53,950 bases of DNA from Chthoniobacterales bacterium (GTDB lineage: Bacteria; Verrucomicrobiota; Verrucomicrobiia; Chthoniobacterales; JACTMZ01): NCBI GenBank assembly GCA_021463515.1, contig JAJTYZ010000138.1, positions 1 through 53,950 on the forward strand, read 5' to 3'. Shown one piece after another: positions 1-53,950 of this stretch. The notes beneath the pieces are model-generated. The model did not search any database. It was not told the DNA's origin and was given only the letters and a program-made list of their open reading frames with translations. A program made the position numbers and the translations under genes. How positions within the stretch are numbered: the stretch's first letter is position 1; every line of letters starts with the position of its first letter.

Positions 1-963
1 AGGCTTGCCACGCTTTTGCATTGGACGCTTGCCATGATGATCGTTCTCTCCCTTTTTACAACGATAGGACTTGGTCTCGAAGCGCAGCACCAACTACGCC
101 GCTCCGAGCATCTCTTTCGAACCGCAGCGGATTACACCTCCACGTGGGATTACTGGGTGGGTGCCGATGGGAAGGTGATTTATACTTCCCTCGCTTGTGA
201 AAAAATTACGGGGTATTCTCCCAATCGCTTTAAACACCATCCTCGCAGCTTTCTCAAAATTGTGGACCCGGGAGATCGGGAACGCATGGTGGAACATCTT
301 CGTTCTTGCGCCCATGATGCACCTGCCTGTGAGTTCGATTTCAAAATTATTCGCAAAGACGGTAAACTGGCTTGGATCAAACATTCTTGCGAGGCTGTTT
401 ATGATGATGACGGGCGCTGGAACGGGCGACGTGCCAGCAATCGCGACATCACCGCACTGCGTGCAGCCGAATTGTCTCTTGCACGGCAAGAGCGTTTGCA
501 GAGCGGTTGCCATCAAGCTCTCCGCTTACTTCTCGGCCGCGGTGGCTCACGGCATATTCAGGAAGCTCTCGATCTCGTGGCGCGTGCAGGCGGATGTTGT
601 CATGCAGCGATATTCCGCGTTGGTGCCGATCAGCGCGTTCGTCCCATCGCCATCTGGCCCACCAAGACTAACTTACCCTATGCGGAAGCATGGGCCGCAT
701 GGCGCGAGCGAGCCATTCCGGTTTTATCCGTCGGCGAAAGCTTCGAGCTTTTACCCCGTGAAACGCACAACTTTCCCGGAGAATTAAGCGAATCCTCCAT
801 CGCCATTCTTCCCATTCTCGAACGCACCAAACTCACCGGTGTCGCTGCCTTTGCCGCTCCAAAAAGTCACGGTGCTTGGTCACGCGCTGAAATTGCTGCT
901 CTTGCCACTTTAGCCAGCGGATTGTCTGTCACACTCGAACGCAACGACCGAGATGTTTCTTAA
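1..963 (+). CDS. PAS/GAF-type sensory protein, 5' end outside the window
   Basis: The reading frame is open to base 1, so the true start probably lies upstream; the first possible starts inside the window are TTG at 16 and ATG at 34. A hydrophobic segment lies near the visible N-terminus, followed by a PAS fold (roughly residues 30-150, with typical motifs WVGADGKVIYTS and ITGYSP and a PAC-like end at SNRDITALRAAE). The remaining 150 residues look like a GAF-type domain ending in ATLASGLSVTLERN. No histidine kinase, GGDEF or effector domain follows before the stop. It is probably a membrane-attached sensor or the sensory end of a longer protein. Ligand and output are unknown. Confidence 0.6.
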   Translation, partial: RLATLLHWTLAMMIVLSLFTTIGLGLEAQHQLRRSEHLFRTAADYTSTWDYWVGADGKVIYTSLACEKITGYSPNRFKHHPRSFLKIVDPGDRERMVEHLRSCAHDAPACEFDFKIIRKDGKLAWIKHSCEAVYDDDGRWNGRRASNRDITALRAAELSLARQERLQSGCHQALRLLLGRGGSRHIQEALDLVARAGGCCHAAIFRVGADQRVRPIAIWPTKTNLPYAEAWAAWRERAIPVLSVGESFELLPRETHNFPGELSESSIAILPILERTKLTGVAAFAAPKSHGAWSRAEIAALATLASGLSVTLERNDRDVS

Positions 964-971
964 AAACACGC

Positions 972-1376
972 CTAAATTCTCAGTCCTTTTAAGACGGCCA
1001 ACGCATTTTTCGTGTGATCGGCCTTGAGGATGAGCAATCCACGAGAATCGCCTGGATGACTCGCAAGATAAGCGTAATCAATGTTGATCTTCTTTTTCGC
1101 AAGAGTCTTGGCAATTTTTACCAACGCACCTGGGCTATTGCGATTTTCAATCATCAACACATCGCTCTCAACCACCAAGGTCCCGTACTCCTCAAAAATT
1201 TCCAGAGCACGTTTAGGATCACTCAACACGAGGCGGACGACATTGTGATCGGTCGTGTCGGATGTCGCCAATCCCCAGATGTTAATTTTTTCCTTCGCCA
1301 ACGCATCGCAGACTGCCGCGAGTGTTCCGGGTTTATTTTCAATGAAGACCGCCAGCTGAGTGACAATTTTGACCAT
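972..1376 (-). CDS. Tandem ACT-domain protein
   Basis: This 134-residue protein consists of two ACT domains and nothing else. The first begins at residue 5 with the typical QLAVFIENKPGTLAAVCDAL; the second begins near residue 73 with VLMIENRNSPGALVKIA. ACT domains bind amino acids or other small ligands and usually regulate metabolic enzymes. Stand-alone tandem ACT proteins are common and mostly of unknown target. The gene converges on the PAS/GAF gene with an 8-nt gap. No linked enzyme suggests its ligand. Confidence 0.85.
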   Translation of the reverse strand: MVKIVTQLAVFIENKPGTLAAVCDALAKEKINIWGLATSDTTDHNVVRLVLSDPKRALEIFEEYGTLVVESDVLMIENRNSPGALVKIAKTLAKKKINIDYAYLASHPGDSRGLLILKADHTKNALAVLKGLRI

Positions 1377-1463
1377 AAAAATTCGTAAACTTTCTGCTGT
1401 GCGAAAACGTACGGCATTAAAAACACGCTAAAACCTTTCATCCATTTTCTCAATCAGATTACG

Positions 1464-1498
1464 GAAAAAAACACCCGAGCCGCAATGCAGCTCGGGTG
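1464..1498 (-). terminator. Rho-independent terminator
   Basis: On the minus strand a 9-bp G+C-rich stem (CACCCGAGC pairing with GCTCGGGTG, 9-nt loop) is followed by a run of seven T. It lies 28 bp past the stop of the reverse gene ending at 1526 and is an almost textbook intrinsic terminator for it. Confidence 0.9.
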
Positions 1499-1525
1499 CG
1501 TTAAGATTATAAAGAAAGCTTACGC

Positions 1526-2131
1526 TTACTTTGCTTCTTTCTTCGGCTTTACCACACTTGAAGCTTTGCTGGCACCTTCGCGAACGCCAGTACCTGCCGT
1601 CGAAGCCGCATCTACGGTGGTGTCCACGGTTCCTTCCACAGCGGAAGCACCCGTATTTAACGCCCCACCCGCAGCCGCACCTGCTGTACCAACAGCCGCT
1701 CCTGCCGTTCCCGCTGTCCCACCGACGGCTGTCTCCGCCGTGTTTACAGTACCTTTAACAGCTTCCTTCACCGCACCACTCACGCCTTTGACGGGGTTCT
1801 TATTGATGAGAGCTTTCGTTGTATCAACAACCGTCTCCCCTGCGGCCGTCGCCGTGTTTGCAACCGTCCCCACCGCCTTTTCACCGGTCTTCAGAGTGCC
1901 TTTTCCGGTGTCTTTCACCGTGTTACCAAGATCGCTTCCCGTCTTTTTGGTGGCATCAGCTGCCGTCTTTCCTGTTTTTTTAGCAGCTTCAGTCGTCGTC
2001 GGCTTCGTGGCAGGCGTTGGCGATGCTTTAGTTTCCGACGGATGTTTCGCTCCCGCCTGAACCGTTGCCGCAATCCCTAGGGATAACGCCATCGCAAACC
2101 ACGACTTTAGTAATGTGGATGATTTTTTCAT
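1526..2131 (-). CDS. Secreted low-complexity Ala/Thr/Gly/Lys-rich protein (LEA-like)
   Basis: The 201 residues start with a signal peptide (KK followed by a hydrophobic stretch, likely cut after TVQA near residue 26). The rest is almost only A, T, G, V, K, D and E in irregular 11-residue-like repeats such as KKTGKTAADATKK and ALNTGASAVEGTVDTT. This composition resembles LEA-type or amphipathic-helix repeat proteins that are disordered in solution. It ends in a Lys-rich tail. The predicted place of action is the periplasm or envelope. It stands alone with its own promoter and terminator. No specific function can be assigned; stress protection is only a guess from composition. Confidence 0.7.
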   Translation of the reverse strand: MKKSSTLLKSWFAMALSLGIAATVQAGAKHPSETKASPTPATKPTTTEAAKKTGKTAADATKKTGSDLGNTVKDTGKGTLKTGEKAVGTVANTATAAGETVVDTTKALINKNPVKGVSGAVKEAVKGTVNTAETAVGGTAGTAGAAVGTAGAAAGGALNTGASAVEGTVDTTVDAASTAGTGVREGASKASSVVKPKKEAK

Positions 2132-2172
2132 AATGAGTATCTCATTACGAACTTCTATCGAAAGACGGTCAA
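2132..2172 (-). promoter_or_regulatory. Promoter with palindromic operator-like element
   Basis: On the minus strand, TTGACC (2167-2172) and CGTAAT (2144-2149) are separated by 17 bp, and the -10 ends 12 nt before the ATG at 2131. A perfect palindrome, AATGAG-N3-CTCATT (2132-2146), overlaps the -10 and reaches the base next to the start codon. That is the position expected of a repressor site. The transcript would have only about six leader bases and no Shine-Dalgarno sequence. Confidence 0.5.
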
Positions 2173-2179
2173 GAGCAAA

Positions 2180-2449
2180 TCAAGGCTCTTCCAATCTATG
2201 ATTGTGATGTCCCCGCAGCCAACCAATCAGCATGAGAATAAAAGGCAGCATAATTAACGCGGCAAACGGAGCCGCAAAGCGATAAGGCCAAACGCCATTG
2301 ATTAACCAAGTGCCTGTCGCCACCAACAATCCTGCTCCCCCAACGGCCGCTATCGCCCACGCAACCGGAATCAAACGGTAACGAAAAAGATTTCGCTCTT
2401 CACGACGCTTTATCCGTATTTCGCGATTAGAAAACACATGCTTGGACAT
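2180..2449 (-). CDS. Small two-TM membrane protein, unknown function
   Basis: The protein has 89 residues if started at the ATG at 2449 (MSKHVFSN). A basic N-terminal stretch (IRIKRREERNLFRYR) precedes two transmembrane segments (about residues 30-50 and 55-78) and a His-rich tail. An upstream in-frame extension to 2527 exists, but a consensus promoter lies inside it, which supports 2449. I recognise no family. It is divergent from proC. Confidence 0.6.
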   Translation of the reverse strand: MSKHVFSNREIRIKRREERNLFRYRLIPVAWAIAAVGGAGLLVATGTWLINGVWPYRFAAPFAALIMLPFILMLIGWLRGHHNHRLEEP

Positions 2450-2457
2450 GCAGCCAC

Positions 2458-2485
2458 ATTCTCTAATACGTTCGATTTCTGTCAA
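2458..2485 (-). promoter_or_regulatory. Promoter of the two-TM protein gene
   Basis: Minus-strand TTGACA (2480-2485, perfect -35), 16-bp spacer, GAGAAT (2458-2463), then 8 nt to the ATG at 2449. The transcript is predicted to be leaderless or nearly so. This decides the start codon of the gene. Confidence 0.55.
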
Positions 2486-2586
2486 GGCGGAGGGACAGCT
2501 CCTCCGGGGAAAAATTTTTATCACCACCTACGCAAGGCATCGCTCATCCTAACGTTCGTGTCTCTCGCTTCATCCTTGGATTCCGC

Positions 2587-2614
2587 TTGCTCCATGAACG
2601 AAGCCTTTTACGCT
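2587..2614 (+). promoter_or_regulatory. proC promoter
   Basis: TTGCTC (2587-2592), 16-bp spacer, TACGCT (2609-2614), then 7 nt to the proC ATG at 2622. The 7-nt interval is too short for a conventional leader. Confidence 0.5.
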
Positions 2615-2621
2615 TTGAGAG

Positions 2622-3431
2622 ATGAAGGTTGGCATCATTGGCTGTGGGAAAATGGGCTCTGCGCTGGCACGGGGAATGTTGGCGGCTCATGTGTGTACTC
2701 CCGAAGAATTGCGCGTTTGTGATCGCGAATCGGAGATCGCCGCTAAGCTCTCCAACGAAATTGGTGCCTCGTTATTTTCCGATGCCCAAAGCTTAGCCCT
2801 CGCCTCGGAGGTTATTCTTCTCTGCGTAAAGCCTGACGATGTTCGATCCGTTCTCCATGACGCCGCAATCGAGCTTTCTAGCAAACTCCTCATTTCCATC
2901 GTCGCCGGAATCACGCTCGCCTCGCTCCAAGCACTGACCCCGCGCACCCGCGTGGTGCGCGTGATGCCCAATACGGGCGTACTTGTCCAAAAAGGTGCTA
3001 CCGCTTATGCCACGGGAACCGGAGTGACGGACACGGACGCAGATATTGTCAGAAAGATTTTTTCTTCCGTCGGTCTCGCTTTTGCGGTGAAAGAATCGCT
3101 TTTGGATGCTGTGACGGGATTAAGCGGCAGTGGACCTGCGTACGTTTATCTTTTTATCGAGGCACTATCGGATGGCGGTGTACAAATGGGGTTACCCCGC
3201 AATCTCGCCACGAGTCTTGCGTTACAAACTGTCGCCGGTGCTGCAGAAATGGTCGCTCAAACGGGAATGCACCCTGCCGTTTTACGTGACATGGTGACAA
3301 GCCCCGGGGGAACAACCATCGCAGGGCTGGCAGAATTAGAACGCACCGGAATGCGAGCGTCTGTTATTGACGCTGTACGAGCAGCCACCTTGCGCTCGCA
3401 AGAATTGGGAGACCCGCGTGCGAACCGCTAA
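2622..3431 (+). CDS. proC: Pyrroline-5-carboxylate reductase
   Basis: The enzyme reduces 1-pyrroline-5-carboxylate to proline with NAD(P)H, the last step of proline synthesis. The length of 269 residues is normal. The N-terminal Rossmann motif is GIIGCGKMGSALA (residues 4-16). VMPNTG (about residue 115) and the C-terminal dimerisation signature TGLSGSGPAYVYLFIEALSD (about 164-183) are intact. proA lies 21 kb away in another operon and proB is absent from the window. The 3' end overlaps the following TPR gene by 14 nt. Confidence 0.95.
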   Translation: MKVGIIGCGKMGSALARGMLAAHVCTPEELRVCDRESEIAAKLSNEIGASLFSDAQSLALASEVILLCVKPDDVRSVLHDAAIELSSKLLISIVAGITLASLQALTPRTRVVRVMPNTGVLVQKGATAYATGTGVTDTDADIVRKIFSSVGLAFAVKESLLDAVTGLSGSGPAYVYLFIEALSDGGVQMGLPRNLATSLALQTVAGAAEMVAQTGMHPAVLRDMVTSPGGTTIAGLAELERTGMRASVIDAVRAATLRSQELGDPRANR

Positions 3432-4215
3432 AATTTTTCTCATCGTCTGCGGCGTGGTTGGGGTTGTTGCGCTTGGTACATTATCATTCTTATCGGTAAA
3501 AAATTCGACTCCTTCGCTCCGCTACGATCCAGCTACAGCTCCCGCACCACCGCCTCTCCTCGAGGAAACGCCACCGGTTTTTGAACCCGTGAAACTTCCC
3601 CCGCTGCCACTGCCCGTCTCCATGGCATCCCCACCCGATACACAGCCACCCGTCGAGTCAGATATCATTGAAACAATCGGTGCGGAAGGCATCGCGGCAT
3701 TTCAAAAGGGAAATTTCACCGGCGCACGTGAGGCTTACACGCGTGTGCTTAAAATTGAGCCCAATAATATCCCCGCGCTTGTCAATCTTGGGGCGACGGA
3801 ATTCCGGCTCGGTCACTATGAAGAAGCGCAGCGCCTGCTCAATCGCTCGCTGCAAATCAAAGCCGACAATCCGCTCGCATGGTGCAACCTCGGTATTCTT
3901 TACCTCGAACAAAACGACCCCATGCGTGCTTTGGCAGCGATGGCCCAAGCTGTGATCTATGCGCCCAATGACGCCGTGGCTCGCAACTACCTTGGAGTTG
4001 CTGCAGGACGCAACCACTGGTTCGATGCGGCAGAAATGGAGCTACGGCGCGCCATTGAACTTAATCCCAATTACGCCGAGGCCCATTTTAACTTGGCCGT
4101 TTTCTGCCTCGAACGTCAGCCACCCGCCAAAGAACTTGCACGACGGCATTATCAAAAAGCATTAGACCTCGGCGCCACTTCCGATCCCCTCATTGACAAA
4201 GCACTTCAAGATTGA
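3418..4215 (+). CDS. Membrane-anchored TPR protein
   Basis: I start it at GTG 3418, which has GGGAGA about 6 nt upstream and overlaps proC by 14 nt; longer in-frame starts lie deeper in proC. One N-terminal transmembrane segment (about residues 5-26) is followed by a Pro-rich linker (to about residue 75) and at least four TPR units with typical spacing (for example NNIPALVNLGATEFRLGHYE and NYAEAHFNLAVFCLE). The likely role is an envelope-side or cytoplasmic scaffold. It is translationally coupled to the following carboxypeptidase gene through TGATG, which hints at a cell-wall connection. No partner can be named. Confidence 0.8.
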   Translation: MRTAKIFLIVCGVVGVVALGTLSFLSVKNSTPSLRYDPATAPAPPPLLEETPPVFEPVKLPPLPLPVSMASPPDTQPPVESDIIETIGAEGIAAFQKGNFTGAREAYTRVLKIEPNNIPALVNLGATEFRLGHYEEAQRLLNRSLQIKADNPLAWCNLGILYLEQNDPMRALAAMAQAVIYAPNDAVARNYLGVAAGRNHWFDAAEMELRRAIELNPNYAEAHFNLAVFCLERQPPAKELARRHYQKALDLGATSDPLIDKALQD

Positions 4216-5102
4216 TGGCTTCTCCTCGGCTCGCAGAAATTACGCCCAACTTTCATCGCCAGTTGATTCGTATGGAAAAAGAAGGCATCTTTTGTCCCCT
4301 TATGCGCGTCCGCTGCAGTCTTCTCATCGCCATGCTGTTTTTTTTTACGGCCATAAGTCATGCAGCGACACCACCGCCCAAAGTCCGAGGTGAAGCCGTC
4401 ATCGTGGTGGACGCCAAAAGCGGTCGTGTGCTCTTTCATCGCAACTCCCGTGCTCCCCGTGCCGTAGCCAGCACGCAAAAACTTCTCACCGCTCTCATCA
4501 TCGCCGAAACGGGCAACCTCGATGCAATTGTGACAATTCAGCCCTCCGACACCGCCGTGGCGCCCACCAAGCTCTATCTTAAAGCTGGTCAAAAATACTC
4601 GCGTCGCGATCTTCTCCAAGTTCTCCTCGTCAAAAGCGCAAACGACGTGGCGTGTGCTCTGGCAAGAGATAATGCAGGAAGCGTGGCGGCCTTTGCGGAT
4701 AAAATGAATACTCGCGCTCAAGCGATGGGAGCGACGGCTTCACATTTCATCAATCCCAATGGCCTCCCCGCCGAAGGTCAATTTTCTACGGCTCGCGACA
4801 TGGCTATCATCGCCCGCAATGTGTATGCAAATCCCCTCCTGCGCGAAATCGTGGCGACCAAAAGCTTGGACTTTCATTTTGCCGACGGACGCACCCGCGA
4901 AATGATCAATACCAACCGCGTCCTTCGCACCGCGCCTTTTTGCAATGGAATGAAAACCGGATACACCGATGCGGCGGGTCATTGTCTCGTCGCGAGCGGC
5001 CAGCATGACGAACGCGATGTCATCTCCGTCATTCTTGGCAGCAACAAAGCAAATATATGGAAAGACTCACAGAAACTTCTCGAATGGGGATTGGGACTTT
5101 GA
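4215..5102 (+). CDS. D-alanyl-D-alanine carboxypeptidase (PBP5/DacA family, S11)
   Basis: A penicillin-binding D,D-carboxypeptidase that removes the terminal D-Ala of peptidoglycan pentapeptides in the periplasm. All three active-site motifs are present: STQK (S86), SAN (S141-N143) and KTG (K247-G249). A hydrophobic signal segment lies at residues 33-50, ending in ISHA. The ATG at 4215 forms TGATG with the TPR stop. The ATG at 4302 would give a more ordinary signal peptide (MRVRCSLLIAM) and may be the real start. The C-terminal domain with amphipathic membrane anchor found in long PBP5 proteins is missing, so this is the short form of the family. Confidence 0.9.
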   Translation: MASPRLAEITPNFHRQLIRMEKEGIFCPLMRVRCSLLIAMLFFFTAISHAATPPPKVRGEAVIVVDAKSGRVLFHRNSRAPRAVASTQKLLTALIIAETGNLDAIVTIQPSDTAVAPTKLYLKAGQKYSRRDLLQVLLVKSANDVACALARDNAGSVAAFADKMNTRAQAMGATASHFINPNGLPAEGQFSTARDMAIIARNVYANPLLREIVATKSLDFHFADGRTREMINTNRVLRTAPFCNGMKTGYTDAAGHCLVASGQHDERDVISVILGSNKANIWKDSQKLLEWGLGL

Positions 5103-7102
5103 CAACAAACACGCGCATTGATTACGTCGCCGAGTTAAACGAGCAACAACTTGAAGTCGTGACCTCCGCCGGAGGGCCCGCCTTGGTCATCGCCGGTGCT
5201 GGCAGCGGAAAAACCCGCACACTTACCTACCGCGTAGCGTGGTTGCTGGAAAATGGCGTCAAACCGTGGAACGTCCTACTGCTTACTTTTACCAACAAGG
5301 CGGCTCGCGAAATGACAGGGCGGGTGGGCGAACTCCTCGGCTCGGAAGCTGATGGTATTTGGGGAGGAACATTTCATTCCATCGGCAATCGGATTCTCCG
5401 ACGCCATGCGGAAACCATCGGCTACCGCTCAGGATTTACGATTCTTGATCGCGAGGATCAGTTGGACTTGCTCAAAAACACGGCACGCGATGCAGGGGCT
5501 CCTATTCGTGATAAAAACTTTCCCAAGGCGGATGTACTCGCCGAACTATTTTCACTTTCCTCCAACACCGGCGAACCTTTAGAACAAATTGTTCACGAAC
5601 GCTTTGGTTATTTTGAAGGCATTACGAACGCCATTGCCGCCGTTCATGTTGCCTATCTGCAGCGGAAAATGACAGCGAACGCCATGGATTTTGATGACTT
5701 GCTTCTCCAGACCAATCGCCTTCTGCGCGATCATCCCGAGATTAGCGCAAGCTATCGGGAACAGTTTCATCATGTGTTGGTGGATGAATACCAGGACACC
5801 AATCTCGTGCAGGCAGAACTCGTAGATTTACTCGGAGCCCAGCACGGCAACATCATGGTGGTTGGGGATGATGCGCAGTCCATTTACTCCTGGCGTGGTG
5901 CCAATTTTGAAAACATCCTAAAATTTCCTCAGCGTTATCCGGGTGCCGTTTCTTACCGCATCGAAACGAATTATCGCAGCGTTCCCGGAATCCTTGATGT
6001 CGCCAATGCCGCCATTCGTGGCAACCATCGGCAGTTTGAAAAAAACCTACGCCCCTGGCGCGAGGCCGCCGCCCGCCCCATCGTGGCACAACTTGCCACC
6101 AACAACGAACAAGCCGCTTATGTTGCTCGCCAAATCGCGGATCTCCATCGTCAAGGACTCCCGTACCGCGACATAGCCATCCTTTATCGAGCCCATTTTC
6201 ATTCTATGGAAATTCAGCTCGAATTAACACGGCGAGGAATTCCGTTTGAGGTGACCAGCGGCCTGCGCTTCTTTGAATCAGCACATATCAAAGATGTCGC
6301 CGCATTTTTGAAATTTGCGATAAACCCTGCGGATGAAACCGCCTTTCGCCGTATGGCACGTCTTCTTCCAGGCGTCGGGGAAAAAACAGCCGATAGCCTT
6401 TGGGCCACCGTCAAGGCCGCGGCCACGTCCACAACGCCTTTCGGCAAATCCCTACGTTCGGCAAAGCCACCGACTCGTGCCGCAAAAACATGGGAACAAC
6501 TTGCGGCGACGCTCGACGAAATCGCCCCCGAACGAAAACCCATCGCTCCCGATCGTGCGATTGAGGCGGTGATGGACGCCGTTTACGACGATTATATGAA
6601 AGTCGAGTTCGCCAATTACGAAAATCGCCGCGAAGACTTACGAACTTTCATCGGCTACGCTCGTCAATTCCCTTCAACCGAAGATTTCCTCGCCCAAGTT
6701 GCTCTCCTTACCAACGTGGATCATACGGAAACCCAACAAAGTACTGAAACAGATCGCGTCGTTCTCTCTTCGATCCATCAAGCAAAAGGCCTCGAATGGG
6801 CTGCCGTTTTTGTCATCTGGCTTTCCGAAGGCATGTTCCCGGGCTCGCGCTCACTCGATAAGCCCGACGCCCTCGAAGAAGAGCGTCGCTTATTTTATGT
6901 CGCCGTCACTCGCGGACGTGATTATCTGCACCTCACCTATCCGCAATTTCGCCTCAACAGCACTTACGGCGACCCCGTTCAACGTCCATCACGCTTTATT
7001 AAAGAAATCCCGACGCATCTTCTGGAAAAAAATCCCGAAGAACATCGCGACTATTCAGTATCACCCCAGAAATCCAATAATAAACGCGACTGGTGGTATT
7101 GA
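5057..7102 (+). CDS. uvrD: UvrD/PcrA/Rep-type ATP-dependent DNA helicase
   Basis: A superfamily 1A 3'-5' helicase of repair and replication restart. Visible motifs are Walker A GAGSGKTRTLTYR (about residue 47), the Q-motif region LNEQQ, motif II VDEYQDTN, motif III GDDAQSIYSWRGA, motif V SSIHQAKGLEWAAVF and motif VI EEERRLFYVAVTRG. Its 681 residues are near the usual length. The ATG at 5057 overlaps the carboxypeptidase gene by 46 nt. Homology begins only around residue 20, so ATG 5084 or TTG 5099 (forming TTGA with the previous stop) are credible starts. The C-terminus lacks the PcrA Tudor-like tail. Confidence 0.9.
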   Translation: MERLTETSRMGIGTLTTNTRIDYVAELNEQQLEVVTSAGGPALVIAGAGSGKTRTLTYRVAWLLENGVKPWNVLLLTFTNKAAREMTGRVGELLGSEADGIWGGTFHSIGNRILRRHAETIGYRSGFTILDREDQLDLLKNTARDAGAPIRDKNFPKADVLAELFSLSSNTGEPLEQIVHERFGYFEGITNAIAAVHVAYLQRKMTANAMDFDDLLLQTNRLLRDHPEISASYREQFHHVLVDEYQDTNLVQAELVDLLGAQHGNIMVVGDDAQSIYSWRGANFENILKFPQRYPGAVSYRIETNYRSVPGILDVANAAIRGNHRQFEKNLRPWREAAARPIVAQLATNNEQAAYVARQIADLHRQGLPYRDIAILYRAHFHSMEIQLELTRRGIPFEVTSGLRFFESAHIKDVAAFLKFAINPADETAFRRMARLLPGVGEKTADSLWATVKAAATSTTPFGKSLRSAKPPTRAAKTWEQLAATLDEIAPERKPIAPDRAIEAVMDAVYDDYMKVEFANYENRREDLRTFIGYARQFPSTEDFLAQVALLTNVDHTETQQSTETDRVVLSSIHQAKGLEWAAVFVIWLSEGMFPGSRSLDKPDALEEERRLFYVAVTRGRDYLHLTYPQFRLNSTYGDPVQRPSRFIKEIPTHLLEKNPEEHRDYSVSPQKSNNKRDWWY

Positions 7103-7117
7103 ACGATTTCGTGGTGT

Positions 7118-8476
7118 TTAATCCAACCCCGTGTAGGCATTTTCTTTATGCTGGGTGAGATCAAGTCCGGTACGCTCGTCGCGCTCATCCACTCGAAGGC
7201 CAATTGTCATATCGATAATCTTAAAAAGTATGACGCTGCCGACGAAGGAAAAGATCGCGGGAATGAAGGTCGCCTTGAGCTGAATCATAAATTGCTCGGA
7301 GGGAGGTCTTGTGACCAAGGGATTGACAAGAGCGGAGGCGAAAACTCCCGTTAAGAGGGCACCAATAATTCCTCCGATGCCGTGAATACCAAAGGCATCC
7401 AATGTGTCATCGTAACCGAGTTTCACTTTCACAACCGTGACCATCAGCCAGCAGGCGACGGAAGAAATAACACCAATCCAAATGGCCGCCATGGGAGTTA
7501 CGAAACCAGCGGACGGAGTGATGGCCACTAATCCCGCCACCACACCGGAAATCATGCCCAATGTTGTCGGGCGTTTATGGAAAACCCAATCCATCACCGA
7601 CCACGCCAACCCTGCCGCAGCCGTGGCAACCTGCGTGGTGACGAGGGCAATGCCCGCCAAGACATTCGCTCCTAGGGCCGAGCCACCATTAAAGCCAAAC
7701 CATCCAAACCACAAAAGCCCCGCTCCCAAGATGGCGAGAGGCAAATTGTGCGGTGGTGAAATAGGATTTTTGCGTTTGCCAATCATGAGTGCCGCCGCAA
7801 GTGCGGCTACACCAGCACTCACGTGAACGACTGCGCCACCCGCAAAATCCAGTGCCCCATCCTTGCCCAGAAATCCCCCACCCCACACCCAATGGCAGAT
7901 GGGTGAATAAATGAGCAACGACCATAAAACCGTAAAAATGCAAAATGAAATAAACTTCATCCGCTCCGCATAGGCACCAGCTATAAGCGCGGGAGCGATG
8001 ATGGCAAATTTCATTTGAAACGCCATAAAGACGATGTGCGGAATGTTGGGGGCAAGGCTGCTCGGCTTATCCATCCCTCGCAAAAACAGGTAATCCCATC
8101 CTCCAATGAGGCCAGCTTTATCTGTCCCAAAAGCGAGCGTATAGCCCAACGTAACCCAAAGCAGCGTTACAAGGCACATCGCCATGAAGCACTGCATCAG
8201 CACCGAAAGGATATTTTCTCGACGCACTAACCCACCATAGAAAAAGGCCAGCCCAGGCGTCATAAGTAGCACAAAACTGGAACTCGCTAAAATCCATGCC
8301 GTGTCGCCGGTGTTATACACGGGTGCTTCGATACTCGATGCTTTTACGGCACTTTCCTCCATCGGTGCCGTTGCTTCTAGCACCTGAGCTTGGGCATGGA
8401 TACTGAAGGAAAAAATACAAATGAGAGCCATAAAGATGGCACCCATTTTCCAAAACTGAATCGTATTCATTGTCAT
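7118..8476 (-). CDS. amt: Ammonium transporter (Amt/MEP/Rh)
   Basis: A channel-type transporter moving ammonium across the inner membrane. An N-terminal signal segment (about residues 9-30) is followed by 11 transmembrane helices. The twin pore histidines lie in GGAVVHVSAG and AFGIHGIGG, and the family signature FNGGSALGAN is present. The 452-residue length is normal. No glnK follows, which is unusual because amtB usually pairs with a PII gene. The gene lies downstream of gdhA on the same strand after a structured 156-bp gap. A weak AGAGAAA about 6 nt before the ATG may serve as a ribosome-binding site. Confidence 0.95.
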   Translation of the reverse strand: MTMNTIQFWKMGAIFMALICIFSFSIHAQAQVLEATAPMEESAVKASSIEAPVYNTGDTAWILASSSFVLLMTPGLAFFYGGLVRRENILSVLMQCFMAMCLVTLLWVTLGYTLAFGTDKAGLIGGWDYLFLRGMDKPSSLAPNIPHIVFMAFQMKFAIIAPALIAGAYAERMKFISFCIFTVLWSLLIYSPICHWVWGGGFLGKDGALDFAGGAVVHVSAGVAALAAALMIGKRKNPISPPHNLPLAILGAGLLWFGWFGFNGGSALGANVLAGIALVTTQVATAAAGLAWSVMDWVFHKRPTTLGMISGVVAGLVAITPSAGFVTPMAAIWIGVISSVACWLMVTVVKVKLGYDDTLDAFGIHGIGGIIGALLTGVFASALVNPLVTRPPSEQFMIQLKATFIPAIFSFVGSVILFKIIDMTIGLRVDERDERTGLDLTQHKENAYTGLD

Positions 8477-8505
8477 TGAATTTCTCTAAAGTGAGCACAC
8501 GATTC

Positions 8506-8550
8506 CCCGCGTTCCTGCGGGATGCCACTCCATTAGAAGCGACATCCCGC
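8506..8550 (-). promoter_or_regulatory. Competing hairpins in the amt leader
   Basis: As minus-strand RNA, GCGGGAUGUCGCU (8550 down) pairs with AGUGGCAUCCCGC (ending 8517) over 13 bp, with two G-U pairs and an 8-nt loop. The 3' GCGGG/CCCGC arm can instead pair with the next CCCGC/GCGGG copy at 8506-8521, giving a mutually exclusive smaller hairpin. No T-run follows, so it is not a plain terminator. It lies between gdhA and amt and could be an attenuator or processing signal. Confidence 0.4.
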
Positions 8551-8632
8551 TTAGGATTACTACGATAAAAACATTTCGACGCTGTGGCATCGAGTCGCCC
8601 TTCATTACCGTGATGCGGAGCTTTTCACGTTG

Positions 8633-10325
<1,693 letters not shown>

Positions 10326-13300
10326 ATGCCTAAACGTCACGACATTAAAAAAGTTCTCATCATCGGTTCGGGCCCCATCGTCATTGGTCAAGCCTGCGAG
10401 TTCGATTATTCGGGAACCCAAGCATGCAAATCCTTACGCGAACTTGGCTACAAGATCGTTCTCGTCAACTCCAATCCGGCAACAATCATGACAGACCCCG
10501 GCATCGCCGATGTCACCTACATTGAGCCGCTCACCGTTCCCTCGCTCACTGAAATCATCGCCAAAGAACGCCCCGACGCGTTGCTCCCAAATCTCGGAGG
10601 ACAGACCGCACTAAATTTATCCTCGCAGCTCGAGCAGGCGGGAGTTTTGGAGAAGTACAATGTGCGCATCATCGGCACCGGGAGTGAGGCTATCGAAAAG
10701 GGCGAAGACCGAATTATTTTTAAGGAAACGATGAAAAAGCTGGGTATTGATATGCCCCGTAGTTCGCCTGCCTACAGCGTGCAAGAAGCGGAAACCATCG
10801 CGGGAGAACTCGGCTATCCTGTCGTTATTCGTCCCGCCTATACGATGGGTGGAACGGGCGGAGGTTTGGTTTACAATGTGGAGGAATTACGCACCGTGAC
10901 GGCTCGTGGCATTTCCGCGAGCATGGTCGGACAGGTTCTCGTTGAGGAGTCCGTGCTGGGCTGGGAGGAATTGGAATTAGAGGTTGTGCGCGATGAGAAA
11001 AATCAGCTCATCACCGTGTGTTATATCGAAAACGTGGATGCCATGGGCGTTCATACTGGCGACTCCTACTGCGTCGCTCCGATGCTCACCATTTCTCCCG
11101 AACTTCAAGCGAAATTGCAGGATTATGCTTACCGCATCGTGTCGGCGATTGGCGTCATTGGCGGAACCAATACCCAATTTGCGCACGATCCTAAAACGGG
11201 CCGTGTTGTCATTATCGAAATCAATCCGCGTACCTCGCGCTCGTCGGCACTTGCCTCCAAAGCGACGGGATTCCCGATTGCCTTGGTTTCCGGAAAACTC
11301 GCGGGCGGCCTCACCCTCAACGAAATTCCCTACTGGCGCGATGGTACTTTGGAAAAATACACGCCCTCCGGCGATTATGTAGTGGTTAAATTCTCCCGCT
11401 GGGCTTTTGAAAAGTTCCATGGTGCGGAGGACAAACTTGGCACGCAAATGCGGGCCGTGGGCGAAGTGATGAGCATCGGCAAAACATACAAAGAGGCTTT
11501 TCAAAAAGCGATTCGCTCGCTCGAAAACGGTCGTCATGGCCTTGGCTTTGCCAAAGACTACAATGGCAAATCGCTTCCCGAGTTGATGGACCTCCTCACC
11601 GATCCATCCAGCGAACGTCAATGGATCATGTACGAAGCTCTACGCAAAGGAGCCACCGTGGCGGATCTTCATGCCAAGACACACATCAAGGCCTGGTTTA
11701 TTGAGCAAATGAAGGAACTCGTCGAACTCGAAGAGGAAGTCCTGAGCACCAAAGGAAAACAACTTCCCGATGATCTTCTCATTCGTGCGAAGAAGGATGG
11801 TTTTGCCGACAAATACCTGGCCAAAATTCTTAATGTTTCCGAAGCATCCATTCGCAAGCAACGCCTCGAAGCAGGCCTTCTCGAAAGTTGGGATGCCCTG
11901 CCAGTCAGTGGCGTAAGCTATGATTCCGCCTATTACTACTCGACCTACAACCGCCCCGATGCCGTCGAGGTTTCCTCGCGCAAAAAAATCATGGTTCTCG
12001 GCGGTGGCCCCAACCGCATCGGTCAGGGAATCGAGTTTGACTACTGTTGTGTTCATTGCGCTCTCGCTCTTCGCGAAGCGGGATACGAAACCATCATGGT
12101 CAATTGTAACCCCGAAACCGTTTCCACCGACTACGACACGTCCGATCGCCTCTACTTTGAGCCACTCACCGTGGAGGACGTCCTCAGCATTTACGCGAAG
12201 GAAAAACCCGAGGGCGTGGTGGTGCAATTTGGCGGACAAACTCCGCTCAATATCGCCCGCGAACTTGAAGCTGCTGGCGTCAAAATCCTTGGTACAGCTC
12301 CTGACGTCATTGACCTCGCGGAAGATCGCGATCGTTTCCGCAAGATGATGGAAAAAATGGACATCCCGATGCCCGCCTCGGGAATGGCCAGCACCTTTGA
12401 AGAAGCTCGCGAAATCGCTGCCCGCGTCGGTTATCCCGTCATGGTGCGTCCGTCCTTCGTCCTCGGCGGACGCGGCATGGAAGTTGTCCATGACGAAGAA
12501 ATGCTCCGCCGCTATGTCGCTGCTGCGGCCGATGTGACACCCGAACGCCCGCTCCTCATTGATCACTTCCTCGACAATGCCATTGAGGCGGAGGCCGATG
12601 CTTTGGCGGATGGTACGGATGCTTTTGTTCCAGCAGTGATGGAACATATTGAACTCGCAGGCATTCACTCCGGTGATTCTGCGTGTGCGATTCCGCCGGT
12701 TACGCTCTCCAAAAAACATATCCGCACCATCGAAGAATACACCCAACGCATCAGCAGTGAACTCGGCGTGTGCGGCGTCATGAACATCCAATACGCCGTG
12801 AGCGACGATAAAGTCTATGTGCTTGAAGCCAACCCTCGCGCCTCACGCACGGTTCCGTTGGTCAGTAAAGTCTGCAACATCCCGCTCGCGCGCATTGCAA
12901 CTCAGCTCATGCTGGGAACAAAACTCAAAACTCTCAACCTCCGGCATAAAAATATCCCACATATCGGCGTGAAAGAAGTCGTGTTGCCATTCAACATGTT
13001 TCCTGAAGTTGACCCCGTGCTTGGACCGGAGATGCGCTCCACCGGCGAGGTGCTTGGCATGGCACCGTCCTTCGGATTGGCCTATTTCAAGGCTCAAGAA
13101 GCGGCGGGGTCAGCACTCCCTCTCGAGGGCACTGTATTCATTTCCGTCGCCGATCGAGATAAGGCGGACATCCTCGATGTTGCCAAACAATTTACCAACC
13201 TCGGCTTCAAGATTAAAGCAACCGAAGGCACATGTGCATTTTTCCACTCTCATGATGTTGCCAGTGAAATCAGCCACAAATACCACGAAGGCCAACGCCC

Positions 13301-13532
13301 AAATATCGCGGACGAAGTAGTCAATGGCGAAATATCTCTCGTTATCAATACACCCGCAGGGAAATCCAGTGCCTCCGATGACACCTACATTCGGAAACTA
13401 GCCATCAAGCACAAGATTCCGTATATTACTACTCCCGCAGCAGCCCGCGCTTCTGCCTTGGGGATTGCCGCAGCTCGTGCGGGCAAATCCAAAATAAAAT
13501 CCCTGCAAGAATATCATGGCGATATTGGCTAA
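10326..13532 (+). CDS. carB: Carbamoyl-phosphate synthase large subunit
   Basis: The ATP-dependent subunit makes carbamoyl phosphate for arginine and pyrimidine synthesis, using ammonia delivered from the small subunit CarA. The 1068 residues are full length. Two homologous ATP-grasp halves are visible, starting LIIGSGPIVIGQACEFDYSG (residue 12) and MVLGGGPNRIGQGIEFDYC (about residue 555). The C-terminal MGS-like allosteric domain (about 940-1068) is present. carA is not in the window, so the two subunits are encoded apart. The channel gene follows after 33 bp on the same strand. Confidence 0.97.
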   Translation: MPKRHDIKKVLIIGSGPIVIGQACEFDYSGTQACKSLRELGYKIVLVNSNPATIMTDPGIADVTYIEPLTVPSLTEIIAKERPDALLPNLGGQTALNLSSQLEQAGVLEKYNVRIIGTGSEAIEKGEDRIIFKETMKKLGIDMPRSSPAYSVQEAETIAGELGYPVVIRPAYTMGGTGGGLVYNVEELRTVTARGISASMVGQVLVEESVLGWEELELEVVRDEKNQLITVCYIENVDAMGVHTGDSYCVAPMLTISPELQAKLQDYAYRIVSAIGVIGGTNTQFAHDPKTGRVVIIEINPRTSRSSALASKATGFPIALVSGKLAGGLTLNEIPYWRDGTLEKYTPSGDYVVVKFSRWAFEKFHGAEDKLGTQMRAVGEVMSIGKTYKEAFQKAIRSLENGRHGLGFAKDYNGKSLPELMDLLTDPSSERQWIMYEALRKGATVADLHAKTHIKAWFIEQMKELVELEEEVLSTKGKQLPDDLLIRAKKDGFADKYLAKILNVSEASIRKQRLEAGLLESWDALPVSGVSYDSAYYYSTYNRPDAVEVSSRKKIMVLGGGPNRIGQGIEFDYCCVHCALALREAGYETIMVNCNPETVSTDYDTSDRLYFEPLTVEDVLSIYAKEKPEGVVVQFGGQTPLNIARELEAAGVKILGTAPDVIDLAEDRDRFRKMMEKMDIPMPASGMASTFEEAREIAARVGYPVMVRPSFVLGGRGMEVVHDEEMLRRYVAAAADVTPERPLLIDHFLDNAIEAEADALADGTDAFVPAVMEHIELAGIHSGDSACAIPPVTLSKKHIRTIEEYTQRISSELGVCGVMNIQYAVSDDKVYVLEANPRASRTVPLVSKVCNIPLARIATQLMLGTKLKTLNLRHKNIPHIGVKEVVLPFNMFPEVDPVLGPEMRSTGEVLGMAPSFGLAYFKAQEAAGSALPLEGTVFISVADRDKADILDVAKQFTNLGFKIKATEGTCAFFHSHDVASEISHKYHEGQRPNIADEVVNGEISLVINTPAGKSSASDDTYIRKLAIKHKIPYITTPAAARASALGIAAARAGKSKIKSLQEYHGDIG

Positions 13533-13565
13533 AACTTAGGACTCTGACGGAAGCCCTTTCATTCC

Positions 13566-15146
13566 ATGAGCGTCCTTCCGATATTCCTTTCTCATTTGCT
13601 CGCAGCGGGTGTGACATCGCCCGCTGCGGCAGAGGAGACTACACAGGAAATATTAGAAACAGGGTTACAGGTAACCCGTGTTGGGGGCACCTATTTGCTC
13701 ATTGCTCTTGGCATTTACATTGTACTGATTCTCATCGGGCGTCTCTTAAAGCAACGCTTACGCCTCCCACTTGGTTGGAGCTTCAACTTTTTCTGCATGT
13801 TTGTGGCACTTTACCTCCCCACTCTCTCCGACGCCCTCCCGATTCCCGGAAGGAAACATCTGGGAGCACTCGTCATCATCACCGGCGCGATTGCTCTCAA
13901 CAAACTCATCCGCCACGCTCTCCTCAATCTTCGATCGCGCAGAAAAGAAGGTGCTGAAGTTCCCAAATTTTTCGGAGAAATTGTCTCCACCATCATCATC
14001 ATCGGCACCCTCCTTGCCGTCCTGCAATTTGCGTATGATGTAAAAGTTCCTGGCCTTCTTGCAGGTGCAGGTATTGCGGGTTTGGTGCTAGGTCTCGCGC
14101 TTCAAGACACCTTGGGAAATATATTCAGCGGGTTTGCTATTTACTTCGGCGGCCAATTTAAGGCGGGCGATTGGCTACTCGTCGAAGGACATCACGCGAA
14201 AATCGTAGAAATCAATTGGCGCTCTACGCGTTTGCGCACGACGGATGACATCACCCTCGATATTCCCAATAGTGCCATTACCAAAGAAATCGTCGTCAAT
14301 TACAACTCCCCTACAAGCATTCATGGGATGCGCATGGAGATAGGACTCGACTACGATTCTTCACCCGCGTTGGTAAAAGCTGTTCTCATCGAGGCCGCCT
14401 TAGACTGCCCGCATGTTCTCCGCCATCCCAAACCCAATGTTTACATGAAACGATTTGCCGACTGGAGCATCATTTACGAACTCCGCTACTGGCTTGATGA
14501 TCACGTTCATTACGACCCGACCAACAGCCAAATCAATACCGCCCTATGGCATTCGCTTAAGCGCAATGGCATCCAAATTCCCTACCCCATTAGCAGACAG
14601 CAGAATCTTGGACGCCCGACTCCTCATGTAGAAGATCGTGATCTCATTCGCAAAGCACTTGAAAACTCACTCCTCGCACCAATTCTTTCGGAGGTACAAT
14701 TTTCCGAAGTCATTGAACACAGTCGCATCGTTCATTTCGGCAATGGAGAAAACATTGTCCGTCAAGGTACAGAAGCCGGCCCCATGTATATCCTCACCAG
14801 CGGACATGCTGAAGTTTGGATTGAGTCCGAGGGGCAACGCACCCGTGTGGCCGAGCTAAAACCCGGAGCTTGCATCGGAGAAGTTTCCGTGCTCACCGGC
14901 GAACCGCGCATGGCGACCGTTCATACCACGGGAGATTGTACGGCTGTCGAGGTTCAAAAATCTACCCTCGCCCCCATTCTCGCTTCATCACCTCAACTCC
15001 TCGACACATTGAGTCAATTGCTTGCACGGCGACGCATGGAAAATGAAGGTCTCCTTTCCGCCGAGACGAGCCACGAAACAAAAGCTACGGAAACTCGCTA
15101 CACCAACGGATTTCTCCATAAGCTTCGCGCCTTTTTTGAAGTTTAA
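13566..15146 (+). CDS. MscS-family mechanosensitive channel with C-terminal cyclic-nucleotide-binding domain
   Basis: The first third holds four or five transmembrane segments. The last is the pore helix, rich in Gly and Ala (GLLAGAGIAGLVLGLALQDT), followed by the MscS beta domain (FRAGDWLLVEG-like FKAGDWLLVEG and TRLRTTDDITLDIPNS). After the MscS alpha/beta region, residues about 370-490 form a cNMP-binding beta roll with the phosphate-binding cassette GEVSVLTGEPRMATV, which retains the key Glu and Arg. The 526-residue protein therefore looks like a ligand-modulated osmotic channel in the inner membrane. The natural nucleotide is unknown. It lies directly after carB and before the bactofilin gene, 14 bp away. 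Confidence 0.9.
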   Translation: MSVLPIFLSHLLAAGVTSPAAAEETTQEILETGLQVTRVGGTYLLIALGIYIVLILIGRLLKQRLRLPLGWSFNFFCMFVALYLPTLSDALPIPGRKHLGALVIITGAIALNKLIRHALLNLRSRRKEGAEVPKFFGEIVSTIIIIGTLLAVLQFAYDVKVPGLLAGAGIAGLVLGLALQDTLGNIFSGFAIYFGGQFKAGDWLLVEGHHAKIVEINWRSTRLRTTDDITLDIPNSAITKEIVVNYNSPTSIHGMRMEIGLDYDSSPALVKAVLIEAALDCPHVLRHPKPNVYMKRFADWSIIYELRYWLDDHVHYDPTNSQINTALWHSLKRNGIQIPYPISRQQNLGRPTPHVEDRDLIRKALENSLLAPILSEVQFSEVIEHSRIVHFGNGENIVRQGTEAGPMYILTSGHAEVWIESEGQRTRVAELKPGACIGEVSVLTGEPRMATVHTTGDCTAVEVQKSTLAPILASSPQLLDTLSQLLARRRMENEGLLSAETSHETKATETRYTNGFLHKLRAFFEV

Positions 15147-15160
15147 TCTCGACGACGATT

Positions 15161-15775
15161 ATGCCCCTCTACATTGCCAAAGATGGTCAAACATTCGGGC
15201 CACACAAACTCGAAGAAATCGCCGTCTTTCTAAACACGGGAGATTTTCAACCGGAGGATTTTTGCTGGCAGGAAGGTTGGCCTGAATGGCGAACTTTGTC
15301 CTCCGTTATTCCCACCAAACCTTTGCCGGCATCTCCCAACGCTCTCTCTACGGCACCTCCTATTTCTACGCCGCCACTACCCAGCCAAAAGAACCAAATT
15401 CCCGATGATATCGAAATCGTTGGCACCCTAAAAATTCCCACTGATCGCATTGTCACCTGCCATGTGGATGGCGATATTATTTCTCCCGCCACGGTAACAA
15501 TTTCCCGCGAAGCAAAGGTAAAAGCTCGCATTAAAGCGGAATCTGTCATTATCTACGGCAACGTCGAAGGCGACATTCACGCGGCAACACGTGCCGTACT
15601 TAAAAGCACCGCCACACTCGTTGGCGATATTTATGCTCCCCGCGTTCTCGTCGAAGAAGGCGCAACCTTCAGCGGGAAATCGCACGTCAGCCCAAAAAGC
15701 TCTCCACCCAAATCGAAGTCATCAACACCACCCGCCCGCAAGTCTGCCCCTTCTTCCTCAACGCGTCGCTCTTGA
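15161..15775 (+). CDS. GYF_2-bactofilin fusion protein
   Basis: Residues 1-50 match a GYF_2 domain (MPLYIAKDGQTFGPHKLEEI, with W-containing WQEGWPEW). A Pro-rich linker (50-80) leads to a bactofilin (DUF583/polymer-forming) beta-helix at about 84-172, with repeats such as HVDGDIISPATV, IIYGNVEGDIHAATRAV and TLVGDIYAPRVLVEEGA. The C-terminus is a Ser/Pro/Lys-rich tail. Bactofilins polymerise into cytoskeletal filaments that position cell-wall enzymes. The GYF_2 part probably supplies a protein-protein or membrane-side contact. The last 18 nt overlap the convergent yihY gene. Confidence 0.85.
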   Translation: MPLYIAKDGQTFGPHKLEEIAVFLNTGDFQPEDFCWQEGWPEWRTLSSVIPTKPLPASPNALSTAPPISTPPLPSQKNQIPDDIEIVGTLKIPTDRIVTCHVDGDIISPATVTISREAKVKARIKAESVIIYGNVEGDIHAATRAVLKSTATLVGDIYAPRVLVEEGATFSGKSHVSPKSSPPKSKSSTPPARKSAPSSSTRRS

Positions 15776-16666
15776 TTTCCCGGTGGAAGGCACGGAGCGG
15801 GCACGACTAAATCCTTCGGTAAAGTAAGCTCCAATCACCAGCACCTGCATGGAGTAATACATCCAAAAAAGCAGTATCATAAAGGATGACATCGCCCCAT
15901 AAAATGACCGTGCACTCAGCCATCCGAGATAAAGCCCCATGCCGAGTTTGCCGATCGAAAATAACAAAGCCGTCCCAAAGGCACCTAACCATACGTAGCG
16001 CCAGCGCACAACGGCCTCGGGAAGGACTTTGAAAATCATCGCACAGACCACCGTTACCATCACTACAGTCACAAGAAACTCAAACGAGAACAACACCATG
16101 CTCGAATAAGGCAGTCCATCCGGAACGTATTTTTTCATCACCGCCAAAACTGTAGTTGCCATCAAGGACGCAATTAAAAGCAGCCCCACAAACATCACTC
16201 CCGCAAGCGAGATGAGGTAATGTTCCAACCACATTTTCCATGATGCCTCCTGGAGGTGTGAGACTCCCCAGATATAGTTCATGGAATCCCGTAATTGGCG
16301 CATGACACTGGAAGACGTGTAAAGCAGCACGACGGCGCCTATGATTGTTGCCCAACCCGGACTCAATCGCGCCCGTGTACTCGCCAGCAATGCCTCAATC
16401 GTCGTGGCTGTTTCGGGGCCAAAAGCTTCAATGAGTTTTCCATGTAGCTCCCCCTGTGCCGCTTGTTCGCCAAAAAAAACGCCAGCCATTGCCGTCGCAA
16501 TCATCAACAAAGGCCCCAAGGAAAACACCGCGTAATAGGTCAACGCCGCACCATAGGTCATTCCACCATCCATCACATAACGGTTAAAAGCTTCGATCAA
16601 TATACGGCGATAACTTTTCCGAATCACCGGCGAAGGCACGTCCACCTTAGGCTTCACAACATCCAT
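15758..16666 (-). CDS. YihY/BrkB-family inner-membrane protein
   Basis: A polytopic protein of about 302 residues with six transmembrane segments and the family landmarks GGMTYGAALTYYAVFSLGPLL (shown only in part), LLYTSSSVMRQLRDSMNYIWG and FMILLFWMYYSMQVLVIGAYF. Historical annotation as ribonuclease BN is wrong for this family, and its role is unresolved. I chose ATG 16666 (MDVVKPK), since AAGG lies about 11 nt upstream; TTG 16675 is the alternative. It is the last gene of the hisC-mnmE-pyrD operon, starting 11 nt after the pyrD stop. Confidence 0.85.
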   Translation of the reverse strand: MDVVKPKVDVPSPVIRKSYRRILIEAFNRYVMDGGMTYGAALTYYAVFSLGPLLMIATAMAGVFFGEQAAQGELHGKLIEAFGPETATTIEALLASTRARLSPGWATIIGAVVLLYTSSSVMRQLRDSMNYIWGVSHLQEASWKMWLEHYLISLAGVMFVGLLLIASLMATTVLAVMKKYVPDGLPYSSMVLFSFEFLVTVVMVTVVCAMIFKVLPEAVVRWRYVWLGAFGTALLFSIGKLGMGLYLGWLSARSFYGAMSSFMILLFWMYYSMQVLVIGAYFTEGFSRARSVPSTGKSRATR

Positions 16667-16677
16667 TTCCTTCAACC

Positions 16678-17709
16678 TTAGCTTCCTTCACGCGGCAGGG
16701 AAACCGCGGATTTACTTTGAAGTTCCTCAGCAATTTTTCGTGGCAAGTTCGGACCCCCGTAAATAAGGGCAGTATAAATTTGAACGAGAGAAGCACCCAC
16801 CTGAAGTTTTTCTCGTGCGCATCCGACACAAGAAATGCCGCCCACGCCAATCACCGGACGCGACGTGCGCGAGGCAATGCGACGAACCACTTCCGTCGCT
16901 CGCTCACGTAAAGGGCCCCCGCTCAATCCTCCCTGCTGATCCAACTCGGACGGCACCGATACGTGATTGAGCGTCGTATTGGTGGCAATCCATCCCGCCG
17001 CACCTGCTTCCTCTCCCACCGCGACAATGTCATCAATATCTTCATCTGCCAAATCCGGTGCAATTTTTATCAAGATCGGACTTTGAGCATCATTTTCGCG
17101 AGCTAAGGTTTGCAGAATTCCTCGCAAATGCCCAACGGCCTGAAGTTCACGTAATCCTGGTGTGTTGGGCGAACTCACATTGACCACAAAATAATCTCCA
17201 AAATCTTTCAAACGCCGAAAACTCTCCGCGTAGTCTTCCGCTGCATTTTCCAAAGGCGTGACTTTTGATTTTCCAAGATTGATCCCCACCGGAACTCGTG
17301 GCCACCGCCCTATCGCTCGCCATTTAGCCAACCGCGAGGCGACGACTTCCGCCCCATCATTATTGAATCCCATGCGATTGATCAACGCCCGTTGACGCGG
17401 TAAGCGAAAAATTCGTGGCTTGGGATTCCCCGGCTGTGCCCGTGCGGTGATGGTTCCAATTTCTACAAATCCAAATCCCATGAGCGGCCATGCCGACAAC
17501 GCCATGGCATTCTTATCCATCCCTGCCGCCAATCCTACCGCATGAGGAAATTCCACACCAAAACACAAAACCTTCTGCCCTCGTGGTGCCTTGATATATC
17601 GCCCAAAAATGCGGGCCGTCATGGACAGCATCGTCATCGTCATTTCATGCGCCGTCTCCGGTGCTAAGCGAAACAAAAGCGGACGCGCTATGGCGGAATA
17701 CACACTCAT
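16678..17709 (-). CDS. pyrD: Dihydroorotate dehydrogenase (quinone), class 2
   Basis: It oxidises dihydroorotate to orotate in pyrimidine synthesis and passes electrons to the quinone pool at the inner membrane. Class 2 features are an N-terminal amphipathic extension (YSAIARPLLFRLAPETAHEM) and the catalytic serine in VVNVSSPNTPGLRELQ. Further motifs are INRMGFNNDG, ILIKIAPDLADEDIDDI and the FMN phosphate site IGVGGIS. The ATG at 17709 overlaps the mnmE stop in ATGA, which decides the start. It is the only pyrimidine gene here apart from carB. Confidence 0.95.
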   Translation of the reverse strand: MSVYSAIARPLLFRLAPETAHEMTMTMLSMTARIFGRYIKAPRGQKVLCFGVEFPHAVGLAAGMDKNAMALSAWPLMGFGFVEIGTITARAQPGNPKPRIFRLPRQRALINRMGFNNDGAEVVASRLAKWRAIGRWPRVPVGINLGKSKVTPLENAAEDYAESFRRLKDFGDYFVVNVSSPNTPGLRELQAVGHLRGILQTLARENDAQSPILIKIAPDLADEDIDDIVAVGEEAGAAGWIATNTTLNHVSVPSELDQQGGLSGGPLRERATEVVRRIASRTSRPVIGVGGISCVGCAREKLQVGASLVQIYTALIYGGPNLPRKIAEELQSKSAVSLPREGS

Positions 17710-19034
17710 TTCCCAATACAAAAAGTGCTAAAAATTTCCCCTAAAATTTCCTCGTTATCAACGGCACCCACAATCTCTCCAATAGCCGTTAAAGCCGAGC
17801 GTAATTCAAGAGCCGTCAACTCCGGCGCATCTCCACGTTCCAAAGAACGCCCTGTTTCTTCGAGAAAATTCTGTGCCTTACGCAAACAGTACTGATGTCG
17901 AGAGTTAATGGCCACAGTTTCTCCAAATCGCCCAAGGCTCCCAAGATCAATTCTCACCATAATAGCCGCGACCAACGCATCCAATCCCCGCCCATCCAAA
18001 CAGCATAGTGGAACCACACCCGCAGGAGTTTCGTCGCCTTTCCACAAATCCATCTTATTCAAAACCACAACCTCCCGCCCTGTCTCCTCAACCATCTCCT
18101 CCTCCACGAGAGCATCTAAAACACGAATGGTGACATCCGCATTTTCCATCTGTTTCCTTGTGCGACGCATACCCTCAAGTTCCAGTGCATCCGACGATTC
18201 GCGCAAACCCGCCGTATCAATGACACGAAATGGAATCCCACGCAGCGTGAGATTTTCCTCAATCGTGTCGCGTGTCGTTCCCGGAATCTCACTCACCATC
18301 GCACGATCATAACCCACGAGTAGATTCAACAAACTCGACTTCCCGGCATTGGGTTTTCCATAAATCACCAGACGAACTCCCTCACGCAACATCCGCCCCT
18401 CATCTGCCGTAGCCAGCAAACTCGCCACAGCAGCCTGTAAACTCCTCAAACGCTTCCGCAAAATAATAGCACTTTCGGGATCAATGCCTTCCTCGGGAAA
18501 ATCAATAGACGCTTCCAAATGAGCTAAAGCCGTCAGTGCCTCACTTCGCAATTTCTCCACCACATGCCCCAGCCGCCCTTCCAATTGCGCGGCCGCGGCA
18601 CGAGCGGATGCCTCTCCTCGTGCAGAAATTAAATCCATCACCGCCTCCGCTTGCGTGAGGTCCATTTTGCCATGGAGAAATGCCCGCTGTGTGAACTCAC
18701 CGGGTTCTGCAGGACGTGCCCCTGATTTCAACAACGCCCGCAATACGGAATCCGCAACCACCACACCGCCATGACCACATATTTCTACAACATCTTCTCC
18801 CGTATAACTACGCGGTGCTCGAAAAACCGTACACAAAACCTCATCCAATACATGCCCTCGATGTTCCATGCGCCCCAAGAGCACTCGTCCTGCGGAGGAA
18901 GATTCAAGCCTATGACGCCCGACAAATACTTTGTCCACCACGGCGACAGCCTGTGGTCCGCTAACGCGAATCATCGCGATAGCACCCGCACCATAAGGCG
19001 TCGCCAGAGCGGCAATCGTGTCTTCCTGCAACAT
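17706..19034 (-). CDS. mnmE: tRNA uridine-5-carboxymethylaminomethyl GTPase
   Basis: With MnmG it installs the cmnm5 group on wobble uridine 34 of certain tRNAs. The N-terminal domain starts DTIAALATPYGAGAIAMIRVSG. The G domain has Walker A GKPNAGKSSLLN, the switch region PGTTRDTIEE, DTAGLRE and NKMD. The protein ends in the invariant CIGK, whose Cys is needed for modification. Its 442 residues are normal. The start overlaps the hisC stop (TGATG) and the end overlaps pyrD (ATGA). Confidence 0.97.
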   Translation of the reverse strand: MLQEDTIAALATPYGAGAIAMIRVSGPQAVAVVDKVFVGRHRLESSSAGRVLLGRMEHRGHVLDEVLCTVFRAPRSYTGEDVVEICGHGGVVVADSVLRALLKSGARPAEPGEFTQRAFLHGKMDLTQAEAVMDLISARGEASARAAAAQLEGRLGHVVEKLRSEALTALAHLEASIDFPEEGIDPESAIILRKRLRSLQAAVASLLATADEGRMLREGVRLVIYGKPNAGKSSLLNLLVGYDRAMVSEIPGTTRDTIEENLTLRGIPFRVIDTAGLRESSDALELEGMRRTRKQMENADVTIRVLDALVEEEMVEETGREVVVLNKMDLWKGDETPAGVVPLCCLDGRGLDALVAAIMVRIDLGSLGRFGETVAINSRHQYCLRKAQNFLEETGRSLERGDAPELTALELRSALTAIGEIVGAVDNEEILGEIFSTFCIGK

Positions 19035-20158
19035 CAGGACACCGACGCAAGAACTCCGCGATTTACCAACCCCTCCCGATCAAGTTCGCGCAGAGCGGTC
19101 ATGAACGCTTTATTTTGCGGCATCGTTCCGACGGACACACGAATCCACTCGGGCAACCCATAACTTCCCATGGCCCGCACAATGATTCCACGTCGCAAAA
19201 GTGCCTCAAAAATCTTTTTTCCATCCCCCACTCGCACAAGAACAAAATTGGCATAACTCGGAACGTATTCAAGCCCCATCGCGAGAAATTCCGATTGCAA
19301 AAAGTTGCGCCCTTCCTTCGTCACACGCCGCGTTTCCTCCATGTGTGCGCCATCACCTAATCCCGCTAAGGCACCCGCTTGAGCAATGCCATTGGTATTA
19401 AATGGCTGACGCGTTTTTTGCAGCACTTCGATAATTTCCGGTGCCGCTAATCCATAACCGATGCGTAAATTCGCGAGTCCCTGAATTTTAGAAAACGTCC
19501 GGAGCACTACCACATTTCGGCCTGCGCGAACGTACTGAAGAACATCCGGTGCTTCATCAAGAAACTCGTAATAAGCCTCGTCAAAAACCACCATCACATG
19601 GGGAGGCACACGTTCCATAAAACGATCAATCGCCTCCTGAAACACCATCGTGCCAGTAGGATTATTCGGATTGGCAATAAACACTTCCTTCGTACGCGAC
19701 GTGATCGCCGCCAGCATCGCGTCAAGGTCATGCACAAACCCCGGGTCCGGCACATCAATGACTTTTGCGCCGAAAAGTTGTGCCATCAGGCGATAGACAG
19801 CAAAGGAATGTTCTGCCACGACAATTTCATCATTTGGCTGCAAATACGCATGTCCAATGAACTCGATGATTTCATTCGAACCACTTCCCAAAATCACATG
19901 CTTCATGGTCAATCCGGTTTTCTCCGCAATCGCCTCCCGCAAATAATATGCGCCGCCATCCGGATAAAAATGTGCTCGTCCCAAAGCCTCTTCCATCGCC
20001 TGACGCGCCTTAGGCGAAGGGCCGAGCGGGTTTTCATTCGAGGCGAGTTTAATAATTTCTTCGGGTTCAATACCCAATTCTCGAGCTAAATCCTCCACCG
20101 GCTTACCAGGTTCGTAAGAAAGGAGTTCCCGTAGTTGCGGGTTTGCATATTTCCACAT
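19034..20158 (-). CDS. hisC: Histidinol-phosphate aminotransferase (class II PLP aminotransferase)
   Basis: It converts imidazole acetol phosphate and glutamate to histidinol phosphate in histidine synthesis. The motifs are LASNENPLGPSPKA, YPDGGAYYLREAIAE, IANPNNPTG, VFDEAYYEF and the PLP lysine in RTFSKIQGLANLRIGYG. From ATG 20158 (MWKYANPQLREL) it has 374 residues; the frame extends to 20200 without homology. A TAAAGT hexamer ends 8 nt before this ATG and could be its -10, though no good -35 is visible. It heads the hisC-mnmE-pyrD-yihY operon. Other his genes are absent from the window. Confidence 0.93.
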   Translation of the reverse strand: MWKYANPQLRELLSYEPGKPVEDLARELGIEPEEIIKLASNENPLGPSPKARQAMEEALGRAHFYPDGGAYYLREAIAEKTGLTMKHVILGSGSNEIIEFIGHAYLQPNDEIVVAEHSFAVYRLMAQLFGAKVIDVPDPGFVHDLDAMLAAITSRTKEVFIANPNNPTGTMVFQEAIDRFMERVPPHVMVVFDEAYYEFLDEAPDVLQYVRAGRNVVVLRTFSKIQGLANLRIGYGLAAPEIIEVLQKTRQPFNTNGIAQAGALAGLGDGAHMEETRRVTKEGRNFLQSEFLAMGLEYVPSYANFVLVRVGDGKKIFEALLRRGIIVRAMGSYGLPEWIRVSVGTMPQNKAFMTALRELDREGLVNRGVLASVS

Positions 20159-20221
20159 GCACCAAACTTTAGCGACAAGCTGCTTCGTTTGCGAGTTCAA
20201 CCAAGTGATTATTCGCCGGTG

Positions 20222-20251
20222 TTGAGCCTGTGATATTTTGCGTCATACTAT
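20222..20251 (+). promoter_or_regulatory. Promoter of the inhibitor-thiG operon
   Basis: TTGAGC (20222-20227), 18-bp spacer, TACTAT (20246-20251), then 8 nt to the ATG at 20260. Expected transcription start is at or within 2-3 nt of the start codon. Confidence 0.55.
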
Positions 20252-20259
20252 GATTCTTC

Positions 20260-20943
20260 ATGAATCGCATTGCCCTGTTTGCATTTTTTTTGTCAGCAGT
20301 AGGACTTCTTCATGCTCAAGAAGCTTCACCCACGCCGATTCAGATTTTGGAAATTTCCGCGAATGATCCTTTGGCCGCCTCCAACGCACCACCGAAAGCC
20401 AATCCCAAAATGGATAAGGAGGTGGACTTGACGAAAACAGCCAATGCGCCCGATCCCTTCGCGATTGAGCCGCCAACGGACATACCCCATCCAGATAAAA
20501 TCCCGGAACTTACCGGTCCGCTTCCGGATGAAGACGATCAGCCAGCATTACCCGCCATCAATGGCACCGTCGAAATTACCGCCAAGGACAATACCCACAT
20601 CATCACCGCTCAAGTTGGCAATCTCATTCGCATCATCCTCGAATCCAATCCCAGCGCGGGGTACAATTGGGAGTTGTATGATTTTAAATTTGGTATCGCG
20701 GTCTTTCATAGCAGCGAACTCGTTCCGCGCGATACCGGCAATGTGCTTTTCGGTGCTCCGGGTGACACCGTCGTAACACTTCAAGCAATTGAGCAGGGCT
20801 CTCAGACAATTGCGCTTATTTATCGCCGCCCTTGGGAACCCGTAGATCAAGCTGTTGCCCGCTTTGCATTTCGGCTCGAAGTCATCAAACCTGCGGAGAC
20901 TCCGGCCCCACCTCCAACGACATCACCTTTACCTACACCATGA
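20260..20943 (+). CDS. Secreted chagasin-family (I42) cysteine-protease inhibitor
   Basis: A signal peptide (residues 1-19, cut after LHA) is followed by a Pro/Asp-rich spacer to about residue 100 and a C-terminal chagasin domain. All three inhibitory loops of the I42 family are recognisable: [10 protein letters not shown] (130, for NPTTGYxW), GAPG (165, for GxGG) and YRRPWEP (188, for RPW). Such proteins block papain-like cysteine proteases, either the cell's own or foreign ones. The predicted location is the periplasm. The long spacer is unusual for bacterial members, which are often about 120 residues. The stop overlaps thiG in ATGA, an unexpected operon partner. Confidence 0.8.
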
Positions 20944-21719
20944 ACCAACCTCTCGTCATTGCCGGACGAACTTTTCAATCACGCTTGCTGCTCGGAACCG
21001 GAAAATTCCCCTCCCACGAATCCATGCGTGATGCTCTGGCGGCTAGTGGAGCAGAAATTGTCACCGTCGCTCTTCGCCGTGCTGACCTTAGCGGCACCAG
21101 GGATCCCTATGCAGACATCCTCGATTTTATTGATTCCGAAAAATATCTCCTCCTTCCAAATACCAGCGGCGCGATGAACGCCGAGGAAGCCGTGCGCCTA
21201 GCACGTCTAGCCGCAGCCTCCGGACTCCCAAAATGGGTGAAACTCGAAATCCATCCCGACCCTCAATACCTCCTGCCCGATCCCATCGAAACTCTCCGTG
21301 CTACCGAGATTCTCGCAGCGGAAGGCTTCGCGGTGCTCCCTTACATTAACGCCGACCCTGTTCTCGCAAAACGCCTCGAAGAAGCTGGAGCGGCGACCGT
21401 CATGCCTCTGGGATCACCCATCGGAAGTAATCGCGGACTCGAGACTCGCGCACAAATTGCCATCATTATCGAACAAGCCTGCGTTCCTGTCATCGTAGAT
21501 GCAGGCATCGGTGCCCCAAGTCATGCCGCAGAAGCAATGGAACTTGGCGCGGATGCGGTTCTCGTCAACACTGCCATTGCAGTCGCCAATAATCCCATTC
21601 GTATGGCAATAGCCTTCAAAATGGCGGTCGAAGCAGGGCGTTCTGCATGTGAATCCGGTCTGCCTTCTCAAGCAGATACCGCCATCCCCACCAGCCCGCT
21701 TACGGCGTTTTTGCAATAG
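20940..21719 (+). CDS. thiG: Thiazole synthase
   Basis: It forms the thiazole phosphate moiety of thiamine from deoxyxylulose phosphate, dehydroglycine and ThiS-thiocarboxylate. Motifs are [12 protein letters not shown], the Schiff-base lysine in [64 protein letters not shown] and [13 protein letters not shown] 20940 overlaps the inhibitor stop (ATGA) and gives 259 residues, the normal length. The frame extends upstream but without homology. thiS, thiH or thiO, and thiF are not adjacent. The 3' end overlaps the convergent glycosyltransferase gene by 20 nt. Confidence 0.95.
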
Positions 21720-22761
21720 GTTTTACGGCATTTTTGATTGCGGAAACCACCGCATCGGACGTCACCGATTCCTGCCATCGCTTGGCTCCCAAACTCCAAT
21801 CTGCCATCAGCCACGTCTGCCGCTGATTGGGACTATACGGGCCATAAACACCTGCGTGCATTCCACAAGCCACAATCACAGCAGGCGCTCCCATGGCGCA
21901 AGCTATGTGCGCTGCGGCAGTATCCACCGTAAGCACCAGTGCCGCTTCCGCCACCAAATCAGGAAACCTTTCTAAAGGGCGAGATCGCTCTGCGTTCACG
22001 GGGTTCTGTATTCCCGCCGCACGCAAAGCCGTGGCAAATTCCTCCAAACGTACCGCCTGTTCCGGTCCTCCCGCCAAACGAATGCCGCCGGCCGGAATCC
22101 AATCTTTCATTCCACGCAGTACCGTTGCCCAGCGAGCCACATCATAATCTTTTTCCCATGAGGAGCTGAACGGACACAACAACCAAAAATCTCCTCCACG
22201 CCACGAAGCACTGGTGATTTGCGGCATAATTTCCTCCCGGGAAACCTCTCGTCCCAGCAATGCTGCGGCAACAAGGCGATTGGCTTCCAATTCGGCGGGC
22301 AACTCCTCACCCACTTTCGGATATGAAATAATTTCTGGGTGAAAAAATTGCTTCACGCCCGCCTCCACCGCACGGCGTTTCCTACGATTCGAGCGAACCA
22401 GCAAGTTTTCGCACATCACACGACGTCCTGCACGAGGGGCAAGAAAAAGGCCCGTCTGTATAAAATCTCGCATGCTACGCAGGCAAATCGCGGCATCCAC
22501 CCGCGTCATGCAAAGGCGTAGCCATGCCGGAAAGCAATGATACATATTCACTGCGTCCTTGTTCATCCCGCGCACACGATCGCGCAATGGCAACGCGATA
22601 ATACGAGCCGCAGGAAATTCTCGCTGTGCCAAAGCCGCAATTCCAGACTTCACGACGAGGATCAAATTTCCCTCGCCGCATTCACGTGCCAATAAATGAA
22701 TACACCCGCTGGCGAGAAAAAAATCGCCAATTTCATCGGGCTTGAAAATGAGAACTTTCAC
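21700..22761 (-). CDS. Glycosyltransferase family 9 (heptosyltransferase-like)
   Basis: The 353 residues have the GT9 pattern. The N-terminus [20 protein letters not shown] corresponds to the acceptor-domain start KILVIRxxxIGDxL. The C-terminal nucleotide-sugar region includes [27 protein letters not shown], and [21 protein letters not shown] with the conserved D/H pair. GT9 enzymes add heptose or related sugars to lipopolysaccharide core on the cytoplasmic face. The exact donor and acceptor cannot be told. It overlaps the upstream ABC gene in ATGA and is last in the proA operon. Confidence 0.88.
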
Positions 22762-23639
22762 GCCTGGCGGCGGGCGGGCGACGCATCAGGCGATTGCCCG
22801 GGCTCGATGGATTCGAGGAAAAGATTTTCCAAGGTTGTTTGTGGACGCCCACTGGAAATAACTGTCAGTCCCAATTTTTTCGCAGCTTCCTGCAAGGCCG
22901 CAAATTTTTCCGGCGACGTCTGCTCGACCACAATTTCGGCACGATCCCGCACTGCCAACAAGTCCTCCACACGCCCTTCACGCACAAGGGAACCGCGGGC
23001 CAAAATGCCAACGCGGTCACAAATTTCTTGCACCTGCGAAAGCAAATGCGAGCAAAGCAAAATAGTCTTCCCTCGCGATTTTAGCTCTAAAATGAGATCA
23101 CGAATTTCTCGCGAGCCAACCGGATCCACACCTGCTGTCGGCTCATCAAGCACCAACAATCCCGGATCCTGCACCAAAGCCTGCGCGAGACCAATACGCT
23201 GCAACATGCCTTTGGAATACGATCCAACACGCCGATCGGCGGCTTCCGTCAGACCGACTAACTCCAATAATTCTTTCGCCCGTGTTTCCAACGACTTCCC
23301 ATCGAGTCCGCTTAAGCGGCCAAAAAAGCGCACTGTTTCTGCCCCTGTCAGAAATTTATAAAAGTACGGATTCTCCGGCAAGAAACCCACATCCTTACGA
23401 CTGCGTACCAAACGGCTATCCTCCCCAAAAACACGCGTGTTTCCTCGCGTGGCCGTCACAAGTCCTAGCAAAATTTTAAGCGTTGTACTTTTTCCGGAGC
23501 CATTGGGGCCAAGCAATCCATAGACCTCACCGGCGTTAACGTGCAGGGAAAGATCGCGTACTGCCACTACGCGCTCACGCCGCATGGGGATGCGAAATAC
23601 TTTGGTCAGGTGTTCAATTTCGACGGGTGTTTTATTCAT
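22758..23639 (-). CDS. ABC transporter ATP-binding protein
   Basis: A single nucleotide-binding domain of the drug/Na+ or NatA-like class (293 residues). Walker A is [15 protein letters not shown], the signature is [15 protein letters not shown], Walker B is [13 protein letters not shown], and the switch His lies in LLCSHLL. A C-terminal extension of about 80 residues ([20 protein letters not shown] onward) fits the gliding/NatA regulatory tail. No permease gene is adjacent in the window; its neighbours are acyP and a GT9 gene, both overlapping by 4 nt. The substrate is unknown. Confidence 0.9.
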
Positions 23640-23902
23640 GAACGTATTTCAAAGCTCCGCAAATTCGCAGGAGGAGATATTTCTAAAATAGACTCGTTTG
23701 TAATATGCCCTGCAAGCTCACTCTCACGCAAGGCCTGCAAAAATTCTTCTGCCTCACCACACGCCACCAGCTCGACACGCCCGTCGGACAAATTCCGTAC
23801 ATACCCTACCACCTCAAATCCCGCAGCAATCCGCCGCGCGGAATAGCGAAATCCCACACCTTGCACACGCCCCTCGTAAAAAACCTGCAACGCCTTGCTC
23901 AT
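23636..23902 (-). CDS. acyP: Acylphosphatase
   Basis: A small enzyme (88 residues) hydrolysing carboxyl-phosphate bonds. The active-site loop [16 protein letters not shown] contains the catalytic Arg, and the Asn signature [13 protein letters not shown] is intact. The ATG at 23902 ([11 protein letters not shown]) is chosen because the longer frame runs into proA without homology. It begins 4 nt after the proA stop and ends in an ATGA overlap with the ABC gene. Its position right after an enzyme that uses an acyl phosphate is suggestive but unproven. Confidence 0.93.
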
Positions 23903-23906
23903 AATC

Positions 23907-25175
23907 TCACTCACGCACCTGGCCCGTTCCCTCAACGAGGTATTTGTAAGTCGTCAATTCCTCCAATCCCATAGGCCCCCGTGCATGCAGCTTGTCCGTA
24001 CTAATCCCAATCTCCGCTCCGAAACCAAATTCTCCCCCATCGCTAAATCGCGTGGAGGCATTCCACAACACCGTCGCAGAATCTACGGCGGCAAGGAACT
24101 TTCGCGCCGCAATTTCATCCGCCGTCACAATCGCATCGGTATGATGCGAGCCATAATTCTCGATGTGTTCAATCGCTTCCTCCAACGAATCCACCACGCG
24201 AATACTCAAAATAAGTTCGAGATACTCGGTCGTCCAATCTGCCTCCGTCGCTGCCTCAACGGCGTCTCCTAAAACAGCACGGGTTCGTTCGTCACCTCGT
24301 AAGACGACCCCTTCTTTACACAAAATTGCAGCTGCCGATGGGAGAAATTTTTCGGCAATATCACGATGAACCAACACCGTTTCCGCCGCGTTGCAAACAC
24401 CCGGACGCTGACATTTTGCATTAGCCACAATGGTTTTCGCCATGGCCAAATCTGCGGCTTTATCCACAAACACATGACACACCCCGTGGTAGTGCTTAAT
24501 CACAGGCATCCGTGCGTACTCGACGACGGCTTCAATCAACGCTTGGCCTCCACGCGGAACAATCACATCGAGATAACGATCCATTTGCGCCAACAATCGC
24601 ACCCCTTCGTGATCGGTGAAGGAGACAAGTTGAATCACATCTGCGGGAAGACCCGCGTTGACGGCACCGGCGGACAATGCTTTGGCGATCGCTAAATTCG
24701 AATGCAACGATTCCTTTCCTCCTCGCAAAATGCAGGCATTTCCCGATTTGAGGCAAAGCACCGAGGCATCTGCCGTCACATTAGGACGAGATTCGTAAAT
24801 GATTCCCACCACGCCAATGGGCACTCGAATTTTGATAATTTTGATCCCGTTTGGACGTGCCCACTCACGAATAATTTCCCCCACAGGGTCCGGCAAAGCC
24901 ACCACCTCTCGCACCCCCTTTGCCATGGCACAAAGACGCTCCGGCGTAAGTCGTAAACGATCCACCGCAGCGGCATTGAGTCCGTAACCGGCTGCAGCCG
25001 CCAAATCCTGAGCATTCGCCGCCATGATTTCCGCCTCTGCTGCTTCAATGGCATCCGCCATCGCCATCAAAGCCGCATTTTTTTTCTCCCTCGTACACAA
25101 AGCCAGTGCCCGCGCCGCTGCCCGCGCTTTTCTTCCCATGTTTTCAATTTGAGCCGCCAAAGATTCGGTTTCCAT
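23907..25175 (-). CDS. proA: Gamma-glutamyl phosphate reductase
   Basis: It reduces gamma-glutamyl phosphate to glutamate semialdehyde for proline synthesis. Family motifs are [32 protein letters not shown], the catalytic cysteine in [14 protein letters not shown], and [32 protein letters not shown] (key part [12 protein letters not shown]). The length is normal at 422 residues. I used ATG 25175; two GTG codons lie immediately upstream in frame. A promoter ends 8 nt before this ATG. It heads the operon proA-acyP-ABC-GT9. proB is absent. Confidence 0.96.
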
Positions 25176-25183
25176 CACCACAA

Positions 25184-25212
25184 ACTATCCTCTTTCCTCC
25201 GCTCAAAAACAA
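25184..25212 (-). promoter_or_regulatory. proA promoter
   Basis: Minus-strand TTGTTT (25207-25212), 17-bp spacer, GATAGT (25184-25189), then 8 nt to ATG 25175. A purine-rich GGAGGAAAGAGG lies within the spacer rather than in the leader, so it cannot act as a ribosome-binding site if this promoter is used. Confidence 0.5.
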
Positions 25213-25219
25213 GCGTGCC

Positions 25220-25248
25220 TTGGCCGATGCACAAGCGGACTGTATAAA
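25220..25248 (+). promoter_or_regulatory. tsaE promoter
   Basis: TTGGCC (25220-25225), 17-bp spacer, TATAAA (25243-25248), then 8 nt to ATG 25257. It is back to back with the proA promoter, with -35 boxes 7 bp apart, so the two may compete or share control. Confidence 0.6.
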
Positions 25249-25256
25249 CGACGTCC

Positions 25257-25673
25257 ATGTCCATTTTCACCACCGCATCGCCGGACGAAACAACCGCCAT
25301 TGGACAAACGTTGGCGGGCAAGCTTCCCCACGGTTCTACGATTGCGCTGCGCGGCGCGTTGGGGGCGGGAAAAACCTGCTTTACCCGTGGTCTCGTTGTG
25401 GGCTGGGGTGGAAGTGATATGGCTACAAGTCCAACGTTCACTCTTGTCCATGAATACTCAACCCAACGCGGCCCTGTTTTTCATCTCGATTTATACCGCG
25501 CTGATACAGCGGAAGAAATTTGGACGGCGGCATACGATGAGCTAAACACGTCGAACGGTCTGGTGATCCTTGAATGGGCGGACCGATTTCCAGAGCTTGT
25601 TCCTGCTGAGGCCATCCACGTTGACATTACGGACATCGGCAAGGGAAAACGCCGCATTACCATCACACCGTGA
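25257..25673 (+). CDS. tsaE: tRNA threonylcarbamoyladenosine biosynthesis ATPase
   Basis: The ATPase partner of the TsaB-TsaD complex that makes t6A37 in ANN-decoding tRNAs. Walker A is RGALGAGKTCFTRG (about residue 33). SPTFTLVHEY, HLDLYR and ILEWADRF are typical. Its 138 residues are normal. It is coupled to tsaB by a GTGA overlap. tsaD and tsaC are elsewhere. Confidence 0.94.
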   Translation: MSIFTTASPDETTAIGQTLAGKLPHGSTIALRGALGAGKTCFTRGLVVGWGGSDMATSPTFTLVHEYSTQRGPVFHLDLYRADTAEEIWTAAYDELNTSNGLVILEWADRFPELVPAEAIHVDITDIGKGKRRITITP

Positions 25674-26275
25674 AAATTCTTGCTCTCGATCTTTCCACCG
25701 CCGAAGGCAGCGTCGCCATCGCCGCAGAAAACAAAATCCTTTTCTCTCGTAAATTGATCACGCCACGCGGACGTGGTGCAGAAATTTTTTCTGCGCTCGA
25801 AGAGTGCCGCTCTGCATGGGACGGAGTTACACGCATAGCCATCGGCATCGGCCCGGGGTCTTACAATGGCCTCCGCACCTCTTGCGCTCTTGCGGAATCT
25901 TTTCGACACGCTCTCAACATCGAAGTTGTGGCTGTACATTCACCTTGTCTGCTGCCCGTAAGGGAAACGGAGTACATTGCCGTCGGCGACGCTCGAGGAG
26001 GAATGGTTTATTGGGCTGTCGTAAAAAACCACCAGATATCGCAAAAAATTCATCTCCTCACTTATGATGATTTTCATCGAAGCGTAGCTTCTGCACCATC
26101 GTCGATCTATCGCGTCGGAACGATTGCTCATGCCGAAAAATTTCCGCTCGCAACACCCGATGCTGCCGTTTTAGCGCAGCTGGCATCCTCATTGAAACCA
26201 CTTCCACCCGCCCCCATCACGCCTCTCTACCTAAAGCCTCCACATATCACCACACCGCGTCCCACGCATGTCTGA
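25670..26275 (+). CDS. tsaB: t6A biosynthesis scaffold protein TsaB
   Basis: A degenerate ASKHA-fold partner of TsaD in t6A synthesis. Motifs are ILALDLSTAEGSVAIA at the N-terminus and GIGPGSYNGLRTSCALAES (about residue 60). The 201 residues are slightly short, as in many lineages. GTG at 25670 overlaps the tsaE stop (GTGA), fixing the start. ptsI follows after 52 bp with its own promoter. Confidence 0.92.
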   Translation: MKILALDLSTAEGSVAIAAENKILFSRKLITPRGRGAEIFSALEECRSAWDGVTRIAIGIGPGSYNGLRTSCALAESFRHALNIEVVAVHSPCLLPVRETEYIAVGDARGGMVYWAVVKNHQISQKIHLLTYDDFHRSVASAPSSIYRVGTIAHAEKFPLATPDAAVLAQLASSLKPLPPAPITPLYLKPPHITTPRPTHV

Positions 26276-26290
26276 CTCGCGCATTGGGCT

Positions 26291-26319
26291 TTGACCTGAA
26301 ACACTCGATTCTGTAAAGC
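26291..26319 (+). promoter_or_regulatory. ptsI promoter
   Basis: TTGACC (26291-26296), 17-bp spacer, TAAAGC (26314-26319), then 8 nt to ATG 26328. The -10 is weak, but spacing and -35 are good and the interval matches other promoters in this window. Confidence 0.5.
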
Positions 26320-26327
26320 CAAAGTCT

Positions 26328-28094
26328 ATGGGATCATCCACTCCGACAGATACAACCTGGCAAGGTTGGGGTGTTTCGCCCGGCATTGCCGAGGCGGAGG
26401 TCGCCGTGCATTGGAAAAATGAGGAGGAAATTCCTTTTCGTACGATCCAAACGGAAGATATCCCTAGCGAAATCGCACGCTTTGAAGCCGCCCTCATCGC
26501 CACGCGGCAAGAGCTTCTCGATATTCAGCAAAAAATCGCCGAAGCCATCGGGATCGAGGACGCGAGCATTTTTGATGCTCACCTCCTCGTTGTGGAAGAC
26601 CGCACGCTCATTGATGAGGCTCTGCGCGGACTCGAACGCGACCTGCATAATATCGAGTTTGTCTTTCATCAGGTCGCAGAAAAATACTGCCACTCGCTCG
26701 CGAACATTGACGATCCCTACCTGCAAGAACGCGTCGTGGATATCGAGGATGTCACGCGGCGAGTGATTCGACATTTGCTGGGGCAATCCTTTGACGGTTT
26801 TCATCATCTGGATCGTCCGCACATCATCATCGCCAACAATCTCACGCCGTCGGACACCGCGCTCATCAACCGCGATCTCGTACGCGGCTTTGTCACTGAA
26901 CAAGGAAGCCGCACCTCTCATAGCGCAATCATGGCGCGTTCACTTGGTATTCCGGCGATTGTGGCACTGCCGGGAATTTGCTCCAAACTCACCACGGGAG
27001 ATCACGTTCTTCTCGATGGTTACACCGGCAAACTTATTGCGAATCCTTCCGAGCATACACGAGTAGAATACGGACAAATCGAGCGGCAAAAAATTGAGAT
27101 CGAGCATCAACTCGATTCCATCCGCGACACCCGCTCCGACACCCGCGACGGACGCCACATCATTCTTTCGGCGAACATTGAAATGCCCGAAGAACTTCCG
27201 TCCGTCGCCGAAAGCGGTGCTGAAGGCGTGGGGTTGTTTCGCACAGAGTTTCTTTTCCTCAACAAGGAAGAAGCTCCCACAGAAGAGGAGCAATACAAGG
27301 CTTACAAACTTGTTGCCGAAAAATGCGCTTTACACGCTGCCATCATTCGTACTCTCGATATCGGCGGTGATAAACTTGCACATCTCCCCGACATGACGCT
27401 CGAGCCAAATCCTTTCCTCGGCTGCCGTGCGATCCGTCTCTGCCTCTACCAACCCGCACTTTTCAAAACTCAACTTCGAGCCATTCTCCGCGCCTCAGCC
27501 CATGGGCGTGTGCGTTTGATGTATCCCATGATCTCTTGCCTCGACGAACTGCGACGCGCCAATGCGCTGCTCAGCGAATGTCGCGAGGAACTTACCAACG
27601 AAGGGCACGCCTTCGATCTTGCACTCGAAATTGGAACCATGATCGAAATTCCCTCCGCCGCGCTCATTGCCGATCATCTTGCCCGTGAAGTAAATTTTTT
27701 CAGCATCGGCACCAACGATCTCGTGCAGTATACTCTCGCCGTGGACCGCGGCAATGAGCGCATAACGGGACTTTATCAACCTGCCCACCCCGCCGTCATT
27801 CGTCTCATCGCTACCGCTGCCGACGCCGCGCACAAAAACGGGATTTGGATTGGCGTATGCGGAGAAATGGCGGGCGAAATCCATCTGGTTCCCCTGCTCC
27901 TCGGTCTCGGCATAGACGAACTCAGCGTCGGAACAGCCTCCGTTCCTCGCGTGAAAAAAGCGGTGCAAAGCCTCGACCTTCAAGAATGTCGTCAATTGGC
28001 AGAACAGGCTCAAACCATGGCGAATCCCTCGGATATTGAACAACTCTGCCGCGACCATGCTGGTCAACGCTATCCCGAGCTTTTTGACTGCTAA
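26328..28094 (+). CDS. ptsI: Phosphoenolpyruvate-protein phosphotransferase (PTS enzyme I)
   Basis: It transfers phosphate from PEP to HPr. The 588 residues have the N-terminal HPr-binding helical region, the swivelling His domain with active-site GSRTSHSAIMARSLGIPA, and the C-terminal PEP barrel with AEGVGLFRTEFLFL, SIGTNDLVQYTLAVDR and catalytic-Cys loop GVCGEMAG. No GAF domain is present, so it is the EI rather than EI-Ntr type. No HPr or EII genes lie nearby, and in this setting it may serve a regulatory PTS. Confidence 0.94.
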   Translation: MGSSTPTDTTWQGWGVSPGIAEAEVAVHWKNEEEIPFRTIQTEDIPSEIARFEAALIATRQELLDIQQKIAEAIGIEDASIFDAHLLVVEDRTLIDEALRGLERDLHNIEFVFHQVAEKYCHSLANIDDPYLQERVVDIEDVTRRVIRHLLGQSFDGFHHLDRPHIIIANNLTPSDTALINRDLVRGFVTEQGSRTSHSAIMARSLGIPAIVALPGICSKLTTGDHVLLDGYTGKLIANPSEHTRVEYGQIERQKIEIEHQLDSIRDTRSDTRDGRHIILSANIEMPEELPSVAESGAEGVGLFRTEFLFLNKEEAPTEEEQYKAYKLVAEKCALHAAIIRTLDIGGDKLAHLPDMTLEPNPFLGCRAIRLCLYQPALFKTQLRAILRASAHGRVRLMYPMISCLDELRRANALLSECREELTNEGHAFDLALEIGTMIEIPSAALIADHLAREVNFFSIGTNDLVQYTLAVDRGNERITGLYQPAHPAVIRLIATAADAAHKNGIWIGVCGEMAGEIHLVPLLLGLGIDELSVGTASVPRVKKAVQSLDLQECRQLAEQAQTMANPSDIEQLCRDHAGQRYPELFDC

Positions 28095-28137
28095 TATTCC
28101 TGCCGTTTCTGCAAGGAAACGCGGAATCTGATTCCTC

Positions 28138-29463
28138 ATGCGCCTCTCCGAAATTCGAACCGCGCTCGACATCCTTTCTCTCCTCCCCGCAAAAAGTCTC
28201 GGACAAAATTTTCTCCATGACATCAATCTTGCCCGTACGATCGCTCGATCCGCGATTCCGGAAGCCGTTCCCTTCGCCGTAGAAATCGGCCCGGGTCTCG
28301 GCTCTCTCACAATCCCTTTGCTAGAACGTTGCGATAAACTTTTGCTCCTTGAAAAAGACGCCCGACTCGCTAAGTGGCTCACCGAGCATCTTCCTGCCGA
28401 TCGCGTAGAAGTGATCTGCGCCGACGCCATTCGCTTTGATTGGAAACCGCTTTTACAGCACGGGCCCTTCCCCCTCGCTGGCAATCTTCCTTACTACGCA
28501 ACCTCGCCCATTCTTCGTAATTTTCTCGTTCCGTCGTCGCCCGTCGCACGTGCCACATTTGTGGTGCAGGATGAATTCGCCATGCGCCTTGCCGCAAACC
28601 CCGGCCATGCCGATTACAGTGCCCTCACCGTGCGCATCCAACGCCTCTGGTCCGTGCGCCGCGAACGTTTATTGCCACCCTCCGTTTTTTACCCCACACC
28701 CGGCGTCACCTCGTCACTCGTCACGCTCGAACATCGACCACCTCGCACCTTCCCTCCTGTGCGAGGAACATTTTTTGATGAAATTGTTCAGCGCGGATTC
28801 GGGCAGCGTCGCAAACAACTACGTTCGCTCCTCGGCATCGCCCCGGCGACATGGGCACTATGGTGCGGGAAACACGGATTGCCTGTCACCACACGCGCTG
28901 AAAACCTTTCCGTTGCCCTCTGGGTGGATCTCGCACGAACTATGGATGCACTCGGCAATTCTGAGGCACAGTTAGGGGAAGAAATTTTTGACGTTGTGGA
29001 TAAAAACAATCACGTCATGGCGCGAGAGCCACGTGATTTCGTTCATGCAAATAACCTTCTTCATCGCGCGGCCCACATTCTCGTCTTCAACGAGCAAGGC
29101 GAAGTCCTTTTGCAAAAACGCTCCGCATGGAAAGATCGAGCACCACTTCTCTGGGATTCCAGTGCCGCCGGACATCTCAACACCGGAGAGACCTACATTG
29201 CAGCCGCACAACGTGAAGCCGAAGAAGAACTCGGGGTTACGCTCACACTGCATCCCCTAGGAAAACTTCCCGCAAGCAGTACCACTGGCCACGAATTTGT
29301 CGAAGTTTTCACCGCCAAGCACGAAGGCCCCTTCACTCTGCCACCGGCGGAAATCGAAGCCGCCAAATTTTTTCAACCCTTCCTCATTGATGCCTGGCTT
29401 AAACAACGTCCCCAAGACTTTGCCCCCGCGTTTCCCGAAGTCTGGAACCTCACGAAAGGGTAA
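28138..29463 (+). CDS. rsmA: RsmA (KsgA) 16S rRNA dimethyltransferase fused to a Nudix hydrolase
   Basis: Residues 1-275 are a complete RsmA, which dimethylates A1518 and A1519 of 16S rRNA. Visible are LGQNFL (21), SAM loop EIGPGLGSLT (49), acidic LEKD, and catalytic NLPYYATSP (116). Residues about 280-425 form a Nudix domain close to the isopentenyl-diphosphate isomerase-like subfamily (EIFDVVDKNNHV at 282). It carries a perfect Nudix box at 345-367, GHLNTGE through REAEEELGV. RsmA is usually about 270 residues and single-domain, so the 441-residue chain is a fusion. The linker (271-281) has no stop or frameshift. The Nudix substrate is unknown. Confidence 0.92.
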   Translation: MRLSEIRTALDILSLLPAKSLGQNFLHDINLARTIARSAIPEAVPFAVEIGPGLGSLTIPLLERCDKLLLLEKDARLAKWLTEHLPADRVEVICADAIRFDWKPLLQHGPFPLAGNLPYYATSPILRNFLVPSSPVARATFVVQDEFAMRLAANPGHADYSALTVRIQRLWSVRRERLLPPSVFYPTPGVTSSLVTLEHRPPRTFPPVRGTFFDEIVQRGFGQRRKQLRSLLGIAPATWALWCGKHGLPVTTRAENLSVALWVDLARTMDALGNSEAQLGEEIFDVVDKNNHVMAREPRDFVHANNLLHRAAHILVFNEQGEVLLQKRSAWKDRAPLLWDSSAAGHLNTGETYIAAAQREAEEELGVTLTLHPLGKLPASSTTGHEFVEVFTAKHEGPFTLPPAEIEAAKFFQPFLIDAWLKQRPQDFAPAFPEVWNLTKG

Positions 29464-29478
29464 TGGTCGGAGGGGCCG

Positions 29479-29551
29479 TGGAGCCATGGGGATTCGAACC
29501 CCAGACCTCCTCAATGCCATTGAGGCGCTCTACCAACTGAGCTATGACCCC
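29479..29551 (-). tRNA. tRNA-Ala (anticodon GGC)
   Basis: The 73-nt cloverleaf has acceptor GGGGTCA/TGGCTCC, D arm GCTC-AGTTGGTAGA-GAGC, anticodon stem CCTCA/TGAGG with loop ATGGCAT (anticodon GGC), and T arm TGGGG-TTCGAAT-CCCCA. The discriminator base is A. The 3' CCA is not encoded (CGG follows), so it must be added after transcription. It lies between rsmA and the ilvC terminator. Confidence 0.95.
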
Positions 29552-29574
29552 CTTCGATAAACCCGAAAGAACGC

Positions 29575-29602
29575 ATTATGCCGCACCAATACAAAGAAGC
29601 AA
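29575..29602 (-). promoter_or_regulatory. tRNA-Ala promoter
   Basis: Minus-strand TTGCTT (29597-29602), 16-bp spacer, CATAAT (29575-29580). The -10 lies 23 bp upstream of the mature tRNA 5' end, giving a short leader for RNase P. The rest of 29603-29714 is A+T-rich and holds no gene I can support. Confidence 0.5.
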
Positions 29603-29714
29603 ATTAAAACCATTTCCCACCTCTAAATAATCACTCACCCTCCCACGTTATATCATAAAATCACATGGATGGGCGATGTCACTATGACAGAACCTCCCTG
29701 CACCGTGATGCCCC

Positions 29715-29754
29715 AAAAAAACCACCGCCATGCGTAGGACGGCGGTGGTTTTTT
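29715..29754 (-). terminator. Intrinsic terminator after ilvC
   Basis: A 14-bp stem (AAAAAACCACCGCC with GGCGGTGGTTTTTT) and 11-nt loop. The A-run and T-run make it potentially bidirectional. It lies 19 bp past the ilvC stop. Confidence 0.9.
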
Positions 29755-29772
29755 GAGAGGGTGCTTGGGCTA

Positions 29773-30798
29773 TCAGTAGGCGGCTTGGGCACCTTTGATA
29801 TTGCGTTTCCCAATCCACGGCATAAGGCCACGAAGGCGGGTGCCGGTTTTTTCAATGGGATGCTTTTCGCCTTTTTGGAGAAGTGCCTTGTATTTTTTGC
29901 GGCCTTTTTTGTCTTCCGCAATCCACTGACGCGCAAACTTGCCGGATTGAATGTCTTTAAGCGCAGCTTTCATGCGCTTTTTAACGCCGGAATCTATGAT
30001 CCTCGGGCCAACAAGTACATCGCCCCATTTCGCAGTGTCGGAAATGCTGAAACGCATGCCGGCAATGCCAGATTCGTTCATCAAATCCACGATAAGCTTA
30101 AGCTCATGTAAACATTCAAAATACGCCATCTCCGGCTGATAACCTGCTTCGACGAGGGTTTCAAATCCGGCTTGCACCAACGCAGAAACGCCGCCGCAAA
30201 GTACCGTCTGTTCGCCGAAAAGATCCGTTTCCGTTTCTTCCTTAAACGTCGTTTCAATCACACCGGCGCGAGTTCCGCCAATGCCTTTGGCCCATGCAAG
30301 CGCGGTTTTCTTGGCTTGCTTGCTGGGGTTTTGATGAATGGCAATGAGAGCGGGAACGCCTTTGCCTTCGAGAAATTGACGACGGACGATATGGCCCGGC
30401 CCTTTGGGCGCCACCATAATCACATCCACGTCTTTGGGCGGCTTGACCGTTTTAAAAAGAATGGCAAACCCGTGACTGAATAAGAGCGTTTTTCCCTCCG
30501 TGAGATAAGGCGCGACATCCTTTTCATAAACCGCCGCCGTTTTCGTGTCGGGAACAGCGAGAAAAATAATATCCGCCTTCTTCACGGCTGCCGCAGTATC
30601 CATCACGGCAAAGCCTTTCTTTTTAGCTACCTCGCGGCTCTTGCTGCCCGGATAAAGGCCGATGATGACCTTCACACCGCTGTCCTTGAGGTTGAGGGCA
30701 TGGGCGTGCCCTTGTGAACCGAAACCAATGACGGCGACCGTTTTGCCCTTCAATTGCTTGAGGTCGGCGTCCTTATCTGTGTGGATTTTTGCTGCCAT
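29773..30798 (-). CDS. ilvC: Ketol-acid reductoisomerase, class I
   Basis: It carries out isomerisation and NADPH reduction of acetolactate or acetohydroxybutyrate in valine and isoleucine synthesis. The N-terminal Rossmann motif is [34 protein letters not shown] and the metal-binding helices [14 protein letters not shown] and [13 protein letters not shown] are intact. The length of 341 residues is that of the short class I form. It follows ilvN with a 20-bp gap in which a TATATC lies 6 nt before the ATG, perhaps an internal promoter. Confidence 0.97.
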
Positions 30799-30818
30799 GG
30801 AAATGATATAAAAATTGC

Positions 30819-31301
30819 TTAATCACCACTCTCGCGGGAAAGCGCCACCTTTCCCGTGCGAGTGATTGCGGTAATACCGAAATGTTGGATTAACTCGATA
30901 AATTTTGTCACCTTATTTTCATCGCCGGTAATTTCAATGACGAGTGACTCATGCTGCATATCCACGATCTTTGCACGAAAGATACTGCATATTTGCAAAA
31001 CTTCCGCCCGTGTCTGTGGCGTCACTTTCACCCGCATCAACACCAGCTCGCGATCCACAAACTGCTCGTCGCGAAAATCGTCCACCTTAATGACATCCAC
31101 CAACTTCTCCGTTTGCTTCGTCACTTGTTCGAGAACGGTGTCATCGCCACGGACGACAATGGTCATACGTGAAAGCGAAGGATCCAGCGTTGGCGCGACA
31201 TTAAGCGTGTCAATGTTAAACCCGCGTCCGCTAAACATTCCCGCCACGCGTGTGAGAACGCCAAAGCGGTTTTCGACAAGAACAGATAAAGTGTGTCGCA
31301 T
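30819..31301 (-). CDS. ilvN: Acetolactate synthase small (regulatory) subunit
   Basis: The regulatory subunit, conferring valine feedback on acetohydroxyacid synthase. The N-terminal ACT domain is [20 protein letters not shown] with [14 protein letters not shown]; the C-terminal part has [10 protein letters not shown] and the ALS small-subunit fold. From ATG 31301 it is 160 residues, the standard size; an open frame continues to 31439 without homology. The catalytic subunit gene ilvB is not upstream, where it usually sits; an oxidoreductase gene is there instead. Confidence 0.94.
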
Positions 31302-31380
31302 AAATCGGAAACGTTGAGAGTCCCAGATTTCGCCCCGTGCGTCAATCGCCGTCACGAAATCGCACGAAGGCAAATCAATT

Positions 31381-32391
31381 TTACGCCGCGTTTTTTGAGG
31401 CGATATTCTGCGCTTTAAGTGCCCAACGGCTAGATTCAAGTACGCGTGCTGTGGTCAATCCATGAACCGCAGGGTGTCCTTCAATTTCGTCAATAAAGTC
31501 TTGCCACAAGCCATTGGGATTTCCTTCGGCCCCCGGAAAGTTCTGTGGTGATTCATCCGTATCGGTAATCACCGTGACGTCCTTCGATCCGTAAAAAGTT
31601 TCCGCCATCCCATTTGTGCCATGCACGGTGATACGCCAGTACTGCGAAATGCCGTAGCCAAGCGCATCAGGAGCGAGGTAGGAAACATCGGCAAAGCACG
31701 CAAGGCCATCCTGCGCGAGGAGGTGAAATTGCGCACAATCTTTGAAATGGGGAAAGTCCGTGGCTTTGGCATTCCATTCGCGTGCCAGCGTAATTTCTTT
31801 CCACGACTGCCCTGTCATCCATGGCACAAAATCGAAAATATGAATCCCAATGTCATTGATCGTTCCGCCATGTTGCCCTGGCTCAAAATACCATGCTGCA
31901 CGAACGCCGAGGCGCAGAGGATGTTGAGCACCGATTGTGATGGTGCATGGCCGACCAATAATGCCTTTTTGCACAATGTCACAAAGAGTGCGAACCACGG
32001 AATTTTCCACGAGATCGAGTTGACAGCCCACGGAAAGATTGGTCGCCGTGGCCACGTCGCGAATTTCTTCGAGTTCCTGCAACGATGTACAAATCGGCTT
32101 ATCGGAAATGATGTGCTTACCCGCGCGTAAAGCGGCAATAGCTAAGGCACCACGCTTCGCATAAACATCGCCGATCGCCACGATAGAAGCGTCACTTTCT
32201 TCCAACATCGCGTCAAAATCGGTATGCGTAATTTTCACGCCGTGTTGCGCCGGTAAAGATTCCCGCGTCGCGGTATCGCCTTCGTAAGCAGCGACAATTT
32301 CGCAATCGGGATGTTTTTTTACACATTCGAGGAGTGCAAAAATATGAGGATGACGGAAGCCGGCGAAGGCAATGCGGTGTTTGTTTTTCAT
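31381..32391 (-). CDS. Gfo/Idh/MocA-family NAD(P)-dependent oxidoreductase
   Basis: The N-terminal Rossmann domain begins RIAFAGFRHPHIFALLECV. The catalytic-lysine motif reads ISDKPICTS (DKP in place of the usual EKP). The C-terminal alpha/beta domain contains GGTINDIGIHIFDFVPWM with the conserved His. Members oxidise or reduce sugars, inositols and related polyols. The FRHPHI motif in the first loop is typical of a subgroup common in Verrucomicrobiota and Planctomycetota. It overlaps the next oxidoreductase in ATGA, so the two probably act in one catabolic route. The substrate is unknown. Confidence 0.9.
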   Translation of the reverse strand: MKNKHRIAFAGFRHPHIFALLECVKKHPDCEIVAAYEGDTATRESLPAQHGVKITHTDFDAMLEESDASIVAIGDVYAKRGALAIAALRAGKHIISDKPICTSLQELEEIRDVATATNLSVGCQLDLVENSVVRTLCDIVQKGIIGRPCTITIGAQHPLRLGVRAAWYFEPGQHGGTINDIGIHIFDFVPWMTGQSWKEITLAREWNAKATDFPHFKDCAQFHLLAQDGLACFADVSYLAPDALGYGISQYWRITVHGTNGMAETFYGSKDVTVITDTDESPQNFPGAEGNPNGLWQDFIDEIEGHPAVHGLTTARVLESSRWALKAQNIASKNAA

Positions 32392-33455
32392 GATAGCTTT
32401 TCTACGAGTTCAAATTTTCCGGACTGAGAAGAACGGTAAGCGGCTTCAATAATGGCGACGGCACGGCCTGCCGCCCGCCCATCAATCACATGGTGATTTT
32501 CGCCACGAATGGCTTTACAAAAATCTTCAATTTGGCGCCGATGACCTTCGGGAGAAATCGCTCGGGGGTCCGAGGAACCACCACCGATGGCACCTGCCGT
32601 TTCATTTTTTCGGATCGCCACATCTTCGGAAAACTCCTCACGAAACTGCCAAAATTCGATGCGATCGTTGCGCAAAATCGCCGTTCCATTATCACCCGAA
32701 ACTTCAAGAATCACGTCCAATCCGGGATAACACGATGTCGCGGCGGCCAGCGTTCCAAGCCCACCGTGTGAAAAGCGCAAACTCGCAGCCAAAGTGTCTT
32801 CCACCTCAATGCCCTCGTGGGCCAGCGTCGCGGCACGGGCCCCCACCTCGACGACTTCACCGCCGAACCATTGCAAAAGGTCCACGGCATGAATTCCCTG
32901 ATTTATTAAAGCACCGCCCCCATCTAAAGCCCATGTGCCGCGCCAATTTGAGTCCGCATAATAGGTCGCATCACGCCACCATTTAACCCGGGCACTCACA
33001 AACGTCAGTCGCCCAAAACGCCCCGCATCCAAAGCGGCTCGAATAGTCGAGGCTGCCATACTTCCACGCAGAGGAAAGAAACCCGCGAGAATGCGATTAT
33101 TTCGTTCCGCCGTCGCAATCATTGTCCGCACGCGTTCCAAATTAATTTCCAGCGGCTTTTCGCACAAAACATGAAGCCCTGCATCCAGCGCAGGCAACGC
33201 AGCTTCCGCATGAGCTCCGCTCGGCGTGGCAATCAACACTCCATCGGCAATGTTGGCAGCCAGCAATTCCTCGAGCGTAGAAAACACCTGCGCACCGGCC
33301 TCCGCCGCCAATTCCGCCGCCTTCGTCACATTTCGCGCACAAACCGCTGTCAACTTCGCATCCAGCACTTGCCCAATCGCCACCGCATGAACTGCCGCGA
33401 TATTTCCACTGCCGATTATGGCGAGCCGAAGGGGTGCTTTCGTTGAATGTTCCAT
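32388..33455 (-). CDS. Gfo/Idh/MocA-family oxidoreductase
   Basis: From ATG 33455 (MEHSTKAPLRLAIIGSGNIAA) the protein has 355 residues; the frame runs on to 33512 without homology. The Rossmann motif is IIGSGNIAAVHA, the catalytic LCEKPLEIN is canonical, and the substrate-domain ALINQGIHAVDLLQWFGG carries the expected His and Asp. Only the 3' member of the pair has the DKP variant, so this enzyme is likely the more typical dehydrogenase. It is encoded between pgi and the partner oxidoreductase. Confidence 0.9.
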   Translation of the reverse strand: MEHSTKAPLRLAIIGSGNIAAVHAVAIGQVLDAKLTAVCARNVTKAAELAAEAGAQVFSTLEELLAANIADGVLIATPSGAHAEAALPALDAGLHVLCEKPLEINLERVRTMIATAERNNRILAGFFPLRGSMAASTIRAALDAGRFGRLTFVSARVKWWRDATYYADSNWRGTWALDGGGALINQGIHAVDLLQWFGGEVVEVGARAATLAHEGIEVEDTLAASLRFSHGGLGTLAAATSCYPGLDVILEVSGDNGTAILRNDRIEFWQFREEFSEDVAIRKNETAGAIGGGSSDPRAISPEGHRRQIEDFCKAIRGENHHVIDGRAAGRAVAIIEAAYRSSQSGKFELVEKLS

Positions 33456-33545
33456 TGCAATTTTCAATTCCAAGAAGACCGTATATCTTGGCTGCTTTAC
33501 ATCGTGAGGCAACCTTTGATTCCCTCACAAAAAATGTTCAGCGTC

Positions 33546-35180
33546 CTAAGAAAGTTGCATGCGGCGATAACGCTCAATGAGAGCATTGGTCGAGCTATCG
33601 TGATGGAGGGTGGTCTCGCCGAGATTTTCCAATTCCGGAAGAATTTTTAATGCGAGAACTTTGCCCAGTTCGACGCCCCATTGATCGAAGGGATTGATGT
33701 CCCAAATGACGCCTTGGGTGAAGACGCTATGTTCGTAGAGGGCAACCAATCGCCCCAAGGTGGCCGGATCAAGCACTTGCGCGAGAATGGTGTTCGACGG
33801 ATGATTTCCCTCGAAAACACGATGAGGCACAAGAGCTTCGGCAGTTCCTTCCGTACGCACTTGCTCTGCTGTTTTTCCAAAGGCTAATGCTTCGGACTGC
33901 GCGAACATATTGGCCATAAGAATATCGTGATGACGTCCGAGCGGATTAAGCGTTTGCGCAAAACCAATAAAGTCGCACGGGATCAAATGAGTGCCTTGAT
34001 GTATTAACTGGTAAAATGAATGTTGCCCATTAGTTCCCGGTTCTCCCCAGTAAACGGGGCCCGTCGCGTAATTGACCCGTTGACCGCCGAGGGTCACGCT
34101 CTTGCCATTACTCTCCATCGTGAGCTGCTGCAAATAAGCGGGGAAGCGTTTCAAATACTGCTCGTAGGGCAACACAGCCACCGTCTGAGAGCCAAAGAAA
34201 TCCGCATACCACACCGTCAGTAATCCGAGAAGCACCGGCAGATTTTTTTCAAAAGGTGCCGTTTGGAAATGCTCATCCATTTGGTGAAATCCGGCCAACA
34301 TCGCACGGAAATTGTCGGGTCCAATAGCGACCATTGTGGAAAGCCCAATCGCCGAATCCATCGAATATCGCCCTCCGACCCAATCCCAAAATCCGAACAT
34401 ATTAGCGGTATCAATTCCAAACGCGGCGACCTTTTCCGCATTGGTGGATACCGCCACAAAATGCTTGGCAATCGCGGCTTCATCGCCTCCCAATCCCTTC
34501 AACAACCACGCTCGCGCCGTGTGCGCATTGGTCATGGTTTCGAGCGTGGTGAACGTTTTTGACGAAACAATGAAAAGCGTTTCCGCAGGATTTAGCCCAT
34601 GTACGGCTTCGGCAAAATCATCACTATCCACATTCGACACAAACGCGAAATGAAGGCTGCGATCGCTGTAAAATTTCAAAGCTTCATATGCCATCACCGG
34701 TCCTAGGTCTGATCCACCGATGCCAATGTTAATCACATGGCGAATCTTTTTCCCCGTGTGTCCTGCCCACATTCCCGAGCGCAGGCGATGGGCAAAGGTG
34801 GCCATTTTATCGAGCACTTCATGAACATTCGGCACCACGTTTTCACCATCCACCATGATTTCTGCCTCACGTGGCGCACGCAAAGCCGTGTGGAGAACGG
34901 CGCGATTTTCGGTGCTATTGATTTTCTCCCCACGAAACATCGCGTCTCGGCGCGAGCGAAGTCCGCGCTCCTCCGCCAGAGCAAGGAGCAATTGGAGGGT
35001 ATCATCCGTGACGCGATTTTTTGAGTAATCCAAAAAAAGCCCCGCACCCTCTGCTGTCAGACGTTTTCCACGACTCGAATCGCTCGTAAAAAGTTCACGC
35101 ATCGAAAGTGCGGAGACATTGCCAAAGTGCTTCGCCAACGCTTTCCACGCTGGACTTTGAGTTAGGGATGGGTTGCTCAT
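33546..35180 (-). CDS. pgi: Glucose-6-phosphate isomerase
   Basis: It interconverts glucose 6-phosphate and fructose 6-phosphate. The 544-residue length matches the long E. coli type. Signatures are [52 protein letters not shown] and, near the C-terminus, [18 protein letters not shown]. The start ATG 35180 has GGAGG about 9 nt upstream, one of the few good Shine-Dalgarno sequences here. That is notable beside the leaderless-type genes. Confidence 0.97.
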
Positions 35181-35262
35181 AATGACCCTCCAAAGAATCA
35201 GACTTCGTAGGTCATGCAAGTCCAGAAATTCTGTGCTACCAATAACGATTTTGCTTGTTATC

Positions 35263-35282
35263 GACTTCCTGAAGTCGGAAGT
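35263..35282 (+). repeat. Overlapping inverted repeats upstream of the lipoprotein gene
   Basis: GACTTC-CT-GAAGTC (35263-35276) and ACTTCC-N7-GGAAGT (35264-35282) share bases and cannot both form. They lie 7 bp before the start codon at 35290 and 83 bp from the divergent pgi start. They could be a protein-binding site or a small hairpin at the 5' end of the message. Confidence 0.4.
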
Positions 35283-35289
35283 TGCCCCC

Positions 35290-35667
35290 ATGAACCGCTA
35301 TCTCTCCCTACTCCTCGTCGCCTTGCTATTCACCGGATGCGCTGCCATCCAAAAGGCAGAACGCAAAAATAATGAGCAACTTCTTGCCGCAGCAGGATTC
35401 CGCGTGATTCCCGCGAATACGCCGGAACGTCAGCAATCGCTCGAGGCACTGAAGCCCTACACCATCCACCGCACCATCCGAGGTGACAAAGTTTATTACG
35501 TTTATCCGGACATCAAAAATACCTTTGCCTACATCGGCGATCAGGCCGCTTACTCGCGCTATCAAAACCTCGTGGTGCAGCAACAAATGACCGACCAAAA
35601 TGTCATGGCCGCGCAAATGACGGCCATGCCGGGCATGTGGGGCGGCTGGGGATATTGGGGATATTGA
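35290..35667 (+). CDS. Small outer-envelope lipoprotein
   Basis: The 125-residue precursor has a lipoprotein signal, [14 protein letters not shown], with lipobox LFTGC (Cys about 17). The mature part contains [21 protein letters not shown] and a Tyr-rich region ([21 protein letters not shown] is part), then a Met/Gln segment and a Gly/Trp/Tyr tail ([11 protein letters not shown]). The AAGF-to-YPD region resembles a widespread proteobacterial lipoprotein family of unknown function. The gene ends in a TTGA overlap with the esterase gene, so it seems to head the biotin-related operon, although a functional link is doubtful. Confidence 0.8.
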
Positions 35668-36293
35668 GGCCCAAAGCCGACAGATCGTCCCTTCGCGTCG
35701 CTTGGATTTCCGGGTGGACCATTCCCACATCTCTCCTCCGTGAGCAGGTGGAAAGTTTATGGTCGAATGCGCAGCATGAAGTTTATGAACCCGGTGCCCA
35801 TGCCGTAGCCGAGGTACTCGCTTCGGAGGCGGATGTACTTGCGGGGTTTTCTTTTGGGGCACATTTGTTACTCACGATAGATGATGCACGCCCGCGAATG
35901 CTTCTGGCACCGTTTGTGGACTTAAAAAAAGAAGCTGGACTTGGTGGTGCCGTGGCCACGATTCAACTGCGTCAACAACGACGTTGGCTGCAACGCGACC
36001 CGGCAGCTGCGATTGCAGACTTTCGCACTCGCATTGGGTCAACGACTCTTCCTTACGAAAATTTTGGCAATCTCGATACGTTAATTTGGGGACTGGAGCA
36101 TATGTTAGCACCGGCGAAGGCTTCTCTCCCTTTACCTGCCGGCTCCCTCGCTGTCGCCGGAGAAAACGATCCTCTCCTCGATATTCCCGCGCTTCGAAAA
36201 GCACTGCCTTCGTTGCGCACCATCGCTTGCGGACATCAATTACAGCCTTTACTCGCAGCCGCCCTAAATCTGCGGCAAAATGGCGAAACATGA
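35664..36293 (+). CDS. Alpha/beta hydrolase, probable pimeloyl-ACP methyl ester esterase (BioH/BioG-like role)
   Basis: A 209-residue alpha/beta hydrolase if started at TTG 35664, which overlaps the lipoprotein stop (TTGA); GTG 35637 is the alternative. The nucleophile elbow is GFSFGAHLLL with Ser63. GENDPLLD supplies Asp169 and CGHQLQ supplies His191, completing a triad. The immediate downstream ATGA-coupled gene is bioC. In biotin synthesis BioC methylates malonyl-ACP, and an esterase (BioH, BioG, BioK, BioJ, BioV and others, mutually dissimilar) removes the methyl group from pimeloyl-ACP. Position and triad support that role. The sequence does not look like canonical BioH and may be a BioG-like or new type. 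Confidence 0.65.
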   Translation: MRPKADRSSLRVAWISGWTIPTSLLREQVESLWSNAQHEVYEPGAHAVAEVLASEADVLAGFSFGAHLLLTIDDARPRMLLAPFVDLKKEAGLGGAVATIQLRQQRRWLQRDPAAAIADFRTRIGSTTLPYENFGNLDTLIWGLEHMLAPAKASLPLPAGSLAVAGENDPLLDIPALRKALPSLRTIACGHQLQPLLAAALNLRQNGET

Positions 36294-37021
36294 CGTCCGT
36301 TGTTTTATCCGATTTCAATGATTGCGCTGCGCAATACAATCAACATGCCGAAGTGCAACGTGAGGCAGCAGCATGGTTGGCGGAATGGTTGCCGGATTCG
36401 ATTCACTCGCCTGCTCTCGAACTCGGTGCAGGCACAGGGCTTTTTACGCACCATCTCGCGAAAAGGGTAAAACACCTTGAGGCCACGGATTTCGCACCGC
36501 AAATGGTACGCCTCGGTGCAGCCGCATTCCCCAATGTGCGCTGGACTGTTGCCGAAGCCCAGTCCCCCCCACCCCTCGGTCCCTATGCAGGAATTTTTAG
36601 CTGTAGCTTAGTTCAATGGCTCCCTACCCCCGCCGAAACCTTTCGCCATTGGCATCAAATCTCCGCACCCGGAGCACGCCTTATTGCAGGGTGGTTTGTC
36701 CAAGGTACGCTCGACGATTTTTTTGAGATTTGCCCCGAAGCCACGCCCTTTGTGTGGAAAACGGCAGACACGTGGTTGTCGCTTTTGGAGCAAAACGGAT
36801 GGCGCGTTCTTCGTCACGAAGTTCGGCACTTTGTGCGTCATTATCCTCATGCTACCACCATGCTGCGAGCCATCCACAATGTCGGTGCCGTTGTGCCTCA
36901 TCGCTTAGGAACGGTGCGTTTGCGGCAGGTGCTTCGAGCTTACGATCAGAAGCACAGCCAACAGGGGCGTGTCGCCTCAACCTTTGCATTTCTCCGCGTA
37001 GAAGCGGAAACTCACTCATGA
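36290..37021 (+). CDS. bioC: Malonyl-ACP O-methyltransferase
   Basis: A SAM-dependent methyltransferase that starts the pimelate part of biotin synthesis. The 243 residues begin with the BioC-like FNDCAAQYNQHAEVQREAA, followed by SAM motif ALELGAGTGLF (42-52) and the acidic LEATDFAPQMV. SCSLVQWLPTPAETFRHW corresponds to the BioC SNxxLQWxxD region. The Gln-Trp pair makes BioC more likely than an unrelated methyltransferase. The ATG forms ATGA with the hydrolase stop. Other bio genes are not in the window. Confidence 0.8.
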   Translation: MTSVVLSDFNDCAAQYNQHAEVQREAAAWLAEWLPDSIHSPALELGAGTGLFTHHLAKRVKHLEATDFAPQMVRLGAAAFPNVRWTVAEAQSPPPLGPYAGIFSCSLVQWLPTPAETFRHWHQISAPGARLIAGWFVQGTLDDFFEICPEATPFVWKTADTWLSLLEQNGWRVLRHEVRHFVRHYPHATTMLRAIHNVGAVVPHRLGTVRLRQVLRAYDQKHSQQGRVASTFAFLRVEAETHS

Positions 37022-37491
37022 CTCATCGGCCCAATTGCCTCAGCTTTGTGGAGCCTACGCGGCTCATTCTCTCGAATTACAAACGTCTCTTCAACCGCAA
37101 CCTTGTGCCATCAGGCGGCATTCACGAAGAAGCACTCGCACTTTTCGACGGCCCATTTGTGATGCTGAGTGCGCTTGGTGCCTTTGGTTCCGATCACATT
37201 TTCAACTATGCCAATCGTGCGGCACTGCAAATTTTTGAAGCGGGATGGAATGAAATCGTGGGGCATCCTTCGAGCGAAAGTGCAGAACCCGTTCACCGCG
37301 AAGAGCGACGTCGTCTTCTTGATGAAGTCGGAAAGCACGGCTTCATCGAGCATTATTCGGGCGTCCGCATTAGCCGTCGAGGTACACGTTTTCGCATTAA
37401 AAACGCCACGGTTTTTAACCTCCTCGATGATGATGGAAACTATGTTGGGCAGGCTGCAACTTTTACGGATTGGGAACCGGTTGCGGAATAA
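37018..37491 (+). CDS. MEKHLA-domain (PAS-like) protein
   Basis: A 157-residue protein consisting of one MEKHLA domain. Landmarks are ILSNYKRLFNRNLV, FNYANRAALQIFEAGWNEIVG, and the end region GTRFRIKNATVFNLLDD with YVGQAATFTDWEPV. The domain is a PAS relative, named from the C-terminus of plant HD-ZIP III factors; bacterial versions stand alone and are functionally unknown. The ATG overlaps the bioC stop (ATGA), so it is made together with the biotin genes. No DNA-binding part is present. Confidence 0.8.
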   Translation: MTHRPNCLSFVEPTRLILSNYKRLFNRNLVPSGGIHEEALALFDGPFVMLSALGAFGSDHIFNYANRAALQIFEAGWNEIVGHPSSESAEPVHREERRRLLDEVGKHGFIEHYSGVRISRRGTRFRIKNATVFNLLDDDGNYVGQAATFTDWEPVAE

Positions 37492-37512
37492 TGTGCGGAT
37501 TTTTGAGAGGGT

Positions 37513-37541
37513 TTGACGGGTTAAAAACTTAGAAGTACGCT
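37513..37541 (+). promoter_or_regulatory. Promoter of the epimerase-aldolase operon
   Basis: TTGACG (37513-37518), 17-bp spacer, TACGCT (37536-37541), then 10 nt to ATG 37552. A leader of at most about 4 nt is expected. Confidence 0.55.
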
Positions 37542-37551
37542 CACACTTTCT

Positions 37552-38595
37552 ATGACGCCTCATGTCTCCACAAAATTGCCGTGTTTGCCCGAAGAAGCGG
37601 ATGAATTTTTGAGTATTCCGCTGCCGCAAGTTGTGGAATCTTTGGCAAAGGGATCGGGAAATTATCTCGTGTTGGGCGCAGGGGGGAAAATGGGATTTCA
37701 TATGTGCCGCATGTTACGGCGAGGATTGGATGAAGGAGGTTTGCCAGGGCGTGTGATTGCTGTCTCGCGTTTTGGCAATCCTGCAGACCGTGCAGATTTT
37801 GAATCCGCAGGAATTGAAACGCTCTCCGGCGACCTCTCGACGCCCGTCGGCGTAGAAAGCGTCGAACCCGAGGAAAACGTGATTTTTATGGCCGGCGCAA
37901 AATTTGGAACCTCGGGGCGTCCCGATATTTTGCAAATAATGAATGTCGAGATGCCGCAGTTGGTCGCGGAGTATTTTCATCACTCCCGCATCACGGCATT
38001 TTCCACAGGCTGCGTGTATTCTTTTGTCCCTGCTGATTCTTCAGGTTCCACGGAGGACGCACCTACCAACCCCGTGGGAGAATATGCGATGTCTTGTCTC
38101 GGACGGGAGCAGGCTTTCCGTACGGCTTCGCTGCGGCATGGAACAAAAGTCGTGCTTATCCGCCTCAACTACGCCGTCGAATTTCGCTATGGTGTTTTGG
38201 TGGACATCGCTGCAAAGGTTTTGCGCGGTGAACCGGTGGATGTGGGAACCGGGCGTGTGAATTTGATTTGGCAACGCGATGCGATTGCTCACACGATTCA
38301 AGCACATGCCTTAGCCGCCAGCCCCGCTCTGCCCATCAACATCACTGGTCCGCGCTCTTACAAAGTACGAGATTTAGCGGAACATTTTGGAAAAATTTTT
38401 GGCCGTACTCCAACATTTTCCGGCGAAGAGGCAGAAGAAATTTGGCTGGCGGATGCCTCCCGATCTCATGAACTTTTTGGACTTCCCCCCATTGAACTCG
38501 ATCTCATGATTAACTGGGTGGCGGCATGGCTCACAGGCGGTCACCCCATTCTTGGAAAACCCACCGGATTTGAAAAGCGCGATGGAAAATTCTAA
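37552..38595 (+). CDS. NAD-dependent epimerase/dehydratase-family protein with altered active site
   Basis: An extended-SDR protein of 347 residues. The nucleotide loop is VLGAGGKMGFHMCRML (about residue 41). The beta-4 region NVIFMAGAKFG and the serine motif FSTGCVYSF follow. The expected YxxxK dyad reads EYAMSCLGREQ, so the catalytic Lys is replaced by Cys. The substrate part has LIWQRDAIAHTI and the family-typical NITGPRSYKVRDLAEHFG. The fold is clear, but the missing Lys argues against ordinary epimerase chemistry. It overlaps the aldolase-like gene by 14 nt. The pair may process a sugar acid. The long N-terminal extension before the Rossmann loop (about 35 residues) is unusual. Confidence 0.8.
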   Translation: MTPHVSTKLPCLPEEADEFLSIPLPQVVESLAKGSGNYLVLGAGGKMGFHMCRMLRRGLDEGGLPGRVIAVSRFGNPADRADFESAGIETLSGDLSTPVGVESVEPEENVIFMAGAKFGTSGRPDILQIMNVEMPQLVAEYFHHSRITAFSTGCVYSFVPADSSGSTEDAPTNPVGEYAMSCLGREQAFRTASLRHGTKVVLIRLNYAVEFRYGVLVDIAAKVLRGEPVDVGTGRVNLIWQRDAIAHTIQAHALAASPALPINITGPRSYKVRDLAEHFGKIFGRTPTFSGEEAEEIWLADASRSHELFGLPPIELDLMINWVAAWLTGGHPILGKPTGFEKRDGKF

Positions 38596-39625
38596 ACTTC
38601 GTCAACATTTACATCAGGGACAGGTCATTCCTGCTTTGCCTCTTGCCCTCGATAAAAACCGTCAATGGACACAACGCTACCAACGCGGATTGGTGCGTTA
38701 TTATTTTGAAGCAGGAGCAGGCGGACTTGCCGTGGCCGTACATTCCACGCAATTTGAGATTCGCGAGGCTCAACATGGGTTGTTTGAACCCGTATTGCGT
38801 TTGGCGGCTGAAGAAGCTGCTGCACTCAAGACACGTGACGACCGCTCGTTCGCTCTCATCGCTGGTCTCTGCGGACGTACAGCCCAAGCCGTGAAAGAAG
38901 CGGAGCTCGCACGGGAACTCGGCTATGATGCCGGACTCCTCAGCCTCGGTGCGTGGCCTCACGATAATGTGGATGACCTCATTGTCCATTGCCGTGCGGT
39001 CGCAGAAGTCATTCCACTCGTTGGTTTTTATTTGCAAGCGGCCGTTGGCGGGCGCCTTCTCTCCTATGAGTTTTGGAAAAAGTTTTCTGAGATTCCGCAG
39101 GTGGTTGCCATTAAAATGGCGCCGTTTAACCGTTATCAAACCATTGACGTTATTCGTGCCGTCCTTGAGTCAGGGCGCGATGACATTGCGCTCTACACGG
39201 GTAATGACGACAACATCATCCTCGATCTCATCACGCCCTGGCGTTTTGGCGGCGTCACACGGCATATTGCGGGAGGATTACTTGGACAGTTCGGCGTCTG
39301 GACTCATGCAGCCGTGAGGCTTCTTGAGGAAATTAAGCAAGCCCGTTCCCAGCCGGAACTTTCTGCAGAGTGGCTTGCAAAAAACACCGAATTAACGGAC
39401 GTCAATGCCGTCATTTTCGATGCGGCCAATCACTATCACGGCTGCTTGCCGGGCATCCATGAAGTTCTACGGCGGCAGGGCCTTCTTCCGACAACCCATT
39501 GCCTCAATCCGCAAGAGCAGCTTTCTCCCGGGCAAGCCGAGGAAATCACCCGTGTCTCCAAGGCCTATCCTTGGCTAACCGATGATGATTTTGTCGGGCA
39601 AAACATTGATCGTTGGCTTGCTTAA
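38582..39625 (+). CDS. Dihydrodipicolinate-synthase/NAL-family protein
   Basis: A TIM-barrel class I aldolase of 347 residues from ATG 38582. IPALPLAL at the N-terminus, SALIAGL-like FALIAGLCGRT, and the Schiff-base lysine in VVAIKMAPFNRY mark the family. The GTTGE motif of true DapA is replaced by AVHSTQFE, so it is not a lysine-pathway enzyme. The C-terminal part is about 50 residues longer than DapA. With the overlapping epimerase-like gene it probably cleaves or dehydrates a sugar acid; the substrate is unknown. Confidence 0.8.
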   Translation: MENSKLRQHLHQGQVIPALPLALDKNRQWTQRYQRGLVRYYFEAGAGGLAVAVHSTQFEIREAQHGLFEPVLRLAAEEAAALKTRDDRSFALIAGLCGRTAQAVKEAELARELGYDAGLLSLGAWPHDNVDDLIVHCRAVAEVIPLVGFYLQAAVGGRLLSYEFWKKFSEIPQVVAIKMAPFNRYQTIDVIRAVLESGRDDIALYTGNDDNIILDLITPWRFGGVTRHIAGGLLGQFGVWTHAAVRLLEEIKQARSQPELSAEWLAKNTELTDVNAVIFDAANHYHGCLPGIHEVLRRQGLLPTTHCLNPQEQLSPGQAEEITRVSKAYPWLTDDDFVGQNIDRWLA

Positions 39626-39660
39626 AAAGCGGGTTGAAGAAATCGCATGGGCACAACGAA

Positions 39661-39690
39661 AACGGGCAACCCGCAGGTTGCCCGTTCTTT
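39661..39690 (+). terminator. Intrinsic terminator
   Basis: A 10-bp stem (ACGGGCAACC/GGTTGCCCGT) with CGCA loop, followed by TCTTT. It lies 36 bp past the aldolase-like gene and also faces the convergent small-peptide gene, whose stop is at 39711. Confidence 0.8.
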
Positions 39691-39710
39691 GTGAGTAGTA
39701 ACCGTTCGCT

Positions 39711-39860
39711 TTAGCTCGCGGAACCCTGTTCGGTTTTATCTTTGTCCTTACAGTTATCCTTGTCCTTGTCGCCATCAGAACAGCACTTTCCAGCGAAGGT
39801 TGTGGTAGCGAATGCGGCCAAAGCGATGGCCATTACAGCTAGTGTAAGCAGGTTTTTCAT
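39711..39860 (-). CDS. Short secreted Cys/Lys/Asp-rich peptide
   Basis: A 49-codon gene below common length cut-offs. MKNLLTLAVMAIALAAFATT is a clear signal peptide with likely cleavage after TFA (residue 23). The mature part of 26 residues starts GKCCSDG and continues with a DKDKDNCKDKDK stretch containing a third Cys. A promoter (TTGAAC-18-TCTTAT) ends 7 nt before the ATG, and a terminator lies close past the stop. Signal peptide, promoter and compact Cys/Lys/Asp composition support a real gene. The Cys and acidic residues could bind metal; the function is unknown. Confidence 0.65.
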   Translation of the reverse strand: MKNLLTLAVMAIALAAFATTTFAGKCCSDGDKDKDNCKDKDKTEQGSAS

Positions 39861-39867
39861 CGGAGTA

Positions 39868-39897
39868 ATAAGACCACATCTACGCGAGAATGTTCAA
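39868..39897 (-). promoter_or_regulatory. Promoter of the secreted-peptide gene
   Basis: Minus-strand TTGAAC (39892-39897), 18-bp spacer, TCTTAT (39868-39873), 7 nt to ATG 39860. Confidence 0.5.
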
Positions 39898-39980
39898 ACT
39901 AATTTTAAGAAGGCATATTTTTACGAACTTCTCATCATGGCAATAGCGATGAGCCGTACGGCAACATGAGCTTTAAGAAA

Positions 39981-40580
39981 TTATTTCGCTGTCTGAGTCT
40001 GCAAGAGGCGTTCGACATATTTGGCGAGGATATCGAACTCGAGATTCACTCGATCCCCTGCCACTAAATCGCCGAGATTGGAATTGTCGAGTGTGTGCGG
40101 AATAATCCAGATGGAAAAACTTTGGTCGCCCAATTCCGCCACTGTCAAACTCACCCCATTCACGCCAATGGAGCCTTTATAGGCAACATAACGTGCAAAT
40201 TCCGCTGGGAGAGCTAAATCAAGTCGTACATCTGCACCCTTTTCCTCCACCGCCAAAATCTCGGTGGCGCAATCCACATGCCCTTGAATAAAATGACCGC
40301 CCAAGCGCCCATCCAGCCGCAAGGCACGTTCTAAATTCACCGGGTGCCCTGGTTTTAATTCCTTCAAATTCGTACGCTCCAAACTTTCCTCCAGCAAATC
40401 GAACATCATCTGTTTGTCGCGATGCGCCGAGACGGTGAGGCAGCAACCATTGACAGCGACACTTTCTCCCGTGCGAACACGAGGAGCCATCTGTGGCGCA
40501 CGCACAAGCAATTGCACCGATTGATCGGTACGTCGCAACCATGCCACCTCCCCAACTTCACGAATCAACCCAGTGAACAT
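39981..40580 (-). CDS. ribE: Riboflavin synthase alpha chain
   Basis: It dismutates two 6,7-dimethyl-8-ribityllumazines to riboflavin. Two lumazine-binding repeats are visible: MFTGLIREVG with ESVAVNGCCLTV, and GHFIQGHVDCATEI with GSIGVNGVSLTVAE. Its 199 residues are normal. The other rib genes are not adjacent. A CATAAT about 30 bp upstream and GTAGGG near the start suggest a conventional short leader, unlike many neighbours. Confidence 0.96.
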   Translation of the reverse strand: MFTGLIREVGEVAWLRRTDQSVQLLVRAPQMAPRVRTGESVAVNGCCLTVSAHRDKQMMFDLLEESLERTNLKELKPGHPVNLERALRLDGRLGGHFIQGHVDCATEILAVEEKGADVRLDLALPAEFARYVAYKGSIGVNGVSLTVAELGDQSFSIWIIPHTLDNSNLGDLVAGDRVNLEFDILAKYVERLLQTQTAK

Positions 40581-40710
40581 ACGTCATCACCCTACTCAAA
40601 AATTATGAAAGATGCAGTGAAAAAATGGGGGCGTGAAACAGCCCTAGTCAATCCACAGAGCCGATGTGAAGCCGCACAAAAGGAGGCGTTCCGAGTTATT
40701 CCGCGATATC

Positions 40711-42663
40711 CTAGCGCGAACGCGACTTTGCTCGCTGATAAATCTCGTTCACCAAGTCCTGATACTTCGCGGCAATGATATGGCGCCGTGGCTTAAAGGT
40801 ATTGGTGAGTTCATCGCCAACCTCAAAAGGCTTATGAACTATGCGCCAGCCTTGAACAATTTCAAAGGGCTTAAATCCCTGCTCTCGGCTACTCAGGCGT
40901 TTCACCTCCGCTCCCATAAGGCGAATCACCGCATCATCTGCCGTCGCCGCTTCCAACGTAGTAACATCAAAACCTTGCTGTTTGAGCGCGGTGAGGCTCG
41001 GGACAATGAGTGCCCCCAAGCATTTTTCATCCTGTCCAATCACCATACATTGCTCGATAAATCGCGACTCCAGCAATCGTGACTCAATGGGCTGCGGTTC
41101 GACGTTTTCACCATTGAGCAAAACGATGGTTTCCTTGGTGCGCCCGAGAATCTTTAAGCAGTTGTTAAACGTAATCATCCCGAGGTCGCCCGTATTCATC
41201 CACCCATCCTGCAATACCCGCGCCGTAGTTTCTGGATTTTTATAATATCCGGCCATCACCTGTGGCCCCTTCGCATGAATCTCTCCCTTAACACCCTTCC
41301 CTCCACCACGAGCGGATTTGGAGGGATATAAAATTGCTCCCGAAACGGTATCTACGAGGCGAATTTGAGTATGGGGCCAGACGGGGCCAACAGTGCCAAT
41401 GACGCGCTTCTCAAAAGTTCGAACGGCTAATACGGGCGACGTTTCTGTCATCCCATAGCCTTCCAGTACCGGAATGCCGATATAATTAAAAAACTCATCC
41501 ACATGGGAAGGCAACGCCCCGCCCCCCGAGACCGTTCCACGAAATTTTCCTCCGACGATTGCGCGAAGTTTTTTAAGAACCACCGCATCCAGCACCGCGT
41601 ACGGAATCGCATAGATCAGCATTTTGAAAATGCTTCGGGTAGCCAGCTGCAGAGACTCACGCCACGTGCGGCCATGAAGATCAATCACTTGGCCGGTAAG
41701 AAAAAATCGGGCGCTCTGAAATTCCCGTGAGCAGTGATAAGCAGCTTGAAAAAGCAGGCGAGAGACGGCAGGTCCCGTGCGAACCTTTTGCAGGATGCGC
41801 GTATAAAGCCCCTCCCACAATCGAGGTGCCGAGGCCATAAACGTCGGACGCACTTTTTGCAGATCATCCACAATCGTTCGCACCGTGGTGTAGTAAGTGC
41901 AGACGCCACGGCTGATGGCGACCATTTCAAAAACGCGCTCATAACTATGCCAAACCGGAAGAATCGAAAGCACACGATCGTGGGGGTAAAGATGGAATGG
42001 CAAATCGCGAACTTGCGAAAGCATGTTGTCATGCGTAAGAGCCACCCCTTTCGGCTCTCCTGTGGTGCCCGAGGTGTAAATGAGTGTAAAATAATCGCTG
42101 CCACAAATGCCCGAAAGTCGCTCTTCTACCGCACGATCTCCCGCAGCACGACGCGATTTCCCGCGTTCGAGAAGCTCGCCAAGCCGCAAAACATCGGAAT
42201 CGGCAGGGGGCTCGCCTTCAATAAGGATCATGTGGCGAACGTGCGGCAAATAATCCCTTGTCGCCAAAACACGCGAGAGAATTTTTTCATTTTCAACAAT
42301 CACTATCGCCGAGTCGCTATGCCCAACGATGTAGCTGATTTCTTGATCCGTTACATCTGCAGCTCTCGGAACATCCGCACAGCCGCACAGCAAAATCGCT
42401 GCATCACACAATAACCATTCCGAGCGATTATCCGCCAAAAGTGCCACATGTTCGCGCTCTCTCAAGCCGAGTTCAAGGAGTGCTGACGCCAAGGCACAAG
42501 CATCTTCATAAAGCTCCCGATAATTCTTGGTGTGATATTTCCCATCCTCACCGCACCATCCCACTACCGGCCTCTCCGCGTAATCTTCCGACGCAAGGCG
42601 ATACAAATCCGCGATATTTTTAGCGCGGTCGTAAGTGCGTTTATCGGAAAAAGTTTGGCTCAT
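40711..42663 (-). CDS. fadD: Long-chain acyl-CoA synthetase (AMP-forming)
   Basis: It activates fatty acids to acyl-CoA through acyl-AMP. The 650-residue chain shows the P-loop YTSGTTGEPKGVALTHDN, the linker motif EGYGMTETSPVLAV, the hinge WMNTGDLGMI and the C-terminal ILGRTKETIVLLNGENVEPQPIE (A8/A10 region), all of the FAA-like class. It is probably on the inner face of the inner membrane. It is divergent from pyc across a 327-bp region; TTGTTT-18-TCTGAC ending 7 nt before the ATG may be its promoter. It stands alone, with no beta-oxidation genes. Confidence 0.93.
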   Translation of the reverse strand: MSQTFSDKRTYDRAKNIADLYRLASEDYAERPVVGWCGEDGKYHTKNYRELYEDACALASALLELGLREREHVALLADNRSEWLLCDAAILLCGCADVPRAADVTDQEISYIVGHSDSAIVIVENEKILSRVLATRDYLPHVRHMILIEGEPPADSDVLRLGELLERGKSRRAAGDRAVEERLSGICGSDYFTLIYTSGTTGEPKGVALTHDNMLSQVRDLPFHLYPHDRVLSILPVWHSYERVFEMVAISRGVCTYYTTVRTIVDDLQKVRPTFMASAPRLWEGLYTRILQKVRTGPAVSRLLFQAAYHCSREFQSARFFLTGQVIDLHGRTWRESLQLATRSIFKMLIYAIPYAVLDAVVLKKLRAIVGGKFRGTVSGGGALPSHVDEFFNYIGIPVLEGYGMTETSPVLAVRTFEKRVIGTVGPVWPHTQIRLVDTVSGAILYPSKSARGGGKGVKGEIHAKGPQVMAGYYKNPETTARVLQDGWMNTGDLGMITFNNCLKILGRTKETIVLLNGENVEPQPIESRLLESRFIEQCMVIGQDEKCLGALIVPSLTALKQQGFDVTTLEAATADDAVIRLMGAEVKRLSSREQGFKPFEIVQGWRIVHKPFEVGDELTNTFKPRRHIIAAKYQDLVNEIYQRAKSRSR

Positions 42664-42796
42664 GGCAAAAGTCAGAGGCGTCGAGACAAAAGGAAAACAA
42701 CGCCCGAGGCAATGCGAACCTTATTTCCTGACCAACTCATCGTGTCATGTAAAATGGCCATAAATGCTCAGGTCGCACGCACTGCTAAAAAGCTAG

Positions 42797-42857
42797 AGGG
42801 GTACTAGGCGTCTCGCCTGTGTTTGTTTTGGATCACAGATGAGACGCCGATGCCCCT
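42797..42857. other. Long imperfect hairpin between fadD and pyc
   Basis: Three helices are in register: AGGGG/CCCCT, GGCGTCTC/GAGACGCC and CTGTG/CACAG, separated by small internal loops, with a 12-nt T/G-rich apical loop (42822-42833). That gives 18 paired positions over 61 nt. It lies upstream of the predicted pyc promoter and outside fadD. It is therefore either a DNA-level site, an independent small RNA, or the leader of a longer pyc transcript. The rest of 42664-42951 shows no gene I can support. Confidence 0.45.
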
Positions 42858-42951
42858 GACCGAAGGCTCATCGCATGCGTCTGTGCTGCTCGGAAGGTAA
42901 AAAGCAACCGATGAAAATTATCGAGATCACGCGATTTCATGGATGTCACTG

Positions 42952-42980
42952 TTGCCATGCGGCGATTCGTTTTCTACAAA
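42952..42980 (+). promoter_or_regulatory. pyc promoter
   Basis: TTGCCA (42952-42957), 17-bp spacer, TACAAA (42975-42980), then 10 nt to ATG 42991. It lies inside the longer open frame beginning at 42943, which shows that the upstream ATG is not the start. Confidence 0.55.
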
Positions 42981-42990
42981 GGTTGTATTC

Positions 42991-45900
42991 ATGTCGAAAT
43001 TACCACGCCCTTCCATACCCAATCCGCAGGAAAAATCCGTCAGCGTGGCGGGCCGCACGTTGCTTGTCGCCAATCGTAGCGAAATTGCAATCCGTGCTTT
43101 TCGCGCCGCCAACGAACTCAATATGCGTACGGTGGCTATTTATGCCGATGAAGACCGCTTCTCCATCCATCGCTTTAAAGCGGATGAAGCCTATGTCGTC
43201 GGACATGGAAAAGGTCCGGTCGGCGCGTATTTGGACATCGAAGGCATCGTCGGCCTCGCCCGTGATTGCCGCGCAGAAATGATTCATCCGGGTTACGGAT
43301 TCCTTGCGGAAAATGCAGAGTTTGCCAAAGCCTGTGATGAAGCGGGAATAATATTTGTCGGGCCGCGTCCGGATCTGCTTGAAATGATGGGCGACAAAAC
43401 AGCGGCACGGGCCGTAGCCATTGACGCGGGAGTCCCTGTATTGCCTGGCACCGAAGAGCCGGTAGAAAACCGCACCAAGGCGTTGCGCGTGGCGCGGCAA
43501 ATTGGTTTTCCTCTCATCATTAAAGCAGCATTTGGCGGAGGCGGACGCGGGATGCGCGTGGTTCACAAAGAAAGTGATTTGGCTTCGCTTCTCGACGAAG
43601 CACGCAATGAAGCGGGACGCGCTTTTGGAAATCCCGCCGTGTTTTTGGAAAAATACATCTCGCGAGCCAAGCACATCGAAGTGCAAATTCTCGGAGATTC
43701 TCACGGTAATGTCCTCCACTTGCACGAACGCGATTGCTCGGTGCAACGTCGTCATCAAAAAGTCGTGGAGGTCGCGCCGTCCATTGGTTTGCCGGATGCT
43801 GTCCGTACTGATCTCTGCAACGCCGCCGTCGAAATCGCACGCCGCATTGGCTACAACAACGCGGGAACCGTTGAGTTTCTTTACGATGCAGATCATCACG
43901 AATGGTTTTTCATCGAGATGAATCCACGCATTCAGGTCGAGCATACGGTGACCGAGCAAATCACCGGCATTGACCTCGTGCGCTCGCAAATCCTCGTCGC
44001 CGCAGGGGCGAAACTTCACGGCCCCGGACTTGAACTCCCCACGCAAGAAAGCATCCCGCGCAATGGGTTTGCGGTGCAATGTCGTATTACCACGGAAGAC
44101 CCCGCCAATAAGTTCATGCCAAACTATGGTAAAATCGTCACCTACCGCAGTGCTGCCGGCTTTGGCGTTCGGTTGGATTCCGGCATGGGAACAACAGGCA
44201 GCGTAATCACGCCCTTTTACGATTCGCTTTTGGTGAAGGTGACCACTTCGGGTCAAACTTTCCCCATTGCCCTGCAACGTATGCACCGCGCCTTACGTGA
44301 ATTTCGGATCCGTGGCGTCAAAACAAACATTCCATTTTTAGAAAATGTGGTGACCGATCCCGTGTTTAAATCCGGCGGTGCCACAACGACATTCATTGAT
44401 AATACGCCCCAGCTTTTTGACTTTAAACCACGCCGAGATCGTGCCACGAAGCTGATGCAGTTTTTGGCGGATGTAACCATCAATGGCAATGCGGAGGCCA
44501 AAGGCTACAAACCCAGTGCTGTCTTTGAACTCGCTCCCGTGCCCACTCGCGACCTGCGCCTAACGCCGCCGGAAGGTTCGCGTCAGAAATTGCTGGAACT
44601 CGGCCCCGAAAAGTTTGCGGCATGGACGCGCCAGCAAAAGCGCGCCCTTTTCACCGACACGACATTTCGTGATGCGCACCAATCGCTGCTAGCCACGCGC
44701 GTTCGCAGTCATGACATGCTGCTCGTGGCCGATGCGGTGGCACGACGAACCCCTCGACTTTTCAGCCTCGAAATGTGGGGAGGCGCAACCTTTGACGCCT
44801 CGATGCGTTTTCTGCGCGAAGACCCGTGGGAGCGACTTCGTACGCTGCGTCTACGTGTCCCGAATATCTGCTTTCAAATGCTGCTGCGCGGGTCCAACGC
44901 CGTGGGCTATTCCAACTACCCGCCCAATGTCGTCGAGGGCTTTGTGAAACATGCGGCGGAAAGTGGCATGGATATTTTTCGGGTTTTCGATTCCCTCAAC
45001 GATCTCTCCAACATGCGTGCGGCGATGGAGGCCGTACGAAAAGCAAACGGCGTTTGCGAAGGAGCTTTTTGCTATACGGGGGATATACTTGATCCCGCAC
45101 GTACAAAGTTTTCGCTTCAATATTACGTTCGCCTCGCTCGTGAATTGGAAAAAATGGGGGCGCATTTTTTGGGGATTAAAGACATGGCCGGACTTTGCCG
45201 CCCCTTCGCCGCACGTGCCCTCGTGAAAGCTCTGCGTGCAGAAACGGACCTGCCCATTCATTTTCACACGCATGATACCAGCGGATTAAATGCAGCATCG
45301 GCTCTTGCGGCAATCGATGCGGGTGCGGATGTGGTGGATGCTGCTATTTCCTCGATGTCGGGGTCCACGTCGCAGCCAAACCTCAACAGTCTTGTAGCCG
45401 CGTTACAGCACACACCGCGGGATTCCGGTCTCGATCTCGCTGCGCTCAATGAATTCGCCGATTACTGGGAAAAAGTACGTGAGTTTTATGCGCCATTTGA
45501 TACGGCACCGCGTTCGGGAAGTGCCGAAGTTTATTTGCATGAGATGCCCGGAGGACAATTTACGAATCTCAAGGAGCAAGCAGCCTCCATGGGATTGGCA
45601 CGTCGCTGGCCGGAAATCGCCCGTTGCTATGCGGAGGTCAATAAGCTCTTTGGCGATATCGTGAAGGTCACGCCTTCCAGCAAAGTCGTAGGAGATATGG
45701 CACTCTTCCTTTTTACGCGCGGAATCAAACCAGCGGATGTTCCGAATCTTCCGGCAGGCACACCCTTTCCGGAGTCCGTGAAAGACATGCTATCCGGGGG
45801 ACTCGGAGAACCCGTGGGCGGATGGCCTGCGAACGTCGTCGCTGCCGTTCTTGGCAAAGCCCCACGCAAGCCCTCCCGTGCTCCTAAAGTGAACCTCGGT

Positions 45901-46476
45901 ACAGCACGCAAGGAGCTTACAGCGAAACTGCATCATGAAGCGAATGATGACGATTTGTACAGCCACTTCATGTACCCGGATGTTTTTACTGCCTTTCAAA
46001 AATTCAAACGCGAATTTGGGGATGTAAGCGTCCTGCCAACTCCCGCATTTTTCTATGGCCTACGTGTTGGCGAAGAAATTGCGGTGGAAATTGAGCAAGG
46101 AAAAACGCTGTTTATTAAACTCGTCAATCTCGGTGCGCCCAGCAAAGACGGTCGCCGCATTGTGTTTTTTGAACTCAACGGCATGCCACGTGAAGTTACG
46201 GTGGCTGATAAGTCGCTTCAATCGGAGAAGAAATCTCGTACAAAAGCTGATCCCGCAAAGCCCTTGGAAGTCGGGGCACCCATCCCGGGCATGATCACCA
46301 GCATCGAGCCGGGCAATGGTGCCCGCGTTAGCAAAGGCGACAAATTACTCGTTCTGGAAGCCATGAAAATGCAAACGACGCTCTATGCGCCATGCGATGG
46401 CTTAATCGAGCAGATTCTTGTCGAGGTCGGTGATGCCGTGGATGCCGGAGATTTGCTGGTACAAATGCGTGAGTAG
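42991..46476 (+). CDS. pyc: Pyruvate carboxylase
   Basis: A biotin-dependent enzyme making oxaloacetate from pyruvate and bicarbonate. In order: biotin carboxylase domain (about residues 20-470; LLVANRSEIAIRAFRAA, ATP loop KAAFGGGGRGMRVV, EMNPRIQVEHTVTE), carboxyltransferase barrel (about 540-820; FRDAHQSLLATRVR, RGSNAVGYSNYPPNVV), PYC/OADA domain, and a biotinyl domain with lysine in LEAMKMQTT (about residue 1125). The total of 1161 residues equals the single-chain alpha4 type. Start ATG 42991 (MSKLPRPS) is chosen because a promoter ends 10 nt upstream and homology starts soon after. It provides anaplerosis. Confidence 0.97.
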   Translation: MSKLPRPSIPNPQEKSVSVAGRTLLVANRSEIAIRAFRAANELNMRTVAIYADEDRFSIHRFKADEAYVVGHGKGPVGAYLDIEGIVGLARDCRAEMIHPGYGFLAENAEFAKACDEAGIIFVGPRPDLLEMMGDKTAARAVAIDAGVPVLPGTEEPVENRTKALRVARQIGFPLIIKAAFGGGGRGMRVVHKESDLASLLDEARNEAGRAFGNPAVFLEKYISRAKHIEVQILGDSHGNVLHLHERDCSVQRRHQKVVEVAPSIGLPDAVRTDLCNAAVEIARRIGYNNAGTVEFLYDADHHEWFFIEMNPRIQVEHTVTEQITGIDLVRSQILVAAGAKLHGPGLELPTQESIPRNGFAVQCRITTEDPANKFMPNYGKIVTYRSAAGFGVRLDSGMGTTGSVITPFYDSLLVKVTTSGQTFPIALQRMHRALREFRIRGVKTNIPFLENVVTDPVFKSGGATTTFIDNTPQLFDFKPRRDRATKLMQFLADVTINGNAEAKGYKPSAVFELAPVPTRDLRLTPPEGSRQKLLELGPEKFAAWTRQQKRALFTDTTFRDAHQSLLATRVRSHDMLLVADAVARRTPRLFSLEMWGGATFDASMRFLREDPWERLRTLRLRVPNICFQMLLRGSNAVGYSNYPPNVVEGFVKHAAESGMDIFRVFDSLNDLSNMRAAMEAVRKANGVCEGAFCYTGDILDPARTKFSLQYYVRLARELEKMGAHFLGIKDMAGLCRPFAARALVKALRAETDLPIHFHTHDTSGLNAASALAAIDAGADVVDAAISSMSGSTSQPNLNSLVAALQHTPRDSGLDLAALNEFADYWEKVREFYAPFDTAPRSGSAEVYLHEMPGGQFTNLKEQAASMGLARRWPEIARCYAEVNKLFGDIVKVTPSSKVVGDMALFLFTRGIKPADVPNLPAGTPFPESVKDMLSGGLGEPVGGWPANVVAAVLGKAPRKPSRAPKVNLGTARKELTAKLHHEANDDDLYSHFMYPDVFTAFQKFKREFGDVSVLPTPAFFYGLRVGEEIAVEIEQGKTLFIKLVNLGAPSKDGRRIVFFELNGMPREVTVADKSLQSEKKSRTKADPAKPLEVGAPIPGMITSIEPGNGARVSKGDKLLVLEAMKMQTTLYAPCDGLIEQILVEVGDAVDAGDLLVQMRE

Positions 46477-46587
46477 TTGTTTTTCCGCATTCTTCGGAGT
46501 AAGGCTTGCGCCGTGAACCCGATTGTCAACCTCGACGACTCCGTAGGCAAAACGGTCGGGAGGCGTTTGGTTCCTGACCCTTTGCGA

Positions 46588-46609
46588 ATTTTTTCTTCGG
46601 AGAAAAAAT
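46588..46609. terminator. A+T-rich hairpin with TCGG loop after pyc
   Basis: ATTTTTTCT-TCGG-AGAAAAAAT forms a perfect 9-bp stem 112 bp past pyc and 5 bp before the IS remnant. It could stop transcription in either direction, but the stem lacks G+C and pyc is far away, so this is uncertain. Confidence 0.35.
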
Positions 46610-46614
46610 CTAAC

Positions 46615-47070
46615 TGAGGTGGCCCCCGAAATTTGGGCCAGAGGCTAAGCTATAAAAAGCGATGGTCAGTAGGTGGAAAAACCAACAAACCTCCGAGATT
46701 GGAGAGCTGACGGTGAAGCTGGATTTTGCGATAAAAAAACCCAAACAGCTCGGCCTGGGGTGAGGGCCAAGCTGGTAGAAAAAGAACACCCAAAACTAAG
46801 TCTGCGGCAACAATGCGAAATTCTGGGAGTATCCCGCTCCACGCTGGCCTATCAGCCGGTGGAGGAAAGCGAGGAGATAGAAAAATTATGAAGATCATAG
46901 GCGAAACCTACCTGAAAGCCCCGTGTTTGGGCAGCCGTCGGTTGGCTCCCATTTTAGAGAGAGATCACGGATTGTTGGTGAACCGAAAGCGGATACAAAG
47001 GCTGCGGCGTAAGATGGGGATCGAGACAATTTGGTGTAAGCTTGCTGGCCGAACAAACGGGTCCACCTCA
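46615..47070 (+). mobile_element. Internally deleted IS3-family element
   Basis: The element spans 456 bp between imperfect terminal inverted repeats. The left end TGAGGTGGCCCCCGAAATTT (46615) and the reverse complement of the right end, TGAGGTGGACCCGTTTGTTC, match at 15 of the first 22 positions and share the outermost 8. Between them are the end of orfA, a run of seven A typical of IS3 frameshift sites, and the first part of orfB. The integrase core is missing. No target-site duplication is visible (AAC left, TTG right), so the copy is old. Confidence 0.8.
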
Positions 47071-47076
47071 TTGTGA
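46662..47076 (+). pseudogene. IS3-family transposase OrfA/OrfB remnants
   Basis: ATG 46662 opens a 33-codon piece ending like IS3 OrfA (EIGELTVKLDFAIKK), stopping at 46763. In the next frame, orfB sequence KLVEKEHPKLSLRQQCEILG and SRSTLAYQPVEESEEIEKL runs to a stop near 46891. After a further shift, MKIIGETYLKAP continues with GSRRLAPILERDHGLLVNRK and IQRLRRKMGIETIW, ending at 47076. An intact OrfB has about 280 residues; here the DDE catalytic region is absent. The frames overlap at AAAAAAA (46735-46741 region), the probable former programmed shift. Confidence 0.85.
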
Positions 47077-47208
47077 GAAATAATTATGATAGGAATACGT
47101 CAAAATTTTCTAATTGGGGCAAAGGCATAGATATCGCCCATGATAATAAAGGCACTCAAATTTAAGTTAAACATTGTTTCTTGATAGGTATCGCCTTTAG
47201 ATGGAAGG
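47071..47208. other. A+T-rich spacer after the IS remnant
   Basis: This 138-bp A+T-rich stretch lies between the IS remnant and the convergent copA. It contains two similar motifs, ATATCGCCC and GTATCGCCT, but no gene, terminator or clear repeat. Its composition differs from the flanking genes, suggesting it came with the insertion. Confidence 0.35.
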
Positions 47209-49332
47209 TTAATGGCTCTGTTTAAATTTTCTTAGGCGCAGCGCGTTGGTGATGACGGAGACGGAGCTTAAACTCATAGCGGCACCGGCGATCATGGGGC
47301 TGAGCAGCCACCCCGTTAGCGGATAAAGCGCCCCCGCCGCCAGCGGAATGCCAAGAACATTGTAAGCGAAGGCGAGAAAAAGGTTTTGGCGAATGTTGCG
47401 CATGATGGCACGCCCCAGAGCGAAGGTGCGGACAATGCCATCGAGCGAACCGTGGATGAGAATAAAATCCGCTGATTCCTTCGTCACATCACTCCCTGCC
47501 CCCATCGCGATGCTGGTGTCAGCAATCGCCAACGCCGGTGCATCATTCACACCGTCTCCCGTCATACAAACCTTTCGCCCCTCGTCCTGCATTTTGCGAA
47601 TGACCTCGACTTTTCCTTGAGGATTTAGCGCAGATTGATACTCCGTGATGCCCAATTCCCCCGCAACACGTCGTGCGACATCTTGACGATCTCCCGTAAG
47701 CATCACCACACGCAAACCGGATTTCCGTAAAGTTTCGAGGGCAATAACAGCGGAGGGCTTAATTTTATCATCCAAAAAGAGTGATCCCATCCACTGTCCA
47801 TTCTCTGCCACATCCACCCGCGTTCGCCCGTGGTTTTGTTTTTCCACCGTTGTTGTCGGTGCGCCCGTAAATTCCGGTGTGCCGACTTTAATCATTTTCC
47901 CGTCGAGAGTTCCTTGCACTCCTCCTCCCACTGTGGACACAAATTCATTAACGGGTAGGAGCGTCAATCCCCGTTCCTGAGCGACACGAACAATCGCAGC
48001 GGCTAAGGGATGTTCGCTATGGGCTTCAAGGGACGCCGCCACCGTCAATAAACGTTCTTCATTAGAACTCGATGCCACAACGATATCCACCACCTCAGGG
48101 CGTCCCTCCGTAAGCGTTCCGGTTTTATCGAGGCAAAGCGTGTCCGTTTTTTCAAGTGCTTCCAAGGCGGCAGGCTGACGCACAAGCACTCCATTGCGTG
48201 CGGCGCGTCCTACGCCCACCATGATGGACATAGGCACTGCCAATCCTATGGCGCAGGGACAGGCAATGATGAGAACAGCAACGGCGGCTGTCATCGCCGC
48301 CGCAAGAGAGCCGGAAAAAATGATCCACGCAAGAAAAGCAATAACGGCGGATGCCACGACAGCGGGAACAAAGATGGAGGCAACCCGATCTGCCAAATCC
48401 TGTACGGGAGCGCGACCGCGTTGTGCTTGCGCGACGAGTTCCACAATCCCCGCCAAAAGCGTATCGCTTCCCACCGCCTCCGCTCGCAAATCAAAACTTC
48501 CGGCACCATTGATTGTTCCAGCCCGCACAGAAGAATCCACCTGCACTTCCACGGGCCAAGGCTCACCCGTCATGAGCGATTCATCCACGGTGCTTCCACC
48601 TGCAACAACAACGCCATCCACAGGCACCTTACCTCCCGGACGCACCCGCAAAATATCACCCGCGACAATTTGTTCCAAAGGCACCTCCCCCAGCGATCCA
48701 TCTGTCGCTATTTTCCATGCCGTCGCCGGAGCCAAATCCATAAGGCTCCGCAACGCATCCCCTGTTTTCCTCATCGCCCGCAGCTCCATCACCTGCCCTG
48801 CCAACACGAGGGTAATAATCACCGCCGCCGCTTCGAAATACACGCCCTCGGCATGAAACGCCGCCGGCCACAACATCACGACCATGCTAAAACCCCATGC
48901 GGCCAATGTTCCCGTGGCGATGAGAGTGAACATGTTGGCAGAACGATTTTTTAACGACTGCCAGCCACGGCGCAAAAACGTCCATCCGCAGCCAAACAAG
49001 ACAATGCCGCTCAGCACTGCCTGAATGATGTGGGACGCTGTTCCTTCCGCCCAATGTGCGAATGTCGTGCCGTGCGCCCAGTGCGCCATGCCAAGCACAA
49101 ACACCGGCAGAGAAAGCAGTGCCGCAATCACCAGCCGCCATGTCATACGCCGCAGCTCGGCACTGTCGGCAGCAGGGTCCGGTGCGCCCATGGGCTCCAA
49201 GGCCATACCACATAAAGGGCAATCTCCCGGCATTTCCTGCACAATCTCGGGGTGCATTGGGCATGTGTAAGGGCCGCTTGCACCATCACGCTTTGACGCA
49301 GGCGTGTGTTGTTGATGACAGCAACTACTCAT
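47209..49332 (-). CDS. copA: Copper-translocating P1B-type ATPase
   Basis: It exports Cu+ across the inner membrane. From ATG 49332 (MSSCCHQQHT) it has 707 residues; the frame extends to 49386 without homology. The N-terminus has no HMA domain but a heavy-metal-binding motif PYTCPMHPEIVQEMPGDCPL followed by CGMALEP. Then come eight transmembrane helices, metal-site CPC in IACPCAIGLAVPM, phosphorylation site DKTGTLTEGRPE, the HP motif in SEHPLAAAI, and GDGVNDAPALAIAD. The C-terminal helix has MSLSSVSVITNALRL, typical of P1B-1 copper pumps. No copper regulator is next to it. Confidence 0.93.
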   Translation of the reverse strand: MSSCCHQQHTPASKRDGASGPYTCPMHPEIVQEMPGDCPLCGMALEPMGAPDPAADSAELRRMTWRLVIAALLSLPVFVLGMAHWAHGTTFAHWAEGTASHIIQAVLSGIVLFGCGWTFLRRGWQSLKNRSANMFTLIATGTLAAWGFSMVVMLWPAAFHAEGVYFEAAAVIITLVLAGQVMELRAMRKTGDALRSLMDLAPATAWKIATDGSLGEVPLEQIVAGDILRVRPGGKVPVDGVVVAGGSTVDESLMTGEPWPVEVQVDSSVRAGTINGAGSFDLRAEAVGSDTLLAGIVELVAQAQRGRAPVQDLADRVASIFVPAVVASAVIAFLAWIIFSGSLAAAMTAAVAVLIIACPCAIGLAVPMSIMVGVGRAARNGVLVRQPAALEALEKTDTLCLDKTGTLTEGRPEVVDIVVASSSNEERLLTVAASLEAHSEHPLAAAIVRVAQERGLTLLPVNEFVSTVGGGVQGTLDGKMIKVGTPEFTGAPTTTVEKQNHGRTRVDVAENGQWMGSLFLDDKIKPSAVIALETLRKSGLRVVMLTGDRQDVARRVAGELGITEYQSALNPQGKVEVIRKMQDEGRKVCMTGDGVNDAPALAIADTSIAMGAGSDVTKESADFILIHGSLDGIVRTFALGRAIMRNIRQNLFLAFAYNVLGIPLAAGALYPLTGWLLSPMIAGAAMSLSSVSVITNALRLRKFKQSH

Positions 49333-49398
49333 GGCGTTACGAGCAGTTAAAACCAAAACGCAAGATAAACCCAACGAAAAGGCCACGAACTTCCATCA

Positions 49399-49426
49399 TG
49401 GTCAAAATTGCCTTCACGTTTACAAT
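49399..49426 (+). promoter_or_regulatory. Promoter of the Nudix gene
   Basis: TACAAT (49421-49426) ends 8 nt before ATG 49435. A moderate -35, TGGTCA (49399-49404), lies 16 bp upstream. It supports the ATG at 49435 over an in-frame upstream start at 49408. Confidence 0.5.
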
Positions 49427-49434
49427 CCTTCGCC

Positions 49435-50055
49435 ATGACCGCCACCGAAGAAAATATCCTTGTCGTCCCCCGTCGTGTTTTCGATGAAATTGGAGCCTTT
49501 GACGGACTTTGTTTTGACATTGCCCGTTACATGCCTGCGCTCCTCGATCCGAACAACAATCTCTTTCTGCCCCGCGCCGCAGCAGAAAACGATCCTTCCT
49601 ACAAGCAACTCATCCCCTATCTCATCATCCGTCACGGCAACCGCGTCCTGCGTTACACCCGTGGAAAATCCGGTGGTGAAGCGCGACTTCACGCAAAAAT
49701 TTCCATCGGCATTGGCGGTCACATCAACGAGGGAGACACACACGCTCAACACTTCGACACTGCCGCTTACGAACGCGCGGTCGAGCGAGAATTGCACGAA
49801 GAGCTCACAATTTCTGGCACGTATCGTCAACACGTTGCGGCGTTGCTCAATGACGACGAAACACCCGTCGGGCGGGTTCACCTAGGCATTGTGCATGTGA
49901 TTGACATGGATTCGTCCGACATTAAGTCGCATGAAGATGCCATAAGCGACATGGCCTTTGTCACGGCAACCGAACTCGAATCCCAACGAGACCACCTGGA
50001 AAATTGGTCCCGCCTCTGCCTCGACGCCCTTCCTCTTCTCCTCCAAGAAAATTAG
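49435..50055 (+). CDS. Nudix-superfamily phosphoesterase-like protein
   Basis: A 206-residue protein with a variant Nudix box. GIGGHINEGD is followed by a roughly 10-residue insertion and then AVERELHEELTISG, preserving the RExxEE core. N-terminal FDGLCFDIARYMPALLDPNN and RHGNRVLRYTRGKSGGEARL resemble the MutT-like group COG4112, often called predicted phosphoesterase. VHLGIVHVIDM and the C-terminal part complete that family. The substrate is unknown. It is divergent from copA and convergent with the pilC-like gene. Confidence 0.8.
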   Translation: MTATEENILVVPRRVFDEIGAFDGLCFDIARYMPALLDPNNNLFLPRAAAENDPSYKQLIPYLIIRHGNRVLRYTRGKSGGEARLHAKISIGIGGHINEGDTHAQHFDTAAYERAVERELHEELTISGTYRQHVAALLNDDETPVGRVHLGIVHVIDMDSSDIKSHEDAISDMAFVTATELESQRDHLENWSRLCLDALPLLLQEN

Positions 50056-50098
50056 CCCTGCCGAAAAAATTCCGTGTTTCAGCTTTTCAGCGTTTCCC

Positions 50099-51397
50099 CT
50101 ACCCACCCTGCAGCCCCTGAATAATGCTCACCAGCGGCATAAAGAGCGCGATGACGATCGTTCCCACGACAACAGCGAGGAACACAATCATGATCGGCTC
50201 CAGCAAGGACGTGAGGCCGGCCACCGTGCTGTCCACTTCGTCATCATAGACGTCGGCAATTTTTAGCAACATCTTGGGCAACTGACCGGTTTCTTCACCG
50301 ACGTCAATCATACTCACAACCATCGGCGGGAAGATGCCGCTTTTTTCCAGTGGCGTAACGATGGATTCACCTTCCTTCACGCTGTCATGCACATCCTGAA
50401 TGGCGTCGGAAACAATACTATTACCGGCTGTGTCACGCGTGATGTTGAGAGCTTGAAGAATGGACACACCATTATCCACGAGCGTTCCAAGGGTGCGTGT
50501 GAATCGGGAGATGGAGCTTTTTTTTGTCAGATCGCCAAAGAGCGGGAGTTTGAGTTTTGCATGATCGAGCAGCACGCGGCCCTTGGGTGTTTTAGAAAGA
50601 ATCTTGTAAAGGATCACAAATCCGATCACGCCACCGATAATGATGTACCACTGATTCTGCACAAACTTGCTGGTATCAATAACCATCTGCGTAAGCCCGG
50701 GCAGTGCTTTCCCGCCTAGCATATCGGCAAAAATTTGCTCAAACTTAGGAACGATGTACACCATGAGAAAGGCGAGAATGAGCACAGCGATAACAAGTAC
50801 GATCACCGGATAAAACATCGCGGAAACCACCTTGTTTTTGAGCTTCTGCGCTTTTTCTTGGAAGTCCGCTAAACGCACTAAGGCCAGCTCCATCATACCG
50901 CCCGTTTCACCCGCTTTCACCATCTGGACGTAGAGCTTATTAAAAAGTCGCGGGTGTTGCGCCAAGGCATCGGAAAAGGTGCTGCCGCCTTGCACGGTAT
51001 CGGAAAGTTTTCCGATCGTTTTGCGCAAAACGGGATCAGGCTCCTGCTTGCCAAGCACTGTTAATCCGCGCAGCAAAGGCAAGCCGGAATCAATCAGCGT
51101 CGCCAACTGCCGCGTAAAGATCATCAAGGTCTTTGGCTTAATCGTCTTTTTTTCGAGAAAGGGGATATTGATTTTAATGTCCTTTGCCGACTTCCCGCCT
51201 TCCGATTTGGCCGTGCGCCCCTTTTTAGGGCGAGAAGGAGAAGACCTCGCCGCTTTGCTTCCGGCTTCGGAAACATCGGTAGGATAATAACCTGCCTGAC
51301 GTAAAGCTTGGATAGCCTCCTGTTGGCTTGCCGCCTCTATGACATCTTGAACTGTTTGACCGTGAGCATCGAGAGCGGTGTAGGCGAACTTGGGCAT
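50099..51397 (-). CDS. PilC/GspF-family type II/IV secretion inner-membrane protein
   Basis: An integral membrane platform protein of type IV pilus or type II secretion systems. From ATG 51397 (MPKFAYTALDAHGQTVQDVI) it has 432 residues. Two T2SSF repeats are seen (FTRQLATLIDSGLPLLRGL and ISRFTRTLGTLVDNGVSIL), each followed by a transmembrane helix pair. The C-terminal LEPIMIVFLAVVVGTIVIAL is typical. The frame extends to 51553 without homology. No pilB, pilT or pilin gene is adjacent. Confidence 0.93.
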   Translation of the reverse strand: MPKFAYTALDAHGQTVQDVIEAASQQEAIQALRQAGYYPTDVSEAGSKAARSSPSRPKKGRTAKSEGGKSAKDIKINIPFLEKKTIKPKTLMIFTRQLATLIDSGLPLLRGLTVLGKQEPDPVLRKTIGKLSDTVQGGSTFSDALAQHPRLFNKLYVQMVKAGETGGMMELALVRLADFQEKAQKLKNKVVSAMFYPVIVLVIAVLILAFLMVYIVPKFEQIFADMLGGKALPGLTQMVIDTSKFVQNQWYIIIGGVIGFVILYKILSKTPKGRVLLDHAKLKLPLFGDLTKKSSISRFTRTLGTLVDNGVSILQALNITRDTAGNSIVSDAIQDVHDSVKEGESIVTPLEKSGIFPPMVVSMIDVGEETGQLPKMLLKIADVYDDEVDSTVAGLTSLLEPIMIVFLAVVVGTIVIALFMPLVSIIQGLQGG

Positions 51398-51602
51398 AAT
51401 AGAGAGGGCAGTGAGACTGAAAAAACCTAGCCTCCCGCGAAAATTTCTCCAAGAGCAAAAGTGCGGCTTCCGTAATTTTCCATTCTCACTCCCCCGTATT
51501 GCGCCAAGGACAAGCGTCTTCTCATTCGCACCCACGCACTCTTCGTTGTCCAAGGTCTTTCGCGGCGCATCCTCTCCCTCTTGAACCGTTTGATGGCACT
51601 TA

Positions 51603-52922
51603 TTAAGTCGTCACCGCCCTGACAGTGGCACGTGTCAGTTTACGTTTGTAGAGAAAACTTCCCAAAAGGCCGGCTGCCCCGACAACAAGGAAGATGGTGC
51701 CGAGGGAAAGCATTTTTGCTTCACTTCCCCATACACCGACAATGACAAATGCTGCACCGACGGCATAATTAATAAAGGCGGCGAGTAAGATATTGTCTGC
51801 AACGCGGGAACGCATGTTGAAAGCCGATTCCTGGGACGGTGCTTGAAGTTTTTGCAATTGAAGAATGAGCGCTACCAAACCGGGAATCACAGCGGCAAAC
51901 ATAGCAAAGAGGCCCACAGTCCAATCCAATGGCAAAATTTTGAGGACCGCTACTTTTGCGACAACGAGAGGCTCCGTTGCCTCGGAAGATGGCTCTGGCA
52001 CCGGAATTCCAAGGCGATGCCAGATATTGTAAATAAATACAACGGCACTTCCCGCAACCATCCATAACGCCCCAATAAGCACTTTAGTTTCCGCGCTCAG
52101 CTTGGTGATTTGGCGTCGCTGTAATAGCCCCCAAAAGTTTCCCAAATAAAGTAAAGTGCCCACCAAGAATATAGAACTACATGCGAGCATAAAATTCAGA
52201 GGCCCAAAGGTCGTCGCTGCAAATGTCCATGCGGCACCGACATTAAGAATCAAAAATGCAGGCCACGCTCGGAAAGTTTGAGGCTCGTAATCGCCCACAA
52301 CCACCGGCGTAACACGCAATGATAAACCAAGAAGCGCATTAAAAAAAACGCCGACCGTAACGAGAACAATCCAACCCACGCTCCAATTGGCATCGGTAAA
52401 GATGAACAGCAATGGACGCTTTGCAAAAGGAACACCCAAAATAAATGCGGATGCTAAAAATACCATCATCGCACTTAAAAATGCAGCCGCCGGATCGGAG
52501 ACTTTTAATCGCCGCAAGGCCAAACTCACATTGACGATAAAAATTACTCCGCCGCACGCCAACAAAATACCGGCAATTCTCGCGTCAGACATTGCCGTAA
52601 CAAAAGTCCCAGCCAGTGCCGTCAACAGCCCGCCAAGATGCAGGGCATAATGGAGAAAAACAGAGCGATTGCAAAATAACGGCACGCCCAACACGCAGGG
52701 AACCGCCCAGTAAATAACACCAAAAGTTGCCGACAACCCGAAGCCCACAAGCAAAAGCGTGACCCATGCTTGACCGTGTCCGCTCACGCTATCTTCGAGT
52801 AAAAAGTCCGAACGCCCGGCAATCATCAGGCAGCTCAATACGAGGGCTGCGAGTGCGGTAATCACGAAGGTTGTTGTGCCTGCTGACGGGGCGCGAGAAG
52901 AAACGAAAGGAGATTGAGTCAT
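51603..52922 (-). CDS. Polytopic membrane protein (about 12 TM) downstream of a CcoI-like ATPase
   Basis: The 439 residues from ATG 52922 (MTQSPFVSS) form about 12 transmembrane helices. The second helix region, HGQAWVTLLLVGFGLSATFG followed by YWAVPCVLGVPLF and LHYALHLGG, is reminiscent of the start of cbb3 oxidase subunit I or of NnrS. The HxH, HH and CuB ligands of a working heme-copper oxidase are not seen. It begins 17 nt after the CcoI-like gene, so the two are probably cotranscribed and connected with copper or oxidase biogenesis. Family assignment is uncertain. Confidence 0.6.
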   Translation of the reverse strand: MTQSPFVSSRAPSAGTTTFVITALAALVLSCLMIAGRSDFLLEDSVSGHGQAWVTLLLVGFGLSATFGVIYWAVPCVLGVPLFCNRSVFLHYALHLGGLLTALAGTFVTAMSDARIAGILLACGGVIFIVNVSLALRRLKVSDPAAAFLSAMMVFLASAFILGVPFAKRPLLFIFTDANWSVGWIVLVTVGVFFNALLGLSLRVTPVVVGDYEPQTFRAWPAFLILNVGAAWTFAATTFGPLNFMLACSSIFLVGTLLYLGNFWGLLQRRQITKLSAETKVLIGALWMVAGSAVVFIYNIWHRLGIPVPEPSSEATEPLVVAKVAVLKILPLDWTVGLFAMFAAVIPGLVALILQLQKLQAPSQESAFNMRSRVADNILLAAFINYAVGAAFVIVGVWGSEAKMLSLGTIFLVVGAAGLLGSFLYKRKLTRATVRAVTT

Positions 52923-52939
52923 AAATTTAAGACGAAGAA

Positions 52940-53950
52940 TTAATGTCCAGTTGATGATGAAACTCGAAAACCGACAAGTACCAAACCAATAGAAATGAGC
53001 GAACTGAGCGGCATAATGACCGCAGCCATCAGCGGATTCATCCATCCGGATAATGCGGCGGATACAGCCAAAAGGTTGTAAATAATGGCAAACGAAAACA
53101 CCAAGGCCGCCGTACGTCGGCGATTTTTTGCAGCTGCAAAAAGCATTCCCAATCCTTCAAGCCCGCGCCCTAGTAAATAAAAGTCGGACTTATGTTCCAA
53201 CAAACCAGCATCCACCGCAGGTGTTCCTCGGCAAAGAGCGGCATCGAAAGCCAAGCTGTCATTGGCACCATCTCCCAGCATGAGAGCCTGCCCCCTCCAA
53301 CGCTCACGCACCAAAGCGGCTTTTCCTTCCGGGGAAAGCCCTCCAAATACATGATTCACGGGTAATCCCAAAGCCTGCCCCATCGTCCGTACACGCGACG
53401 TTTCATCACCGCTTAGCAAAAACACCGGAAAACCTGCTGACTTAAAACGCGCCATCTGCGCCGCCGCATCGGGTCGCAATTCTTCTCGAAAATAAAAATG
53501 CGCGATTTTTTCTTCGTTAAATGAAAACACGCTCCCCTCACCCTCCGCACCGGGTACCGCCCACGAAGCTCTGCCTAAACGCCACACGCCATCCGGGGAT
53601 TCTCCTAAGAGTCCCATGCCGGGAATCTCCTGTACTTTTCCACCGCTCTCGACGATTTCCACGCCTTGTGCCAGTAAAACTTCCCGCAAACAAGCCGCCG
53701 CCGGATGCAAACTTCGTTTCACCAAATGCAACAGAGCCACCTGCGCTCGCGGCGAAAGGAGTTGGATGTCCTTAAAATTCACCAACTGCAATGTCTCCAA
53801 TGTAACCGTGCCGGTTTTGTCAAAAAGCAACACCTTCACATGCCTCAATTTTGCCCATAACGATCCCTCGCGAATGTAAACACCGTACGCCTGCATTTTG
53901 GCGGAAGCCCTATCGTCTAGCAGAGGCAGTGCCACACCCAGAGCGCACGG
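52940..53950 (-). CDS. ccoI: CcoI/FixI-like P1B ATPase, C-terminal part (5' end beyond window)
   Basis: The frame is open to the last base, where PCALG (the end of the CPC-type metal site) is read, so the N-terminal half lies outside. Present are DKTGTVTLE, the SLHPAAA motif (variant of SEHP, typical of CcoI-like pumps), LSGDETSRVRTMGQALGLPV, and GDGANDSLAF in place of GDGVNDAPAL. Two C-terminal helices follow (LVFSFAIIYNLLAVSAAL and PLSSLISIGLVLVGF). CcoI/FixI supplies copper for cbb3 oxidase assembly. The GANDSLAF variant and the downstream 12-TM gene support this role over copper detoxification. Confidence 0.8.
   Translation of the reverse strand, partial: PCALGVALPLLDDRASAKMQAYGVYIREGSLWAKLRHVKVLLFDKTGTVTLETLQLVNFKDIQLLSPRAQVALLHLVKRSLHPAAACLREVLLAQGVEIVESGGKVQEIPGMGLLGESPDGVWRLGRASWAVPGAEGEGSVFSFNEEKIAHFYFREELRPDAAAQMARFKSAGFPVFLLSGDETSRVRTMGQALGLPVNHVFGGLSPEGKAALVRERWRGQALMLGDGANDSLAFDAALCRGTPAVDAGLLEHKSDFYLLGRGLEGLGMLFAAAKNRRRTAALVFSFAIIYNLLAVSAALSGWMNPLMAAVIMPLSSLISIGLVLVGFRVSSSTGH

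Follow-up and report, generated by a model that had tools for sequence, protein, structure and literature searches.

Putative promoters adjoining the start codons in the window

The question raised by this locus is whether the transcription units of this bacterium begin, in a relevant number of cases, with promoters lying near enough to the coding sequence for the resulting mRNAs to carry no leader or almost none. In the window (that is, the whole stretch of 53,950 nucleotides that was analyzed), the original prediction listed ten genes of this kind, nine preceded by a -35/-10 pair and that at 49435 by a -10 with a weaker -35, all of them devoid of a Shine-Dalgarno (SD) sequence between the -10 and the start codon. 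The ten starts and their upstream sequences were read directly, and a pair was accepted if the second base of the -10 was A, if 16-18 bp separated the two hexamers and if the distance from the end of the -10 to the start was 7-10 nt. Such a pair does precede nine of the ten genes, with scores ranging from 6 to 10 out of 12 consensus bases, but not the 49-aa ORF at 39860 on the reverse strand, whose claimed promoter (39868..39897, TTGAAC and TCTTAT, spacer 18, 7 nt) does not have A as the second base of the -10; no acceptable pair was found there, and this promoter, the weakest of the ten, was rejected. The interval of exactly 8 nt announced for six cases was retrieved at 2449, 20260, 25175, 25257, 26328 and 49435, i.e., in six of the nine genes having a pair. 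The highest score (10 of 12) belongs to an 89-aa ORF starting at 2449 on the reverse strand (promoter at 2458..2485, -35 TTGACA at 2480-2485, -10 GAGAAT at 2458-2463, spacer 16, 8 nt to the ATG), for which searches of Pfam and NCBIfam gave no match. The same arrangement was found upstream of a chagasin-family gene (20222..20251, forward strand, TTGAGC and TACTAT, spacer 18, 8 nt to the ATG at 20260).

When each gene was compared with 500 mononucleotide shuffles, seven of the ten reached P < 0.05; those at 2622 (P 0.158), 25175 (P 0.060) and 39860 did not. The absence of SD sequences held for eight of the ten genes but failed for those at 25175 and 42991, which harbor an SD-like 4-mer at -20..-4; this overlaps the -10 in the former and is an AAGG coming straight after the -10 in the latter (pyc). 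The example of ribE as a gene with an ordinary leader is weakened by a TAGGGT that ends 8 nt before its ATG. In the window, 24 transcription-unit-first genes were called (the caller passed over the 89-aa and 49-aa ORFs at 2449 and 39860, respectively), and a strict TANNNT lies at 5-13 nt in 7/24, so that the genes originally listed represent a subset. Taken together with the genome-scale data and the conservation described below, leaderless or ultrashort-leader transcription is likely for most of the listed genes.

Genome-scale position of the -10 and of the SD sequence

The analysis was extended to 973 kb of the source MAG and to 600 kb of a second genome of the same genus (G003). Genes were predicted with a dicodon caller (737 genes), after a single-codon caller had been dropped because of its insensitivity (378 genes); the dicodon caller is itself imperfect, since it found 40 of 47 annotated E. 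coli genes, with the annotated start in 28 of these 40. A TANNNT ending 6-8 nt before the start was found at 41 first genes of the MAG versus 13.0 expected (n = 382; P 5e-10) and at 26 of G003 versus 3.7 expected (n = 257; P 3e-14). The 4844 internal in-frame ATGs showed no excess at the same distance (101 vs. 105.6), and the use of the 5'-most in-frame ATG alone gave 40 vs. 12.4 in the MAG. Run through the same pipeline, D. radiodurans MP1 showed a peak (11 vs. 1.5, n = 73) and E. coli none (2 vs. 5.7, n = 98); in the latter, an SD sequence was detected in 55/98 genes vs. 9. The expected peak above background is therefore present in the analyzed parts of both genomes; it is not confined to exactly 8 nt but spans 6-8 nt and trails off towards about 12-13 nt.

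The excess of the strict motif corresponds to about 10% of the first genes called in the MAG (69 vs. 30.4 at 6-12 nt) and to 16% in G003; at the 63 most clear-cut starts of the MAG, those with a score margin >4, the counts are just 6 vs. 2.6 (P 0.046). No significant peak emerged in IMCC26134 (6 vs. 3.6) or in six lower-GC loci (5 vs. 2.4). ATG is the start codon of 38/41 genes led by this motif (TA-led) vs. 336/382 first genes in the MAG, and of 21/25 vs. 205/257 in G003, without a clear difference. With a fixed -10 model, the mixing fraction adjoining the start was 0.039 in the MAG and 0.193 in G003, and none of six control offsets gave more than 0.009. De novo motif discovery by EM was set aside: in the MAG the likelihood adjoining the start was no better than in shuffled or control regions, and in G003 it was greater (99.0 vs. 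44.9-77.7), yet what EM learned there was something other than a -10. The -10 having thus been missed, the analysis relied on fixed patterns together with controls.

The -10 element is coupled to an upstream hexamer. Pairs matching at least 8 of 12 consensus bases at 6-9 nt were 33/380 in the MAG, five control distances giving 8, 11, 2, 4 and 7, and 18/251 in G003, with 2, 2, 4, 5 and 0 at those distances, so that among the six distance windows the pairs peak at 6-9 nt. The share of the pair excess over dinucleotide shuffles within 85 nt that falls at 5-9 nt is 42% in the MAG and 52% in G003; in the MAG, pairs also occur at other distances (24 vs. 9.4 at 45-54 nt). A TTG at the -35 is enriched in the TA-led genes of the MAG (12/41 vs. 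7/69, P 0.011) and not significantly so in those of G003 (8/25 vs. 4/23, P 0.2).

As regards the SD sequence, no enrichment was detected at the first genes of either genome (63 vs. 63 in the MAG, 39 vs. 39 in G003), SD 4-mers being slightly more numerous at 7-10 nt in the MAG (37 vs. about 24). An SD-like 4-mer precedes 3/41 TA-led genes of the MAG and 4/25 of G003, the control region having 11 and 7, respectively. The 12 nearest loci do have SD sequences at their first genes (22/86 vs. 10). A modest SD peak characterizes the operon-internal genes, which bears out the earlier suggestion that the two initiation modes coexist. The anti-SD CCTCC is present in all three 16S sequences found in relatives; the search, which retrieved none in the MAG and none in 10 of 13 related genomes, misses some of them, because a complete genome was among those without a match.

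Conservation of the promoter motifs of single genes in related genomes

The comparison of single genes was carried out on relatives belonging to one genus, some of them nearly identical (L254/L255, L266/L267), so that counts such as 10/10 and 11/11 are not independent; G001/G021 and G003/G023 give identical matches, and L247 duplicates L246. The start codons of the relatives were picked by hand among in-frame candidates. Upstream of proC (promoter at 2587..2614, forward strand, -35 TTGCTC at 2587-2592, -10 TACGCT at 2609-2614, spacer 16, 7 nt to the ATG at 2622), a strict TANNNT lies 6-7 nt before the start in 10/10 rows (the window and nine same-genus genomes, the G021 copy at a contig edge being left out). 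The start of this gene is pinned by a TIGR00112 match from residue 3, and in G016 it is a GTG with the 7-nt distance kept. In the case of ptsI (26291..26319, forward strand, TTGACC and TAAAGC, spacer 17, 8 nt to the ATG at 26328), TAAANN or TACANN is located 7-9 nt before the ATG in 11/11 rows (the window and ten same-genus genomes), and the strict TANNNT in 0/11. The remaining two genes of this set, tsaE (25220..25248, forward strand, TTGGCC and TATAAA, spacer 17, 8 nt to the ATG at 25257) and a NUDIX-like gene (49399..49426, forward strand, TGGTCA and TACAAT, spacer 16, 8 nt to the ATG at 49435), were compared between the window and 8 of the 10 genomes of the genus; a -10-like box precedes the ATG or GTG of tsaE by 6-11 nt in 9/9 rows (strict in 6/9), and a strict TANNNT lies 6-11 nt before the NUDIX gene in 9/9. 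At control distances of 25-32, no row had a box for any of these four genes. The tsaE distance varies over 8-11 nt in most rows, and some transcripts may therefore carry 1-4 nt upstream of the codon.

For proA (25184..25212, reverse strand, -35 TTGTTT at 25207-25212, -10 GATAGT at 25184-25189, spacer 17, 8 nt to the ATG at 25175), TTGGAC...GATATT was recognized by eye 8 nt (9 nt in one case) before the start in 10/10 same-genus relatives, the strict TANNNT occurs in just 2/11 rows, and the box is absent from G039 (L269), the sole genome of another family examined. The position of the box is not conserved in most relatives for two further genes. Upstream of pyc, coding for pyruvate carboxylase (42952..42980, forward strand, TTGCCA and TACAAA, spacer 17, 10 nt to the ATG at 42991), a TACAAA/TAGAAA box lies at 5-10 nt in 5 of the 12 nearest loci, and no box was found at 5-12 nt in the other 7; the loci L001-L080 are not independent of pyc, because all of them contain it. 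The epimerase-like gene (37513..37541, forward strand, TTGACG and TACGCT, spacer 17, 10 nt to the ATG at 37552) has a near-start box in 1/3 relatives only. A column-wise conservation profile between the MAG and G003 was abandoned for the scarcity of orthologue pairs (74 reciprocal best hits, 31 of them with starts that match, and 9 pairs of first genes), and carB was left unused as a comparison gene because its identity is 89% in G021 only and 50-55% in the other seven.

Possible mechanism and relation to known systems

The original prediction of sigma-70-type promoters, with transcription beginning at the start codon or at most 4 nt from it, is supported by the genome-scale statistics, by the controls and by the conservation of several genes, from which we infer both the transcription start and the sigma factor. 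According to this model, ordinary housekeeping-sigma promoters would be set very near the coding sequence, and the RNA polymerase would take the A of the start codon, or a base lying 1-4 nt upstream of it, as the first one of the transcript, giving rise to leaderless or near-leaderless mRNAs without an SD site. Their 5' AUG (or GUG) would presumably be recognized directly by 70S ribosomes, or by 30S subunits with the initiator tRNA. In this genus, such a mode would serve a sizeable minority of the transcription-unit-first genes, some operon-internal genes relying on the SD sequence and/or on stop-start overlap. We regard this as the best explanation of the whole body of data, and a quite probable one. 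A more extreme version appears unlikely, according to which such mRNAs would be the genus default at first genes and SD-dependent initiation, despite an intact anti-SD, would have retreated to operon-internal genes, the two modes being split by operon position almost completely.

Different readings of the same data might be proposed. It is possible, even though we would not bet on it, that transcription starts 3-10 nt upstream of the start codon and that a short unstructured leader, possibly with the aid of S1, recruits the ribosome, truly leaderless mRNAs being a minority. The tail of the TANNNT distribution in the two genomes, which in D. radiodurans MP1 is mainly confined to 6-7 nt, fits this idea, as do the variable tsaE distances, the AAGG that follows the pyc -10 and the TATAAR observed by eye 20-21 nt before the pyc ATG in L009-L011; however, the peak proper is at 6-8 nt, proC maintains 6-7 nt in all ten rows and the TA-led genes exhibit no SD enrichment.

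A non-SD, A/T-rich ribosome-recruiting signal has been proposed for Bacteroidota, and the lack of an SD signal at the first genes of the two genomes would be in agreement with an element of that type in place of a promoter. The smaller TANNNT excess before the operon-internal genes of the MAG (14 vs. 4.1, n = 206) also points in this direction. Yet the motif, although present at operon-internal genes too, is commoner at first genes (41 occurrences in 382 genes vs. 14 in 206 in the MAG, 26 in 257 vs. 5 in 169 in G003); moreover, the element shows a -10 pattern and comes with an upstream hexamer of the TTG type at a spacing of 16-18 bp, and the rows of proC, tsaE and the NUDIX gene retain both hexamers with a drifting spacer, which makes this reading very improbable. 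Finally, short degenerate motifs always match somewhere near a start, and a selective reading might be suspected from the listing of ten genes in a window with 24 called first genes, from the three pairs of ten that are individually not significant and from the unconserved positions in pyc and the epimerase gene. As a general account, chance is contradicted by the independent samples, by the internal-ATG, distance and E. coli controls and by the conservation of four genes, and we consider it extremely improbable; it may nonetheless explain single listed genes, such as that at 39860.

If near-start promoters are as widespread as we suggest, programs that locate gene starts by the SD sequence would often err in this group, and it would be possible to read many promoters directly from the start codons. 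The SD scarcity published for Spartobacteria would then have an explanation at the level of promoters, and leaderless transcription, measured in Akkermansia, would be extended to a further order of that phylum. The choice of starts by the ribosome could moreover be tested in a lineage whose anti-SD is intact and whose first genes show no SD enrichment.

The statement that such a mode is not well described in a lineage of this kind turned out to be only partly right. Indeed, Cappable-seq of Akkermansia muciniphila placed 10% of the high-confidence TSSs at annotated gene starts (PMC4782308), and a functional SD was reported in 10% of the mRNAs of the class Spartobacteria and 15% of those of Methylacidiphilae vs. 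74 for Bacilli (PMC10783764, Table 1), A. muciniphila and IMCC26134 being named as SD-scarce with a conserved CCUCC (PMC10783764). These publications weaken the novelty initially claimed. The A. muciniphila case resembles the present one in the phylum and in the -35 and -10 seen, and differs in the order and in that leaderless starts were measured there and are predicted here; the part of that article available to us contains neither an SD analysis nor orthologue conservation (PMC4782308). Similarly, the accessible part of the SD-scarcity paper does not link the scarcity to leaderless promoters in this phylum or to operon position (PMC10783764). On a broader scale, leaderless genes were predicted in 207/953 bacterial genomes (PMC3160421), with the same definition of TA-led genes and a TA-like signal (TANNNT) about 10-12 bp upstream; "Other Bacteria" accounted for 8/20 genomes, with an average of 7.8%, and the main text of Zheng et al. 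(2011) does not name Verruco-, Akkermansia, Opitutus or Methylacidiphilum (PMC3160421). The "-10 region adjacent to ORF" of Deinococcus-Thermus, which concerns about 30% of ORFs on average, is likewise a TANNNT few nucleotides upstream, with a -35 raising expression (PMC12340547). Compared with it, the peak described here belongs to another phylum, is broader and lies 1-2 nt farther off (6-8 nt plus the tail), and the first genes of the two genomes are without SD enrichment. Judging from the sequence data, this genus seems to add another lineage to a mode already described in other bacteria and measured in its relative Akkermansia.

Predicted promoters of the ten genes in the window

The window is the entire contig C44 of a 2.11-Mb MAG (140 contigs, 66% complete), and the best matches of its pyruvate carboxylase in named genomes belong to Verrucomicrobia and Chthoniobacterales MAGs (loci L001 and L002, 89% and 86% identity), which places the lineage in Verrucomicrobiota, close to Chthoniobacterales. 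According to the original prediction, ten genes possess leaderless-type promoters, with -35/-10 hexamers separated by 16-18 bp and the -10 ending 7-10 nt before the start codon. These are proC (2622), whose start is fixed by a TIGR00112 match from residue 3, proA (25175, minus strand), tsaE (25257), ptsI (26328), pyc (42991), a chagasin-family inhibitor (20260) and an epimerase-like gene (37552), both exceeding the Pfam cut-off, a NUDIX-like gene under that cut-off (49435), and two minus-strand short ORFs missed by the gene caller, one of 89 aa without family match (2449) and one of 49 aa (39860).

The geometry was borne out in nine of the ten, the ORF at 39860 having no such pair; the distance of exactly 8 nt attributed to six of ten genes does occur in six, out of nine valid pairs. 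Against mononucleotide-shuffled sequence, seven of the ten were individually significant (P<0.05), the others being 2622, 25175 and the pairless 39860. Shine-Dalgarno (SD) sequences, said to be lacking between the -10 and the start codon in all ten, are absent from eight starts; the scan of -20..-4 revealed an SD-like 4-mer in the remaining two, overlapping the -10 at 25175 and following it (AAGG) at 42991. The caller finds 24 genes in the window that come first in a transcription unit ("first genes"), and seven of these carry a strict TANNNT at 5-13 nt. They include 20158 (minus strand) and ribE, which had been assigned an ordinary leader and yet has TAGGGT (40589-40594, minus strand) ending 8 nt before its ATG at 40580.

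A gene at 28138-29463 (plus strand) fuses a PF00398 16S rRNA dimethyladenosine transferase domain (residues 19-269) to a PF00293 NUDIX domain (308-417). The carB gene (10326-13532, plus strand) shares 89% identity with the copy of one same-genus genome, G021, and about 50-55% with those of the other seven searched; this contrast suggests a gene replacement. Lastly, the names of several public MAG records labelled Akkermansia muciniphila, Klebsiella pneumoniae or Proteobacteria (L013, L020, L023 and others) look wrong, since their pyruvate carboxylase is 71-73% identical to that of the window.

Boxes near start codons at the genome scale

A dicodon model blind to upstream sequence called 737 genes in 973 kb (81 records) of the MAG, 699 of them with sufficient upstream DNA; first genes, defined by a divergent neighbour or by a gap of 50 nt or more to a neighbour on the same strand, numbered 382. 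The accumulation of -10 boxes close to the start that the prediction implied was found in this sample: 41 first genes, versus 13.0 expected, have a TANNNT that ends 6-8 nt ahead of the start codon (P 5e-10), and the count is 40 versus 12.4 when the 5'-most in-frame ATG is taken as the start. Internal in-frame ATGs (n=4844) exhibit no excess (101 versus 105.6 expected), and among the 63 first genes whose start is called most clearly the count is only 6 versus 2.6 (P 0.046). In 600 kb of G003, the relative carrying locus L003, whose hits are identical to those of the same-genus G023, the counts were 26 versus 3.7 at 6-8 nt (n=257; P 3e-14) and 51 versus 11.0 at 5-13 nt. TANNNT was also in excess at the 12 nearest loci (7 versus 1.2; n=86 first genes) and at 62 higher-GC Verrucomicrobiota loci (19 versus 6.6; n=462); the values for six lower-GC loci (5 versus 2.4; n=51) and for IMCC26134 (6 versus 3.6; n=157) were not significant. 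With the identical pipeline, 200 kb of E. coli K-12 gave no peak (2 versus 5.7; n=98) and 150 kb of D. radiodurans plasmid MP1 gave one (11 versus 1.5; n=73).

Paired hexamers matching at least 8 of 12 consensus bases lie at 6-9 nt in 33 of 380 first genes of the MAG, versus 8, 11, 2, 4 and 7 at five farther-upstream distances, and in 18 of 251 of G003, versus 2, 2, 4, 5 and 0. A second scan, extended to 84 nt with dinucleotide shuffles as background, yielded 140 versus 102.2 pairs overall and 22 versus 6.1 at 5-9 nt in the MAG (n=252), and 45 versus 25.2 and 12 versus 1.8 in G003 (n=170); the 5-9 nt counts were 1 versus 3.7 in E. coli (n=81) and 3 versus 0.9 in MP1 (n=66). The MAG has another pair excess at 45-54 nt (24 versus 9.4 in shuffles), which G003 lacks (4 versus 3.3).

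SD sequences are not enriched at -20..-4 of first genes, either in the MAG (63/382 versus 63 in the control region) or in G003 (39/257 versus 39), and they are rarer still in the TA-led ones, with TANNNT close to the start (3/41 versus 11, and 4/25 versus 7); the same pipeline recovers them in 55 of 98 E. coli first genes (9 in the control region). By spacing, there is a slight rise at 7-10 nt in the MAG (9, 11, 9 and 8 per position versus 6.0) and none in G003, and at the 12 nearest loci SD is present (22/86 versus 10). Operon-internal genes show a modest peak, at 8-11 nt in the MAG (8, 13, 10, 8 versus 3.2) and at 7-10 nt in G003 (12, 14, 11, 11 versus 3.8), and an overlap with the preceding gene by -4 or -1 is seen in 80/206 and 80/169 of them, respectively. 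The 16S rRNA, found in 3 of 13 genomes searched, carries GGATCACCTCCTTTCT, so the anti-SD is intact in those three relatives; the search of the 66% complete MAG found no 16S.

Conservation of the boxes in relatives

Within the genus, the window included, every proC row (10/10) has TANNNT (TACGCT, TACGTT, TACCTT, TAGGGT) at 6-7 nt from the start and TTGC(C/T)C some 16 bp farther upstream, the spacer differing among rows; in G016 the start is GTG and the 7 nt distance is unchanged. For ptsI, TAAANN or TACANN lies 7-9 nt before the ATG in 11/11 rows, and by eye TTGAC(C/G) is found 17 bp upstream in the window and five of ten relatives, with C-rich DNA in the rest. A box lies 6-11 nt before the ATG or GTG of tsaE in 9/9 rows, and a strict TANNNT at 6-11 nt of the NUDIX gene in 9/9, most being preceded by TTGGCC and TGGCCA-like DNA, respectively. 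At control distances of 25-32 nt none of the rows of these four genes has such a box. Reading by eye, we also noted a ptsI box in G030 and G040 (loci L186 and L191), two genomes of the same order that each consist of a single 0.9-Mb contig: (C/T)ACAAC ends 8 nt ahead of the ATG and is preceded at about 18 bp by TTACTT.

The GATATT of proA lies 8 nt (once 9) upstream in 10/10 same-genus relatives, where the surrounding region is likewise conserved, and no box was seen in G039, of another family. Among the 12 nearest loci, only five (L001-L005) have a box at 5-10 nt from the pyc start. In L006-L008 and L012 no box lies within 5-12 nt; in L009-L011 a TATAAR stands farther upstream, at 20-21 nt. 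The epimerase box recurs in one of three relatives. These varying positions indicate that leader length is not fixed for every gene, even among near relatives.

Probable leaderless transcription, a known mode in a new lineage

The near-start -10 boxes are real: we observe the motif itself, its position, its retention in several genes and the absence of SD. What we infer from sequence is where the mRNA begins, which sigma factor acts and by what route ribosomes initiate; on the best reading, housekeeping-sigma promoters would direct transcription from the start codon or from a point 1-4 nt ahead of it. A -10 box generally lies about 7 nt from +1. A mixture of leaderless and ultrashort leaders is suggested by the distances, which tail off to 12-13 nt and vary for tsaE and pyc. 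The leaderless interpretation is probably right for most of the ten genes. The strict-motif excess corresponds to about 10-16% of called first genes in the MAG and G003. This figure is probably too low, since the caller misplaces some starts (it gives the annotated one in 28 of 40 E. coli genes) and a good many of the likely boxes differ from TANNNT.

The prediction also held that widespread use of such promoters was not well described in a lineage like this one. This may stand for Chthoniobacterales: among the open-licence papers matched by full-text searches, no title or abstract opening deals with leaderless transcription in this order. It does not stand for the phylum, in which Cappable-seq of mouse caecum is reported to place 10% of A. 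muciniphila transcription start sites at annotated starts (PMC4782308). Functional SD is reported for 10% of mRNAs in the class Spartobacteria, and A. muciniphila and IMCC26134 are named as SD-scarce with CCUCC conserved (PMC10783764). Leaderless genes are described as established in many bacteria (PMC3160421, PMC12340547), and the leaderless-type promoters found here are a known mode in a new lineage.
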